Origin: Clytia hemisphaerica
Taxonomy: Eukaryota > Cnidaria > Hydrozoa > Leptothecata > Clytiidae
Direction of reading: 5' to 3'
DNA length: 64,000 bases
Assembly (NCBI GenBank): GCA_902728285.1
Contig: CACVBU010000385.1
Coordinates: 841,038-905,037 of the forward strand
Shown: positions 1-64,000 of the stretch, one piece after another
How positions within the stretch are numbered: the stretch's first letter is position 1
Layout of the letters: every line of letters begins with the position of its first letter
Program-made: the position numbers and the translations under genes
Notes under the pieces: model-generated
Told to the model about the DNA's origin: nothing
Database searches by the model: none
Seen by the model: the letters and a program-made list of their open reading frames with translations, nothing else

Positions 1-154
1 TCTTACCTAGGTAACAGTTGTGTTGTAAAAGACAGATCAATTTATGACGTTATTATTTTAACAAAATTTCTGCTGGTGTAATTATTTATTCAAAAGACTG
101 TCTCCCTCTCCCATACGACTAAAGCAAGGTATATATGTTGGCATTTTATACAAC

Positions 155-1084
155 CAGACGATCTCAATCAAACGGAACCGACGATCGAACCAGTCTAACC
201 AAATCGAACGCAATCGACTGATTGAAATTCGATTGTCGAATGCAATCAAATCTCAATCGAATATTACCGCAATTTTCAGATTCAATTGATATTCGATTGC
301 GTTCGATTGAGATTTGATTGCGTTCGATTGCGCGGTGCTGGTGGTTGCGTCATGGTTCTCGTTCTTATTGGCATTGCTTTGCTAACATTGAAGCGCTTCT
401 TTTTTTTGCACGGGAAAACATGAAGTTTTGAACCGTGACCTAAGGATTTGGTCCGAAGCTAGTAAGGGTGGGATAAGAAAAGCAAGAGTTATCATAAGGG
501 CGGAAGGACCAAAGGACAAATTGCCGAATAAGGTCACGTGACGAATCATATATATCCTTTCCATATGGTCGAGAAAGTATGACGAAAGTGGTGGATTGTA
601 TGTTTCCAGGACATCAGAGGGCATCAAACACTCTTCTCTTCTTTGATTTACGATGGAAAATCGGCCTTCTTTAGAGCATAGAGCAATCAAACGCAGTCGA
701 AAGATGATTAAACCGCAATCGAACGCAGTCGAACGACAATCGAATAGACCTTTTTTCAAAGAGGCCACCCTGTTGAATAATTATGTAGTCCAGCAGAAAA
801 ACAATGATAAAACCATGCATAATTATTACAATATGCATGATACAGTAATTATGCATGGCTCTATCATTGTTTTTATGGCTGGACTACATAATTATTCAAC
901 AGGACGTCCTCTTTGAAAAAAGGTCTATGCAGTCGAACAACAATCGAACCAATCGAATATTACTCAGAATTTTGACGTTCGATTGAGATTCGATTGCGTT
1001 CGACAATCGAATTTCAATTGGTCGATTGCGTTCGATTTGGTTCGACTGGTTCGATCGTCGATTTCGTTCGATTGAGATCGTCTG
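155..1084. mobile_element. Foldback-type DNA element with CAATCGAACG-rich arms
   Basis: The two ends are inverted copies of each other: the left end starts CAGACGATCTCAATC and the right end is its reverse complement ending GAGATCGTCTG. The arms, about 155-275 and 965-1084, remain alignable for about 110 bp. They are built from short CAATCGAACG/CGTTCGATTG motifs that are also internally palindromic. The 8-bp flanks (147-154 and 1085-1092) agree at 6 positions, ATACAA in both, which suggests a decayed target duplication. The interior has no recognisable gene, and the open frames at 382-768, 653-916 and 896-1224 are not coding-like. Confidence 0.65.
745..927. mobile_element. Palindromic MITE nested in the foldback element
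   Basis: A 183-bp near-palindrome runs from TAGACCTTTTTTCAAAGAGG to its reverse complement CCTCTTTGAAAAAAGGTCTA. The inner arms, about 773-901, pair almost throughout around a centre near position 836. TA at both ends fits a Tc1/mariner-type TA target. CAATCGAAC-type sequence on both sides shows that it landed inside the larger foldback element. Confidence 0.75.
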
Positions 1085-2062
1085 AATACAAGGAAGTGAA
1101 AATATGAAATAAAATGTTTTACCTCTGGCATAAGAAAAAAGTACATAATCCAAATCATGAATATGAAGAAACAGAATCCAGGAAGAATACCCCATCTCAT
1201 AAAGTCTTTTTTACAACTTCTCATTACTTTCGACCTTTGACTTTGTAGTATTTATCTCGCCATTTGGCTTTCCCAAATTTATTGACCATTTGTATCGATG
1301 TATGCAGAAGCTTGAACTTCTTTTATTTGAAGGAAAGTATTTCATTTCATTTGTTCGCACAACTAGAGATGAGCGACTTATCTTTTCCAATTAACCACCA
1401 GACTGTCAGCGTTCTGCTTTGATGTTTCTTCAGCTGACCAGCTGCCAGCATCCAGGTTTCTTCCTTTTCAGCTTCTGTTTTTCACTATTTTCACCGTTTC
1501 AATAACTGCTTCTTTCACCTCTATTGAGATCTTACTCAAAGTTATTACCAAGGTTACATTTTGGATCTCGGGCACAAAAACATATCTTGCTCTACAAACA
1601 AGTCTATTTTTCTGATAATTTTCCCGCGCGGTCTGCACTGATGGATGCAAGATGGCGGGAGAAAAATTCAATTCAATTTTTCAATTTCAATTTGTTTATC
1701 TTTATGATAGTACGAACGTTAAATATAAATACAAGTCTGGGAATAAAAATATCCTATATGAGGATTTCTAAGTCATTCACAGTTAAGTCTTAAAAACCTA
1801 GTACAAGACTAGTACAAAAAAACAACAACAAAATAAAATTAAAAACTATGGGTAAAGTCAGCAAAATACCAAGTATTTACAGTAGTGTGTAATAAAAGAG
1901 AAAACACTTTAACGAAAGAAAATTTTTTGAATATTAAACTTTAATTAAAGGATTACCAAAATTGAAAACATGATGCATGAAAACTATAAGCGATAAATGT
2001 AGAGAAAATAAAGAACAAACCCTATTGACAACATATACATTATATACATTAAAAACTCTAAT
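1085..2062. other. Gene-free AT-rich spacer
   Basis: I see no conserved coding frame, RNA gene or inverted repeat here. The part next to 2063 probably includes the 3' untranslated end of the minus-strand LINE, but no poly(A) or simple-repeat tail marks its edge. Confidence 0.5.
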
Positions 2063-3148
2063 TTAATCCAATTTCCCAAGCTCTTTTTTCATGAAAGATG
2101 AAAAAGCTGAAAAGGAAAGACTTGCAGATTTGTAGTATTTTCCTTGATTCCAAAATTGTGGTGCATAAAACATAAGCGGATGAAAAGATTGATCATAATG
2201 GATGGTAGCAACATTATTCTTAGAATTTTTTCTTGATATTAAACTGTCTGATTTAAATCTTTGAAATAGATTAACTAAAGCTGAAGGGATGTTATCATTT
2301 AAATACTGATGGACAAGTTTACATGATTCCAATTTAAAAAGTTTATCAGCAGTTAGAGGGTTGAATTTATTGTTATCAATGGATGGACATACATGATCAA
2401 TATATTTAATGCATTTAGAAAGGGTTTCATTAATGATATTTAAACCATTTGTATTAGGAGAGCCCCAGGAAGAAATACAATAGATTAGGTGTGAATTAAC
2501 AAGGCTGAAGTATAGAGATATAAGGTTCTCTCGTGGAAGGAACCATCCTACCTTTCGTAATATACCTGTATTTTGCTTGATTCTAGTATGTAGCCTTTTC
2601 AGATGTTCTTTCCAGTTCAACTTGTGATCAATAACAACACCCAGATATTTTGTTTCGTTAACCTTGTTTAGAGATTGACCTGAAATAGAGACATGAAAGT
2701 TAGCTGTTTTGTTTTCACCAAAGATGATATAGTTGGACTTGGAGATATTTAAAGTTAGTTGATTTGCAACAAGCCAGTCAGATACTTTTTTGAGTTCTGT
2801 ATTTACGAGATTTTGAAGTATTTCAGGATCTGAATGACTCATGAACAGACATGTGTCATCAGCAAACATTGTTTGTGAGAAAGACGAACTTAGTGCTAAA
2901 TCGTTGACATATATCAAGAACAGGAGGGGGCCTAAAACTGAGCCTTGAGGTACACCATGAGAGATGAACCTGGGTTCAGACTTTACATGATTACAGGAGA
3001 CACTTTGTTTTCTCTTAGTCAAGTAGCTTTGAAACCAGGATAGTACAGGGCCTCTGATACCTATTCTATCAAGCTTGTCAATGAGAATTTTGTGATTTAC
3101 AGTATCAAAAGCTTTTGCCAGAGATCCAAAAAAATTGCACATCATCAA
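2063..3148 (-). pseudogene. LINE ORF2 fragment: RT catalytic core and C-terminal part
   Basis: This frame continues the preceding fragment after a frameshift. LAKAFDTVNHKIL contains RT motif A, HGVPQGSVLGPLLF is motif B, and FADDTCLF is the catalytic motif C. NESKYLG-like NETKYLGVVIDHKLNWKEH and a conserved thumb and C-terminal region follow. It ends in a normal stop at 2063. The first residues before FGSLAKAF are out of the true frame, so the start is artificial. Confidence 0.9.
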
Positions 3149-4589
3149 CTTCTTTTTTAGCTTTGCACCTAGCTATAATGTCAGTGAGATGAATAACTGC
3201 AGAAGATGTAGACTTACCTTTTTGGAAACCAAACTGTCCTTTGAATATAATGTGATTTTTGTTGAGAAATTTAGTTATTCTTTCATGAACAATTTTTTCA
3301 AAGATCTTGTCAAAAATTGGGAGAACAGATATTGGCCTGTAGTTTTTTATATCATTTCTAAGTCCACTTTTGAAGAGAGGAGTTACTTTAGCATGTTTTA
3401 AAAGTTCAGGGAAAACACCTGTGGATAGGGAGTTGTTTATCATAATAGCAAGAGGATCAGCTAGTAGATCAGCAATACCTTTGATAATCCGTGTAGGGAA
3501 ATCATAAATATCCTTGGCTTTATTACTGTTTATGTTGTTAAGGTGCGTTAAGACTTCATACCTATTGGTTCGTTGGAAAAAGAAGCTAGAGTTGTTATAC
3601 TGCATCCTAGTAAGGTAGTTTTCGTGTTTAAGAGTTGTGTTTTTAGGAATTTTTTTGAGAAGATTTGGAGCAACCTCTGAAAAGTATTTATTAAAAGCTT
3701 CACTAATCTGATGAGAGTCAGTAAATGTTTTATCTTGATGAGTCATAGTTCTTGGGTAATGATTGGTCTTATTTCTACCAAGGAAGGTGTTGATATTTTT
3801 CCAAAATTTTTTGATGTCATTCTTTGATTGTGTAAATTTGTTTTTGAGGTAGATGAATTTTGCTTTACGTATGTCTTTGTTTAACTCTCGCAAGATCTCA
3901 TGATATTCTTTGAAAATTTGTTGGTCTTTGTCTTTCATAAACTGCCCATATAGTGCATCTTTTATATTTATTTTGTTAAGAATCTTATTGGTCATCCAGG
4001 GGTTTTTTTCTTTTCTTCTTTGATTTTTCGTCAATAGTTTAAATGGGGCATGTATGTCAAATAAAAGATTCATGCCTTTATGAAAAAATTCATACATTAG
4101 GTTAGCATCTTCCATCTGAAGGAATTTGTTGGTGAAGTCAATATTTGAAAGATCTTCCCTAAAGCGTAAGATATCAAAATCAGAGAAGTCTCTTTTTGAT
4201 ATTTTTTTAAATTTTTGTGTTATTTTATTATCAGAATGAGGTACAAAAAGGAAATTTGGCAAATGATCAGTGATATGAGGAATTAAGTTACCACTGATAC
4301 ATTCATTGGAAATGTCGTTATAAAAAATATTGTCGATAAGAGTGCGAGAGTTACCATTAAATCTAGTTGGTTGGATTATGTATGGAAGAAAATTAAATGA
4401 AACCATCTTGTCAAAGAAATTACTTGTGTGACGATGAGATTCACAGTTCATTAAATTTATATTGTAATCTCCCATAATAATAACCTTCTTATCTTCATTT
4501 TTTATTCTTTCAAGAACTCTTTTCTCAAACTCATCATTGAAAATTTGTATTTTGTTATCAGGATGTCTATATACTACCCCTACAAGCAT
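3105..4589 (-). pseudogene. LINE ORF2 fragment: endonuclease C-terminal half plus RT N-terminal part
   Basis: This is the first half of the broken ORF2. Residues 1-125 show endonuclease signatures (YRHP, MGDYNINL, TLIDNIF, ITDHLP). About residues 210-330 form the Lys/Asn-rich linker typical of CR1-like ORF2. Residues about 400-480 hold the RT entry motifs (KVTPLFKSG, NYRPISVLP, FGFQKGKST). The frame is lost just before the first catalytic aspartate block (DFxKAFDTV), where the second frame takes over. It begins inside a domain, so the ATG at 4587-4589 is not a real start. Confidence 0.88.
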
Positions 4590-4995
4590 CTTACAGTCAA
4601 GTTCAATAAAAAGACATTCAAAATCACAATTCTTACCTGTTGATGAGAAAGTTAAATCAAAAGCATGGAACTTGCAATTACCAGGTACGACAAATATTCA
4701 AATAAAACCAGAACCATCAGCAGATCAGGTAAATTTAATGTAAGTGTTTGAATTTAAATTTGAAATAGGCTTTCTGACATTGAGTGTATTTTAATCCAGA
4801 CTCTCTTCCTTCCCTTCCCACAAACAATCGATAAACCAATCGATTGATTCCAGTCCAGGCATGCAGCAGGGGGGTCGTCAGCATGTCACTAGTCCGACAC
4901 TTTCTGGTCCGACAGTATAATAGTCCGAATCTATAAAATAAATTGTTGACGTCAAATACAAAACTGAACGGTTGTCGTCTGAAAAATGCACAAAG

Positions 4996-5352
4996 ATGGC
5001 GGAAAAAATTCAAGAAAATAATCAAAAATCACCATCAATAAACGACTTTTGCAGCCTGTCAAAGTGCATCATAAATGAAGAAAACGCACTAAAAGATACC
5101 CTACAATGCAGGAAGTGCCACCGTTTAGTCCATTATCTTTGTACAGAACTGCCACTTTACCAGATCCAGATATGCTTGTCATACAAATCAAGAAGTTTCC
5201 AGTGTCAAAACTGTACCAAAATCGCGCCACAGGTAATGGAAAGGTATAATTCAAATGAAACATCAAAAATTGAAGGATTCAAAAACGAAATCAAAGCCTG
5301 TGAGAATATAATGAAAAGGCAGGACGAAGAAATAAACCATTTGAAAGCACAA
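4996..5352 (+). pseudogene. Retroelement ORF1, N-terminal part with PHD-like finger
   Basis: Translation from the ATG at 4996 gives a cysteine pattern of CSLSKC, then CRKCHRLVHYLC, then CQNC. This is the C4HC3-like arrangement of the PHD fingers at the start of many CR1/L2-group ORF1 proteins. It is followed by KNEIKACENIMKRQDEEINH, the start of a coiled coil. After residue HLKAQ the open frame enters the inserted TIR element and runs only to 5409. The frame upstream of 4996 stays open to 4972 without another ATG. The protein would bind RNA or nucleic acid in the retroelement particle; this copy is broken. Confidence 0.75.
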
Positions 5353-6708
5353 GACGTAGCAATAAGCAAAAAGCTCGTCCCAAAAAATCTGAAAAATGGC
5401 AAAAAATGAAGTTTTCAAAATGTCAAAAAATTTTATTTAGACATAAAGAATATCATTTCATGAGCAATATGTGAAAAAATCAGAGCAGGAACATGCTCCA
5501 TTGAAAAGTTATGACCAGATTCCCGATTTCCAGGCTAAAATCCCTGGAAAGCTCACAAAAATTAAGATTTTTACAAAATGAGCATATTACTTGTACTTGA
5601 TGCATCCGTTAGGTGAAGTATACAAAGTCTTTTCTCCATTTTTCACGATCGGACATGGCTGTAACGAGGTCTTTGCCACTGAGTCCAGTGTCATCTTCAA
5701 GGATTTGTCGCAGGGTGATGTTCGGTCTACCAACACGTCGATCTTCTTCGGGGGTCCAGGTGAGCAATTTTCCAGCAGGTTCATTATGTCTGATTATGTA
5801 TGAACATAATGAGCATATAAAGGCTACAAAGTAGTTTACCTTACCAAATGTTTTTAAATATTGATAATTTTGAAGTTACTGAAGAAATTAAATCATTTCA
5901 GATGTCCAATGGAGTTTTTTTGGGGTCTAAAATTCTGTTGCGCCGTGACGGAAAATCATAATTTCTAAATAAAATTGAACAAAGCAGAATTTTTTCAGTT
6001 TTTAAATGTTTACAATATTAGACTTATAGGACTGTTGAGAATCACTAAAAGAATTCACTCTAAAACACCAAGGTAATTTTTTAGTGTACTTTAAAGTTTG
6101 CGTTGCGCCGTGACGGAAAATCCAGGTTGGCGTTTTAAAATTATCTTTTCTCCAAAACTTGTTCATCAATCAACTTGATGTTTATATATGACATGTTCAA
6201 ACAAGTCATCTGGTAATATTTAGCTGCTAAAATTTAATTTTAGACTTAGTCATACCTTAGAAATAGACAAGGGAAAAATACTAACAGATTTTTTTTCGAA
6301 AATGTTTCATTCTCATTTTTTTCCAAAAAGGTCCATATTTTTTAAACAGTGCTAATTTTTCAGTATATGATTTTTGATCTTCGAAAATACATGCCTTGGG
6401 AAATATTTAATAATTGTTTTGATGGCAATATGTTGAAATTCGATGAGAATAATACATTATTCATATTTGTGATTTTCATTGTTTCATCAAATTTTAAGCC
6501 AAAATGGGCCATTTATTGACCTTTCAAGAACCAATATCTTTCCAACACATTCACAAAACCCCATGATGTTATATATCATTGAAAGCGAAATTTTTAATAG
6601 ATTCTGAATATCTAATTTTTAAAATCCACAATTTTGTTGGGTGAGAGCTATAGTGCTTTAAGTAGTTTTTTCAACAGCTGGGACGAGCTTTTTGCTTATT
6701 GCTACGTC
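5353..6708. mobile_element. 1,356-bp element with perfect 30-bp terminal inverted repeats
   Basis: Positions 5353-5382 (starting GACGTAGCAATAAGC) and 6679-6708 (ending GCTTATTGCTACGTC) are exact reverse complements over 30 bp. The element splits the ORF1 coiled coil: removing it rejoins KRQDEEINHLKAQ to VNVMVNEMKETMD. No target-site duplication longer than 2 bp is evident. Inside are repeated phrases such as TTGCGCCGTGACGGAAAAT at about 5938 and 6103, and a LINE C-terminal fragment, but no transposase frame. It is therefore a non-autonomous element of unknown superfamily. Confidence 0.85.
5609..5800 (-). pseudogene. C-terminal tail of a second non-LTR RT protein
   Basis: The minus-strand translation reads LTWTPEEDRRVGRPNITLRQ, then ILEDD, then DREKWRKDFVYFT followed by a stop. 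The pattern TWxPxxxRRxGRPxxT, then DRxxWRxxV, is the well-known C-terminal tail of many animal LINE ORF2 proteins. Only about 60 residues survive, carried inside the TIR element, so this is captured debris. It does not belong to either neighbouring LINE. Confidence 0.7.
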
Positions 6709-7359
6709 AATGTTATGGTCAACGAAATGAAAGAAACTATGGACACCAGAATAACCACGCTTGAAAAGAAGATTGAAAGCATCATCGAAAAGAAAGAAGA
6801 GAAAAGACCACCAATGAGCTACGCTAAAATCACATCCAAACACATCGAGAAAAACATTGGAGATGCGATTCGAAAAGAAAAACAGGAGGAGCGGCTGATT
6901 CGATCTACAGCACGCAACCTAATTTTTCATGGGATTGATGAATCGACAGATGAAACTGAAGAAGAAACAAAAATCGAGGACGAAGAATTTATCCATGATA
7001 AAATTATTGGTCAGCGGCTCCATCTGAGGAATATAAAGATTACCGAGACGCAGCGGATCAGGAAATTTACGAAAGAAAGAGAAGATAAAGCGAGATACCG
7101 ACCAATTAAAGTCACATTTACGAACGAAGAGGACAAGAACACAGTGTTGCAAGCAATAACAAAAGAAAAACGCTTTCCTTACCGAGTGACAGAGGATTTG
7201 ACCAAAAATGAAAGACAAATAATCAAAGAATGGTGTAAGGAAGCCGAAAAAATGAATGCTAAAATCAAGGAAGACAACACAAAATGGAAAGTCCGGGGGA
7301 GCCCGCGAAAAAAACTCTATTTAAAAAAGATCATTGTAAAAAGTACGAACGGTTTATAG
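6709..7359 (+). pseudogene. Retroelement ORF1, C-terminal part (coiled coil plus RRM-like domain)
   Basis: From the right edge of the TIR element the frame reads NVMVNEMKETMDTRITTLEK, a heptad-rich coiled coil. A basic region follows with ARNLIFHGIDES, RLHLRNIKITETQRI, RYRPIKVTFTN and RKKLYLKK. NLIFHGI and RPIKVTF are the two RNP-like strands found in LINE ORF1 RRM domains. It ends at a TAG at 7357-7359 next to the TTA-repeat tail. Most of the open frame upstream of 6709 belongs to the inserted element. Confidence 0.75.
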
Positions 7360-7412
7360 AGGCCCATGTGTCTTCACGGTGGCCTGCAAACCTGTAAAGC
7401 TTTATTATTATT

Positions 7413-7922
7413 ATTAAATTTACAATCTAGAAGTCTTTTTTTTCGACGTCACTTTTGTTCAAAAACAAAAGATTTTAGAGTGTCGAATATTGAATAAGGG
7501 TTTTTCACTGAGATAGCAAAAAGAATGCACCTTTTTGCACGTTCAGAATTATGCTATGAAGAGTTGTAAATCACAAACTTTAATTCCAGCCCCCCCCCCA
7601 AAAAAAAAAGAAGGGTCGTAAAAACAGCTAAATCCAATTTCTTGACTCTTGAAAGCCTAAGCTTCCCAAAATTTAAGAAAAGTCGGGTTTAGCCAAGGGG
7701 CCCAAAGTCGGAACTTTCAATTTTTATAAGCACATGGTTGCTTATAAAAGATGTGAATAATACCAAGAAAGGTTGGAATCGCTGATAAACAAAAGATTTT
7801 CTTCTCTCTGATGGCTAAGCAAAGAAATATAGTTTCAACCAGCGATTTGGACCCTCCTATTATTCCCAACTCTTAAATAAAAAAGGTGTTGAAATTTGAA
7901 GAGGGTGGGGTTTCGACATTAT
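7413..7922. other. Gene-free spacer
   Basis: AT-rich DNA with a C9 run followed by an A-run at about 7590-7610. I see no gene or clear repeat structure. Confidence 0.5.
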
Positions 7923-8529
7923 AGGCCACAATCACAAATATAACTTGTGTTCGCATTGTCCGACCGACTCCTAATTTTCCGACTATTTTGAGTTGGAAAG
8001 TTGTAAACTTGTTGGAATTTTATCCAATTCCATCCTTCGCTTCACCCACCATCTTTACTTCAATCACACATTTCATTGTTTTACAGAAGAATTAAATTTC
8101 AAAACATAACCAAGATAATATCCGACCCTTTCCTATACCAGTGGATACCCCTAAAACCTACAACAAAAAAAGGTACCCCCTATATCCTGATAGAGAAAAC
8201 AGTAAGGGCTGAAACTTTTTCTGGTGAGTCTAGGCTACCTATGAATTTCTTCCCTGGCTATGGTATTTTGTAAAAGCTGCTAAGAAAAATTTTATTGCTT
8301 TGTGAAAAAATGCAATTTTAGCGATTTACCCCTTAAAACCTACAAAATGGTTTTCTTGAACAACTTTTTATAAAATAGTCCTTTTGGTCTCAAATTTTGA
8401 ACAGTGATTCACTGAAAAGTTACTAACGCTAAAATTAGATCATTGGTAAATATTTTCAAAACTGTACGTTAAAATCAAATTACACCTTAAAACCTACACT
8501 AATACACCTTAAAACCTGTCCTACTTCAA

Positions 8530-9335
8530 AACGATCTTGATAGAATATATAAATGGACGGATGACAACAATATGAAGCTAAGCTAAATGATATAAAATTT
8601 GAACTCTTGCGCTATGGAAAGAACCATGAGATCAAGACTCAAACAAGCTATACATCACCGTCTGGTGTTGAGATTGAAAACAATGATGTTGTGAAAGACA
8701 TTTCAGAAGCAAATTACTGCAGTAATCGAAAAGGCTAAAAACTTAACATCTTGGATCCTGAGAACTTTTTCTTCACGATCTTTAAATTGTATGATCGTAC
8801 TATATAAATCATTGGTGATACCAATATTAGAATATTGCTCCGTTCTGTGGAGCCCAAATGCAGTTGGTCTCATTCAGAGACTTGAAGATATTCAAAAGTC
8901 CTTCTTATGAAAGATAAATGGCACCCCAAACAATTATTGGGAGTGTCTAAAACAGACAAAAATTTACTCACTTCAAAGGCGAAGAGAACGCTATAGAAGA
9001 ATGTATGTCTTGAAGGTGATGGAAAAGATTGTACCTACTGTAAATGGTATCAAAACCACTGAAAACCCCCGGCTGGGCCGGATGTGTACACTGTCAATTC
9101 CAAAGAACCAAACATCAAAATTTAGAGACAGCACACTTGCAGTGCAAGGTGCAAAACATTTTAATGCTATGCCAAAGAGCATCAGAAACCTCAAAAATAT
9201 TTCTATCGATAAATTCAAAAGAGCCCTGGACACACACCTTAAGTCTATCCCAGATGAACCCCAGATCCATGGATATACTGGGTGCAGGAGAGCTAATTCA
9301 AATTCAATAATTGACATGAAAAATATCTGCTGAGA
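8530..9335 (+). pseudogene. LINE ORF2 3' fragment, copy 1 (CR1/Jockey-like)
   Basis: Degraded plus-strand frames give KWTDDNNMKL, then KFELLRYGKNHE, then WILRTFSSRS, LEYCSVLWSPNAVGLIQRLE and SLQRRRERYRRMYVLKVMEK. The C-terminal end, intact from 9001 to 9333, has LAVQGAKHFNAMPKSIRN and KFKRALDTHLKSIPDEPQ. This is the region after the RT catalytic core of a non-LTR element. At least three stops or shifts lie before 9001, so it is dead. It closely resembles copy 2 (9585-13917). The 3' untranslated sequence probably runs to about 9440. Confidence 0.85.
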
Positions 9336-9778
9336 TTATTTTTCTCTCGACAGATTGATCACACGGAGGCGTGGTTCACCAAGAACCTTACCTGAAGCAG
9401 GATGCTCAAACAACTACACAAGTAACACAAGTAAGTAACCTACAAACATTGATCCCTTGCTCACAACTTACTGAAACTGTAAAATTGCAATTCAGGTGCT
9501 GAACCGTGATTCAATTGATCAAATACTTGCTAGAAATCCATTCCCAAAACAATATTTTGTATTTTTCAGGATTCCATACCCATAATGCAATTGCGCCTGT
9601 TTAGTGGAGGAGTAGCACTATACATTAGAAACGACATAAGTTCAACCTTTAAACCAGTGTTGCAGTATTCAAACGGTGTGAATGAACTGCTAATTGTTCA
9701 CTCCAAGAAATTAAACATGTTGATATCTGTTATTTATCGACAACCAGATGACTCATCTCACGGTCATCCATCAAGATT

Positions 9779-10687
9779 GAGCTTCAGGATTTAATTTTTT
9801 TGTTCATTCTTTTTTAATTGTATAGAGGATGCTTTAATTTGAATTTTGAGCTATCATACATTAGGTTTGAAAAGGTAGTTCGAAAATTATTTTAAAAAAA
9901 CTGACTTTTTTTTAATGTCGAAATTTCAAAAAATCATCAAAAACAGCGAGCAAACTTTTCTCTTGACACTTATCTTCTTTGCACATAAAAATACCAAAAA
10001 ATGCAACTGTGTTCATCAAAACTTGTTATGGAATTTGAGAATATGGTAAAACAAGCTATTCCCATGTAGGATAATATTTTTGAAAAAGCTGAAAAAAAGT
10101 TTTGGAAATCTCCAAGAGTGGTTTTGATGTTATGTGTGTGGTATGTGAGAAAAACTTTTAAAAAATAAATCACCATTCCTCGACTAGTTGCTCAAAGAAC
10201 TTGGGTCTGTATTGAGTTTGCTTGTTTTGGGAATGTTCATGACGTGCAAATAAGATGGAGAAACTGTTGCGGGGAAATATAAATAAGAAAAGAAAGAATA
10301 AAAAAAAACAATAAAATTGTGTTTTTTTACATTTTGTCTTATTTATAGCGTGATTGCTGTTTTTAATGATTTTTTGAAATTTCGACATGGAAAAAAACGG
10401 GACAAGCTGGAGTTTTTACAAGCTCTTATTTGATTTGGTTGGTCGTTAACCAGTAATAAAACAATTTTGTTACTTTTTCTAAAGAACTCGTCATCTCTAT
10501 CACTTCAAATGACCAATTAGTGAAGTATCTTGTAAAAACTCCGGCTCATCCCAAAAAAACTCAGTTTTTTTAAAATAACTTTCAAACTACTTTTTCAAAT
10601 TTAATATATGATAGCTCAAAATTTAAGTTAAAGCATCCTCTATACGATAAAAAAAAGAATGAACAAAAAATTTAAATCCTGAAGCTC
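9779..10687. mobile_element. 909-bp TIR element inserted in LINE copy 2
   Basis: About 130 bp at each end are inverted copies: the left starts GAGCTTCAGGATTTAA and the right ends TTAAATCCTGAAGCTC. The arm similarity resumes further in, with GTCGAAATTTCAAAAAATCA at 9915 against its inverse near 10360-10388. The break between these two blocks of the right arm is exactly where another MITE (10399-10552) sits. No transposase is encoded. No clear target-site duplication is seen. Confidence 0.8.
10399..10552. mobile_element. 154-bp MITE, copy 1 of the GGAGTTTTTACA family
   Basis: The ends GGGACAAGCTGGAGTTTTTA and TAAAAACTCCGGCTCATCCC form an imperfect TIR. A second copy with the same core lies at 46938-47090 in an intron of the large gene. 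It interrupts the right arm of the 909-bp TIR element, so it is the younger insertion. Confidence 0.8.
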
Positions 10688-11938
10688 ACAATATGTCGAC
10701 ATACCTGTATACTTTTTTTTGGTGCACCCGGTAGAAGAGAATAACATTTTTAATGACTCCCAACATGGCTTTCGACAAGGTAGATCTTGTTTGAGTCAAC
10801 TCCTTGAACATTATGATACAATTACTATCATACCTTGAGAGAGGTATTAATGTCGACACAATCTATTTGGACTTCAGTAAGGAATTCGACAAAGTTGATC
10901 ATGCAATTTTGCTACATAAATTGTCTCAGCTCGGGATCAAAGGAAAGCTATTGCGATGGATTGAATCGTTTTTGAAAGGCAGAAAACAATCTGTTGTTTT
11001 AAATGGCTTCAAATCCGTCAGTGTCCCTGTCATACCAGGAAAACCTCAAGGAACAGTACTTGGGCCAATTTTGTTTCTTCTGATGATTTCTGATATTGAT
11101 GATAATTTATCAGGTATTCAATCCTTGCAAGCTTTGCTGACGATACTAGAATGCTTAAAGAAATCCAAGGAATAATTGACACGTTCAAGTTGCAACATGA
11201 TCTCAACATAGTTTATGATTGGACTGAGAACAATAACATGAAACTAAATAGTTGTAAATTCGAACATTTAAAATACGGTAAAGATACTGAATCAAAAAGT
11301 TTATCAACCTATTTCACTAACAACAAAACTGTAATTGAAAACAAAAACTCTGTCAAAGATCTTGGAGTGTGGATGAGTAGTGACTGCTCATTTACAGATC
11401 ACATCAATAAAATGATAGCAAAAGCTAAGGACATTTCTTGTTGAGAACATTCGACAACAGAAGCAGTGATATTATGATAACGTTATGGAAATTCTTAGTT
11501 TTCCCTCACCTCGACTACTGTTCTCAGCTTTGGTCACCAAACAGCATCCACCAAATTGAACAGATTGAATCCGTACAAAAGAACTTCTTCAATAAAATCA
11601 AAGGCCTTAGTGCTTTCGATTATTGGGAACAATTGAGAATTTTGAAAATATATTCTCTGCAAAGGAGGAGGGAGAGATACAGAATTATTTATATTTTGTC
11701 GATACTAGAGGGTATAGTACAAAATTTCAGCCACACTGAAGGAAACAGCACTGTAAAAGGTGGTGTCTCGTCTTCAACTACAAGCCGTCATGGTCGAAAA
11801 TGCCAACTACGAACAATCGAACAAAGTAGCTTTCGCAAATTTATTTGTGAGAGCTTAGCTGTACAGGGTCCAAAACTCTTCAACAGTATTCCCTCTGACA
11901 TACGAAATATCACTGGCTGTTCAAAAGATTCATTCAAG

Positions 11939-13783
11939 GGCCTATTTGTTTCATCACTATTTTTACTATATTTACTGTAAGTGCCTCAATTCCTGATTCT
12001 TTCTGTCTAAAGTTGTTGCATTTCTTGTAAAATAATGTGCTCTCAGTACTATTTCCTTTAAAAAATAAACCAGTAAAAAATGCAAGTACCACAGTCTTTC
12101 CAAGCAGTTGAATTTTCTTGATTTGTTCATTGCATCTGTAGTAAATTTTGCACGCATAATATAGCGCCAATGTTTTTTCGGCCTCGTATTGGCTTAATGA
12201 CGTCATATCGTCACGGCATAAATTATGTAAAAAATGGTAGCTTAAAATGTAAACAAACTAAAAACGAAAGTTGTTGACCTTCTTCTTGCCTTTGCGATTT
12301 TCCAATTTTTGGTGTTCTTGGTTATCTTGATTGATTGCTGCCTTTGGTTTTTAAATGGCGTCTAGACAAGAATTAATTCACCTATTGACCTTTGTTATGG
12401 ACGACAATGATGAGGAGGAAATGGCAGCGTTATTATTACAGTCCAACAATTCAAGTATGAATGAGCTCGAGGCAATGAGCCATGTATTGGCGGTCGCAAC
12501 AACCACTCGAACTAGATTTGAGAGACCAGAAAACTTTGTCCTGTTACAAGTACCACGGTACAACGACTTTCAATTCAGGATGCTTTTTCGTATGGGTCGT
12601 AGTACGTTCGAAAAACTTCTGCTTCAAATAGGGACAGACCCTGTATTTATTCAAAATAATCCTGGAGGTATGTTCAATTTAGTAATACCGTACTTTTCTG
12701 ACAATTAAGCAAACTTGCCCTCTCAGCTGGTACCATGCATACATTAAGGTAGGGAGTTCCTGGTGGAAAGAACTAGGAAACATCTGAAATATCTTCAATT
12801 TTAGAAAAGAAAAGATCAACTATAAACGAAAACTTTCCTATTTCATTTTTTAGGACGGCCAATGACAACATTACACATACAGATTAATTTTCTGGTTCTT
12901 ATAAAAAAGAGTGTATGTACCTGTTTAATCGAGGCATCTTTGATGTTTCTCTTTCTTGACTTCAAATTGGTCTTCTTGTCCGTCGTGTTATCCAGTGTCT
13001 AAAGAGAAAGCGTAATTGTAAGTTTTCATGGATTCCCGCTCTTCTTAAAATTTCTGATAAAAAAATTAAAAAAAATTTCATGGCAAGGATTTTTTTAGGA
13101 GCTATAACTTAAAAATACAATCACATAAAAAAGCCTTAAAATGAAAAAAATCACTATTCATTACTAAAAAAAAACAGCGAATCACTAGATCTTAAAACTT
13201 GCCTCTGCCTGCTTATTCTTTGGTGTCGACTTTTTTGGAGGTTTGAATTTTGGCTTAGTTTTGCTTTTGATGTCTTTGATGTTGTGTTCTTCTTCAGTAA
13301 ACGGTTGAACATATTTTTTTGGGAAAATTAACTTCGGAACTCTTGGTTCTTCAATTGCTGTAGCATCAATTGTTTGACAACAAAATTCTGACAATGTTTT
13401 AAAACTCATTATTCTTAATTCAATATTTATTTATTCTACCACCACGCAAAGCGACTTCACAATCCGATGCAACTTCTCACCACTTGCCCCACCACAAAGT
13501 ATTTATTTTTTTTCTCGCATAAATTATCCAAACCATATTTGTTTACATTATTAACGTCACGTGACCCTTGTTGCGAAGTTGAAGGTATGGTTTTACTTCC
13601 CAACTTATAATTCACGGACATTCTTCTGAAAATCTTGAGTAGTAAGCCCGACCACAATACCAAGATGGTAGACAACAGAAACTTGCTATATTTACTATCA
13701 TTTTCAAAGTTTTCATGGTATGTTGCATGCATTTTTGGCAGTAGCAGTTACAGCATTTATAGTAAGTGAAACAAATAGGCCCC
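11939..13783 (+). mobile_element. PIF/Harbinger-type transposon remnant inserted in LINE ORF2
   Basis: The ends are inverted: GGCCTATTTGTTTCA at 11939 and TGAAACAAATAGGCCCC ending at 13783. The LINE frame reads TGCSKDSFK before it and KKRLD after it. AAG at 11936-11938 and 13784-13786 is a possible 3-bp target duplication, a length typical of PIF/Harbinger, although TWA is the usual target. Inside is the N-terminal part of a Harbinger transposase (12355-12708), but no DDE catalytic region, so this is a decayed, internally deleted copy. Confidence 0.7.
12355..12708 (+). pseudogene. PIF/Harbinger transposase N-terminal fragment (HARBI1-like)
   Basis: The 117-residue product begins MASRQELIHLLTF. 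It carries the signature FRMLFRMGRSTFEKLLLQIG, which matches the conserved entry region of Harbinger/DDE_Tnp_4 transposases before the catalytic domain. It also has an acidic N-terminus (DDNDEEEMAA) usual for the family. The frame stops after NNPGGMFNLVIPYFSDN, where an intact transposase (typically 350-400 aa) would continue into the DDE domain. No such sequence follows before the right TIR. The minus-strand frame at 13185-13409 could be a relic of the accessory Myb-like protein, but I cannot support that. Confidence 0.65.
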
Positions 13784-14666
13784 AAGAAACGACTCGATAT
13801 ATTCTGTGCTCTATACCCGACGGACCTCACACTACGTCGCGACAAACAAGATTGGCTGAATCAAATGCTCTTTTCGATCAAATTACACGTGTTGGGCTCA
13901 ACGAGCTGGACAGATGAATATCATCAAATCAAACTGAAGTATACTGAAGTAAGTATTTGTCAAAAAACGGCTTTGAAGGGTGAAAACCTTTATTCACTTC
14001 ATTTTTGATGTATGATATTAATGTTTTTCCAAATCCATCAAATATGTGATATTTTGGTATGCAATATGACCATGTTTTGAGAAAGTCGAATTTCAGACTT
14101 AATTAGCCACTACCATAAATGAGCTTTGAAATAGAACTTTGAGGAATGATTTTTTTGTACCTACCATAGCATAAGTATGGGTACCTAAAAAGTATAGGTT
14201 TTATGACCTTAAATTCATTTGTGTAATCTCTAGGTCCAAAAAAACATGATTTTTTGAAGGGATTTTTGATAAAATCTTCAATAATTTTGAATTTTACGAC
14301 ACTTTACGATAATTGAATTAAAAATTGTAAAAAAGTGAATTATACAATATTTTTACCTACTCTACCTACTACATACCTACTTTGTAGGTTTTAAGGGGTA
14401 TCCATTGATAGGAGTCGTTATCTCTCTAGTCATAAAAACAGAGATACTGTATTTAAAAAAAAGAAGGCCGTATCATGAAATCCAAGGACTGTGTTAATGG
14501 ACTGTCTACATGAACACAGAAAGCAGTGGGTCGTTTTTTTTCAATTTCCAATAGATTTGATTTCTACCCAACTCATTTTTCCGACTCTCCTTACGCTGAC
14601 CGACTGACCAACTATTTTTTTTGCCTAAAAACAACGCGCGAACACAAGTTATTTGTAATTGTGGCC

Positions 14667-17600
14667 TTAGACCAACCTATGGTAATCGATCAATCAATAA
14701 GCAATTTAGCCTCCCTTTTAATCCTGATTATCAATTTTCTATTCCATTATCAGAATCAATTGATAGCCAATCCATTGTCTGGTTATCAATTAGTCATTGA
14801 TTGGAAATATTATCGATTGTATCGAGTGGAAGAGACTGGTTTTATCTTGATTTTCACAGTATTTTGTGAAATTCTAGTATTACAATCACAATATGCCTGA
14901 ATTGATTTGATTTCCTTTCAAGGTCTGTTTTAGGCTAAAAAATAAAAAATGAATTTATTTTACCTATTATATACCTTTAAAACTTTTTTTTATTATCTAA
15001 TATCAAAAAGTTTGACAAACTGATGACAAAGAGGAAATTCATCAAAGAAAGAACTGTCAGGCTAGCCATAAAGCTCTAAAAACAGCATCTAATAGCGTGA
15101 AAACCAGAATACATGATTCTTTGATGGAAATCAAAACTATAAAGTGCACTTACAAATATCAATATGTCAGATCTAACAAATTGATAATGGCACTGTCATC
15201 ATTGACAGTCAAACAAAGGATTTTCTGTCAAGAACCTTGTAAACATTCCAACAACTTCCATCAAAATGATCTGCTGGCTCTAAGCCCCAATATCAAGATG
15301 ATGTTGCTTAAGAAGATGAAATATTGTGTCAAGATGTGGATAATTGGTAAGATCATTTTTTATTTGTTGTTTTTTTTCTTAAATTTTTGAGTGTTTTTAA
15401 CAGACCTTTTGCTATTTGCGATGTCATGTTGAATAATTAAAGACTCCAACATTAAAACAATGACACACTAATTTATAATTAGTTAGTGTATTCTAAATTA
15501 TTTTTTCTTCATATTGTTTTTGTTTTGATACAGGAGTCAGCTTAAGTTTTTAATGTGTTCACTATTCATTCCTGATTTGTAAAAGGTCTGTTATACAATT
15601 GCCTTAAAAAAGTGAACGTGTGTTACATAGAATGCAGAGGGGTACAGCCCCCAGCATTTCCAGGGGGGCTGAGGAAATAGCTCCCTTTTAAAAACGTTAG
15701 CCCCCACCTTCAAAAAGCAAAATATGGCAGAAATCTTTTAGGGAGGTACACATTCTATGTGTTAGCATGTGTTTTGCTCATTTTAATGCTGAAGGCGTCA
15801 GATCGCCCTTCTTGGCATCCCTCAAGAAAAAGTTTCTCCTTTTGGTACCCACTCCAATTAACAAAGGAGATTTGAGCTCAGATTTGAGCCACATCATCAA
15901 TGAAGCTCAAAATCTTAATTAATTGTAAATAAGAACAATTTAAGAATGAGACTGAGCCTGAAATTGTGAATTTGAAACAAATCAAGAGTCAAAGTAGTAA
16001 AACCAGGTATGAAGCCTAGAATACCTCAACAGAAATAAGAACAGGATAAGAACAATTTGGGGTTCAAAGTGCTATAATACTAAAAACAACCGAGCCTCAG
16101 CAAAAAGATTTACTGGGTTTTATAGAAAAAAGGGTATTTCAACCTCATACACGTTTCTATTAGAATATCAGGGTGAGATTTCGGAGTTGAACAATAGGCC
16201 TATTGTTTAGAACAATAGAAGAATAAGAATAATGCTCACCCTCAGCCAAAGTGCACTATTCTTATAAAAAAACCCTGTAATTCAAATTTTCAATTCAATT
16301 TTCAATGAGACACACGTTTTTTTCAATATAACAACAATAAATATAACAATTGCATGGACATATAGTTTTGGAGAAATTTTAAGAACATTTTAAGACTTTG
16401 TAGAATCTTGAACATACTATTTTCTTGGATAAAGATTAGACCAAAATAGTCCTATAATGCTGAAAATAAGAACGCTTTAAGAACATCTTTAGGCTTATAT
16501 CCCAAAATGCTAAGAACACTTATAAAGGCTTCAAAAAAATTCGATATTCTTCTAAAAAGAGTTTAATATTATATGGAAACTAGTGGAAAGTTTATTTTTC
16601 TGAAGAAAAAGTTAAATTTAACCAGTACAAATAGTTTTATCTATAACTATATTCTTATAGTCAAGTCAAATTAAAAACTATTTGAAAATGTGAATTTTTT
16701 AAATCGCGATTTATTTATGTGATAATACATTTAATGAAAAAAAAATATTATAGGAAAAGAAAAAATTATTAATATTTGTGAAAAATATGAGAAGAATAAA
16801 CATAAAAAACGCCGATAGGGAAGTATCAATTAACGAAATTGGAGTGATTTTGATGAGTGATTGATTGATTTTTAAAAATCAATAACACCCTAATTTTAAA
16901 ATAGGGTTTTTTAATGTAAACTGCTAAAAATGAAATTATCAAAAAATTAAAATTTAGCATGATAATAAAAAATCTGAATAACCACATGAATTTTACTGAT
17001 TTTCATGAGCTTGGCTCCCAAACCTATCTGGGATTGAATGCATTTGTTTTCTCAGGGAACACTACAGTAGCCATTTTATGTAATTTCACTTTCGAGATTT
17101 GTTGAAGCAATTTGAAATTACCCCATAGTTTCGACTCGCAAAATCGAGGGCGGTGATATTCTGTCCTCAGTCATTTAATCTAACCGTCTCTCCGAAAAAC
17201 GTAGATACATAATCTTGCCATTTCTTCGAACGTTGAATAGGAAATACTACTTCAATCCGGCATTTGTATGAAAACCACGCGGGTCTCACAACTTATGTCG
17301 GAAACAAGTGGTTTTGTATCCATCGTAGGCGATTTGTCTCTAGCTTTTGGGTGCATAGTATAATGGAGGAAATACACCATCAACCATATATCTCGTTGAT
17401 ACAAATAGAGCTACAATGTTTAAGTTAAATGTAACATCGATTCGAGGCTTAAAAAAGAACAACTGAGACTGAGAGAGGGTTTATCTAACAAATCCTGCAT
17501 TACTAAAAATAGGCATAAAATTTGTCTATTCTTATATAAAGAACGGTGTCTTCCAGGAACAATTTTGCATAGAATTGCTTGGTTGTGAGATTAATTTAGC

Positions 17601-18849
17601 GGATTTGGGTGTCATCTACGAAATTATGTCCCAATCGAAATTTGGAAAGGTCTCTTATCTGCAATATAATAAAAGCTCAAAAAATCTCAAGTAAACTATT
17701 TTTTTGTTGTTTGCTGGCATCAAAGAAGCGCTAATAATGCGTATTTCAACAACCAGTATGATTGATTTGACAGTAAAAAAAGCACGAAATTGTGAAAATA
17801 TTATATCAATGATCTCAACTGCGAAATTTAATCCCCGAGAAAGCTTATCCCATATACCTTATTACAGAAATATTACTAGGCAACTATTTAACGGCCTTGA
17901 AAGTTGCACGATCTGAAATCAACACGAATCTTTCTGCTTTTTCAAGGAAACTGGCTAGTTTTAAATTATAAAGGGGATTTTTATTAACACGAAATTTTTC
18001 AATTTGTTTTAATAAAAAGACTAGTAATGCTCGTGTAATAAAAAAAAGAGCTGTTGAAAGAGAGCTTCTCACAAAATCTTGCTTTTAATATGGAGCTCGA
18101 AGAGACCTGATACCTGGTGTGTGTGTTTCTCCATATCGAAAAGAAACCTCATAAAATGATGATTTTTTAATTATAATATTTTTGAAACACAGAATAATTC
18201 GTCTAAGGCGAGGATATAAATTGATTTGACTTTATTTTTGATTTAGAAATTAAGCTGAAGATGATATTGAAGAATCTCGTGTTATACTGGTTTTTACTTC
18301 TGGGGAACCAGGGGGGGGGGGTCGGTAGTAAAATCTCAGACATAATGATGTTCACTACGGTGGTGGTGTGACGAAAAATTGAAAAAAAAAAATTACTACC
18401 CAGGGTAGTTTAAATACTAAAATGGGTCTTATCTATGTGTTAAATGTTGAAAAAATTTTACTACCTGGGTAGTAAAAACTGGTAAAATTAGCAAATTTTA
18501 GCTATGTTTGTAATTCTTTTAATTTTTTGGATGACTTTTCTGTAAAAATCTGAAAATTTTTATAATTTGAAAAGATTTTCTGTTGGAAAGTTGTTTGCTA
18601 CAAACGCGAATTTTTCGAGAATTTTTTGTCAATATTAAAAAAACTTTAATTCTAAGAGCAAAACATTAATTTTTGCACTAAGTGAAAAATGGGTCACAGA
18701 AATAATCATTTTTTAGCTTTTTTTGTAAAATCAGTCCGAAAAGCAACCAAAAAATTGTCTCAAAAACTTTTACTACCAGGGTAGTAAAATACCTCTTCCA
18801 AGAGTCTGGTTGATAATTTGTGACTTACTAACTAGCATTTCAAATAAAT
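14667..18849. other. Gene-free repeat-rich region
   Basis: No convincing gene. An imperfect 139-bp inverted-repeat element lies at 15624-15762, with ends TACATAGAATG and CATTCTATGT. Relics of the AAGAACATTTTAAG family lie at about 15930-16560. The phrase TTTGTATGAAAACCACGCGG near 17255 recurs, diverged, near 22840 and 33230. ACTACC[CT]GGGTAGT-type palindromes occur at about 18400, 18460 and 18770. Confidence 0.5.
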
Positions 18850-19034
18850 TATAGTGGAGTCTCTTTAACTTGAACCTCTATAACTCGAATGTCTCCTTAA
18901 CTCCAATAAGTTTTTTGGTCCCTTCATTGGACAATGCCTTATAAAACTTACTCCATATCTCGAAATATCCTTAACTTGAACAAATTTGTATTCCCCGTGC
19001 ATGTTCGTTCGAGTTATGGAGACTCCATTGTATA
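18850..19034. mobile_element. pogo/Tigger-like MITE (CTTTAACTCGAAC family)
   Basis: The ends TAGTGGAGTCTCTTTAACTT and GAGTTATGGAGACTCCATTG are imperfect inverted repeats with TA at the outer edges. Internal AACTCGAA and GTCTCCTTAACT phrases recur in at least six other copies in this window (21217, 21573, 35347, 42950, 43440, 50173). TA targets and this style of terminus fit pogo/Tigger-type Tc1/mariner elements. No transposase is present. Confidence 0.75.
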
Positions 19035-19210
19035 ATGAATTTTTGCTAAGAGAAAAGGGAATTTAATCCCAAAGAAAAATTTATTTATCAATTATTTTTT
19101 GGTACTTTAGCTGTTGACCCCGTAACTAATTATACACGAAAAATTAAAGTTGAAATTAGAATTCTTTGTTTCACGCAACTTTTCGTTACCTTCTTCAATC
19201 AAAAATTTGA

Positions 19211-19603
19211 TACCTTATTGGTCCATTTTACGCCGGCCCTTATTACGCCACAGCCTGTTTTTGGGCTTACGCCAATTACGGCCGTAAATAACGCCAAAAT
19301 TTGTTAGAATGGCTATCTATGCTTCAATTTACAATAAAATATCATTTTTCATTAGTAAACTGTTGAAAATTTCATTGAAAATCACAGATTTCTGCGAAGT
19401 TTTAGATATGGAGTAAAACAATGGATAATTTTTGTCTTCGAATCATACCTAAAATCCTTTAAATTGAGAAATAATGATAAAAAATTAACGCCACTTTTAA
19501 GTACGATTTGCAAAATTTTGGCCCTTTTTACACCGGCCCTTATTACGCCAAGAGCCTAAAAATAACGTCAATAAGGGCCAGCGTAAAAAGGGCCGATAAG
19601 GTA
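19211..19603. mobile_element. 393-bp TIR element with TACCTTAT ends
   Basis: The left end TACCTTATTGGTCC and the right end GGGCCGATAAGGTA are inverted. The similarity extends about 36 bp and includes GCCCTTATTACGCC-type motifs repeated internally. Related sequence occurs at 49515-49735. Confidence 0.75.
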
Positions 19604-21216
19604 CTAAAAATTCGTTTCAAGTTTACAAAAATATATTTTGCACTGTAAAGTCTTCATCAAAATAATTGAAGTCATTTCAGTCTTTGGTGTCGTGGAGTTT
19701 GAGGGTAAACTTATTTACATGCCGATATTTGGAAATTATTTCATTCCTTGAATTTAACTAATTATACATAAATTAAATTTACTAAGTGATCCCATACTCG
19801 CCTTTGTTTAGGGGTGGAGGTGGAAACGACGAGATATACAATCATGGACAAAAATTGTGAGACAAGGGTAGAATATAAGCTTCGAAACCTTAATCCGATT
19901 GCGTAAGCTTTCAACGTGATTCTAAAAAGATTTTAAATCTCTATTTATTTTCGTCAAAGAAAAAAAATTCCCATGGAGCTATAAGTAGCCGTAAAAAAAG
20001 GGTTTTGTTTTCTTTGCTTTAATTAATTAATTTTAGTGTTGAAAAATCAGGAAATATTTTTTTTTCAAGCTATTAATTTATAAAATATTGAACCCTTGTT
20101 AAATTTTTCAAAACATGAAAACTCACTTCTTTTTTATCCGTTATCAGTACTTTGCTGGCGCGCTGGGAGTATTTTTCTAACGGTATGTTCAAAATAGGAT
20201 TTGTAAATTTTGGCACCAACACAATCTACCCCTCCTTATTTGCTCTATTTATTTTCAGTTCTTCCGCTTTTTCTTTCAAATGTTTTCAATTTCAATTTCA
20301 ATTTCCTTCAAGATTGAAGGTTTCGATTAGAAGGTAATTGTTGACAGTGGTGGATTTAAGAGGGGGGGGCTCAAAATGAATGAAGGAGGGTGTTTATTTT
20401 AACCATACTTCTTCATAAGGAATCGAAGACTCTCTAGCATAATTTTTGAACACCCTCAGATGCGCCATTGATTGTAATACAGTATATATGTTTTCACCTT
20501 TACGTGTTTTCCGGGTTAAAGAATGAAGTGGAGATGGTGAGGTCTCAGACTCATAGAAATAAATAAACATGGATGTCAAAAGCTGAAACTAAACTTGTTC
20601 AACTTTCAGACGAGTCTCTGTAACTCGAACTTGAACAAGCTTTTTCGAGTATGGAGACATTTGATTATTATCAAGTTCTTTTTCTATAATTCAAACGTAA
20701 AGGTGGAAAAAAATGATTTGCTTTTGGAAAAAAAAATAAAACTTAACACATTTGCTCGGACTTTATTTTTTTTTGATAAAATTATATTTATGGATAGCTC
20801 TAGATACTATCCTAATGTAGCTCCTAAATTTCACAGTGAGAGCCGTGTCTCTAAGGATATCAACTCATTTTACAAATTGATCAAAATTCTAGAAACTAGG
20901 AAAGTCAAATTTCGTAACAAGCGCCATCCTCTTATAATTGCCGCTTCTGGAATCGAGAAATCAAATAAACGCAATGGCGCTTATTGTGGAAAGATATGGT
21001 CCCAGCTGGCACCAGAACGTTGTTTTAACGTCCATTTAACGTTATATGAACGTTAGGAACTTCAGGACGTTGTTTTGACGTTGTTTGCCAGCTGGCACCA
21101 GAACGTTGTTTTTAACGTCCATTTAACGTTATATGAATCGTCAGATCTTCTCGTGCTAGGGTTTACATATCCCGTCTAATAACTTTTTATATATACCGGG
21201 TATGACAAAAAAAACT
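19604..21216. other. Gene-free spacer
   Basis: AT-rich DNA without a gene I can recognise. It contains a partial pogo-like fragment (about 20608-20662) and the AACGTT-rich direct repeat listed separately. The open frame at 20595-21056 resembles no family I know and runs into repeat sequence at its end. Confidence 0.45.
21003..21137. repeat. AACGTT-rich direct repeat
   Basis: A block of about 48 bp beginning CAGCTGGCACCAGAACGTTG occurs at 21003 and again at 21089, separated by more AACGTT/GACGTT motifs. Similar AACGTT-rich runs occur at 26625-26765 and 53020-53085, so this is a dispersed satellite-like family. Confidence 0.8.
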
Positions 21217-21374
21217 GCATTAAAGTCTCTTAACTCGAACCTGTACAAGTCAAATGACTCCTTAACTCAAACAAGTTTTCGCGTTCCTTTAGATAGCAAT
21301 AGCTTATAAACCTTACTCCTTAACTCGAACAAACTTTTGGTCCCCGTGTGTGTTCGAGTTATGGAGATTTCATA
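21217..21374. mobile_element. pogo/Tigger-like MITE just upstream of the NIDO gene
   Basis: It contains AAAGTCTCTTAACTCGAACC and GTGTTCGAGTTATGGAGATT as decayed inverted ends, with the usual internal TAACTCAAACAAGTTTT. It ends 58 bp before the coding start of the large gene, so it may lie in or next to the promoter or leader region. Confidence 0.65.
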
Positions 21375-21432
21375 AAGGAACTTTATCTAAATAAAGATTT
21401 TACATTTTTTTATTCCTTTTAGCGTTTTTCAA

Positions 21433-21487
21433 ATGGCTATTGTGGTCAAATTGTTGTTGATGGTTTTGTTGGTTAGAAACTGTGAAG
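21433..21487 (+). other. NIDO gene exon 1: signal peptide
   Basis: The ATG at 21433 opens MAIVVKLLLMVLLVRNCE, a short hydrophobic n/h-region with a plausible cleavage after NCEG. The donor is AG|GTAAGA, leaving phase 1. A strong pyrimidine-AG acceptor lies only 10 nt before the ATG (AG at 21421-21422). A non-coding exon or a trans-spliced leader therefore probably precedes it. Confidence 0.8.
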
Positions 21488-24400
21488 GTAAGATAATTTT
21501 TCGTCTTGAAATTAATCCCTGTTCGTTCGCTCATCTTGTCAAGTCTTGAGAGAGAGAGTGAAAATAGTACAGTACAGTCTTCATAATCTGAACCTCTTTA
21601 ACCCTTGGACTGTCTCCTTAATTAGAACTTGCTTGCTGGTCCGTTCAGTTAAATGTTTTATGAACCTTATACTCCTTAACTCGATATTTCAGCAAATTTA
21701 TGTTTCTAATGCGTGTTTGAGTAAATGGAAAACGTTGCTGTATTGCAGTTAGATTTTCTTAACTTCAACACGAAGGGGGTTTGGTAACCATATAAATCAA
21801 AGGGAATTCCAGTCATGAAGAAAAGAGACAAGGAACATAGAACTATTATCAAACAAGGATGAGCATCTTTCGGGATCTGTGATACGGAGGTTTGATTCGT
21901 GTCGAGTCGGCTATACAGTTGACACTCGTTAATTCGATCTTCAAGGGGTTCAATAGACCAAAAATTTTCTGCAAATTAGAAAAATAATAATTTAAACCAC
22001 TTTCCAGCTGAGTCGACCAAATTACAAAAAGATTCGAATAATAGAAGTCTCGAATTAGAAAGACTAGACTAAAGTAAGCTGTTGAAAAAGTCGCTAATTT
22101 TAGTGTGTACGTGTCTTTTAGCGAGGGGTAAATCACTTGAAAAAAGGTTTACGATACTTTTGACTTTTTGAATTTTCACTTGACTTTTTCCCGACAAAAA
22201 CGCCCACCACCCTCGGGCGTCCAAATTTTTCACCCAAATCTTTCCAAAACGCCCACCGCCCATAAATGTTGCTCCACCATCCGCCCATTCAAGAAACTTT
22301 TTGACTTTTTCAAGACTTGTTTTTACTTTTCCTTGACTTCTTTGACTTTTTTGACTTTTTTTTGACTTTTTGCAAAAATGTACGATATAATTTCGAGTGA
22401 TTTACCCCTTTTTAGTCTTTTAGTATTCGGTTATTACTGACAATAACCTACTACTTTATACTTTCGTTTTAGGTTCGGTCAACGAATTATTCTATCCTTT
22501 TGGTGACCAATGGAACGATACAACGCTGGTTGGAGCCAGTTTTTATAATACTTTTTATTCCGTGATGCAATTACATGTCCCGTTCCGAAGCTCAAATAGA
22601 CTCTTTGTAAGTCTTTTTTAACCATTGCAGTGCCGTAGCAACTGGGGGGGGGGGCAAGGGGGGCTATGCCCCCCACCATTGAGTTTCAAGCCCGAAGGGC
22701 TAGAGGTCAATCTCTAACCTTTCTCAGGCAAGAAAAATTGAAGCCTTAAAATTTTTTTTGCAAAATGAATCTAGCAATTCCTTTGTTTTCGAGTGATATA
22801 TTTTTCGAAATTAAGCGGTAAATTTTAGTTTCAATCTGTCATTTGTGTAAAAACCGGGCGGGTCGCTCAAGGCCGCGCAACTTTGGTAGGATTTGTTGGC
22901 TTCAAATCCTACCAAAGAGATTGACCTCTAGCCCTTCGGGCTTGAAACTCAATGCCCCCACCCCCCAATATTTTTTTTCAAAATGGTTATTTTGCAAAAT
23001 GCAAAGTTTTTCTTTTTTAATTTGTCATAATTGTCTTTTAAGTGCATGTTTTGAGTGCATTTTCAAGCAATCTAGAGCTCAAATTTTCAAAATTTCCCCC
23101 CTCGGGCCAAACCATGGTTGGCCCTCGCGGTGTCACTAAACTTCAGCCCCCTCAATATGAAAATGCTTCCTACGGCACTGCATTGATCTCTAATACTCCT
23201 TCCTCGAAATGCATTAACTTCGTTCTCAAAGACTTGCTCCTACGATACTTCAACGCCCTCAGACATAATCAATAGCAAGTTTATGTATTTGCGCTTTTGA
23301 GGACGGTAAAGTGACTGAAGCGATTTGGAATAACCCGCAGTTCTTCCCCGCAAAATCGAGGACGTCTCAGCCCCGTTCGAACTTTTTTCCCTTAGTGGGG
23401 ATAAAAATTCCAATTGAAATCCCAATGGGATAGAAATTCTATTGTACCAAAATCCAGTTGGGATAATATTGGAGTGCATTTTAACATTGAATTTTGAGTG
23501 GGGATGAAATCAAAGTCAGTTTCCCAGTGGAGCTAAAATTCCAGGGTATTTTACCAACGGGGCGAAGTTTTTGACAAATTCTCCAGTGGGAGTTTGGTCC
23601 CAGTGGGTCTGTGACACAAGGGTGTTCTAACGAGAGTTATAGCTTAGCTTGTAATGCAAAAGAATATGATATCTGCGATTCTAAATCATCCCTCGCTTAT
23701 GGAAGGGGCTACTTGTTCTGAAAGTTTTAGCTATGCAAACTTCAACACTTTTCGTCTGTCGATCGTCTACAAATTATCTATAAACCCTAAACTCCTCAAA
23801 ACGAATGGGTCGAGTTTAATGCGGCCCGATGGTCCCAGACTCCTTACAATGGTTAATTGGTGTTTATAATTAAACTCTGGTTAAGGAGTTTCTTAAAATC
23901 AGTATTTTTCAGTTGTAATTGTGCGTAATTGTAATTTGATAGTCGATTTCCCGATCTTTCCGGATTGATTTCCCGATTTGGTTTGTGTTTGTGCTCGCAT
24001 TTACTAGGATATACTCTTTTAAATTTTATGTTAGATATATTAAGAAAAGCTGACCACGATAAAGATGTTTGCATAATGGTTCGCTATTCAAAAATGACAA
24101 TAACCGGAGTTTGCAGCCGTCATTACGGCTGTTTTATTGTCTCTTTACGCTGTCTACCTTTTTTTAGATTTACGATAGTGGTTATGTTTCAACGGACCTC
24201 CAGACAAAAGAAAATCCTACAGTTAATCACGGAATATTTCTCTACAGTGGCTTTTTCAGTTCGAAAGTTGGCAGTGTCTCACATCGACAAACACGAAATG
24301 AGGTATACGGTATATTGACAAAGCATTGGTCTCATTTGTTTGAATGACAAATTCAAGTATAAACGCTCTTTTACGAGAACATCCAAAAATGTTTGAAGCT

Positions 24401-27400
24401 TTTTGAGTTGTAAACTTAAAAATGTCTTATTTCACGATTTTGTTAGTATTTCTGTGCGAGAGTCCACAGAGCTTCAAAATATTCTTAACTTGCTCTTAAT
24501 AGGTTGTCTATCGCAGCCTTATATGGAGGGGGGGTTTCTAGGGGTTCGAAATACCGCTTTCCCGTCAAAATTTTTGCTGAATAACGGAATCCCGAAAATT
24601 GAAAAAAATAACACCGTCACAACGGTTTGTACAGGTTCAAATACCGGCATAATGACAAAAAACAAGGCCAAATACCGTCACCTACTGATTTTGAAATACC
24701 GTTTTCCCATCTTTATTTTCGTCAAATCCCGTAATACCGTACTAAAAAAGGGCCAATCCCGTCACACCGTAAAAGTGCAAACCCCCTTATATTTTTATGT
24801 GTTTTTTTTTCATAAAAAAGCGTGTTGAATCCGTTGTTCTTTCTGTCAATTATCTCTAGCCAGTTGTCAATAAAATGATTGAAGATGACCTTCGAAGATA
24901 TAAAGATCATAAAGAACCGAATATGAAAGATTTCGTTCCTAAAAACACTATCATTATCACTTACTACCAAACTTACAGGTTGGTCTTTCTATTCATCATA
25001 TTCATGACGTAATGTTTTTTTTACGGAATTACCCCGGTTTCATCTAGTAGTGGCACATTTAAACAAGACAAAAGTTGTATAAAATGTGCCACTACTGGCA
25101 AAAACCCGGGTCTTTTCGTAGAAAACATTACGTCATAAATATCATGAGTATTCACCTATGAACCTTTGACGTCGCATTTGGCTTTTAAAAGGACATAAAA
25201 TTACTGACTAAATTTGTAAACAAACCGTATGCAGCGGGATACAAAATCAAAATATATGTCGCATGTCAAAAAAGATCAAAATAAATATGGCTGATTTTGA
25301 TCATGAAATTGTTGATTCAATTGTTTCACAAGTTTGTTTTGGACACGTGGTCTCAATTGTGTTCTTTAATGACACGTGATTTGCGCAATGTTTACATTTT
25401 GCTACTTTTATGTCCCTTTAAGGGTACTGGTGTAAGGGTTTTTTTCGGTGCATGAACTTTTTAGTGGTACTTAAGACGTACCCAACAACGTACCCAATGT
25501 CAATCTGGCTTTGTTTTAGGCACAACTTTTGTTATAGTTGAATTTACATCCTTTAGTGAAGCATTATTCCTCGTCTCGCTTTGTGCAACTTTATAAATGG
25601 ATGTGAACTTTTTTTTTTTTTTTAAAGTAACCTCAATGCAGCGACTTCAAAAGTAGAAGCCAAAGTAGATTCTGATTCTGAAGAGACCGTAGCTTGCAAG
25701 TAGAGCATCCAGCTACGGTGCGCAAGGTCGTCGTGGTTCAAACCCTGGCCGGGTCATACCAAAATCTTCCTAAAAATGGTACTTGATGCCTCTCTGCTTG
25801 ATGCTCAGTACTTAAGGGAAGGGTCAAGGGGAAGTGGAGCAATCGAGGGAGAAAGAGTGGCTACCTTCGGGTAGGCAGCTATCGAAAGAGGAGCCTTCGG
25901 GTCGTCTCCGATTGCGGTCGCAAACTTACTTTACTTAGATTCTGATTCGTTTGGCCTAGTCTTGGATTTAGACCGCCATAGTTAAATCTAGAATCCACAA
26001 TTGCGAAAAAAGAGAAAGCCCTTTCTTTTCCTATATTGATTGACGCGAGAAAATTCGACCTGGTGGTGCGTTGCATAATTGGATAATTTATTCTTAATAA
26101 TTTTGTAGCATGAAGGTTGTGGGTATCTTTTCCCATCTGGGTGTACCAAAAATTTCATACTAAAATTACAAAATGGTACTTATATGCCTCTCTGTTTGAT
26201 GTTCAGCAATTAAAAGAAGGATCAAGGGTAAATAGAGGGAAAGAAGTGTCGCCCTCCCTTACATTCGGCTAGACAGCTAAAGAAAAAGAGAGCCTTCGGG
26301 TCGCTCTCGACTGCGGTTGCAAACTCATATTACTACTTTTGATTATTTCAGGTACCTCTCAACCCAAAGGAACGTTTTTCAAGCCATTCTTACATATAAC
26401 GATCAAGACGCTTACCTCATTACCAACTACTATGTCCTGGAAAATGCCGGAGCAACTGTTGCTCAAACATATAATGGCTGTACACATACATTTGCACCCA
26501 CATTCAATAGCAATAACCTTCAATATAATACCAATATTGGTGTACAAGGACGTTATGTATGGAACGTAAATGATGTTGATTGTGAAGCTGAAAAAAGTAA
26601 GGTTTTTGTAATCATAGCTTCCAAACGACGTTTTTTGAACGTATAACGTTGTGTTGACTTTATAAACGTTAGTTGAACGTTCATCTAACGTTGTGTTGAC
26701 ATTATGAACGTTAGATGGACGATTTTTGAACGTTCATCTAACGTTGTGTTGACGTTATGATTACGCTGGATGAACATTTCTTATGACGTTTTAAAGAAAG
26801 TTTGGATTAAATATGTTTTCAATGCGTATACATGGTTTTTAGCTTTCCTATGCAAAGTTTTCTTGCACAGAAATATGGTTGTAATGTGTAAAACATTTTT
26901 GGAGGAAGTTAAAACAATTATCAGACTTCAAAAGATTAAAGGCTTGTGTGAACACGAGAAGTTTTTTTCGCGTTGATGCAATGCAACATGCTCCATCCCA
27001 CCAACCTGAAACACACACTTTCTTTCTTGTGTTGGTGGGATGGAGCATGTTGCATTGCACCAACGCGAAAAAAACTTCTAGTGTCCCCAAGCCTTAAATG
27101 AATTGGTTTCCTTTTATTGAAACTCGTACTAAAGTCAAATTTAAATATTTCGCAACCTTTCTTTTTTCCTGAAAATTCCAAAATTTGTTCGTGCGGCAAT
27201 CGTCCTTACGGGAACTTGGATGTTATAATTAAAAGAAAAAGCTATATATATATATATATATAATATAAACATAACACTTTGATCACCACAATCTTTAAGA
27301 ACAACTCCAAAACACTCGATTTCTCAGGAAAATGAACAAAAATACTCCCAAAATATTAGGAACATTTTTAGGCTTAAAACTCAAGAAAGTTAAGAACATC

Positions 27401-30400
27401 CGAATAGGCTTTAAAGATTTTTGATATGCTCTTATAAAAAACGTGCATAGTATAGACTAGTTTTTCAGTAATTTCGTTCAACTTCTACGTCTTAGAACGC
27501 TACATCACGGAGGACTTAGACGGAGTGCAGATTCTTCCAAAAGGGGATGACGTTGTTGAGAAAATCACCTTATCACAACCTATGCCTCTATTCCATGGAT
27601 TGAAATCGGAATTTCTGGTTAGTAAACATTCTCCTCTTATTTATTTGTTTTCCTCATGGTAGAACAAATACAATTATTCCTGGAACGGAAAATTTAGCTG
27701 TCTAACCCTGGTCAGCAGAATGAAAGCAACGATTTTACCTTTATTGCCTTTATGGCATAACAAGCTGCGATGATTTGGTAGATTCCTCAAACCTGGTTAA
27801 AATATTGCGTAGAAAGTGCATTTTTTGATTTCTCAAGGAATTGAAAGATTTTGTTTGACATTTACTAGGTCTTTCACTGTCGAAAATTACGCTCTGAATT
27901 GTCACGATCCTAATACACAGGTTGCAAAATTAAAGACTGAAGATAAATCACGCTTTTACTCGAAATTTTTATGTGCTTGTTACATGACATTTATTTCTGA
28001 TTGGTTCGAATTTATTGACACTAATAAAGTTATCAGCTGTAAGTTGTAAAGCAAGTAACATGGAAATAAAATCACGTGAACTTTTTCGAGTAATCACATG
28101 TTTTGACTGCATTGAAGGCCGAGGTAAACGATTCCAACATTTCGTCCAAAATAGAAATTGAAATATTGGACAAATGTTGGATAAATTTTGGAAAGGTGTT
28201 GGATCTCCTTAAAATTGTTTCGTCGCAATGTCCAACATCATTTTCATCTAACATGGGTGTTCATGTGTTCATTCATTCTTTTTTTAATTCATTCTTTTCG
28301 AACTAGAAATGGCGCTAGCAGATGATTTTTGTACCCAGTGTAACCAGTGCCAACTACTGCTGTTCATGCGGACAAAAGCTATAGTCTAACAATTGGACCC
28401 TTACAATGCAGAGAAAATTCTGGCGAATAATCGAATCTTATGGTGCATTTTCTTGAAATTTATTTACCTATTTCAAGGCAAAAAATGGTCAAAATTTCTA
28501 AAATTTCGCAACAAAAAATGTTCTCAATTTTTACACACTTACAATGCATTCTGGGAAGCCTGAAAAACGTACCTTTAAAGGGTCACGCTTCTACGATAGA
28601 TCGCTTAATTTCAGTGCCACCCCTTGGTTTATTTTCCGAAAAAAAAACATTCGCTACTAGTAGCTTCTCTACCATCGAATTTTTGACAAAAAAACATTCT
28701 ATTCTAATTCTAATGACGTCATTCCCTTTCAAACGTTGGATATGAGCTGAGTAAACGAATCCAACATGATCCAACGCGAAAAAAAGAAGTAAATGTTGGA
28801 CAAAATGTTTGATGGCGATCAAACTCCAACACTTTTTTCCTTCTTCCAACATAATTTTTTCTTCTTTTCCGATTTTTGCATTCAAGTAAACGATTCCAAC
28901 ATTCCGTCCAACATGGTCCAACAGAGAGAAAATGGTATGTTGGATGGAATCGTTTACCTCGGCCTTTCGTGTATTCAAAAGTACCTGTTGTTGAAAGCAA
29001 CATTCGCAATAAGTTTAACCTTTACCAGGGACTTTATGTATATATTTAGACGTGAATTATAATTTGTTTTTAATTACATTTTCAGCTTAAATTAATAAGT
29101 CTTAATTACGACGATGATCAGCATGTGACGACGTCTTTCTGGAAACCAATGTTCTCTTACCTTCCGGGAGACTTGACGTTTTGCTTTAAGCCTCAGTCCG
29201 ATGATGGCCCTCATTGCAAGGGTCGAAATATTTTTGTTTCCATTTTTCGATTTGTTTCACGTTGATGTTAAATAGTTACTAGCCGGTACCCGGCGTCGCA
29301 CGCCGGTTTAGCTGTTTGCTCAACGCATTTACAGTCCTTTGAGATGTTGGGAAGGTGGCTTAAACACGATGAAATCAAAATTAAAGGGAAGAATTTTCTT
29401 CAAAGTTTGACTCTATCCCTCCCGGGTGACGTATCTTTTAACCATATTTTGAAAAAAAAATTTGTGGCAAAAATGATCAGAAAACAGAAAGGGCGTCATT
29501 CCCAAATTACACCATACCGGCGACCAGCGACGTCCGAGACGGCTCTGCAATTAGATTTTTTTTCCCGCTTCGCTCACGTTATATTTGCCGTAGTTCTTGA
29601 TGTTTAGGAAAACTTTGATGTCAAGATAAGCGGAGTGAAATAATAGACATGACACGCGGTTCGTCGAAAAAAGGCAGCCCGGGGGGTGGGGTATTTAGGC
29701 AAGAGAAGGGTATGGGTATGGGTATGTGCCGGCCTTAAGGGTGCCTTTTTTGAAACATGGCAGTTTGAAAAATCGGAAAATCAAACTTCAGTCCCACTAA
29801 GAATTGGAAAAATAGGAAAATTTCAACTTTTTGCCCCCAGAAAGATAGAAATTTGGTCAAATTAGTTCCAAAAAGTGAATTAAAATTCACACAATTTCCC
29901 TTGTTTCTTCTACTCTTTATTCTGCTAAGGGTCCGAGGGGCAGGGCCGAAAGTCAGCTCGCAACCATCGTCCCCCCGGAAGGCAGCTAGGACACGCAGAC
30001 AAAAAAGCGTGATAGATAGCGCAATTTTATGTTGCTTTTTATAAAATAACTTCGTCATAACTTCAATAATTTTTCAAATTCAACAATGACTTAGATTTAC
30101 AGCAAAATAATTATCGACATACATGTTTAAAGGGACATAACAGTACTTGCGAAATTTGTAAACAAACTGTATGCAGCGGATACAAAATCAAAACAAATGT
30201 CACATGTCAAAATAAAAAATAAAACCAAATATGGCTAATTTTGATTGTTCAATTGTTTTACAAGTTTGTTTTGGACACGTGATTTTAATTGTTCTCTTTA
30301 ATGACACGTGGTTCGTGCAATGTTTACATTTTACTACTATTTTAATACTACTTAAATTTTACGAAGAAAGAATTCTAGTTTTTACCGCCTTTTGAATGTA

Positions 30401-33400
30401 TTTTTAATGTTGCTGTTGTTCTAACAAACTTGTTATGTGATTCTTGTGTTTTATTTTATATTTGTTCTTTTCTTTAATAGATTATGTTTAAAAGATTTCT
30501 TTTGTTTTGAAAAGAATTCGAATGTCTCAAATCAAATAAGGTCGTTAATTACATTCGAAAACATAAAACAAAAGAAAAGAAAGAAAAAAAAAGAAAAAGT
30601 TTATCAATCAAAACAAAGTCTTTATAAAACGGCGCGAATCTGATTTAACACATTTGTGGAGCAAGAACTAAAAGTTATCTTTTGGAAGAACAAAAACATT
30701 GCGTGCGAAAACGAAAGTATAACATACAGACAGACAAAACGACATACAGACTACGGCTATTAATATATAGATAACTAAATACCAATTTATACTAAATATT
30801 ACATTAAAAATTGTGTAAAGAATAACGGATATAAAACGTATCAAAAATTCAATCAATGAGTTTTTTTCCTGTTTTTTTTATCTCTCTCCAGCTTTCATCA
30901 GATGGATATTTGACCACCTGTTCGGATAACACAACATTGAACACGCATCACATCAGATATATGTGGTATGACTACCTGGCATTCTTTGCTAATGACTTCA
31001 ACGTCACTGATGAGTCAAGGGGTAAGTTCTCTCTTCCTCCAAATTTGTTATAAACTTAGAGCGCTTTGTAATGATTTCAATGTCATTGATGCGTTGAAGT
31101 GTAAGTTTACTCCTCCCAGGACCCTGTCGACGCACCGGACTTAACGAACACCGGACACGCAAAAGTCCGGTGTAAATTGAGAATTTTTTTACCACCGGAC
31201 AATCCCTACACCGGACTTAAGGAAGTCAGATGTCCGGTGTCGAAGAAGGATATTTTTTCCACTGGACAATCAAAACACCGGACCTGACCAGTCCGGTGGG
31301 TCCGGTGTTTCTTAATTTTTTGTTTAATAAATGTCCGGCATCCAAAATTCCCTGTATGCAACACCGGACTGACACCGGACTTATTGCGTCCGGTGTAGCG
31401 AAAGGATACTTTTTGCCACCGGACAAATACACCGGACAGTCTGGTGCGTCGGCAGGGTCCTCTCCTCCCCCGGCGATCTTTAGAGTAATGTTTGAAAATC
31501 GGAGAAATCCAAAGTTTATCTTTGTAGCAAGTGCAGTACTGCTTTTAGACTTTGCTATATTCTAAGACGAGCCACTAGGAAAAAAGCCAAAAGCCGAAGA
31601 AAATTCGCAAACGGTTTTTTTTTACCAAAAAGAGTTTACAGTCGGTAAAGTTGCCAGTCTTCGAAACGCTCCTGCCGATTATTTTTCCGTATACCGCCAT
31701 AATGCCATACCGCCATATTTTCCCGCTTTTACTATCACTGTAACGGACGATTACATCGTCTATACTGCTTTTTGAAAGGATCTCATTCTTTGAGTAAATA
31801 AAGACCATTTTTGTGTATAGTTTGAGCACAATAATTTGTTTTAAGGAACGCTTTTCAAAGTTGGGAAATTTTAGGAATGTTTGGTTTTAGATCCCTCAAA
31901 ATCCAACTTTATCCCACTTGAGATCCCTCAAAATCGAAATTATTCCCGATTGAGATGGGCTAGAGTTGAAATTTTCACTTGATATTCGTTTTAATAATCC
32001 CTATCAGATTAAAAGAAAGTTAATCAAAAGATCAAAAGATCAAAAGATCCTGTCTTTAAACAGCACTAATTTTTTAATCCGACAAATCCGATTACAGATC
32101 GCCTTGAAATTTGTTAAATATTTCTTATATTAGTATCGCTTTTTTTTTCGGGTTTGGTCGAAGGTCTTGGTATAATCGAGCCAGACTAGTGAAAACGTCT
32201 CTCCACTCCAGTCGATAGTTTGATGGATGAAAAAAATTTGTTGAATACTGTACTTCTCTATGAACATGGTCTAGGAATTGAGATTAATATTGAATCAATC
32301 AAATGTTCTCAAACAATTTGAATGATATTGACATGGCATTTTTCGATTCAATCCTTTTAACAATCAAACTTGTTTTTTAGGCACCATTCTTTATTATGAG
32401 ACGACTACCAACCAAGAACTTTTGAATCGGACTGCTGCAGATATTACATTTTTCACATGGCGAGATTTCAAGCCTCTCCACGCTTTTGTGGTATCTTATG
32501 TTAATTGTAGTGATAAGAAAGACAGGGTGAGTAAATTCAGTTTTATTTTTACATAATACACCTTTTTCCGGTTAGCCGCTTCGTATAAAAAGTCACCAAA
32601 ATTTCGAGTTAACAAACCATCCCATTGGCTAAAAGCAAAAACATACAAAAAAATGTGCTTTCTGTGCTCTTACTCTGGACATTGTTTTGTTTATCATTTT
32701 GTCTTTTAGCCAATGAGATGGTTTGTTTACTCGAAATTTTGGTGACTTTTTATAGGAAGCAGCTAACCGTAAAAATGTATATTGTTCCCGTCTCATATCA
32801 GACATATATTTCGTATCAGGACAGTGTCTGCCTTTTGTTATATTATGCTAATATAAGTGAAAAAATGTTTTTCTTTTCCTCTTTCTGACCAATTTTACTC
32901 CACAAACGTGTCAATCCAATGTCCAATTTTTTTCCGTATACGGTTGGAAAAATCTTTAATGGTCGGAAAAGTCTTAGCGATACCGGTCGGAAAAATCTCT
33001 TATTAGACGGAAAAGTCTAAAACATTCGACATTTTCCTCCGCTCGTGAATTCCTGCGCTTTTGCAAAACGCTTTGTCAGCAAAAACAAACAAACAAACAT
33101 GGAAACCATTCGAATGTTGTGCTGTGCTGTGTCGCATGATGGATTGAATCTAGCAATCTCTTCTTTTTTCATGTTTTAAAACTTTCAAGTTCTGGTGGTA
33201 AATTTTACTCCCAGACCAGTTTTTCAGCATCTGTATGAAAGCCACGCGGGGCGCTAATTTATATCGAAATTAAATGGCTTCTAATCAGGGAGGTTCATAG
33301 TTTGGGGAGTGAACTGAATTGCCCCTTTTTTCGGACGGAGTGGTGGAATTTGACAAAAGTTTATACGTAATTTCGGAAATTGGGTTCTCTGACGGAGACG

Positions 33401-36400
33401 GAAAATTTGACAAAATTTTGAGTGTGGAAAAACGGAATTTAAAAAAAAAGTTTTGCGGAATTGGCAAAAAATATTTGAAATTCGCTGAATTTTTGACATA
33501 AATCTTGAATTTCAAAGGAATTTTCGGGCGGAATTTTGGTCCTTTTTTAGACGGTTTTGACTTAAACTGAAGTAAGAATTGGCGGAATTGCGGAATCAGG
33601 TACCCCCCTAATCATATATAGGAGATTCGACTCTAGCTTTCGGCTATACCTTATTGGATGAATAGTTTCATGTAAGAGCATCTTAGATGCACAAATTATG
33701 AAGCTGTTATATTGTGAGCTTTGTATATCAAGTCCCATAGAAGGAGTCCTTTTGTTTTCTTATGTTTTTAAGCAATAACTTTAATAGCATTCTCACTGTC
33801 TTGAACTCGTGTGGGTCATTAAATTTGTTCGAGATTTTTTTGATTATGATTTTTAGAAAAAACATTCCATGAAATGGGCGTCATAATTATAGAATTTTAA
33901 TGTGTTCTATCCTAATTAATTGTATTTAGACCCTATTCAATAAGGTACGGCATAGCAATGTTAATGGTAATCGTCAGCCGTGCAAAATTACTCGAATCTG
34001 ATTGGTTTAGAGGAGTGCGATTAATCGTTAATTGCACTATTACCACTTTTTGCACTCCTCGGCGGGGGGACACTTTTGTCCCCTTATTCTTTTCTCTTTT
34101 TTTACTTATATAATAAAAAACAAAGACATTTTTTTTCTTCAATATAAAAAAGAACAAAGAAATTTTACGTTACAATAGCTTCTTTTAATTGAAAACAAAG
34201 AAAAATTACACTGCAATGTTTTCTTTTTAAACAAAAGAAAAAAAGGAGGTTTTCGAATGTTTACAAAAATATAAAAGTTAGAAAAAGATTCTTTTTCAAA
34301 ACTATGATTTATTAATGATTATTTACTGACGATTACCTCGGAATCGTATGTTTTGTCGTGCAATTAACGATTAATCACTCGTAACAAAGGAGAAAATACC
34401 GTAATTTGCACTCGTCCTTCGGACTCGTGCAAATTACTATTTTCTCCTTTGTTACTCGTGATTAATCGTTAATTGCACTCCAAACCATACGATTACTAGT
34501 ACTAACAACGATAAATATTTTTTCTCAATTTAGGTCATCAATTTTGACGCCATCATTGTTACAGATGGATACGACACTTATTTCATTTTCAAATATTTCA
34601 ATGAAAATTTCATTTCTGATGTTTGGTCGTTTTATTCCAGTAAACACTGTAATTGGGATATTATGGGAGTAGTGGGAACGAGATGGACAAATACTGGCAG
34701 AACTGGTTCGTCTGTTTTCAAAGTGTATGATCACGCTTGTATGACACAAGGTAAGTGAAGAGATTTCCAAGTTTTTCTTCATCAGAATTCAGTAGCGTAG
34801 CCAAGAGAGGCACAAAATTTGTGTAGGAGAGCAGATTATTATGCCATCAAAATATGATCTTTTAAATACTATGAATAGATAATTACAAAGTCATAAAAAT
34901 CTGCTCTCCCACACAATTTTTGCGCCCCTCTTGGCTACACTACCGGAACTAGTGGGTTTTAGGAATTGTTTGGACAATGATTTCAATTCCAGTGTAGACT
35001 TACAGTTTCAAAAGCTTGATTTAAGGCGACGTCAAAAAATATCCGGTGTTTATATTACCTTCTTTCTCCAGACTGGAGAATCAAGTGTAAAAATGTAGTT
35101 AACCATTTTTAGCTACCTTATCGGGGAAAACTTCGTCGGGGAAAAGTGACGAAATTTTGGACAAGTGACGAATATTTTCCCCGACGAAAATTTTCCCCGG
35201 CCTTAATGCGTTTACCAACTTCCAGCAAGTGACGAATTTTTACCCGACGAAAATTTTCCCCGACGAAAGTTTTCCCCGACGAAGTTTTCCCCGATTAAGA
35301 AATTTGAATGATGGTGGTTCAAGCTACAGAAGGTCGAGTTAAGCAGGGTTGACAGTGGAGTTTCTATAACTCGAACACACAAGGGGAATACAAATTTGTT
35401 CGAGTTAATGAAATTTCGAGTCAGGGAGCAAGGTTTTTAAGGCATTGTTAACTGAAGGGACGAGAAAACTTGTTCGAGTTAAGGAGACATTTGAGTTGTA
35501 AAGGTTCGAGTTAAAGAGACTCTACTGTAATACTTTCCCTGATGAAAATTTCCCCTAACAATTTGAGCTGGTTGTTGACACTACTTTAAGCTAAATAACT
35601 AAATCACTCTACTACTGTTTTAAATCCACTATAGTTCGAGTTACAAAAAGAGGTTTGACTTATAAAGTCATTTATGGTATTCTTTTATAGTATTCTTACC
35701 GTATGGCTCACATATCGATACCGTTAAAACTGTGGCTGACGAAACGAATTTTCACGTCTACTTGACAAAATCAATGCCATTGTTTACAAAAATCGGAAAA
35801 ACTTTATATGTAAGTAAATTGTCTGGATTTTTGAAAAGCAAGGCAAGCTTCGCCTTGTACCCTTCTCTTTAAGTGAAAGAAGATGAAATCAGAGAGAATT
35901 ACATGAATTATGATGAAATATCGTAAGATTAAGTTAAAGGGAAATCCTTTTTAGCTTCAATTACAAAAATGATTCGACTGGTTCGCAATAAGAAATTTCT
36001 TTATGTGATAATTTTTCTTGGTAAGGAAACTTAACTTACGATATCTCATACTATAATAAGGAAAAACTACATCACAAGAGAGAATGGGCATTGCCAATCT
36101 TGCGGTCATTTCATGTAACATCATCAATCATTGACAAAAGCCCAAAGGAACCGCCTCTAAGGAGGGTAGATAAATAATGGTGCATTGATCGCAGTGCACC
36201 AAAGTACACGTTTTTTTATAAGAGCATCCAAAATTTTTGAAGCCTTCGGATGTTCTTAACTTTTGGGATTTTAAGCCTAAAAATGTTCTTAAAATGTTCT
36301 TATTTTCTCCATTTTGTGACCATTTTGACCCATTTTCCTAAAGAATCGGGTGTTTTCGAGTCCGCAAAGCCTTAAAATGTTCTTAATTTGTTCTTAACAT

Positions 36401-39400
36401 TTTTGCCATCGAAGCCTTATGTTCTTATATACTTTGTTCTTATAAAAAGAAAAACGTGTACAAAATGGTAACAGACTCCAAAAAAAGCGCCACATTACGT
36501 AACCTTTTCTTTCGGATGCGTGTTTATTATAAATTATACGAGCTAGATTTGAATATCATTTTTTCTTATAGGTCAACAGCAATGGGAAAATCTCTTACAC
36601 ACGTGACTCACGTAACGTTAAATCTACTTTCCTTGCCAATAGTATCAGTATAGCTCCCTTTTATCTCGACCTATATACGGGTGGGATCGGCCGAATATTC
36701 TACCGTGAAACATTCGATACAAAGATCTTAAAACGTTTGACTGAGGCTGTAAATGTAACAGGTTTCACGTGTAACCACGCCTTTATTGCAACATATGAAA
36801 ACATGGCAGAGTATGGTGTCCATACCTCTAGAAATAGTTTCCAGATAGCCTTAGCAACCGATGGTCACGTGACATACGGTGTATTGTATTATTACCGCGT
36901 GGATTCTTATGAGCGGGCTGCTGCAGGTACGTCATTTGTACCCTTTTACTCTTTTTTACATAGTGCTGGAGTCCTTAACTGTCCAATTTTAACAGAGCTA
37001 AAAGTTCTTTCGTCTCAGACGAATTTTTCGTCTCAGTGAAGTATATAAAGAGGCTTTATTCGTCTCCAAATTCTGCATAATTCACTAAAAGTTCATGCAT
37101 ATTGTGTTAATCTCATGTTTAAATCCATATTTCATCTCAAACGGATATCAATCTCGGTAAAGTATATAAAGAAACTTTTCTGTCTCGAAATTCTGAATGA
37201 TTCACTAGAATTTGTGCTAAATTGCATTTTTAAATCCATTTTCCGTATGTGACGAAAAAACTTTGCTCTTTTTCCGTCTCAGACGAAATAAAATTGACCT
37301 ACCACTGTTTTAAGCTTACCACATTTACCTACAGTACATATCCATCACATGTAAAAAAGACACCTTCTCCCCCACTTTTCTTGTTTCAAAACACTCAAAT
37401 TTTCTTGTAGGTTATGGAGAAGCACAGTGCAATACTGGTCATTTGATTGTACCATATTCTCAAGGAGAATTGGAGCTCTATGGATACGAGATCAATCCGA
37501 GAGTTTTCAAATTGACTAAAGAACAATGTAAAGATGAAATAGATGGTGAGTGAATTGTTTAGAGACTATGATGTCAGAAAAAGCCACCAGTCAAATAAAT
37601 AAAGAACCTGGTCTTATTGTCGAGTTCTTTTGAAATTCGCTGTTAAGTTCTTGCTAACTCGTTTTATTCACTTGATTGCAATCCTCGTCAGAGAGTGGTT
37701 AAAAATGTTCACGAGTTAACATAATTGGATTAATTTAAATAATATTAACCATACCAACCTTATCATTCTACATCATTCGAATCCAAAGCACTTCCAGGCA
37801 GTGATTGACTCTCTATCTTCACTCAATTTGAGTGCTATTGAACCCTGGTTTCGTAAATAAGATATTGAAACAGTATCATCAGACTTACTTCAAATCAATG
37901 TCCTCTTCTCCAGGGCCAGTTTCCTCAATTTCTTTGCAAAAGTGGCTTGACTTTCAGAAGGTATTGTATGTCCTCTGACCTAATAAACCCTGGACCGAGC
38001 GATATCCGTCATCCATGATAGGAGTTTTTTTGAAGTGGCATCCACAGATATACCTTATATAAAACATACAACATATCTGCGGTGATGGCATATCATCAAA
38101 AGATTTTGATTGGCTTGATCGAGAAACTGCCTCTAGGTTTATAAAAATCAGTGGTTATAGTTACAGAACCTACTGTATATCAAAAATGTTTTGGTGGTAC
38201 AATCATGATTAAAATCTATTGAGAATTTAGCTTATTTCCTCGTTTTTCGAAATTTGGAGTTCGAGCGAGAAAGTCGCTTTTGGGCTAATTGATAAACTTA
38301 TTCGAGTATTTCAATTCGGGTGGGGTTTATAGACTTCCAGGCTATATTCTGAGCCCTATTGGACCATTCTTGAACTTTTGGATCCTTAGATCCTTATAGC
38401 TCCTAAGTCTTAAGTCTATAGTTAAAATTCTACCCTTCCAGCCTAATTTAGAGCGCTTCCAAATCGTTTGTGGTTATAAGATTTCGTAGGAATTTCCCTT
38501 TTTTCTTAACTGTATTAACTACTTTTTTTTTCTTCGTTTCAGCTTACTTATATCCCTTCGGTAAAGAACATGGTGATCAAGTCTTGCTTTACAACAGCAG
38601 TACGTCAATGGTTCCTTTCAAAGTGCAAAATGTTTTAAATTTGTTTGGAAGTGAAGTTGACACATTACATGTAAGTTTAATTGAAATCGTCAATTAGCTC
38701 TCGATCAATCGTTATTTACCCCTTCATTCTAATATCTTAACAGACCCGGCGGAACAACCGTTAAAGTGGGGAGGCTGAAGGCTCAAAATGAGACAAAATT
38801 TGCTAGGAATTTGAGAAAAAAATCTCATTTGCTCAAAAGTAGTAACTTCAACTTTAACGGTTGTTCCGTCGGGACTGTTAGATATTAGAATGCCTCCCCG
38901 CTTCCGCCGGGCCTGTAAGTGCTAAAAAATTTAAAGGGGTAACAAAATTACCTACAAAACTTTCACCCACCGACATAAAATTCAAAACGACTACCTATGT
39001 GCCGAAAATTTCAAAGGGACGACAAAATTTTGCACAAAATAATTTTTATGAGAGCCTCTTTTTTGTACATGTTGTCGTCGAGATAACCTATCGTACGTTT
39101 TCTACGTGAACTTGTATTATGCGAGTTTATTTTAGAAGTGCAACGCGTAACTTGTAAAAAGTAACTCGCATATGTTATATCAACTCGTAACTCGCAAGAC
39201 CAACTCACAACTCGAATATTCTCAATTCACTTTTCAGCTATGTTAATTTATTATCATTATTTCCAGATCAGCAAATATGGTTTCTTGTCGTTGAATGAAC
39301 AACCGGCAGACGAAATCGTTTGGTATCCTTACAATAAAACCAAAATCATCTATGGTTACTTAACCAATCTACCGAGCAATGTGTAAGATCATTTTAACGT

Positions 39401-42400
39401 ATTAAAGTATTCATCTGACGGACATTTGGAGACGGACAATTCAGAACAGACACGCTGCACGATCAAGAAGGATATTTCACGACGGAAAACACGCGACAGA
39501 CAATTCACAATGAGAAACTCACGGCGGACAAACTTACGAAGGAAACCTCACGACAGAAAACAAACGACAGAAAATTCAAGACGGAAAACACACAAAGGAC
39601 AAACTTATGAAGGGCACCTCACGACAGAAAACAAACGATGGACAAACTTATGAAGGGCACCTCAAGACGGAAAACAAACGACAGACAACTTATGAAGGGC
39701 ACCTCATGACAGAAAACAAACGACAGACAATTCACAATGGGAAATTCACGGCGGACAAACTTACGAAGGGCACCTCGCGTCAGAAAACAAACGACATAAA
39801 ATTCAAGACGGAAAACACACGGCGGACAAACTTACAAAGGAAACCTCACGACAGAAAACAAACGACATAAAATTCAAGACGGAAAACACCCGGTGGACAA
39901 ACTTATGAAGGGCACCTCACGACAGAAAACAAACGACATTTAATTCAAGACGGAAATCACACAAAGGACAAACTTATGAAGGGCACCTCACGACAGAAAA
40001 CAAGCGACATAAAATTCAAGACGGAAAACACACAGCGGTCAAACTTCATGAACTGGGCAAAGACTCTAAAAAGATAGTAACGCCTTAATACACTTTTTCG
40101 ACCGTAGTCGCGCGGTCAGGCGCGTGTCACTTAATTATTTACTTTAAGAGCAGAAAGTTTCGCGGACAAGAAGTTTCGCGAAGTCAAAAAGTCGCAAAAT
40201 TTAGCGAATTTAAGTTTCGCGAATTATGGATCAAAATCGCGAAAAACACGTTTTTGCCCGCGAAAGTTTCTGACCTTAAAGTAATTATCCCCCTAAACTC
40301 GATCCAATCCTTTTTGACACATTTTTCTATTGTCTATAGGTGCGAAAAAAGGACTGGGACGGTTTTAGTGGGATAAAGCGGACAAAGAATGCCCGCGTGG
40401 TAATTGGCGGCTACGGTCGAAAAGGTGTATACCAACATCACATTTTTATTATTATAAAATTGTTCTTTATTACAGGTACTATCGTGAAACGAATGATACC
40501 GACATTCTAGAAAAGTATTTATCAGAAAAGAATATCTTGACCACAATAAACAGTGTGGTAGTCATCACTTTTCATACAGACAAGAGAGGTGACATCCCAG
40601 GCTATCATCTTCACACCAATAACTTTCAAATTGTTTTGGGAAGCCGGTATATAGATTCAGCCTATGTTGGTTTCATGTAAGTAATATTTCATTTTTGTAA
40701 ATTGTCTCTTCACAATCAGTGAAGTGAGTGCTCGATACTATATACTGCGGAGCGAATAACCTTATTAAAAGAAACATTATTTTTCTATTCAAATATGCTT
40801 GTATATTAAAAATTGACATTTTTAAGATGACTCACTATTGAATCAACAATCTTGTACAAATTTCCATGACGTATATTAATTTTATAAAAATCCAGCTGAA
40901 AATTGCATCTATGCATGAAACCAGTGGTATTGGAAAAGAAAAATAATGTTTCTATTAATAAAGTTAAGTAATTTTTGATATTGTAAAGTCTTTACGCAGT
41001 CTACAGTTGACTAGAATTTTTTCATTCAATGGTTTTCGAATCCTTTTGGAAAGTCCGTACAAAGATTAAACTTATATGGCTTATATTGAATAGGGCTCTT
41101 CTTGCAAACAAAATTACATGGAGGTTGAGGATTTAACATTTTTCAGGGTTTTTGATCACCCGGACTAGAGATTTCAACTCGGAAATCATACCGGTCAGTA
41201 CTCTGAAGACCTAAATTTTACCCACGGACAAGGAAAACTGACAACTTGTTTCCTACCCCCGGCACAAAGTCAACCGCCCTTGTAATTTTTTTTGAAAATC
41301 TAAACCTTTGTAATAAGTATATGTAATCACATGATACGAGCGATTTTTTTGTTATTAATTTTCTGAGTCCGAAAGGACGAGGAAAATTCGAAACAAAAAA
41401 AATCAAGAGTGCAATTTTCGAATTGTACGAGTTATTATGAGTTGATCGCACATTTTTTCACTTCTTTTTCCCCGTCAGGAAAGTAAATTACACTGAAAGT
41501 TTTATATTTTTCTCTTCTCACTTTGTTTTTCTTTTATTGTTGTTTATGGATTTTCTCTCTCACAAAATGAATTTCGAATGCAATTAAAACGTTCGAAGAA
41601 AACAAACTGTAAAAATTGGCGCGACATCGAAGAGTGTGATTAACGATTAATTGCTCTCTTTGAAGGCGCGCCAAATAAGAAAAAATTACTCATCGTGCGA
41701 TTAAGCCTTAAAACAATCTACAGATTGGTTGAGATGTTATAAGCATAAGGATCTCGTGAGTTCCGTCCCAGACGATTGCCAGATGATTAAAAGAGGCCTT
41801 TCCGACTCGAAATTTCTACTTCTAAATTTGGAGAATCCGGGCTAATTCAAACTTCTCACTCTAATGTTTTAAACAACTATACAGCGTGTCCTGATAAAAA
41901 CTGAACAGGATTTATTTAAGATAAAAAGCCATACAATTATCATTTGTATGATTTATTCCTTTAGGTATTGAACCTATAAATTGAACCAATAAATTTTATT
42001 TTGTTACTAGATAAGCTCCAGTGAGATATTTAGTTTTGACGGTTTTCCTTTTCTATAAAATGTGTTCTGCCTTCTTATGGGACACACTGTAGTTAAATTG
42101 TTTTTCATAAGTGTTTCTGTTTCATATCAGACACATATTTCATATCAGGACAGTGTCTGCCTATTGCTGTATTATGCTGGTATAAGCAAAAAATATTTTT
42201 CTTTTCCTCCTGACCAATCTAGCTCCACATCTGTGTCAATCCAATGCGAAAAAGCTTGTGAATTAAAATTTTATGAGCAAGCAAACGATATCACTCTTTT
42301 AAAAACAAAAACTTTAAATCTTTTTCTATTCTTACTATTTTCAGATACCGCCGTTTGGATACACTCTTCGGCGTTGTCGGTTTTTCGGTTCCAGGATGTT

Positions 42401-45400
42401 TCTCTTATGAATTCACTAAACCCCTAGAAACACATTATCTACCAAGTCAAAAAGGTGGCAAACAAGGTTTCTTTGGATCGTGGAGATGCTACGATTTCGA
42501 GACAGGTGTGAAGATTAATATTATATTAATTGGGGGACCAACATTGGGGTCCTTTGACATATTTTCTTCCTATGACCCGTGGGTGATGAAAGGAGTATTT
42601 TAAGATTGACCTTGTTACATGTAGATGAGACCCTCCTCACTATGTAAAAAGGACCAATCTTAAATTTAAGGTTAGCTTATTTTCCTCAGACAATAATTTT
42701 GACCCTTTTGATTTGTCAACGATGATGTTTAAATATGTCGTTCGAAGTAATCATTTCATTTGAAACCAAGGTCCGCTCCTGCTGATTTGTCTCGAGAAGT
42801 GTTTTAGTTCGTTGTCTCTGCTGTAACTCCAATTGAAACACCTTCCGGTTGAAAAATTTCTTATTAAACCATGGAGGTGAAGTTCTAATTTTTGACTTGC
42901 TTAATGTTACCGAAGGGTATTCCAAGTGAAGTGGGATCACTTTTCCCGATTCATTTGAGTCTCTTTAACCTGTCAATGTCTCCCTATTAACTCGAACAAG
43001 TTTTCTCATCCCTTCAGATAACAATGTCTCATAAACCTCACTCCATAACTCAGAATTAGGACCTAAAACACATTTTCACATAGCGTTTTCAAAAACCGTA
43101 TACCCCTGTTGATAGGAGGTCCATCCCTTTGTGGCTGAAGATGCTGTTGCCCCCTGGAATTCCAGGCAATTCTAGGTTTAAACCCCTCTGGAATTTTGAA
43201 TTTTAGAAGGATTTAAAAAGCTACCCCCATGGAATTCCAGTTATTTTTTACATCTTTTTGTATCTCCCTCTGAAATTCCGCCACATATAAAACCTTACCC
43301 CTCTGGAACGGAAATGGACCTCCTCAACAGGGGGTATACGGTTTCTTTTTGGAAAAGTCCATTGGAGACGTAACGGCTTTTCTTTCTAATAGCAATGTTA
43401 CCGGACGGGATTCCAAGTGGTGATCAGTTTTACGGATTCAATTGAACTTCTATAACTCGAATGCCTCCTTATCTCGAACAAGTTTTATGCTATTTTCTCT
43501 ATAATTCGAAATTTTCACATACCGTATTGGAGACGTATAGACTTTTCTTTCTACTAGCAATGTTACCGACCTCTTTAAACAATCCCCCATATATTGTTAG
43601 AATATTGCAAATCGAGCCGACAATATATTGCGGATGTAATTTCGATATATCGCTTGTCATTCTTTAATAGCAATGTTACCGAACGGGATTCCAAGTGGTG
43701 ATCAGTTTTACGGATACCTGAATGACGAACTACACTTGGGAAGTCATGATAAATACTTAACAATACGCAAAGGGAATATGCCCGGTTTTGATGGTATCAG
43801 GATTGGCTATATTGTGGTAAGTTTGAGTTGTAGATCTACACTAGAGAAACTTATTTGAGAAACAGCATACCTCCTTTGATCTGCTTACTCGTAACTCAGG
43901 TAAAAGACACTTGTGCTATCCGGACGTTTGGCATTGGAATGTGTCGTAAAAATATTGTCTCCCAATATTGCCACCCGCGAAATTAAGTCCCTGCGAGATC
44001 TTATAATTTCGCGGATGAGCTCAACCGCCAAAAAAAATATCCCATTGAAGTAATGGGTTGATGGCATAGATATCTTATATAAAACACTAAATAGAGCTAC
44101 TCTGAATTTCCCAAGCAACGGCAGGTGAAGCAAAAAATAATGCGATATCTTTGCTGAAGTCACAGTAGGTCGCAGTTCGGTACTAGCAACTTGTTTAACC
44201 AAGCAAAAAACTGAATGACGCGAAGCGACGAGGTGAAAGATAGAGCTTGACCGATGAAATTGCCGGCAACGAACTATGGTCTACTTATCAAAGATGGTGG
44301 ATTATTTTGAGCCCCCTTTTGAGTCAAATAGGGACGGATTAGCTCTATCTAAGATATCTGTGGTTGATGGTCAAATAATTCAATATATTTTCTTTTCTAG
44401 ATCAGTGCGAATGGTATGTTAACGATGAACAGAGATCCCAAACCAACTTCCAAATATTACAATTCCAACAATATTATTCTTGGTTATGTACAACCTAACT
44501 GGGTGAACTTTAATAACAAGGTTAGTTTACCATGATTAGTTTGCTAGGAAAATTGCACCCGGAAATCCCCCCACCCGGGAAACTCATTTCCGGGGGCAAT
44601 TTTCCCAGGGCAAATTTTCTAGAATCACAAAATATCAATTCAGCGTTTTGAATTTTTTGTACTATAGAAAATCTCTTGAGCAATAATATGTGTTGATCCG
44701 GGCGAAAATGCGTTCACTTGCCAAGTGAATCGTTACACCGAGTGGTAATTGAACCCTGGTCTTTTCGTAGAAGAACCTTACACTTGGATTTTTTTGCACG
44801 TATTTAGGACGCCACTTTCGTGCTGGAAATAGTAAGATTCACATGCTGTTAAACTCTAGTTAAAGTTTAATGTTAGATACAGGCTTCATAGCAGAGCTTA
44901 TACCATTATATATCATATAAATATTTTGTTTTACACGTTTTTAGGATGCTACCTCCGTGCATGTAATAGCCAGATTAGTATGTTAAGCTCTAGCTAAAGT
45001 TCATAGTATGGGAACAAACCTTAGGATCCGTGACAACTCTTCTAGGACGCAACCACATGAATTTCGTTCGAAAATTGAATGTATTTGAAGACATTTTCGC
45101 CAGGGGAGTCCGCTGCTAAGGCCTGGCAACATTCTTTATTGGCCAAAGACTGATGTTGCAGGCAAAACTTTAAAGGCAAAAAATGGGTAAAAAAGTGACG
45201 ATTTTTGAAACTCGTGTTCAACGGAAACGATAGACTATCCTATAGTCTAAGGCGAGTTTCTTCTAAGAGGAACAAACGGGAAGACGGGAATTTTTTTCGG
45301 GGGTAGCTTTTGTCGTAAACACAGACTCTATCCGCCGCGAAACATATTACGTTTTACTATGTTATATCATAATAATATATTATACGGACTATAGCATCGT

Positions 45401-48400
45401 CTACGGAAACGATTGACACCATCGTATAGGGCATGAAATTACTATCAATGTTTGATGCACGTTTTGTTTCATACATCCATAGGATGCCACTTTCGTGCGG
45501 GAAATAGCCAGAAACAGTATGAGAAACGTACACGACCGAATCACGCTTGATATGTTGAACAACGCTGTCAACAAGTATAAAACTTTACGACAAGAAAACA
45601 GGTAATGGTTAAATTTGTGAAAGTAGGAGTGCTTGTTGGATATAAGAGTATTCCTGGAATATCAGAGATTTCAAAACATTTTTAAATAAATTTTTGACTT
45701 CAGAATATATTGGGGATGGGGATTTGTTTACAGAAAACAAAGTGTGCTGTATGTACCGTTGGCGTTCTGTTGAATATACTGGATTACTTAATCAGTAGTG
45801 TAAACATAGTCGATGAACTTGACCAAGCATTTAATTTTTATTTTACAAACATGCTTCGAATAATCATCATCAGTGGATTATTTTGTTTAACTCTTCATAA
45901 TTATAATCTCGTATTATCATGTTATCATTTTCAAACGGTAACATTAGCAGATTCCCATTACCTTCCTTAAGGGAACTACATAATTTTTGTGGGATTAATT
46001 TTAACGATGAAAAGAAAAATGCCAGAAAATCGCATTTCGCGGGAATTAATTTTTCGCGATTTTGTCCTATTTTCTACACATTAATTTCATTTTCCTAGTG
46101 ATTTTTCAAATTCTTTGATGAAAAATAGCCAAGTTTGTAATTCGCGGATTCTAATTTTCGCGGTTTTGCCGAAAAGCCGTGAAAAAGCAAAAGTTAATTT
46201 CCGCGAAAATAAGTGCCCTTACTGTAAGCTAACTCATTATAATTTTCATATTATCATGTGATCTCGTTTAGTATTGCGCGCCTTTAAACTGGAATCACAT
46301 TAGATTTCCCTCTCATAACTCATTATATAATTGTCTTATTATCACATTTTCAGTGTTACGCAACCATTCAACGGTAACCACGCCGTGGTCATTACGTTTA
46401 ACACAATCAACGGCGTACATTATCAGTACGGGTTGATTTCCAATGGTAGTGAAACACACGTGGTTATGAACTTCCTCTCAGTTGGTGGCTACGGGTTTCA
46501 TGGTGTTTCGAACCCTGCTTGTACAAATTATAGGTAAAAGGCCCGCAAAATGTCAATTGCATTAATTCCATAGATATCTTACCTAAAACACTAGATAGAG
46601 CTATTCTGTATTTCCCAAGTAAGTGCATGTGCGCCATATTTGATGAAAGTAGGTCACAGTTTTCAACCAAGCAAAAAATCCTGAATGATGTGAATCAACG
46701 AGGCGAGATTGATCAAATTGCCGGCACCGAACTATGGTTTACTTATCTAAGACGGAGGATTATTTTGATTCAAATAGGGACGGAGTACCTCTATCTAGTT
46801 TTTATATAAGATATCTGTGATTAATTCGCATTGATTACCTTTTGAAGCGTGAAGAGACTGAGTTAAAGCTTATTGGAAGGAATGGCGTCAAAATTTCTGT
46901 AACAATGAAAAAAATCAATGCAGCGATCTTCGACGGAACGAGATAGAGTTTTTACAATCTCTTATTTGATTTGGTTGGTCGTTAACCATTAATAAAACAA
47001 TTTTGTTTCTTTTTTTAAAGAATGCGTCATTTTTATTACTTCAAGAATGACCAATTTTTAAAACATCTAATAAAAACTCCATCTCATCTGCCTTCGACAT
47101 TGACGGGTGGGAGGGGTCGGAAACTAGTTAGTTCCCTTGTTAGTTTCCGGTCCCTCCCACCCGTCATTGCCATTTTTTATTTTGGAGAAAATCCAGTTAA
47201 CCATTCAGAGTCAAAAACCTATGAAACAAGTTACAAATAACAGCAATAATAACAACAACGAAACAAGATTTCTTTTTTTCTCGTTTCCAGTATGACGTTA
47301 TACATATCCTCATTCCAAGAAGCCACAACATTACTTCTGGATGGATCAAATACTGGAGTCAAAGGACAATATGTTTACCCTATCACTCATAGGATTTGTG
47401 AAGGTAACAGTATGGTAAAGTTTAGTGTACCAGTAGCATTGTTGACAAGAGGGACGCGAAATTTGTGTAGAAGAGCTATGAATAGATAATTACTGTGTCA
47501 TAAAAATCTGCTCTCCTACACAGGTTTTGCGCCCCAGTCTACGCTACTGTAACAATGTAAAGGGATAATCGTATGTTTTGAGATATTTGACCTGAAGACT
47601 CCTTCTATAATCACGACGAGAAAATGTTAAAATCATTTTGCCTGAGCTTGCTTTTTTTCAAAGTCGGGATTTCAAAATCTCTTATAATTGCATGGTTCTT
47701 TCATTGAAATTCTATTCTATTTTATTGTTTTTGCTAATAAGCTAATATTATTTGTAACTTAAATGTTTCAAGTTTGCAAAATGATTAGGGAAAAAGATTT
47801 CGAGGACAATACAAGGAAGTTACGGGCGAAATATATCAGGCAACCTGATTATCCCATTTAAACAGAAGATGATGTGCATAGACTAATTCGAAAATACTTG
47901 CCAAAACCATTTTTCCAAAAAACAATATTCAACAGACCTTTTCATAAATGACGTCACGAACATCACTTGCCTTGTTCTGAAATTATTGCCATGGTGATTA
48001 GCTCCCAGCCGATTTTATTAAAACTATTCATAAAAAAATCATTTTTTTCTCAAGAGACATAACCACCATAATAATAAATCTTATCAGAGTTTTTTATTTT
48101 TCTAAAAAAGCAATGCATTGTGGGATTGTTTCGGAAATATTACAATAGAAATCTCTAAGGAATTCCTCGAGGGAATTCTATTGTAATACACCCGAAACAA
48201 TCCAATGCATCGCTTTTTTAGAAAAATCAAAAAGTCCGATAAGATCTATACACCTTTTCGACTGTAGCCGCCAATTGCCGCTCGGGCATTTTTTTGTCCG
48301 CTTTATCTCACTAAAACCGTCCAAGTCCTTTTTGACACACTTTTCTATTCTGATGTTCATTATTGTATAATAAGTCTTTTTATTTTGTGGCACCATCTTT

Positions 48401-49964
48401 CCATCTTTTCTCGATCGCCAAATCTGTTTGTAAAGAGTGCTTTGTACGCGCCGATCTTGCCAAATGAAGAATGGTGTGTTTTAAGTCTTTCAAAATCTAG
48501 AAGAAATACTGTAAATAGTTTGATGGATTTTTTTTTAAACCAGAGACTTTGATCTGCGTTTTTTTTAGAGCTGAGGCCAAAGCCGCCTCCACCGACCATG
48601 ACGCCCGCTACAACCACCACCACTATACCTTTCACAGCACCTCTTTTACCGAAATCGACCGAAAGTCTTTTCTCCACAACCACGTCTCACACTACGACGA
48701 TAACAAAAGATAGCTCAAAGGAGAGTCAAGCTGGAGGGCCTGAGCCTAGTGAAAAAACATTTCCAGTTACAAATGACCAGGGAGGTTAGTATTTGGGACC
48801 CACACCGTTGGGAGGCCAGGGGCCATGGTCCCATCACTATTTTTCAAATAAAATGTTACTTTAAGGAGTCAAATAAAATGTCATTTTCAGGAGTCAAATA
48901 AAATGTTATTTTAAGGAGATCATGGTTCATATTTTCAATAGTTTCGCTTCTACGGGTACTCATAGTACGCTTGGTAATTTTTAAGAATATTTTCAGCTGT
49001 CAAAGAGAAGGCCCCTTATTTTGCTCTAAATAGCCTGATTTTAGCCTATATTTACCTTATTTTGGGTTTTTAGAAGTACAATTTCCAACCCCCCCCCCCC
49101 CCGGCAATTATGTCCCCCCGTTTATTAAAATCTCGAAAATATTCCAAACCCCCGTTTATTTGGCACCTAAGAGTAAAGTCAGTCTGAAATAGCATCATTT
49201 TAAGGTTTAATGGAGACTCACGCAATTAAAATGTCCCATGGTCTCCTAAGTCGCTATATTTTAAGCCGTCCACTTTACAGATCATGACATGGGCCCTGGT
49301 ATTTTATAGATTATCTCCTCCTTTTCTCCATCTGTTGACAAATTAAAAATAACAAAGGAATTACTCAAAATACTCAAAATGGCGCGGGAGGAGGAGAAAG
49401 TTGTTTCTTCAGTTTAAAAATACTTTGTAAGCAAGTTATAGGAGATGCGTTGAAATGATGTCCTTTAAAATGAACTTCTTCCACTCTTAGAGAAATTTTA
49501 TTTGGCTAGATTGAAAAAACTACCTAATCGGCCTTTTTACACCGGCCTTTATTGGTGTCATTATTTCATAGCTGGCGCAGTAAGGGTCGTCGTAAGGGAT
49601 CGGAATTAAATTAGGGCTAAAAATGGTAAATAAAGGCATAATAAGGACCGGCGTAAAAAGAGCAGAAAAGGTAATGGCCGTCGTAAAAAAGGCAGATAAG
49701 TTAAGGGCCGATGTAAAAAGGGCCGAGATAGTATTACTATTATGTTCGTGAAATTTAACCCTAGGTTCTCTTTTTTGTTCGTGTCCGAATTTCTTAATAA
49801 TTTATTTACAGTATTAATCATTTCATCTCTTCTCAGATACCTCTTCGAACCAGATGCCAATTATAATCGGAGCGGTAGTGGGTGGTAGCGCCCTTTTGGT
49901 TCTGGTTACGGCTGTGGTGGTAGTGTTGAAGAGAAGATCTGCACGAATGCAAGGCTATTCATGA
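21433..49964 (+). CDS. Five-NIDO-module type I membrane protein (23 coding exons, 1,179 aa)
   Basis: I joined the exons from splice sites and frame. Coding exons: 21433-21487, 22473-22606, 24168-24302, 24860-24978, 26352-26596, 27496-27617, 30892-31021, 32381-32526, 34534-34750, 35691-35809, 36572-36926, 37411-37545, 38543-38670, 39267-39382, 40476-40676, 42345-42505, 43671-43816, 44401-44520, 45483-45601, 46354-46533, 47291-47403, 48569-48784, 49837-49964. All junctions use GT-AG, and the lengths sum to 3,540 nt with no stop until the last codon. Product: signal peptide (residues 1-18, MAIVVKLLLMVLLV core), five NIDO-like modules (19-229, 230-434, 435-637, 638-839, 840-1065), a Thr/Pro/Ser stalk (1066-1137), a helix at about 1146-1168, and tail KRRSARMQGYS. 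The domain call rests on YPFG, a GxxS-type strand, YYRET and NxFQ blocks typical of NIDO (nidogen/tectorin/Muc4 extracellular domain). Role unknown; a cell-surface adhesion or recognition protein is an inference. Exon choice is by eye and has not been tested against transcripts. Confidence 0.85.
22678..22953. mobile_element. 276-bp MITE with 35-bp TIRs (AAGCCCGAAGGGCTAG family)
   Basis: ATTGAGTTTCAAGCCCGAAG at the left end is matched by CTTCGGGCTTGAAACTCAAT at the right, and the inversion extends to AGAGGTCAATCTCT. Each end is flanked by a GCCCCCACC-like 9-bp run, a likely target duplication of the length seen in Mutator-like elements. A relative with the same palindromic core lies at 62771-63054. 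Confidence 0.85.
23368..23632. mobile_element. Repeat of the GGGTCTGTGA-CACCC family
   Basis: Contains AGTGGGGATAAAAATTCCAA, AATTTTGAGTGGGGATGAAA and CAGTGGGTCTGTGACACAAG. The same phrases, inverted or direct, recur at 51342-51623 and 51890-52111, showing a dispersed family. Confidence 0.7.
24990..25150. mobile_element. 160-bp hairpin MITE in intron 4
   Basis: ATTCATGACGTAATGTTTT at the left pairs with AAAACATTACGTCATAAAT at the right, and TAGTAGTGGCACATTT with AAATGTGCCACTACT in the middle. It begins 12 bp after the exon 4 donor. Confidence 0.8.
25186..25430. mobile_element. MITE of the AAAGGGACATA family, copy 1
   Basis: The ends are TAAAAGGACATA and TATGTCCCTTTA. The interior (GTAAACAAACCGTATGCAGC, GTTTTGGACACGTG, AATGACACGTG) is about 80% identical by eye to the second copy at 30127-30340. 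Confidence 0.8.
25681..25935 (+). mobile_element. tRNA-derived SINE, full-length-like copy
   Basis: The head has an A-box-like TAGCTTGCAAGTAGAGC and a B-box-like GGTTCAAACCC spaced as in a tRNA. A body follows with ATGCCTCTCTGCTTGATGCT, GGGAAGGGTCAAGGGGAAGT and GAGCCTTCGGGTCG-type motifs, ending TTGCGGTCGCAAACT. A second copy of the body without the tRNA head lies at 26140-26335. Presumably it was mobilised by one of the LINEs; its 3' end does not obviously match the LINE tails here. Confidence 0.75.
26140..26335 (+). mobile_element. SINE copy 2, 5'-truncated
   Basis: The body matches the SINE at 25681 from GTACCAAAAATTTC through GCCTCTCTGTTTGATGTTCA to GCGGTTGCAAACT, but lacks the tRNA-like head. 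It ends 16 bp before the exon 5 acceptor, so the SINE tail probably forms part of the acceptor context. Confidence 0.75.
26625..26765. repeat. AACGTT/GTTGTGTTGAC tandem repeat
   Basis: Three approximate repeats of GAACGTTCATCTAACGTTGT followed by GTTGACNTTATGA. Same motif family as 21003-21137 and 53020-53085. Confidence 0.8.
26939..27095. mobile_element. 157-bp hairpin MITE
   Basis: A long palindrome: AAGGCTTGTGTGAACACGAG pairs with CTAGTGTCCCCAAGCCTT, and GCAACATGCTCCATCCCACC with its exact inverse. TAA on both sides could be a 3-bp Harbinger-type target. Confidence 0.85.
27243..27262. repeat. (TA)n microsatellite
   Basis: A pure TA dinucleotide run of about 20 bp. Confidence 0.95.
27915..28107. 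mobile_element. MITE of the ACACAGGTTGTAAAATTA family, truncated copy
   Basis: Matches 50441-50656 over most of its length (CACGCTTTTACTCGAAATTT, CTTGTTACATGACATTTATT, GTTATCAGCTGT). Its right terminus is lost where the next TIR element starts at 28115. Confidence 0.8.
28115..28966. mobile_element. 852-bp TIR element rich in TGTTGGA motifs
   Basis: The left end AAGGCCGAGGTAAACGATTC and the right end GAATCGTTTACCTCGGCCTT are inverted. The interior carries about ten TGTTGGA/TCCAACA motifs in both orientations, and GTAAACGATTCCAACATT recurs internally near 28885, so it may consist of two nested relatives. No transposase frame. Confidence 0.75.
29271..30770 (+). mobile_element. Unclassified interspersed element, about 1.5 kb
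   Basis: The left edge is GC-rich, ACTAGCCGGTACCCGGCGTC, unlike its surroundings. The right edge is CATACAGACAGACAAAACGA followed by CTATTAATATATAG. Termini of this type (a CCCGGC-rich start and an ACAGACA...TATTAATATATAG end) are familiar from animal interspersed repeats. A copy of the AAAGGGACATA MITE is nested at 30127-30340. I cannot assign a superfamily. Confidence 0.45.
30127..30340. mobile_element. MITE of the AAAGGGACATA family, copy 2
   Basis: Parallel to copy 1 at 25186 through GTAAACAAACTGTATGCAGC and GTTTTGGACACGTG to AATGTTTACATTTTACTAC; the right terminus is lost. Confidence 0.8.
31059..31117 (+). repeat. Echo of the exon 7 (30892-31021) 3' end and donor
   Basis: GTAATGATTTCAATGTCATT, then GATGCGTTGAAGTGTAAGTT, then TACTCCTCCC is a diverged tandem copy of the real exon end (GCTAATGACTTCAACGTCAC, GATGAGTCAAGGGGTAAGTT, CTCTCTTCCTCC). 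It follows the real donor by about 40 bp. Confidence 0.7.
31118..31461. mobile_element. 344-bp hAT-like MITE with perfect 8-bp target duplication
   Basis: AGGACCCTGTCGACGCACCG at the left and CTGGTGCGTCGGCAGGGTCCT-type sequence at the right are inverted. CTCCTCCC flanks both ends (31110-31117 and 31462-31469), an 8-bp duplication as in hAT elements. The interior has about a dozen CACCGGAC/GTCCGGTG motifs in both orientations. Confidence 0.88.
32569..32769. mobile_element. 201-bp MITE with about 70-bp TIRs
   Basis: CGGTTAGCCGCTTCGTATAA at the left is inverted as TTATAGGAAGCAGCTAACCG at the right. The arms continue through CACCAAAATTTCGAGTTAAC and CATCCCATTGGCTAAAA. Confidence 0.88.
32789..32924 (+). 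repeat. Intron repeat shared with 42116-42246
   Basis: TCATATCAGACATATATTTC, ATCAGGACAGTGTCTGCCT and ATGCTAATATAAG recur in the same order and orientation in the intron before exon 16 (42345). Either a dispersed repeat or intronic homology left from module duplication. Confidence 0.75.
34340..34497. mobile_element. Near-perfect palindrome (hairpin MITE)
   Basis: GTGCAATTAACGATTAATCA at 34358 is inverted as TGATTAATCGTTAATTGCAC ending at 34478, around a TTCGGACTCG-type centre. The outer ATCGTATG arms extend it further. Related CGATTAATCGTTAATTGCAC sequence occurs at about 34018 and a shorter piece near 41640. Confidence 0.85.
34790..34943. mobile_element. MITE of the CAGTAGCGTAGCC family, copy 1
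   Basis: CAGTAGCGTAGCCAAGAGAG and TCTTGGCTACACTAC-type ends are inverted, with AATTTGTGTAGGAGAGCAGA inside each arm. Copy 2 lies at 47431-47549. Confidence 0.85.
35121..35294. mobile_element. 174-bp MITE with TTA target duplication
   Basis: TCGGGGAAAACTTCGTCGGG is exactly inverted at the right end (CCCGACGAAGTTTTCCCCGA). TTA stands on both sides (35118-35120, 35295-35297), the standard PIF/Harbinger target. The interior repeats GTGACGAA and TTTTCCCCGACGAAA. Confidence 0.88.
35347..35531. mobile_element. pogo/Tigger-like MITE
   Basis: CAGTGGAGTTTCTATAACTC and GAGTTAAAGAGACTCTACTG are inverted ends, with TGTTCGAGTTAA and AAACTTGTTCGAGTTAAGGA inside. Opposite orientation to the copy at 18850. 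Confidence 0.8.
36205..36460. mobile_element. 256-bp MITE of the AAGAACATTTTAAG family
   Basis: TACACGTTTTTTTATAAGAG and TATAAAAAGAAAAACGTGTA are inverted ends. The interior repeats GTTCTTAAAATGTTCTTA. Decayed relatives lie at 16070-16560, 24365-24440 and 27285-27440 (the last inverted). It ends 111 bp before the acceptor of the large module 3 exon. Confidence 0.82.
37032..37250. repeat. Tandem duplication, two units of about 110 bp
   Basis: GAAGTATATAAAGAGGCTTT, then ATTCTGCATAATTCACTA, then TTAAATCCAT, repeats once as TAAAGTATATAAAGAAACTT, ATTCTGAATGATTCACTA and TTAAATCCAT. Confidence 0.75.
38726..38891. mobile_element. 166-bp hairpin MITE
   Basis: ATTCTAATATCTTAACAGAC and CTGTTAGATATTAGAAT are inverted ends, with CGGAACAACCGTTAAAGT inverted as ACTTTAACGGTTGTTCCG. 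Confidence 0.85.
39405..40060 (+). repeat. Irregular minisatellite of CACGACAGAAAACAAACGAC units
   Basis: About ten units built from CACGACAGAAAACAAACGAC, AATTCAAGACGGAAAACACA and GGACAAACTTATGAAGGGCA in varying order. It lies in the intron between 39382 and 40476. The open frames across it (39426-39870) are products of the repeat and not genes. Confidence 0.9.
40088..40430. mobile_element. MITE of the ATACACCTTTTCGACCGTAG family, interrupted
   Basis: ATACACTTTTTCGACCGTAG and CTACGGTCGAAAAGGTGTAT are inverted ends. Partial relatives lie at 48245-48352 and 55352-55500. The second MITE (40141-40282) is inserted in it. Confidence 0.85.
40141..40282. mobile_element. 142-bp nested MITE (AAAGTTTCGCGG type)
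   Basis: ACTTTAAGAGCAGAAAGTTT and AAAGTTTCTGACCTTAAAGT are inverted ends. The flanks AATTATTT and AATTATCC match at 6 of 8 positions. The paralogous uninterrupted site near 55375-55395 reads straight through, which confirms the insertion. Confidence 0.85.
42116..42246 (+). repeat. Intron repeat shared with 32789-32924
   Basis: TCATATCAGACACATATTTC, ATCAGGACAGTGTCTGCCTA and ATGCTGGTATAAG match the other copy in order and orientation. Confidence 0.75.
42905..43670 (+). repeat. Echo copies of the exon 17 (43671-43816) start plus MITEs
   Basis: Three decayed copies of the module 5 opening precede the real one: about 42911 (AATGTTACCGAAGGGTATTC), 43395 (CAATGTTACCGGACGGGATT, nearly identical to the real CAATGTTACCGAACGGGATT) and 43557 (CAATGTTACCGACC). 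The second keeps its acceptor-like TTTCTTTCTAATAG and reads MLPDGIPSGDQFYGFN before a stop. A 162-bp tandem unit (ATTGGAGACGTA at 43367 and 43529) carries two of them. pogo-like fragments lie at about 42955-43060 and 43440-43530. Confidence 0.78.
43094..43344. mobile_element. 251-bp MITE with CCGTATACCCCCTG ends
   Basis: AACCGTATACCCCTGTTGAT and CAACAGGGGGTATACGGTT are inverted, continuing to AGGAGGTCCAT/ATGGACCTCC. The interior is a tandem of CCCCTCTGGAATTCCA-like units. Confidence 0.85.
44064..44368. mobile_element. MITE of the CATAGATATCTTATATAAAA family, copy 1
   Basis: CATAGATATCTTATATAAAA and GCTCTATCTAAGATATCTGTGG-like ends are inverted. The interior (AACCAAGCAAAAAACTGAAT, GAAATTGCCGGCAACGAACT) matches copy 2 at 46570-46825. 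Confidence 0.8.
44790..45075 (+). repeat. Echo copies of the exon 19 (45483-45601) start
   Basis: Position 44813 reads GACGCCACTTTCGTGCTGGA after TATTTAG (DATFVLEIVRF, then a stop). Position 44945 reads GATGCTACCTCCGTGCATGT after TTTTTAG (DATSVHVIARL, then a stop). The real exon reads GATGCCACTTTCGTGCGGGA (DATFVREIARN). A fainter third copy may lie near 45053. Confidence 0.8.
45966..46223. mobile_element. Repeat with TTCGCGG motifs and CTTAAGGGAAC / GCCCTTACTGTAA ends
   Basis: The termini are weakly inverted (TTAAGGGAACTACATAATTT against AAATAAGTGCCCTTACTGTAA-like sequence). The interior repeats TTTCGCGGGAATTAATTTTT. Confidence 0.55.
46570..46825. mobile_element. MITE of the CATAGATATCTTATATAAAA family, copy 2
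   Basis: Shares CCATAGATATCTTA, AACCAAGCAAAAAATC, AAATTGCCGGCACCGAACTA and ATAAGATATCTGTG with copy 1, in the same orientation. Confidence 0.8.
46938..47090. mobile_element. MITE copy 2 of the GGAGTTTTTACA family
   Basis: CTCTTATTTGATTTGGTTGG and TCGTTAACCATTAATAAAAC match copy 1 at 10399-10552 closely. The ends are AGATAGAGTTTTTACA and AAAAACTCCATCTCAT. Confidence 0.82.
47431..47549. mobile_element. MITE copy 2 of the CAGTAGCGTAGCC family, internally deleted
   Basis: Shares CTATGAATAGATAATTAC, TCATAAAAATCTGCTCTCCT and the terminal ACGCTACTG with 34790-34943. Confidence 0.8.
48081..48242. mobile_element. 162-bp hairpin MITE inserted next to a CTTTTCGACTGTAG element
   Basis: TTATCAGAGTTTTTTATTTT is inverted as AAAATCAAAAAGTCCGATAA. 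The arms include AAAAAGCAATGCATTGTGGG. Confidence 0.82.
48245..48352. mobile_element. Partial copy of the ATACACCTTTTCGACCGTAG MITE
   Basis: ATACACCTTTTCGACTGTAG, CGGGCATTTTTTTGTCCGCT and AAAACCGTCCAAGTCC match the inverse of the right half of 40088-40430. Confidence 0.8.
48569..48784 (+). other. NIDO gene exon 22: Thr/Pro/Ser-rich stalk
   Basis: Encodes 72 residues rich in Thr, Ser and Pro (LRPKPPPPTMTPATTTTTIP, STTTSHTTTITKDSS), a likely O-glycosylated stalk lifting the NIDO modules off the membrane. It is bounded by phase-1 introns on both sides, so it too is a symmetric cassette. Confidence 0.85.
48845..48918 (+). repeat. 29-bp tandem repeat, three units
   Basis: AAATAAAATGTTACTTTAAG followed by GAGTC occurs three times with small changes. 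Confidence 0.8.
49515..49735. repeat. Relative of the TACCTTAT TIR element
   Basis: GGCCTTTTTACACCGGCCTT, GACCGGCGTAAAAAG and GGGCCGATGTAAAAAGGGCC resemble the terminal motifs of 19211-19603, with several extra units in tandem. Confidence 0.6.
49837..49964 (+). other. NIDO gene exon 23: transmembrane helix and cytoplasmic tail
   Basis: Encodes MPIIIGAVVGGSALLVLVTA followed by VVVVL, one strong helix. KRRSARMQGYS and TGA follow. The positive residues right after the helix fit the cytoplasmic side. No signalling motif is visible in the 11-residue tail. Confidence 0.9.
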
Positions 49965-50172
49965 TGTTGTTTATAACTTCAACGATTTTATACTTTGTGA
50001 TCATTTTGGCCTTTCTTGAGGGAAGAATTTTGGATATCCAAAGGCCAATTGATATTTGTTTAAAAGTGAAAAATCATCTTCATATTTTAATGGCATTGGG
50101 GAATTCCTCGAGTTTATTGAATCTGAGTGGCCTGGGTGGGGAAGGGCGGGGTGGTTTAGATTTCTCACAATA
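49965..50172 (+). other. Likely 3' untranslated region of the NIDO gene
   Basis: Directly follows the stop codon. No canonical AATAAA was found before the pogo-like MITE at 50173, so the polyadenylation site is unknown. Confidence 0.4.
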
Positions 50173-50350
50173 CAGTTGACGCTCTTCAATTCAACGTTCT
50201 TCTATTAAATATAGCCTCCATTATGCGATAATATTGAAAGCTACTGTCAGAAAGAAACCCTCGTTACCAACGCTCTACAATTCGATACGCTCCTTTATTC
50301 GATAAAAATCCAATTCTCTTAGAATCGATTTAGAGAGCGTCGACTATATA
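50173..50350. mobile_element. pogo/Tigger-like MITE (ACAGTTGACGCTCT type)
   Basis: ACAGTTGACGCTCTTCAATT and GATTTAGAGAGCGTCGACTA are inverted ends. The left half of a related element lies at about 21913-22075. Confidence 0.7.
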
Positions 50351-50440
50351 TCTGAAAATACGCTTAAACCGAAGGTGTTAGGAGCTAATGTAAATGACAT
50401 CTCGGAGCATGTCTCTGCAAGAATGAAAGATCAAAGGAAT

Positions 50441-50656
50441 ACACAGGTTGTAAAATTAAAGTCTGAAATCACGCTTTTACTCGAAATTTCTATGTGCTTG
50501 TTACATGACATTTATTTTTGATTGGTTCGAATTTAATGACACTAATAAAGTTATCAGCTGTGAGTTGTAAAGCAAGTAACCTGGGAATAAAATCACGTGA
50601 ACTTTTTCGAGTAATCACATGTTTTGACTTCACTGATATTATTTTACAACCTGTGT
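50441..50656. mobile_element. MITE of the ACACAGGTTGTAAAATTA family, full copy
   Basis: ACACAGGTTGTAAAATTA and ATTTTACAACCTGTGT are inverted ends. Closely matches 27915-28107. Confidence 0.85.
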
Positions 50657-51341
50657 GTGCAGTAACTTTTTGATAAATCAATATCTTCCTCAAAAGGTAG
50701 TTAAGTATGTCCTGTAAAATGTCATTAATTTTTGTGTTTGTACACATAGTCATTATTTTTATAAGCAGCCAAGTTGCTAAGGGTCCAGCCCTGAAAATGA
50801 CCAAAAAATTGAGCTACTTGGCCTTAGCAACCTAGCCCTGAAACTGAGCACGAACCAGGAAAGCAACCAAATTTACCTAAAAAGAGCTATTTTCGACATT
50901 ATTTGGCATGTATAATATTTGTTTTGGTGGTTTATGCATAGTATAAGAAAGCCTGTGGTTTATGGAAAATCGACAGTTTTTTGAATTTTTTGTTGTATTT
51001 TAACCTGCATTTTTTTCATCTTTCATTTTATAAATTATTATACTTTATTTATTATATTTATTTGATTTTTTATATAAAGACGAAAATGTAATTAACTTAA
51101 ACATCACGTAAGACAACTACGTAGAAAAGTACTACGATCATGATTTTTATATCAGAAACTCCTCGATCTTAGAACATCATGAAATACAGCTTAAAAATTT
51201 TGTCCCTGGTTGACTTCAAAAAGGGCTCTTTTTTTTTTGTTTTTTGATTGTTTTTAAAGTGAATCAGTGATAAACTTTGGACTATATCTTTCGATTGAAT
51301 AATTTTTTTGAAATGTTTTTACAGACTGATGATATTCTACA
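50657..51341. other. Gene-free spacer
   Basis: AT-rich, with a short inverted pair (AGCCAAGTTGCTAAGG and CTTGGCCTTAGCAAC) at about 50767-50830 and no gene. Confidence 0.5.
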
Positions 51342-51623
51342 AACCCTTCTCACAGACCCACTGTAAAAATTGTCCATACTATCGTCTCCTCTGGAAAATC
51401 TTCCAATTTTTGTCCCCACTGAAAATAATCAAATAAACCAATTCTCACTGCAAAAAAATTATGCTATTTGTCCCATCCTCACTGAATTTTTTGACTTGGA
51501 AACAAAAGAATTGAAATCCCCAGCCTTGAAAAATTATGGAAATATCAATTCCCATAGAGTTTCAGCCCGTCATTTTTATCCCCACTGGTTGAAAAAGTCC
51601 TACTGGGTCTGTGAGAAGGTGTT
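51342..51623. mobile_element. 282-bp MITE of the CTTCTCACAGACCCA family
   Basis: AACCCTTCTCACAGACCCAC and TGGGTCTGTGAGAAGGTGTT are inverted ends. The interior repeats GTCCCCACTG/ATCCCCACTG. The open frame inside is not a gene. Confidence 0.85.
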
Positions 51624-51889
51624 ATTGTAAAATATCCAATAAATCATTCGTGAGAAAATTGTTGAAGAAGTTGATTTTTTCTTCTTCATTTTCCAATCAT
51701 ATATTGGTTTTTTCTTTTTTATAATATTCCACTCGTGTTTATCTTTTCAACAAGCACAAAACCGCTATCAAATTCGAATTCATATCAAAATTAAAGCCTA
51801 TTTTGTTTCCGCTGCAGATTATAATGAGACAAACTTAAGTTAGGGAATCTCGTATTCTCTAAAAAGAATGAATTCATAAGATAAAATTT

Positions 51890-52111
51890 CGCCCCCGGTG
51901 GGAAAATATCCTGGAATTTCAGGAAACTTGGAAAATGACTTTGATTTCATCCCTATTCGAAATTCAATGTTTAAAATTGTACTCCAAAACCATCCCAACT
52001 GGATTTTTTAACCTTGGAACAATAGAATATCTAACCCTATCGGGATTTGAATATGAATTTTTATCCCCACTGAGGAAGAAAGTTCCAGAGGGGCTGTGAG
52101 ACAGGGGTGTG
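51890..52111. mobile_element. Second member of the CTTCTCACAGACCCA family
   Basis: CCCGGTGGGAAAATATCCTG to GGGGCTGTGAGACAGGGGTG; internally like 23368-23632 read in reverse. Confidence 0.7.
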
Positions 52112-52136
52112 ATATGCTTCTTTGGACACTATAATT

Positions 52137-52935
52137 TTTTTTTTCAAAACAAAATTTTATCAATGTTACAAATGTTTAAACAAAAAATAACTTTACTTTA
52201 GATTTAAAATTATTAACTAAGAAAGAAAATAAAATAAACTAGATTTTATCAATGTTACAAAATGTTTAAACCAAAAAAATCACTTTACTTTGGATTTTAA
52301 ATTATTAACTATAAGAAAGAAGATAAAATAAACTAAGTTAAATCACTTTACTTTGGATTTAAAATTAATAACTAAGAAAGAAAATAAAAGAAAATAAATT
52401 TTATCAATGTTACAAATGTTTAAACCAAAAAAATCACTTTACTTTGGATTTTAAATTATTAACTATAAGAAAGAAGATAAAATAAACTAAGTTAAATCAC
52501 TTTACTTTGGATTTAAAATTAATAACTAAGAAAGAAAATAAAAGAAAATAAATTTTATCAATGTTACAAATGTTTAAACAAAAAAATCACTTTACTTTGG
52601 ACTTAAAATTATTAACTAAGAAAGAAAATAAAATAAAATAAACTAAATTTTATCAATGTTACAAATGTTTAAACAAAAAAATCACTTTACTTTGGATTTA
52701 AAATTATCAACGGGTTATTAACTAAGAAAGAAAATAAAATAAACTAAGTTTTATCAATGTTACAAATGTTTAAGCAAAAAAAATCACTTTACTTTAGATT
52801 TAAAATTGATAACAAAGAAAGAAATAAAATAAAATACATTTTATCAATGTTACAAATGTTTAAACAAAAAAATCACTTTACTTTAGATTTAAAATTGATA
52901 ACAAAGAAATAAAATAAAATAAACTAAATTAGCAT
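52137..52935. repeat. AT-rich minisatellite with higher-order structure
   Basis: About seven units start TTTTATCAATGTTACAAATG followed by TTTAAAC, then CACTTTACTTTGGATTTAAA, then a purine block of AAGAAAGAAAATAAA type. Unit length is near 90-100 bp, and two consecutive longer units near 155 bp (52243 and 52398) carry an extra CACTTTACTTTGGATT half-unit. Confidence 0.92.
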
Positions 52936-53019
52936 TACGGCCGAAGATCCGGGCTATTACTCGGATACCATCAAATGGATTCAAAAAATTTGGACATCTC
53001 TTTCCAGCGCTGACACATA

Positions 53020-53085
53020 ACGTATTTTAAACGTTCATCAATCGTTCAAAACGTTCATATAACGCAAAAATTACGTTGGAAGATC
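53020..53085. repeat. AACGTTCAT-rich short repeat
   Basis: AAACGTTCATCAATCGTTCA and AAACGTTCATATAACGCA; same motif family as 21003 and 26625. Confidence 0.65.
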
Positions 53086-53426
53086 GCTGGTAAAACATGA
53101 CATGGACACTCACAAAATTTGACAATAAGATTGTGATTACAAGCGACAGAAATCTAGTGAATTGTGTTAATGTTTTCGTTGCTTAGAAACGAACTTCTTT
53201 GACCAAACAGTATTCAAGATCAAGGTAAGCAGTTTTATGCAAAAAAATCAGGTTTTTTTAAAAAGTATAATGTCTATACCTGTGTCTATATCGTGTCTGA
53301 AGACCTAATCTTCTAAGAAAAAGCCAATTAAGGAAGAATCTGAGCCTATCTTTTAGAAATAGATATTGTATAAATATTGTATTAAAAATCTCTAATGTAT
53401 AAGAGCAACCCGTTATCACCGTTAAA

Positions 53427-54680
53427 TCAACGATAATCATTAATTTCGCAAGACATTGCAGACTTTTTTTCTCCATAGTAGAAGTCATTTGAAACATTGT
53501 AACCATCCCATTGTTCACTGTCTTCACCTTCATAACGTTCAACCATTTTCAAACTTTTGTTATGCTGTAATGGGTGAAGCAACATAAATGTGGTTTTTTT
53601 CCAAAATTGTTTTTTATCATCTTCAATGTATAATAAATAAGAAGAAGTATTACTATGTCTCTTGTGTCCCTTTCTGTGTGCAAACAAATGTAAATCCTCG
53701 AAACATCCTCCACAGTCTCTTTTCACGAACACATATTTCGACGCACCACTCGAAACAATCTCTTTCTCTCCATGTAGCAACGAACTGATTTCTTTATACC
53801 AATCTTGATACGATGCAAACAAATTGAGCTCGATTGGTTTACTTTCAAAGAACTTACCAGCTCCCCAAGTCAACTTCCCAGCCGTGGTAATGTGCATTGC
53901 GTTGGCGGCTTCATCTTGCTTCTTCTGGATGATTTCCAATTCTTTGATGAGTTTCAAATTCAACTCGTTCACTTTGTCTTCAATTTCTGCAAATTTCAGC
54001 TTGTTCGCGTTCTCCACTTCAGCCAATTTCAATTTAAACACATTTTCTTTTTTGGCTAGTTTCGCTTCCACTTCAGCAAATTTTAATTTAAACTCATTTT
54101 CTTTGGCAATCATTTCCTGGTCTTTCTGGGTCAGTTTCAACGTGTATTCTTTTTGGTTTGATGTTGATTCGTTGCCTTTTTCCAACAGTTTGTTTTCATA
54201 GGCAGTCTCTAAGTCTTTCATTTTCAATTTGAACTCGTTTTCCCTGACAGTCATATCCTTGTCTTTTCCAGCTAGCGCCTTGTCTTTTCCAGCCATTTTT
54301 TTGTCTTTTCCAGCTAGTTCTTTGTCTTTTTCATTAATTTTGATTTGGAATTCATTTTGCTGTTTCAGCATTTCTTTCTCCATTTCACGATCGACCACGA
54401 CTTTCTTAGCCTCTTGTTCATGTGAGGTCTTTAACTTCAAGAGCTCCAGCTCATGGGTTAACGATTGATTGTCCTTTTCAAGCTGCATGATTTTTATTTG
54501 GTGGTTATTTTCAGATTCGAGAAACTTGATCTTGTTTTCAAATGTCAATTTTTGAATCTGCTTGTCATGGTCTTCTTTAAGTTTCGCTGTCTCAACGGTG
54601 CTGTTGTCAACTTTGTTGGTGACATTTCTACCAGCAGCACTGTGTGCCAAATTCCGATCATCACCATGTATTGAATCCAT
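53427..54680 (-). CDS. Intronless coiled-coil protein, 417 aa, function unknown
   Basis: A single uninterrupted frame runs from ATG at 54680 to the stop at 53427. Residues about 30-255 are a long, strongly charged coiled coil with internal repeats. AGKDK occurs three times in a row near residue 123 (AGKDKKMAGKDKALAGKDKD), and ENEFKLK-type blocks recur about four times (ENEFKLKMKDLE, ENEFKLKFAEVE, ENVFKLKLAEVE). Residues about 265-417 form a globular C-terminal part (TWGAGKFFESKPIELNLFAS, KRDCGGCFEDLHLFAHR, QFWKKTTFMLLHPLQHNKSL) that I do not recognise. No signal peptide or membrane helix. It could be a single-exon host gene or a retrocopy. No poly(A) tract or target duplication was noticed, and the AATAAA signal is not obvious downstream. 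Confidence 0.82.
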   Translation of the reverse strand: MDSIHGDDRNLAHSAAGRNVTNKVDNSTVETAKLKEDHDKQIQKLTFENKIKFLESENNHQIKIMQLEKDNQSLTHELELLKLKTSHEQEAKKVVVDREMEKEMLKQQNEFQIKINEKDKELAGKDKKMAGKDKALAGKDKDMTVRENEFKLKMKDLETAYENKLLEKGNESTSNQKEYTLKLTQKDQEMIAKENEFKLKFAEVEAKLAKKENVFKLKLAEVENANKLKFAEIEDKVNELNLKLIKELEIIQKKQDEAANAMHITTAGKLTWGAGKFFESKPIELNLFASYQDWYKEISSLLHGEKEIVSSGASKYVFVKRDCGGCFEDLHLFAHRKGHKRHSNTSSYLLYIEDDKKQFWKKTTFMLLHPLQHNKSLKMVERYEGEDSEQWDGYNVSNDFYYGEKKSAMSCEINDYR

Positions 54681-55351
54681 TTTTTTGTTTCAACCTTAGC
54701 TAATGTAACTTAGAGTTTCTATAAACCAGCAATAACACGTACTTCAAAAGAAATCTCGGTTTTTCATTCAAACTTGAAACTTTCTTTATGTTTTGTTTGT
54801 TTCTCAAATCTCCTGATCACCAATCGTACATATAAAGAAAAGTCTTAAAGCAATAGTAATAACAAGACTTTAGAAAGAATATTTGTATTCGTTCAACATC
54901 GAGTTTGTTTTGTTTTGGTATCAAATTCTCCCAAACTGTTGTTCATACATGCACATACCTCTCTTATTAATCGCATCAGTCATTGATAATCTATTCAAAT
55001 AAATAAAACCTGAAAAAAACCTAATCAACTTTCGCCCTTGGCAACGAATTTCTTTAATGAGTAATTAAGCGAAATTTTGAAATAATTTATAAAGGCAATA
55101 GCTGAACATTGCTTTTGATTAATGTCAAATGTCTTTCCATAATACGACAATCTAAATTTTTTACCTATTGAACTTGTAGTATGGTCGGAGTAAGAGGAAT
55201 ATATTCTTATAAAATTCTTATAAAATGGAAGATGTTCTTACACGAAAGAGAAACGAAAGAATTCCAAAAATTGAGAGTGGTTATTCCTTTTCTCTTTAAA
55301 TGCCTTTCTCTTTTTACAAACTACAAGTATATATAAAACACCTTTAACGCG

Positions 55352-55500
55352 CGGTCAGATGTGTGCCACTTTATCATTAATTTATCACCCTAAACTCGAT
55401 CCAATCCATTTTTTACACTTATTCTATTGTCTTTAGGTGCGAAAAAAGGCTGGGACGGTTTTAGGGTGGTAAAACGGACAAAAAAATGCCCGCGTGGCGT
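55352..55500. mobile_element. Partial copy of the ATACACCTTTTCGACCGTAG MITE with empty insertion site
   Basis: CGCGCGGTCAGATGTGTGCC, CTAAACTCGATCCAATCC and GGTGCGAAAAAAGGCTGGGA follow the 40088 element but without the 142-bp nested MITE. Confidence 0.85.
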
Positions 55501-57042
55501 AGATCACTGTTAACTAAGCACTGACTACTTCTTAGCTGCACACAATTGTTGAGGCGACGAAGTGCACAAGCGCTGTTGTTTCGAAAATTGGGAGCAGGTT
55601 ATCTTACCTAACTCCTAACTACACAAAAAACATCAGAATAAAAAAAATTCTACAGTCTGGAGCTCCAGGCTACCTTTTTCTCATTCAGATCAAAGTATTG
55701 ATCGGCTCATCATATGAAAACAACTTGGCATACACGTAATTGATCTTCCCCTCGTTGAGGCCATATTGTTTCAAGAGACCAGTATGGGTACCTCTTAGGA
55801 CAAAATGATTTTCTCAAAATTAATTCTCCCATTGATTTTTTACCCAGATATAAACTCGCCGACAGTGATTAAATCGGATACAGTTATCGATTAAGTTAAT
55901 AAAACTTTTTTGGGATTTTTTGGATGATGCAGGAGATGCTAATAAAAGTAAAGCTGTAGGTAAAAGTCAAATGTCCTATGTAGGCTATGTAAGATTTATT
56001 GAAATTTCATACATAAGTTGCCTCATTCAGATCAGATTGATTGCCCGCTTGTTTATCACCCTAAACCATCTCCGCCAGGATCCGAAAAGTGTAAACCCCG
56101 TGAACGAGCCCGTGAAAACAAAAGAAAGTTCTGTTTTCTGGCCTAGAAGAGGTTAGAGCTTCGGCTTGTGTTGCTGTTGGGTTGTTTGTGGTGGGGATGG
56201 GGAGTTTCTTTAATTGACCAATTACCTGGCTTTGCAAATCAATTATATATTTTCAAAAGATTTCGTAGAGCTACAGAAAACTCCTAAAACCCTCTATAAC
56301 ATATCAACTTCTGACGACCCGAGGAGGAGGACTTGGGCAATAAAGGGGATACGGGGATGTGCCGCTAGTCAGGGTACTTTTTATCGCCTCCACGAGTCCC
56401 ACGTGTTCCTCGTAGGGTACCTTTTTAGGGGAATATGGAAAAAATATGTAAATTTTTGAAAAGATTTTGGAATTTCAGTCACATTCAGGGTCACTTAAAA
56501 AAACGAGTTCCACGTAAGGTCCGTTTTTCGAACTTCATCGGAATACACCACCGTCGGTGGTTGGCAAGGGTAGTACTAGTAGTATCCCTTATGACCAAAA
56601 TTTCTTTCAAAGGAAATTTTATCTCGCTTGTGTCAATCTAATCACTGTAGAAAGGAAAGATGACGAGCAAATATTACCATTATACTTAATGTCTAGCAGA
56701 CTGTATCAGTATGCATGTTTACTAATACTATCGACGAATTCCCCCAGAAACCTCTAAGTGTAATTAATTGAAACGAGTTTCAAAAGAAATCTTCTCCATG
56801 ATTCCCAAATTTATATACACTTGGCTGATATAAGACAATATAGTGCAAGTACGTCGGAAACATGCAAAGATGGGTAACGCTCGTTAATTGAAAACGAAAT
56901 GTACAATTACGAATCTCTTCATCTGATGATAAGTTCGACAGGGTCTAAAACGGTCTATGATAATAACAGTAATTAATTAGTAAACTCGACCTCGTTCCCT
57001 GTACATTATCAGCTTTTTTATGGTTTAACTATATGGTGCTAG

Positions 57043-57112
57043 ATAATATTCTCTGGCGTCCATCAGTAGTGTAAATAAAGCTAGCAATACACGGGCACGA
57101 GGCAGGTTGTAG
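57043..57112 (+). repeat. Dispersed repeat GCTAGATAAT-TTCTCTGGCG, copy 1
   Basis: TGCTAGATAATATTCTCTGG, then CATCAGTAGTGTAAATAAAG, matches 62206-62272 (CGCTAGATAATTTTCTCTGG, ATCAGTAACGTAAAAAAGCC). Confidence 0.75.
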
Positions 57113-57728
57113 TAAACTATTACTTGTGGTAGATAGAGGTAATGTTACTTCGATGGAATAGAAATAAATAAACGAATCTTTATGTTATAACTAGCCATAA
57201 TTGTCATTAAAATGCCACCGCAATAGCAGATTAAAAAAATGATTTTAATGCATTTTTAAACTTCAAGCAGCTTAGTGCTAATTTATTGCCCAGTCATGTT
57301 AATAATTGAGTTGGAGACAAATTAAAAACAGTGTGTGGACGTAAATTTGAACTTATTTACAAGAGACTTTTTCTAACTTTCATTGGAATTTGACCAATTA
57401 AAAGGCTTGGCATCACAACATATTTACAATTTACATTACAACATCTTGTGCTGGGATTTTATAAATGATCGAAATAATAGTTTCAGTCTTTTCATTTGCG
57501 TTTAAGAATGCAGTTAAAATATTCGGTAAAATTTTTTCTTATTGACGCGCACCCGCATGCTTATGTCTTATATTGATACAAAATTCTAAGGAGTGAGTGC
57601 TGTGTTTCAAAAGACTGAGTGAGAAAATAATAGAATATTATCTTTAAATTACAATTTATCGAATTTTTGATTTTATTTTGTTATTCTAATTATTTCAAGT
57701 GCTTTTTTAAAAAGAGTATCAAAATTAA

Positions 57729-58342
57729 CCCTTTCGCAGCGAGGGGGTCCATATGTGGCCCCCTCAGCTTTAGCATCATATTTTCGATTCAGATAAGATT
57801 TAGCACTCAATTTTTTGCACAATTGTTACCAACATTATAAGTACCTTTTCTGCCAAGTTTTTTGAAAAACAAACGAAGTGCTAAACTTTTATGGCATTTT
57901 TATGAATTCATGAAATTTTCTGCAAAGGAAATCTTAGGCCAAAAATTTTTGCTAAAATTTGTCTATTTTAGGTTATTTTTTTTCAAAAAATACTCAGAAT
58001 GACAGTTTTTCTTGTTGAATCGTGAGGTACTATGTCCTACTTTATTTTTAGGAGATTTCAGACGTTCTTTGTGGTTTTCAAAATTTTAGACCCCCTCAAA
58101 GGCAAAATTTTTAAAAATTTTAAAAAAATCCTAAAATTTTCAAAAAATTTTACATTTATTTTTGAAATATCACCAAATGCTATATAGATGATTTATATAC
58201 CAAAAGAAAGCTTATTTCATATGCTTTCCAAAAATGTATAACAACCCTATCTTTAAATAAACACAAGCAGCATAAAATTCGAAGCAAACGGTAAAGGTTG
58301 AGATTTCTAAAAAAGTGCTAAAATATATTCGCTGCGAAAGGG
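57729..58342. mobile_element. 614-bp piggyBac-type MITE with TTAA target duplication
   Basis: CCCTTTCGCAGCGA is the left end and TCGCTGCGAAAGGG the right end, an exact 14-bp inversion. TTAA lies immediately outside both (57725-57728 and 58343-58346). TTAA targets with CCC-starting termini define piggyBac elements. The left subterminal part contains the palindrome GGGGTCCATATGTGGCCCC. No transposase remains. Confidence 0.9.
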
Positions 58343-58688
58343 TTAAATCGCAAGCTGTGAAAAGTAAAGTTCACCCAAATGAAAATGAAAAGACTATAAA
58401 TACAATAGTGCAGATTTTTTTAAAGAATTATAAGCGGAGGAACGCTTGTTCAGATAATAGAAAGATTCACTGTAGAAATTAATATTTAGTTGGCTGGCAT
58501 TTTTAAATACGTCTAATGTTCATTTCAACCAGTTCAAACAAGAAAGTTTAATCATAAAAAGAAAGATTTCTAACACAACTTTCATTTTTCATCACAAAAA
58601 CAACTACAACGAAACAAATAATCTACACAAGCTACAAATTTTGCCAATCAATTTTTTAAAACAACGATAAAAAAGTATAAAATGCATT

Positions 58689-58910
58689 TCAATGCTTGCA
58701 AGCTTCTGTCTTTGCCACTATTTGTTTTGAGTTCAAATGAACATCTATGTCACACATTTGTAACAGTTTTTGTTTCAATTTTGTATCATCCATGATTTCG
58801 AAGAGAGCTTTTAAAGTGTCTTTGAAAAATGTTGCTTGCAGTGTTATGTCTTGAGAATTTTTAAATTCGATGGTTGCAACAACGTTTTTGAATTCGTCGC
58901 TTGAGTTCAT
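58689..58910 (-). pseudogene. Shifted-frame C-terminal part of the RPA-like protein
   Basis: 73 codons beginning at the ATG that overlaps the upstream TGA. FKNVVATIEFKNSQDITLQA, then FFKDTLKALFEIM, looks like the last strands and helix of an OB-fold. It is probably the real end of the protein displaced by a 1-nt change, but a termination-reinitiation overlap or a sequencing error cannot be excluded. Confidence 0.5.
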
Positions 58911-60322
58911 TTGGTTTGTATCGAAAATCCTTCCACAACACAGTCGGCCATGCCAGTACCACTGTTAATTTGAAGTCTTCGTTTACAATTTTTGCAACAT
59001 TGGTAGGTTTCAAATTTCTTTATGCACACCACGCATTTTACACACTCAATAGAATTTTTAGGAACAATTAAATCCTGTTCGTAATTTTCAAACCCACATG
59101 TAAGTTCTTCTGTTAAAAAACATATGGCAGAATTGGGATCAGTAGTGAGTTTAATTTCATTAGAGATTGTTTTTGAGTTAATGTTAGTTAACTGAATTAA
59201 TTTATCCTCTACTATATAGTCGAGAAAATCTGCCCAAAACGTAATCAAAAGGCAGGTGGATCCATCAGAGATAACACATTCCCGCATCTTGTCCGTTCTT
59301 GCCTTGCCACCCCTAGTGGTATAGGGCTTCACTTGAACAGGGCCACGGAACCTGAGTTTACCAACTATGGACTCAGTGATTGAATTTGATTCGATCTCGT
59401 TTAATGGTGTAGCATCCGCATCATTTAAGTTAAAAGTTAACTGCCTTTCACAAGGTTGTACAAAGGAATATGCATTGAAAAAGTTTCTACCATTCAAGGG
59501 CAAGCATGACTTGATTGTGACGGGCTCCTTGTTGTGAAAATAATCGAGAAAGTTTTGACGTATTGCGGAAAATTGTTTGTTTGTGCTTGACACTGTGATT
59601 TTTGCAAATGAAGTTGGTTTGGTTTTGATGAACACATTAAAGTGCTCCTTCTTCGATTGATAGGATAACCGTACGGGTGACACACATGCAATGAAGCCAG
59701 CAAAATCTTGAATAAGGAAAAAAGAAATTGGTCAATTTGTTTAAACAAAAAAAACAGAAATTTCTACATTCACCAAACCAGATTGCTCAGTTTCTAGAGG
59801 GGTCAAAACTTAATTTGGCAGAACAAATTTTGCTGTTGACATACACTTTTTGCTGAAATTCTGAAATTCTTTCATTTTCCTAGGGGTTTTTATAGATTTC
59901 AATTAAAAACTGCGCGGTAGACACCCAAAATCACAATATTTAGTTACCACAAAAATTAGTTCTATAAAAATTAGTACCAACTTAATGATACCATAAGTCT
60001 AGATTAGGTTCTTTCAGAAATTTGGTGAGGGCGTCAAAATATTTGTTCAAATTTTCTAGTTAACATTTTGACAGCCAGAAATTTAAAAATTAGTATAATT
60101 CTTAACCAAAAACAATACCTATCGCATTTGCAGGAGCTTTGGGTTGGTATGCTGTTCCCGAGCAAAACAATTTGGCTTTCTTTGGTGAACCAGTCGGTGC
60201 ACTGCTAGCTTTTCTTTTTGTTTGTTCTTTTTTGCTTTCATCATCTGTACCAGCTCTTTCACTATTCTTTACTTCACATGGCATCTCAAAACTCTCATCT
60301 TTACCACAAAACGGTTTAGAAT
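58689..60322 (-). CDS. RPA-like OB-fold/zinc-finger protein gene, spliced, with apparent frameshift
   Basis: Two exons join on the minus strand: 60322-60119 and 59706-58907. The acceptor is CCTTAG|ATTCT for the first, the donor GATAG|GTATTG, and the acceptor TTCAAG|ATTTTG; phases agree. Exon A gives a Lys-rich leader (KRKASSAPTGSPKKAKLFCS). Exon B starts DFAGFIACVSPVRLSYQSKK and holds an OB-fold-like core (GKLRFRGPVQVKPYTTRGGK, RECVISDGSTCLLITFWADF, KLIQLTNINSK). A zinc-finger-like CVVC...YQCCKNCKRRL and GMADCVVEGFSI follow. The frame then hits TGA at 58907, whose bases overlap an ATG (ATGA) opening the next frame (58910-58689). That frame reads FKNVVATIEFKNSQDITLQA, the expected continuation of the C-terminal OB-fold. 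This resembles replication protein A large-subunit relatives. Upstream exon(s) with the real start were not found. Confidence 0.65.
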
Positions 60323-61220
60323 CTAAGGTAAAATAAGTGCATGATATTTACTGTCATCTAAAAATGTTTAAATTAGCATTGCATTTTTATTTCCCATATT
60401 CTTTAGCCCCCAACTCAAAAATAAACTGAAATAAATAAATTCCACAGGGGCATTCAAAAATTCAACTCCAGAGGCATTTTGTCTATGTATTGTTTAAAAA
60501 ACGTCATTTGAAAAAAATGCGCATACATACTATATCCCCCTAACCACACAAATTTCAAACTTTTTAGACTCAAAATAGTGTAAAATGAATTTGGGCAAAG
60601 AAAAAATTTCGAAAAAAGCAATTCAGCCTTTCTATAATCCACATTTGTTTGCATATAGTAGGGGGCTAAGCCTGGGATCCCATGACATCTTTTAGGGCAC
60701 AGCCATTATTAGTCCTTTCAAAAGAACAGTATATTATTTTTAAGATTACGAGACGGGATGAAGAGGATTAGGCCCGGGAAAACTTTACGATTAAAATAGT
60801 GACGCTATAGACGGGTTTCGTGAAACGTCATTTGTTTAGTCACGTGACTTTCCGTCCGATTTTTTGGAGGCAAAAAGACCATAACATTAGCTGGAGGCAA
60901 GCAGATTTTTTGTTGTAACGAAGTCAGCTGTGTGCTGTTCTGTATCAATAGTGTTAGAACGATGATGGAAAAAACTATATAAATAACTGTCAGACTGTTG
61001 TTCTGTCAGTCTGTGTTCTGTTTCGCTGGAAAATATAAATCAATCTCAATGTCTAAAAAGGATTCAAATTGTTTAGTTTTCCTTTCAGCAAACTCACACT
61101 GGATTGTTGGGTTTATAGAAAAGTAGTGCGATTGGACTACTGGACTGTGCTAATAACTGGAATAAAACAGATTTAAAGAAACAGGGAGAAATTCAAGATG
61201 TCTGCCACCATCACATCGGA
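60323..61220. other. Spacer upstream of the RPA-like exons
   Basis: No coding exon recognised on either strand; the missing first exon(s) of the minus-strand RPA-like gene should lie here or beyond. TGTCAGACTGTTGTTCTGTC at about 60988 is a small local repeat. Confidence 0.45.
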
Positions 61221-61804
61221 GAGAGTTATATCGGATCACCCAAAGTTACCTTCATTTTTTTATTTTTCATTTTTTTATTTTTTTATCCACGGATCGCTGA
61301 TAGTCACCTTTCCGGGGGTTTTGTTGTTTGGAATTGATTAACTAACAGTTAGGTAGGGTCAGGGTTGCTAGTAACGGCTTGTCACTGTGCCGGGTGCATA
61401 CTCGGCGCCTTGGGCCCCGCAGGGTTGCTAGTAACGGCTCGAATTTCAGTCAGGTTTAAAAAAGGGGTACTTTTACCCATATTATAATAACATTACCCCC
61501 GTCTTTTGCTAGTTTGGTATAATATGTTATGAATTGCGTGGATTTGCTGTGCGGCGATGGCTCAGTGGATAGAGCGCTGGCTTCCGAATCTGAAGGTCTT
61601 TCTTTGATGGTGGTTCGAATCCCACTCGGTGCGAAAATTAGGTTGGTCGAAATTGATGGACAAATGATTGACAGGTATGAAAACTCAGTCAGGAATGAGA
61701 AACTAAGTCTCAGAAACTCAGACAGTCAGAAAAGAGAGAGACAGGATCAGAGATAAGAAAATAAAAAAAAAACATGAGGGTACTTTGGGTGATCCGATGT
61801 AACT
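61221..61804. mobile_element. 584-bp TIR element carrying a tRNA-like pol III promoter
   Basis: GAGTTATATCGGATCACCCA at the left is inverted as TGGGTGATCCGATGTAACTC at the right; similarity extends to about 40 bp. The right half contains tRNA-like sequence (61553-61640). GCAGGGTTGCTAGTAACGGC-type sequence occurs twice (about 61363 and 61421). Confidence 0.75.
61553..61640 (+). mobile_element. tRNA-like SINE head with A and B boxes
   Basis: TGGCTCAGTGG fits the pol III A box and GGTTCGAATCC the B box exactly. However, the T-arm does not pair as a 5-bp stem and no proper acceptor stem closes, so it is not a functional tRNA gene. A body with AACTCAGTCAGGAATGAG-type repeats follows to about 61755. 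Confidence 0.7.
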
Positions 61805-62205
61805 CTTTCCCATCACATCAGGTCCACCAACTTTCCTTTTTTATCGCTGACATTACCTTATACCTAAAGCCAGAGCCATCGGCTGATCGTTTGAAACATA
61901 GTCAATAGAAGAAATACCAGATAATTCAATTGACATTGTTTGAAAGCTCCGACACGATAGGAAGAAACAAACGTCCGCCGCGCAAGCTAAAAAAGAGCTA
62001 TCCTGTAAAACACGGCTTATCGCTCTTCATTCCGGGAAATCAAATAACCGTTAATTGATAATGTTCCGCTAAGCGGAACTAAAATACTGAAACGCGCGCG
62101 CAAAATTATGAGATGTTTTCCCAACTTTCCCTCACGAGTGAAGCTATGAATGCCATCCTCGGAAGCTTTAGGCTTCCTGTGGTGGCAATTATCTATCGCT
62201 AGATA

Positions 62206-62272
62206 ATTTTCTCTGGCGTATCAATCAGTAACGTAAAAAAGCCTGGAATACGCAGGGAACGAGGTTGCCCCC
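62206..62272 (+). repeat. Dispersed repeat GCTAGATAAT-TTCTCTGGCG, copy 2
   Basis: Matches 57043-57112 in the same orientation and adds ACGCAGGGAACGAGG. Confidence 0.75.
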
Positions 62273-62627
62273 TATGGCGCGCCAAAAGGCTTTTTAATAC
62301 CAACTTTTTTTTATAATACCAACTTTTTTTTATAATACCAACTTTTTTTATAATACCAATTTTTTTTTATAATATCAACTTTTTTTTATAATACCAACTT
62401 TTTTTATTATAATACCAACTTTTTTTATTATAATACCAACTTTTTTTTTATAGTACCAACTTTTTTTTTAGTTCGAAGTTTTTTCATAACACCAATTTTT
62501 GTCTCGCTTACTATGCGTGTATAATCGATCAAATGTAAAAGGAGTCTTAGCGCGATTACACCTAGCCTGGAGGCCACTTAAGGTTTTTTGATAGACTGGA
62601 TGACACGATTCTCTAATTTCATGATAT

Positions 62628-62767
62628 GCACCACTACTGGAGTCTTCCGAGAATTTTCAAAATATTCAACCCAATACGTCACTTAAACAATAGAAAAAGT
62701 GACGTATTGGGTTGAATATTTCTAAAAATGTAGGAAGACTCGCCAGTGGTCGGCCGGTGGTGCACAC
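62628..62767. repeat. Hairpin around CAACCCAATACGTCAC
   Basis: ATATTCAACCCAATACGTCA and TGACGTATTGGGTTGAATAT are exact inverses separated by about 20 bp. Outside them TGCACCACTACTGGAGTCTT pairs imperfectly with AAGACTCGCCAGTGG...GGTGGTGCA. Confidence 0.88.
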
Positions 62768-62770
62768 AGA

Positions 62771-63054
62771 TCTGTAAAGCCCGAAGGGCTAGATTTGGGG
62801 CTTTTATCAAAAAGTGAAGCCTAGGTTTGGAAGGATTTCCTACCAAAGTCACGTGACTAAAATATGCAATTTCACCGGTTTAAGAGATGTGAAATAGCGT
62901 TTGCTGCCTACTTTTTTTGATCTCGCGCTCCGAAAACAATTAAAATGCTAGATCCTATCCATCGGCACGAAATTTAAAAAGTCAAATTTTTGCTTCACTT
63001 TTTTTTGCTGGAGAAAGCTTAAAGTTGCCTATCTAGCCCTTCGGGCTTTACAGA
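62771..63054. mobile_element. 284-bp MITE-like pair of the AAGCCCGAAGGGCTAG family
   Basis: TCTGTAAAGCCCGAAGGGCT at the left is inverted as AGCCCTTCGGGCTTTACAGA at the right. Same palindromic core and similar length as 22678-22953. Confidence 0.82.
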
Positions 63055-63448
63055 TATCTGTGGTGGTGCATCCACATTCTTAGATTTTCCAGTGAAGAAC
63101 TGTAAAGGTCCGTCTACATGGTGAAAAAAGAAAATTGACTAAGCGAGACCAAAAAAATTGATATTATAAAAATGAAATATAGTGTTATAAAAAAAAGTTG
63201 ATATTATAAAAAAAGTTGGTATTGTAAAAAAAAGTTGCTATTAAAAAAAAATTCTGATATTATAAAAATGAAAGTTGGTATTATAATAAAAAGTTGGTAT
63301 TATAAAAAAAAGTTGATATTATAAAAATGAAAGTTGGTATTATAAAAAAAAGTTGATATTATAAAAATGAAAGTTGGTATTATAAAAGTGAAAGTTGGTA
63401 TTATAAAAAAATGTTAGTATTATAAAAAAAAGTTGATATTAGCCTCCG

Positions 63449-64000
63449 TCTCGGAAGAGGACTGGGCCCGAATTTGCGGACGTTTTCACAGTTTCACTTT
63501 CGTTTTCGGCTATACGACAGCGTTTTCAAGCAGAAAGCAGAGGAAATCTGTGAAATTATGGCAGGGAATGCTAACCTATTTTTCCAGTGTTTCTCAAGAT
63601 TGGAGCAAGATTATTGTTCTAGAAAGTTCATAAAGGCCTAATAGTTTCAGATTAGTATGATTTCATCAGAAAAAACATTTACACCAAAGCTCCTTATTGA
63701 TATGTGAAGGCTACCAGAAATAGCAATGTTCTCCATCAGAACAACTTTAACATAAGGGACAAGGACAGTCAAGAAGTCTACTTCTTTGTTGAAAATTTGC
63801 ACAAAATACTTAGAGAAAATGGTACTATGGAAGCCCATTCTATACTCATAAATGATAGTTAAAAGATCAGCAGTTGAGAGGGTTGATTAAAATAGAACTC
63901 AAAGCACACCAGAAAGAACTGGCATGTTGTTTGCTTTGTTTTGGTGTTTAAAAATATGTACTTATCAGTCCTAAAAAAATACAAATTTGAATATAATGAG
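63449..64000. other. Gene-free end of the window
   Basis: No gene, repeat or RNA recognised; a gene continuing beyond the window cannot be excluded. Confidence 0.45.

Follow-up and report, generated by a model that had tools for sequence, protein, structure and literature searches.

The analysed window is a 64-kb stretch of Clytia hemisphaerica DNA (positions 841038-905037 of the contig labelled C273, in a 417 Mb assembly of 951 contigs). Its plus strand carries at 21433-49964 a candidate gene of 23 predicted exons, which join to 3,540 nt and encode 1,179 codons plus stop without internal stops. The model was built from open segments of the plus strand and the exons were chained by phase, splice-site score and resemblance between modules, whereby the sites were scored with hand-made weight matrices of approximate metazoan values. 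All 22 predicted introns are of the GT-AG type. The 22 donors used rank at percentiles 0.87-1.00 among the 1,509 GTs of the region and the 22 acceptors at 0.82-1.00 among its 1,402 AGs, values which are partly circular because the site score, alongside the frame, guided the choice of exons. The start of exon 6 (27496) looks weakest, with a score of -0.7, and alternative starts are possible there. The gene looks real and its splicing is predicted; the 23 exons in a single 1,179-codon frame of the original prediction were rebuilt with identical count.

Exon 1 (21433..21487, plus strand) encodes the putative signal peptide MAIVVKLLLMVLLVRNCE; between 15 and 50 kb no other first exon resembling a signal peptide was found. 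The 1,179-residue protein contains two hydrophobic stretches, residues 1-21, of which residues 1-18 are signal-peptide-like, and residues 1142-1173, the hydropathy maximum. The latter is encoded by exon 23 (49837..49964, plus strand), which comprises the predicted membrane helix, an 11-residue basic tail (KRRSARMQGYS) and the stop codon. Between module 5 and this helix, exon 22 (48569..48784, plus strand) supplies a Thr/Pro/Ser-rich stalk of about 73 residues, among them 18 T, 12 P and 8 S. The protein furthermore carries 11 N-glycosylation sequons. In the joined ectodomain a Pfam search at E up to 10 gave NIDO alone, with AMOP, VWD and EGF absent. The sequence thus agrees with the order first proposed, namely signal peptide, five NIDO-like modules without any other extracellular domain, Thr/Pro stalk, helix and 11-residue tail, and the predicted architecture is almost certainly that of a single-pass type I membrane protein. 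The possibility that the region comprises several genes was rejected, a single signal peptide and a single helix having been found.

Repeats and reverse-transcriptase remnants accompany the gene. A minisatellite with a period of about 71 bp (39477-40052) lies inside intron 14, and an AT-rich satellite (52147-52930), whose periods are nested and range from 61 to 196 bp, just downstream of the gene. Two arrays of 19-bp units (62291-62500 and 63151-63441), about 650 bp apart, are mutual reverse complements. RVT_1 reverse-transcriptase remnants were seen at 2066-4697 (minus strand, with endonuclease similarity too) and at 10795-11172. Searching the window for Rfam families and tRNA genes led nowhere. 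The sole COX1 match (G000:C900:5-967) was partial, lay at a contig end and contained three in-frame TGA codons.

The five NIDO modules

The modules follow one another on the plus strand and were compared one by one with the Pfam NIDO family (PF06119, cut-off 25 bits) and with a NIDO profile of the genome itself. The latter was derived from NIDO-containing open frames of other loci, the window being excluded; it was seeded by six exons found with Pfam and held 51 stretches after four rounds. Module 1 (22473..26596; exons 22473-22606, 24168-24302, 24860-24978 and 26352-26596) scored 33.2 bits with Pfam and 77.3 bits with the own-genome profile, and module 2 (27496..34750; exons 27496-27617, whose start is uncertain, 30892-31021, 32381-32526 and 34534-34750) 35.5 and 76.9 bits, respectively. 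The strongest is module 3 (35691..37545; exons 35691-35809, 36572-36926 and 37411-37545) with 77.6 and 116.6 bits. Module 4 (38543..42505; exons 38543-38670, 39267-39382, 40476-40676 and 42345-42505) reached 18.9 bits with Pfam, which is below the cut-off, and 76.7 bits with the own-genome profile. For module 5 (43671..47403; exons 43671-43816, 44401-44520, 45483-45601, 46354-46533 and 47291-47403) there was no Pfam match; the own-genome profile gave 61.5 bits and blastp aligned it to module 3 with an E value of about 2e-5.

Five PF06119 matches spaced by about 200 residues had been anticipated. A score above the cut-off was obtained for modules 1 to 3, but not for modules 4 and 5. In the joined protein Pfam matched four stretches; Pfam by itself would accept just three of the five modules here. 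With the own-genome profile all five scored 61.5-116.6 bits, compared with at most 8.5 bits among 2,000 shuffled modules. On the strength of this profile we rejected a non-NIDO nature of modules 4 and 5. Modules 3 and 4, in which a lack of NIDO similarity had been named as refuting, accordingly both retain it, module 4 weakly by Pfam and clearly by the own-genome profile.

The modules are 202-227 residues long and all of them start in phase 1, after a phase-1 intron. The first exon of a module is short, often contains a motif resembling 'YPFG..GD' and ends in phase 0. Near the end of each module a Cys pair was recognised by eye (191/225, 401/431, 599/632, 804/834 and 1024/1064), the paired residues being 30-40 positions apart; modules 2 and 3 contain further Cys. 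Core exons aligned in 12 rows show the closing Cys in 10/10 rows which reach its column and the first Cys in 7/11; the C193 row was cut before this point and shows none.

Sister loci and other NIDO genes of the genome

The genome-wide search gave 38 NIDO matches, one in the window and the rest on 20 contigs, and stretches around all 20 were taken. From part of the own-genome profile matches 37 modules were made; those left out (C435, C585, C105, C760, C887, several C432 cores and one C796 piece) include partial matches and, with C887, a near copy of C831. The proposed search for paralogues in the same genome proved productive, yielding six further loci (C941, C444, C527, C786, C86 and C256). 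The family therefore counts at least seven loci including the window gene, on seven contigs which may share a chromosome; within the 64-kb window no second copy was found. As read so far, C941 has five cores, C444 and C786 modules 2 to 5, C527 modules 1 to 4, C86 modules 3 to 5 and C256 modules 1 to 3. Stalk and helix, together with all five modules, were seen at only two of the seven loci, the others having been read or matched in part. Whole-genome protein searches with modules 3-4 and with module 5 hit the same loci as before, placing module 5 downstream of module 4 in C786 and C86 and a module 3-like piece downstream of C256 y; no further family locus was among the matches listed, and the match counts are lower bounds.

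The sister modules are collinear with those of the window gene. Identity of window modules to their positional counterparts is 25-59% over the cores (best single piece 66%), and in blastp 18 of the 21 sister modules had their best match in the window module of the corresponding position. The misses are C527_1, which preferred module 2 by 4.6 bits, and C941_d and C941_e, which preferred module 3 by 3.5 and 2.3 bits; C444_2 matched the expected module by a margin of just 1.9 bits. As a control, 16/16 modules from other NIDO genes best-matched module 3, the most consensus-like window module, some by small margins. At C444, C527, C786, C86 and C256 the position labels denote the order along the gene and were given with the similarity already seen, so that collinearity is the firm claim. 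A midpoint-rooted tree of the module cores likewise groups them mainly by position: window module 4 with C786, C86, C444 and C527 (support 0.97), module 3 with C786, C444 and C86 (0.94), module 2 with C786, C941 b and C256 y (0.89) and module 1 with C527_1, C941 a and C256 x (0.88). Module 5 joins C444 and C86 at a support of 0.52-0.59 only, C941 d stands beside module 4 (0.58), and no supported position was obtained for C941 c, C941 e, C444_2 and C527_2. In five exon comparisons (four with C786, one with C444) pN was 0.18-0.39 versus a pS of 0.77-0.92 with dS saturated, as is expected for conserved proteins. As judged from the collinear modules at the sister loci, the family genes probably already had the multi-NIDO plan before they duplicated. 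A young gene cluster was rejected in view of the separate contigs and the saturated dS.

At C941 all five NIDO cores exceeded the Pfam cut-off (59.5, 69.1, 39.6, 60.1 and 40.4 bits) and are followed, as recognised by eye, by a Thr/Ser-rich stalk exon and a membrane-helix exon, which adds to the likeness with the window gene. Upstream, a scan of 6.6 kb gave no exon for a signal peptide. The series is likely one gene, but it could be two, since 9.9 kb separate the fifth module from the fourth and an MFS-type ORF is situated in this gap. This single-exon ORF (L012:5523-7133, minus strand) has 537 residues with matches to MFS-type transporters and lies on the same strand as the modules.

NIDO arrays are not rare in this genome. 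C432 (L009 3412 to L010 5767) shows six NIDO cores in series followed by ZP-like exons, with E values of 0.037 for ZP-N and 0.029 for ZP-C, both below the Pfam cut-off; two more ZP-like candidates scanned at this locus gave no Pfam match. L011 holds a NIDO core whose following exons resemble those of C432 by eye, the one scanned being without a Pfam match. LDLa, four NIDO, Kazal and C-type lectin exons occur in series at C193 (L014 and L018), and C472 combines MAM and NIDO exons; the exon series of C432, C193 and C472 may each belong to a single gene. The original prediction had regarded NIDO as a domain normally occurring once per protein, which fails here with four in C193, six in C432 and five in C941, and C. 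elegans DEX-1 has two (PMC6325711).

The window gene differs from its relatives in the introns of the NIDO cores. Each of its cores (22473-47403) is cut by one to three introns, at profile positions which differ from module to module, whereas in C941 a-e, C444 3 and 4, C527 3 and 4 and C86 3 a single open frame covers the core, as it does in most C432 and C193 modules. On this comparison, the core-cutting introns look as if they were gained after the modules had duplicated, or else lost elsewhere.

Possible functions of the five-NIDO protein

Nidogen, SNED1, alpha-tectorin, SUSD2 and Mesh carry NIDO beside other domains; nidogen combines it with EGF and G2F beta-barrel domains, and alpha-tectorin and ZP matrix proteins carry VWD repeats or a ZP module. 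The window protein has NIDO in common with these proteins, but NIDO is the only domain found in its ectodomain, with neither EGF or G2F as in nidogen nor VWD or ZP as in the tectorin and ZP matrix proteins. Searches of the PDB by sequence and by profile revealed no relative and one chance-like match (E 0.077). Excerpts of the open-licence literature searched held no description of an all-NIDO array; it is quite possible that other resources already list such proteins without any publication on them.

Among the described systems, DEX-1 of C. elegans spans the membrane and combines two NIDO domains with EGF and a low-complexity region of zonadhesin type; a construct without the transmembrane segment still rescues, DEX-1 can function in the matrix after secretion, and it works together with ZP proteins (PMC6325711). 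The window protein resembles it in having more than one extracellular NIDO domain and one transmembrane segment, and differs in its five NIDO modules and in that EGF was not found. Sea anemone MUC4-like proteins show NIDO-AMOP-VWD with a transmembrane segment (PMC9080433) and those of corals NIDO-AMOP-VWD-EGF (PMC4890752). NIDO, a mucin-like stretch and one membrane helix are shared with MUC4 and its cnidarian counterparts (PMC9080433, in part), but the window protein contains NIDO five times instead of once and is devoid of AMOP, VWD and EGF. A MUC4-like protein by domain content was rejected, AMOP and VWD not being found after NIDO. We do not assign the window protein to the DEX-1, MUC4, nidogen or tectorin families because domains that mark them were not found.

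On the likeliest reading, to which we give about even odds, the window protein would work like DEX-1, tethered to the membrane and serving in adhesion or matrix anchoring within the cell coat or the apical matrix. Its five NIDO modules might form a rod, kept off the membrane by a stalk that would be O-glycosylated; the rod shape is a guess because no solved relative structure was found by sequence. The modules would bind ligands in the matrix or on neighbouring cells, the likeliest partners being further matrix proteins of NIDO or ZP type in the cell coat. The short basic tail would suit anchoring rather than signalling, and the ectodomain is perhaps shed into the apical matrix, as in DEX-1. 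The NIDO array of C432 with its subsequent ZP-like exons offers a genome context for this reading; we count against it that EGF, present in DEX-1, was not found, that module 5 is without Pfam match and that module 4 is under the cut-off. The doubts about C941 as one gene, the best matches of its modules d and e away from modules 4 and 5, and the stalk and helix seen at only two loci weigh on the same side.

The at least seven diverged loci, the NIDO-only ectodomain, the 11 sequons and the 25-59% identity between positional counterparts would also suit a recognition receptor (immune or self/non-self), in which the diversified modules of the family members bind different ligands. We regard this as unlikely, since the loci are dispersed over seven contigs (with the chromosome possibly shared) and the window holds no second copy, since the old duplications with saturated dS are unlike young clustered recognition families, and since the 11-residue tail is without a recognised signalling motif. 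Somewhat more doubtful is a MUC4-like barrier mucin, that is, a cell-coat glycoprotein whose NIDO modules act as spacer or protective layer: the mucin-like stalk, the short tail and NIDO itself speak for it, as does the NIDO of cnidarian MUC4-like proteins (PMC9080433, PMC4890752, both in part), accompanied by a transmembrane segment in sea anemones (PMC9080433), but the ectodomain is without AMOP, VWD and EGF even at E up to 10 and the stalk of about 73 residues is far shorter than the ectodomain.

The protein could furthermore descend from the matrix proteins of this genome that combine a NIDO array with ZP, having lost the ZP module and now blocking or capping their assembly. This appears improbable: the sub-cut-off ZP-like exons behind the C432 array and a phase 0-to-1 core exon common to the family and the non-family C472 gene are consistent with it, and C941 e lies near C432 and C193 modules in the tree with a support of only 0.07, but apart from C941 e the family modules are not nested in the C432 modules of the midpoint-rooted tree. 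The splicing predicted from sequence and some weak sites would leave room for an artefact, in which exons from two or more genes, or from one that has decayed, were joined by eye. This is highly improbable, since one signal peptide and one transmembrane segment were found, the frame is uninterrupted, the modules start in phase 1, five matches came from a window-free profile and the sister genes are collinear.

Beyond DEX-1-like adhesion, the family might represent an ancient metazoan lineage of pure five-NIDO receptors with its own specificity at each position, an adhesion or recognition system comparable to the cadherin- or Ig-array families, which is a speculative reading that we hold with little confidence. 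In the excerpts of the DEX-1 and MUC4 papers NIDO adjoins other domains, unlike here. A family whose ectodomain consists wholly of position-specific NIDO modules would make NIDO itself the functional unit, and such an all-NIDO family would be a clean system in which to ask what NIDO binds.
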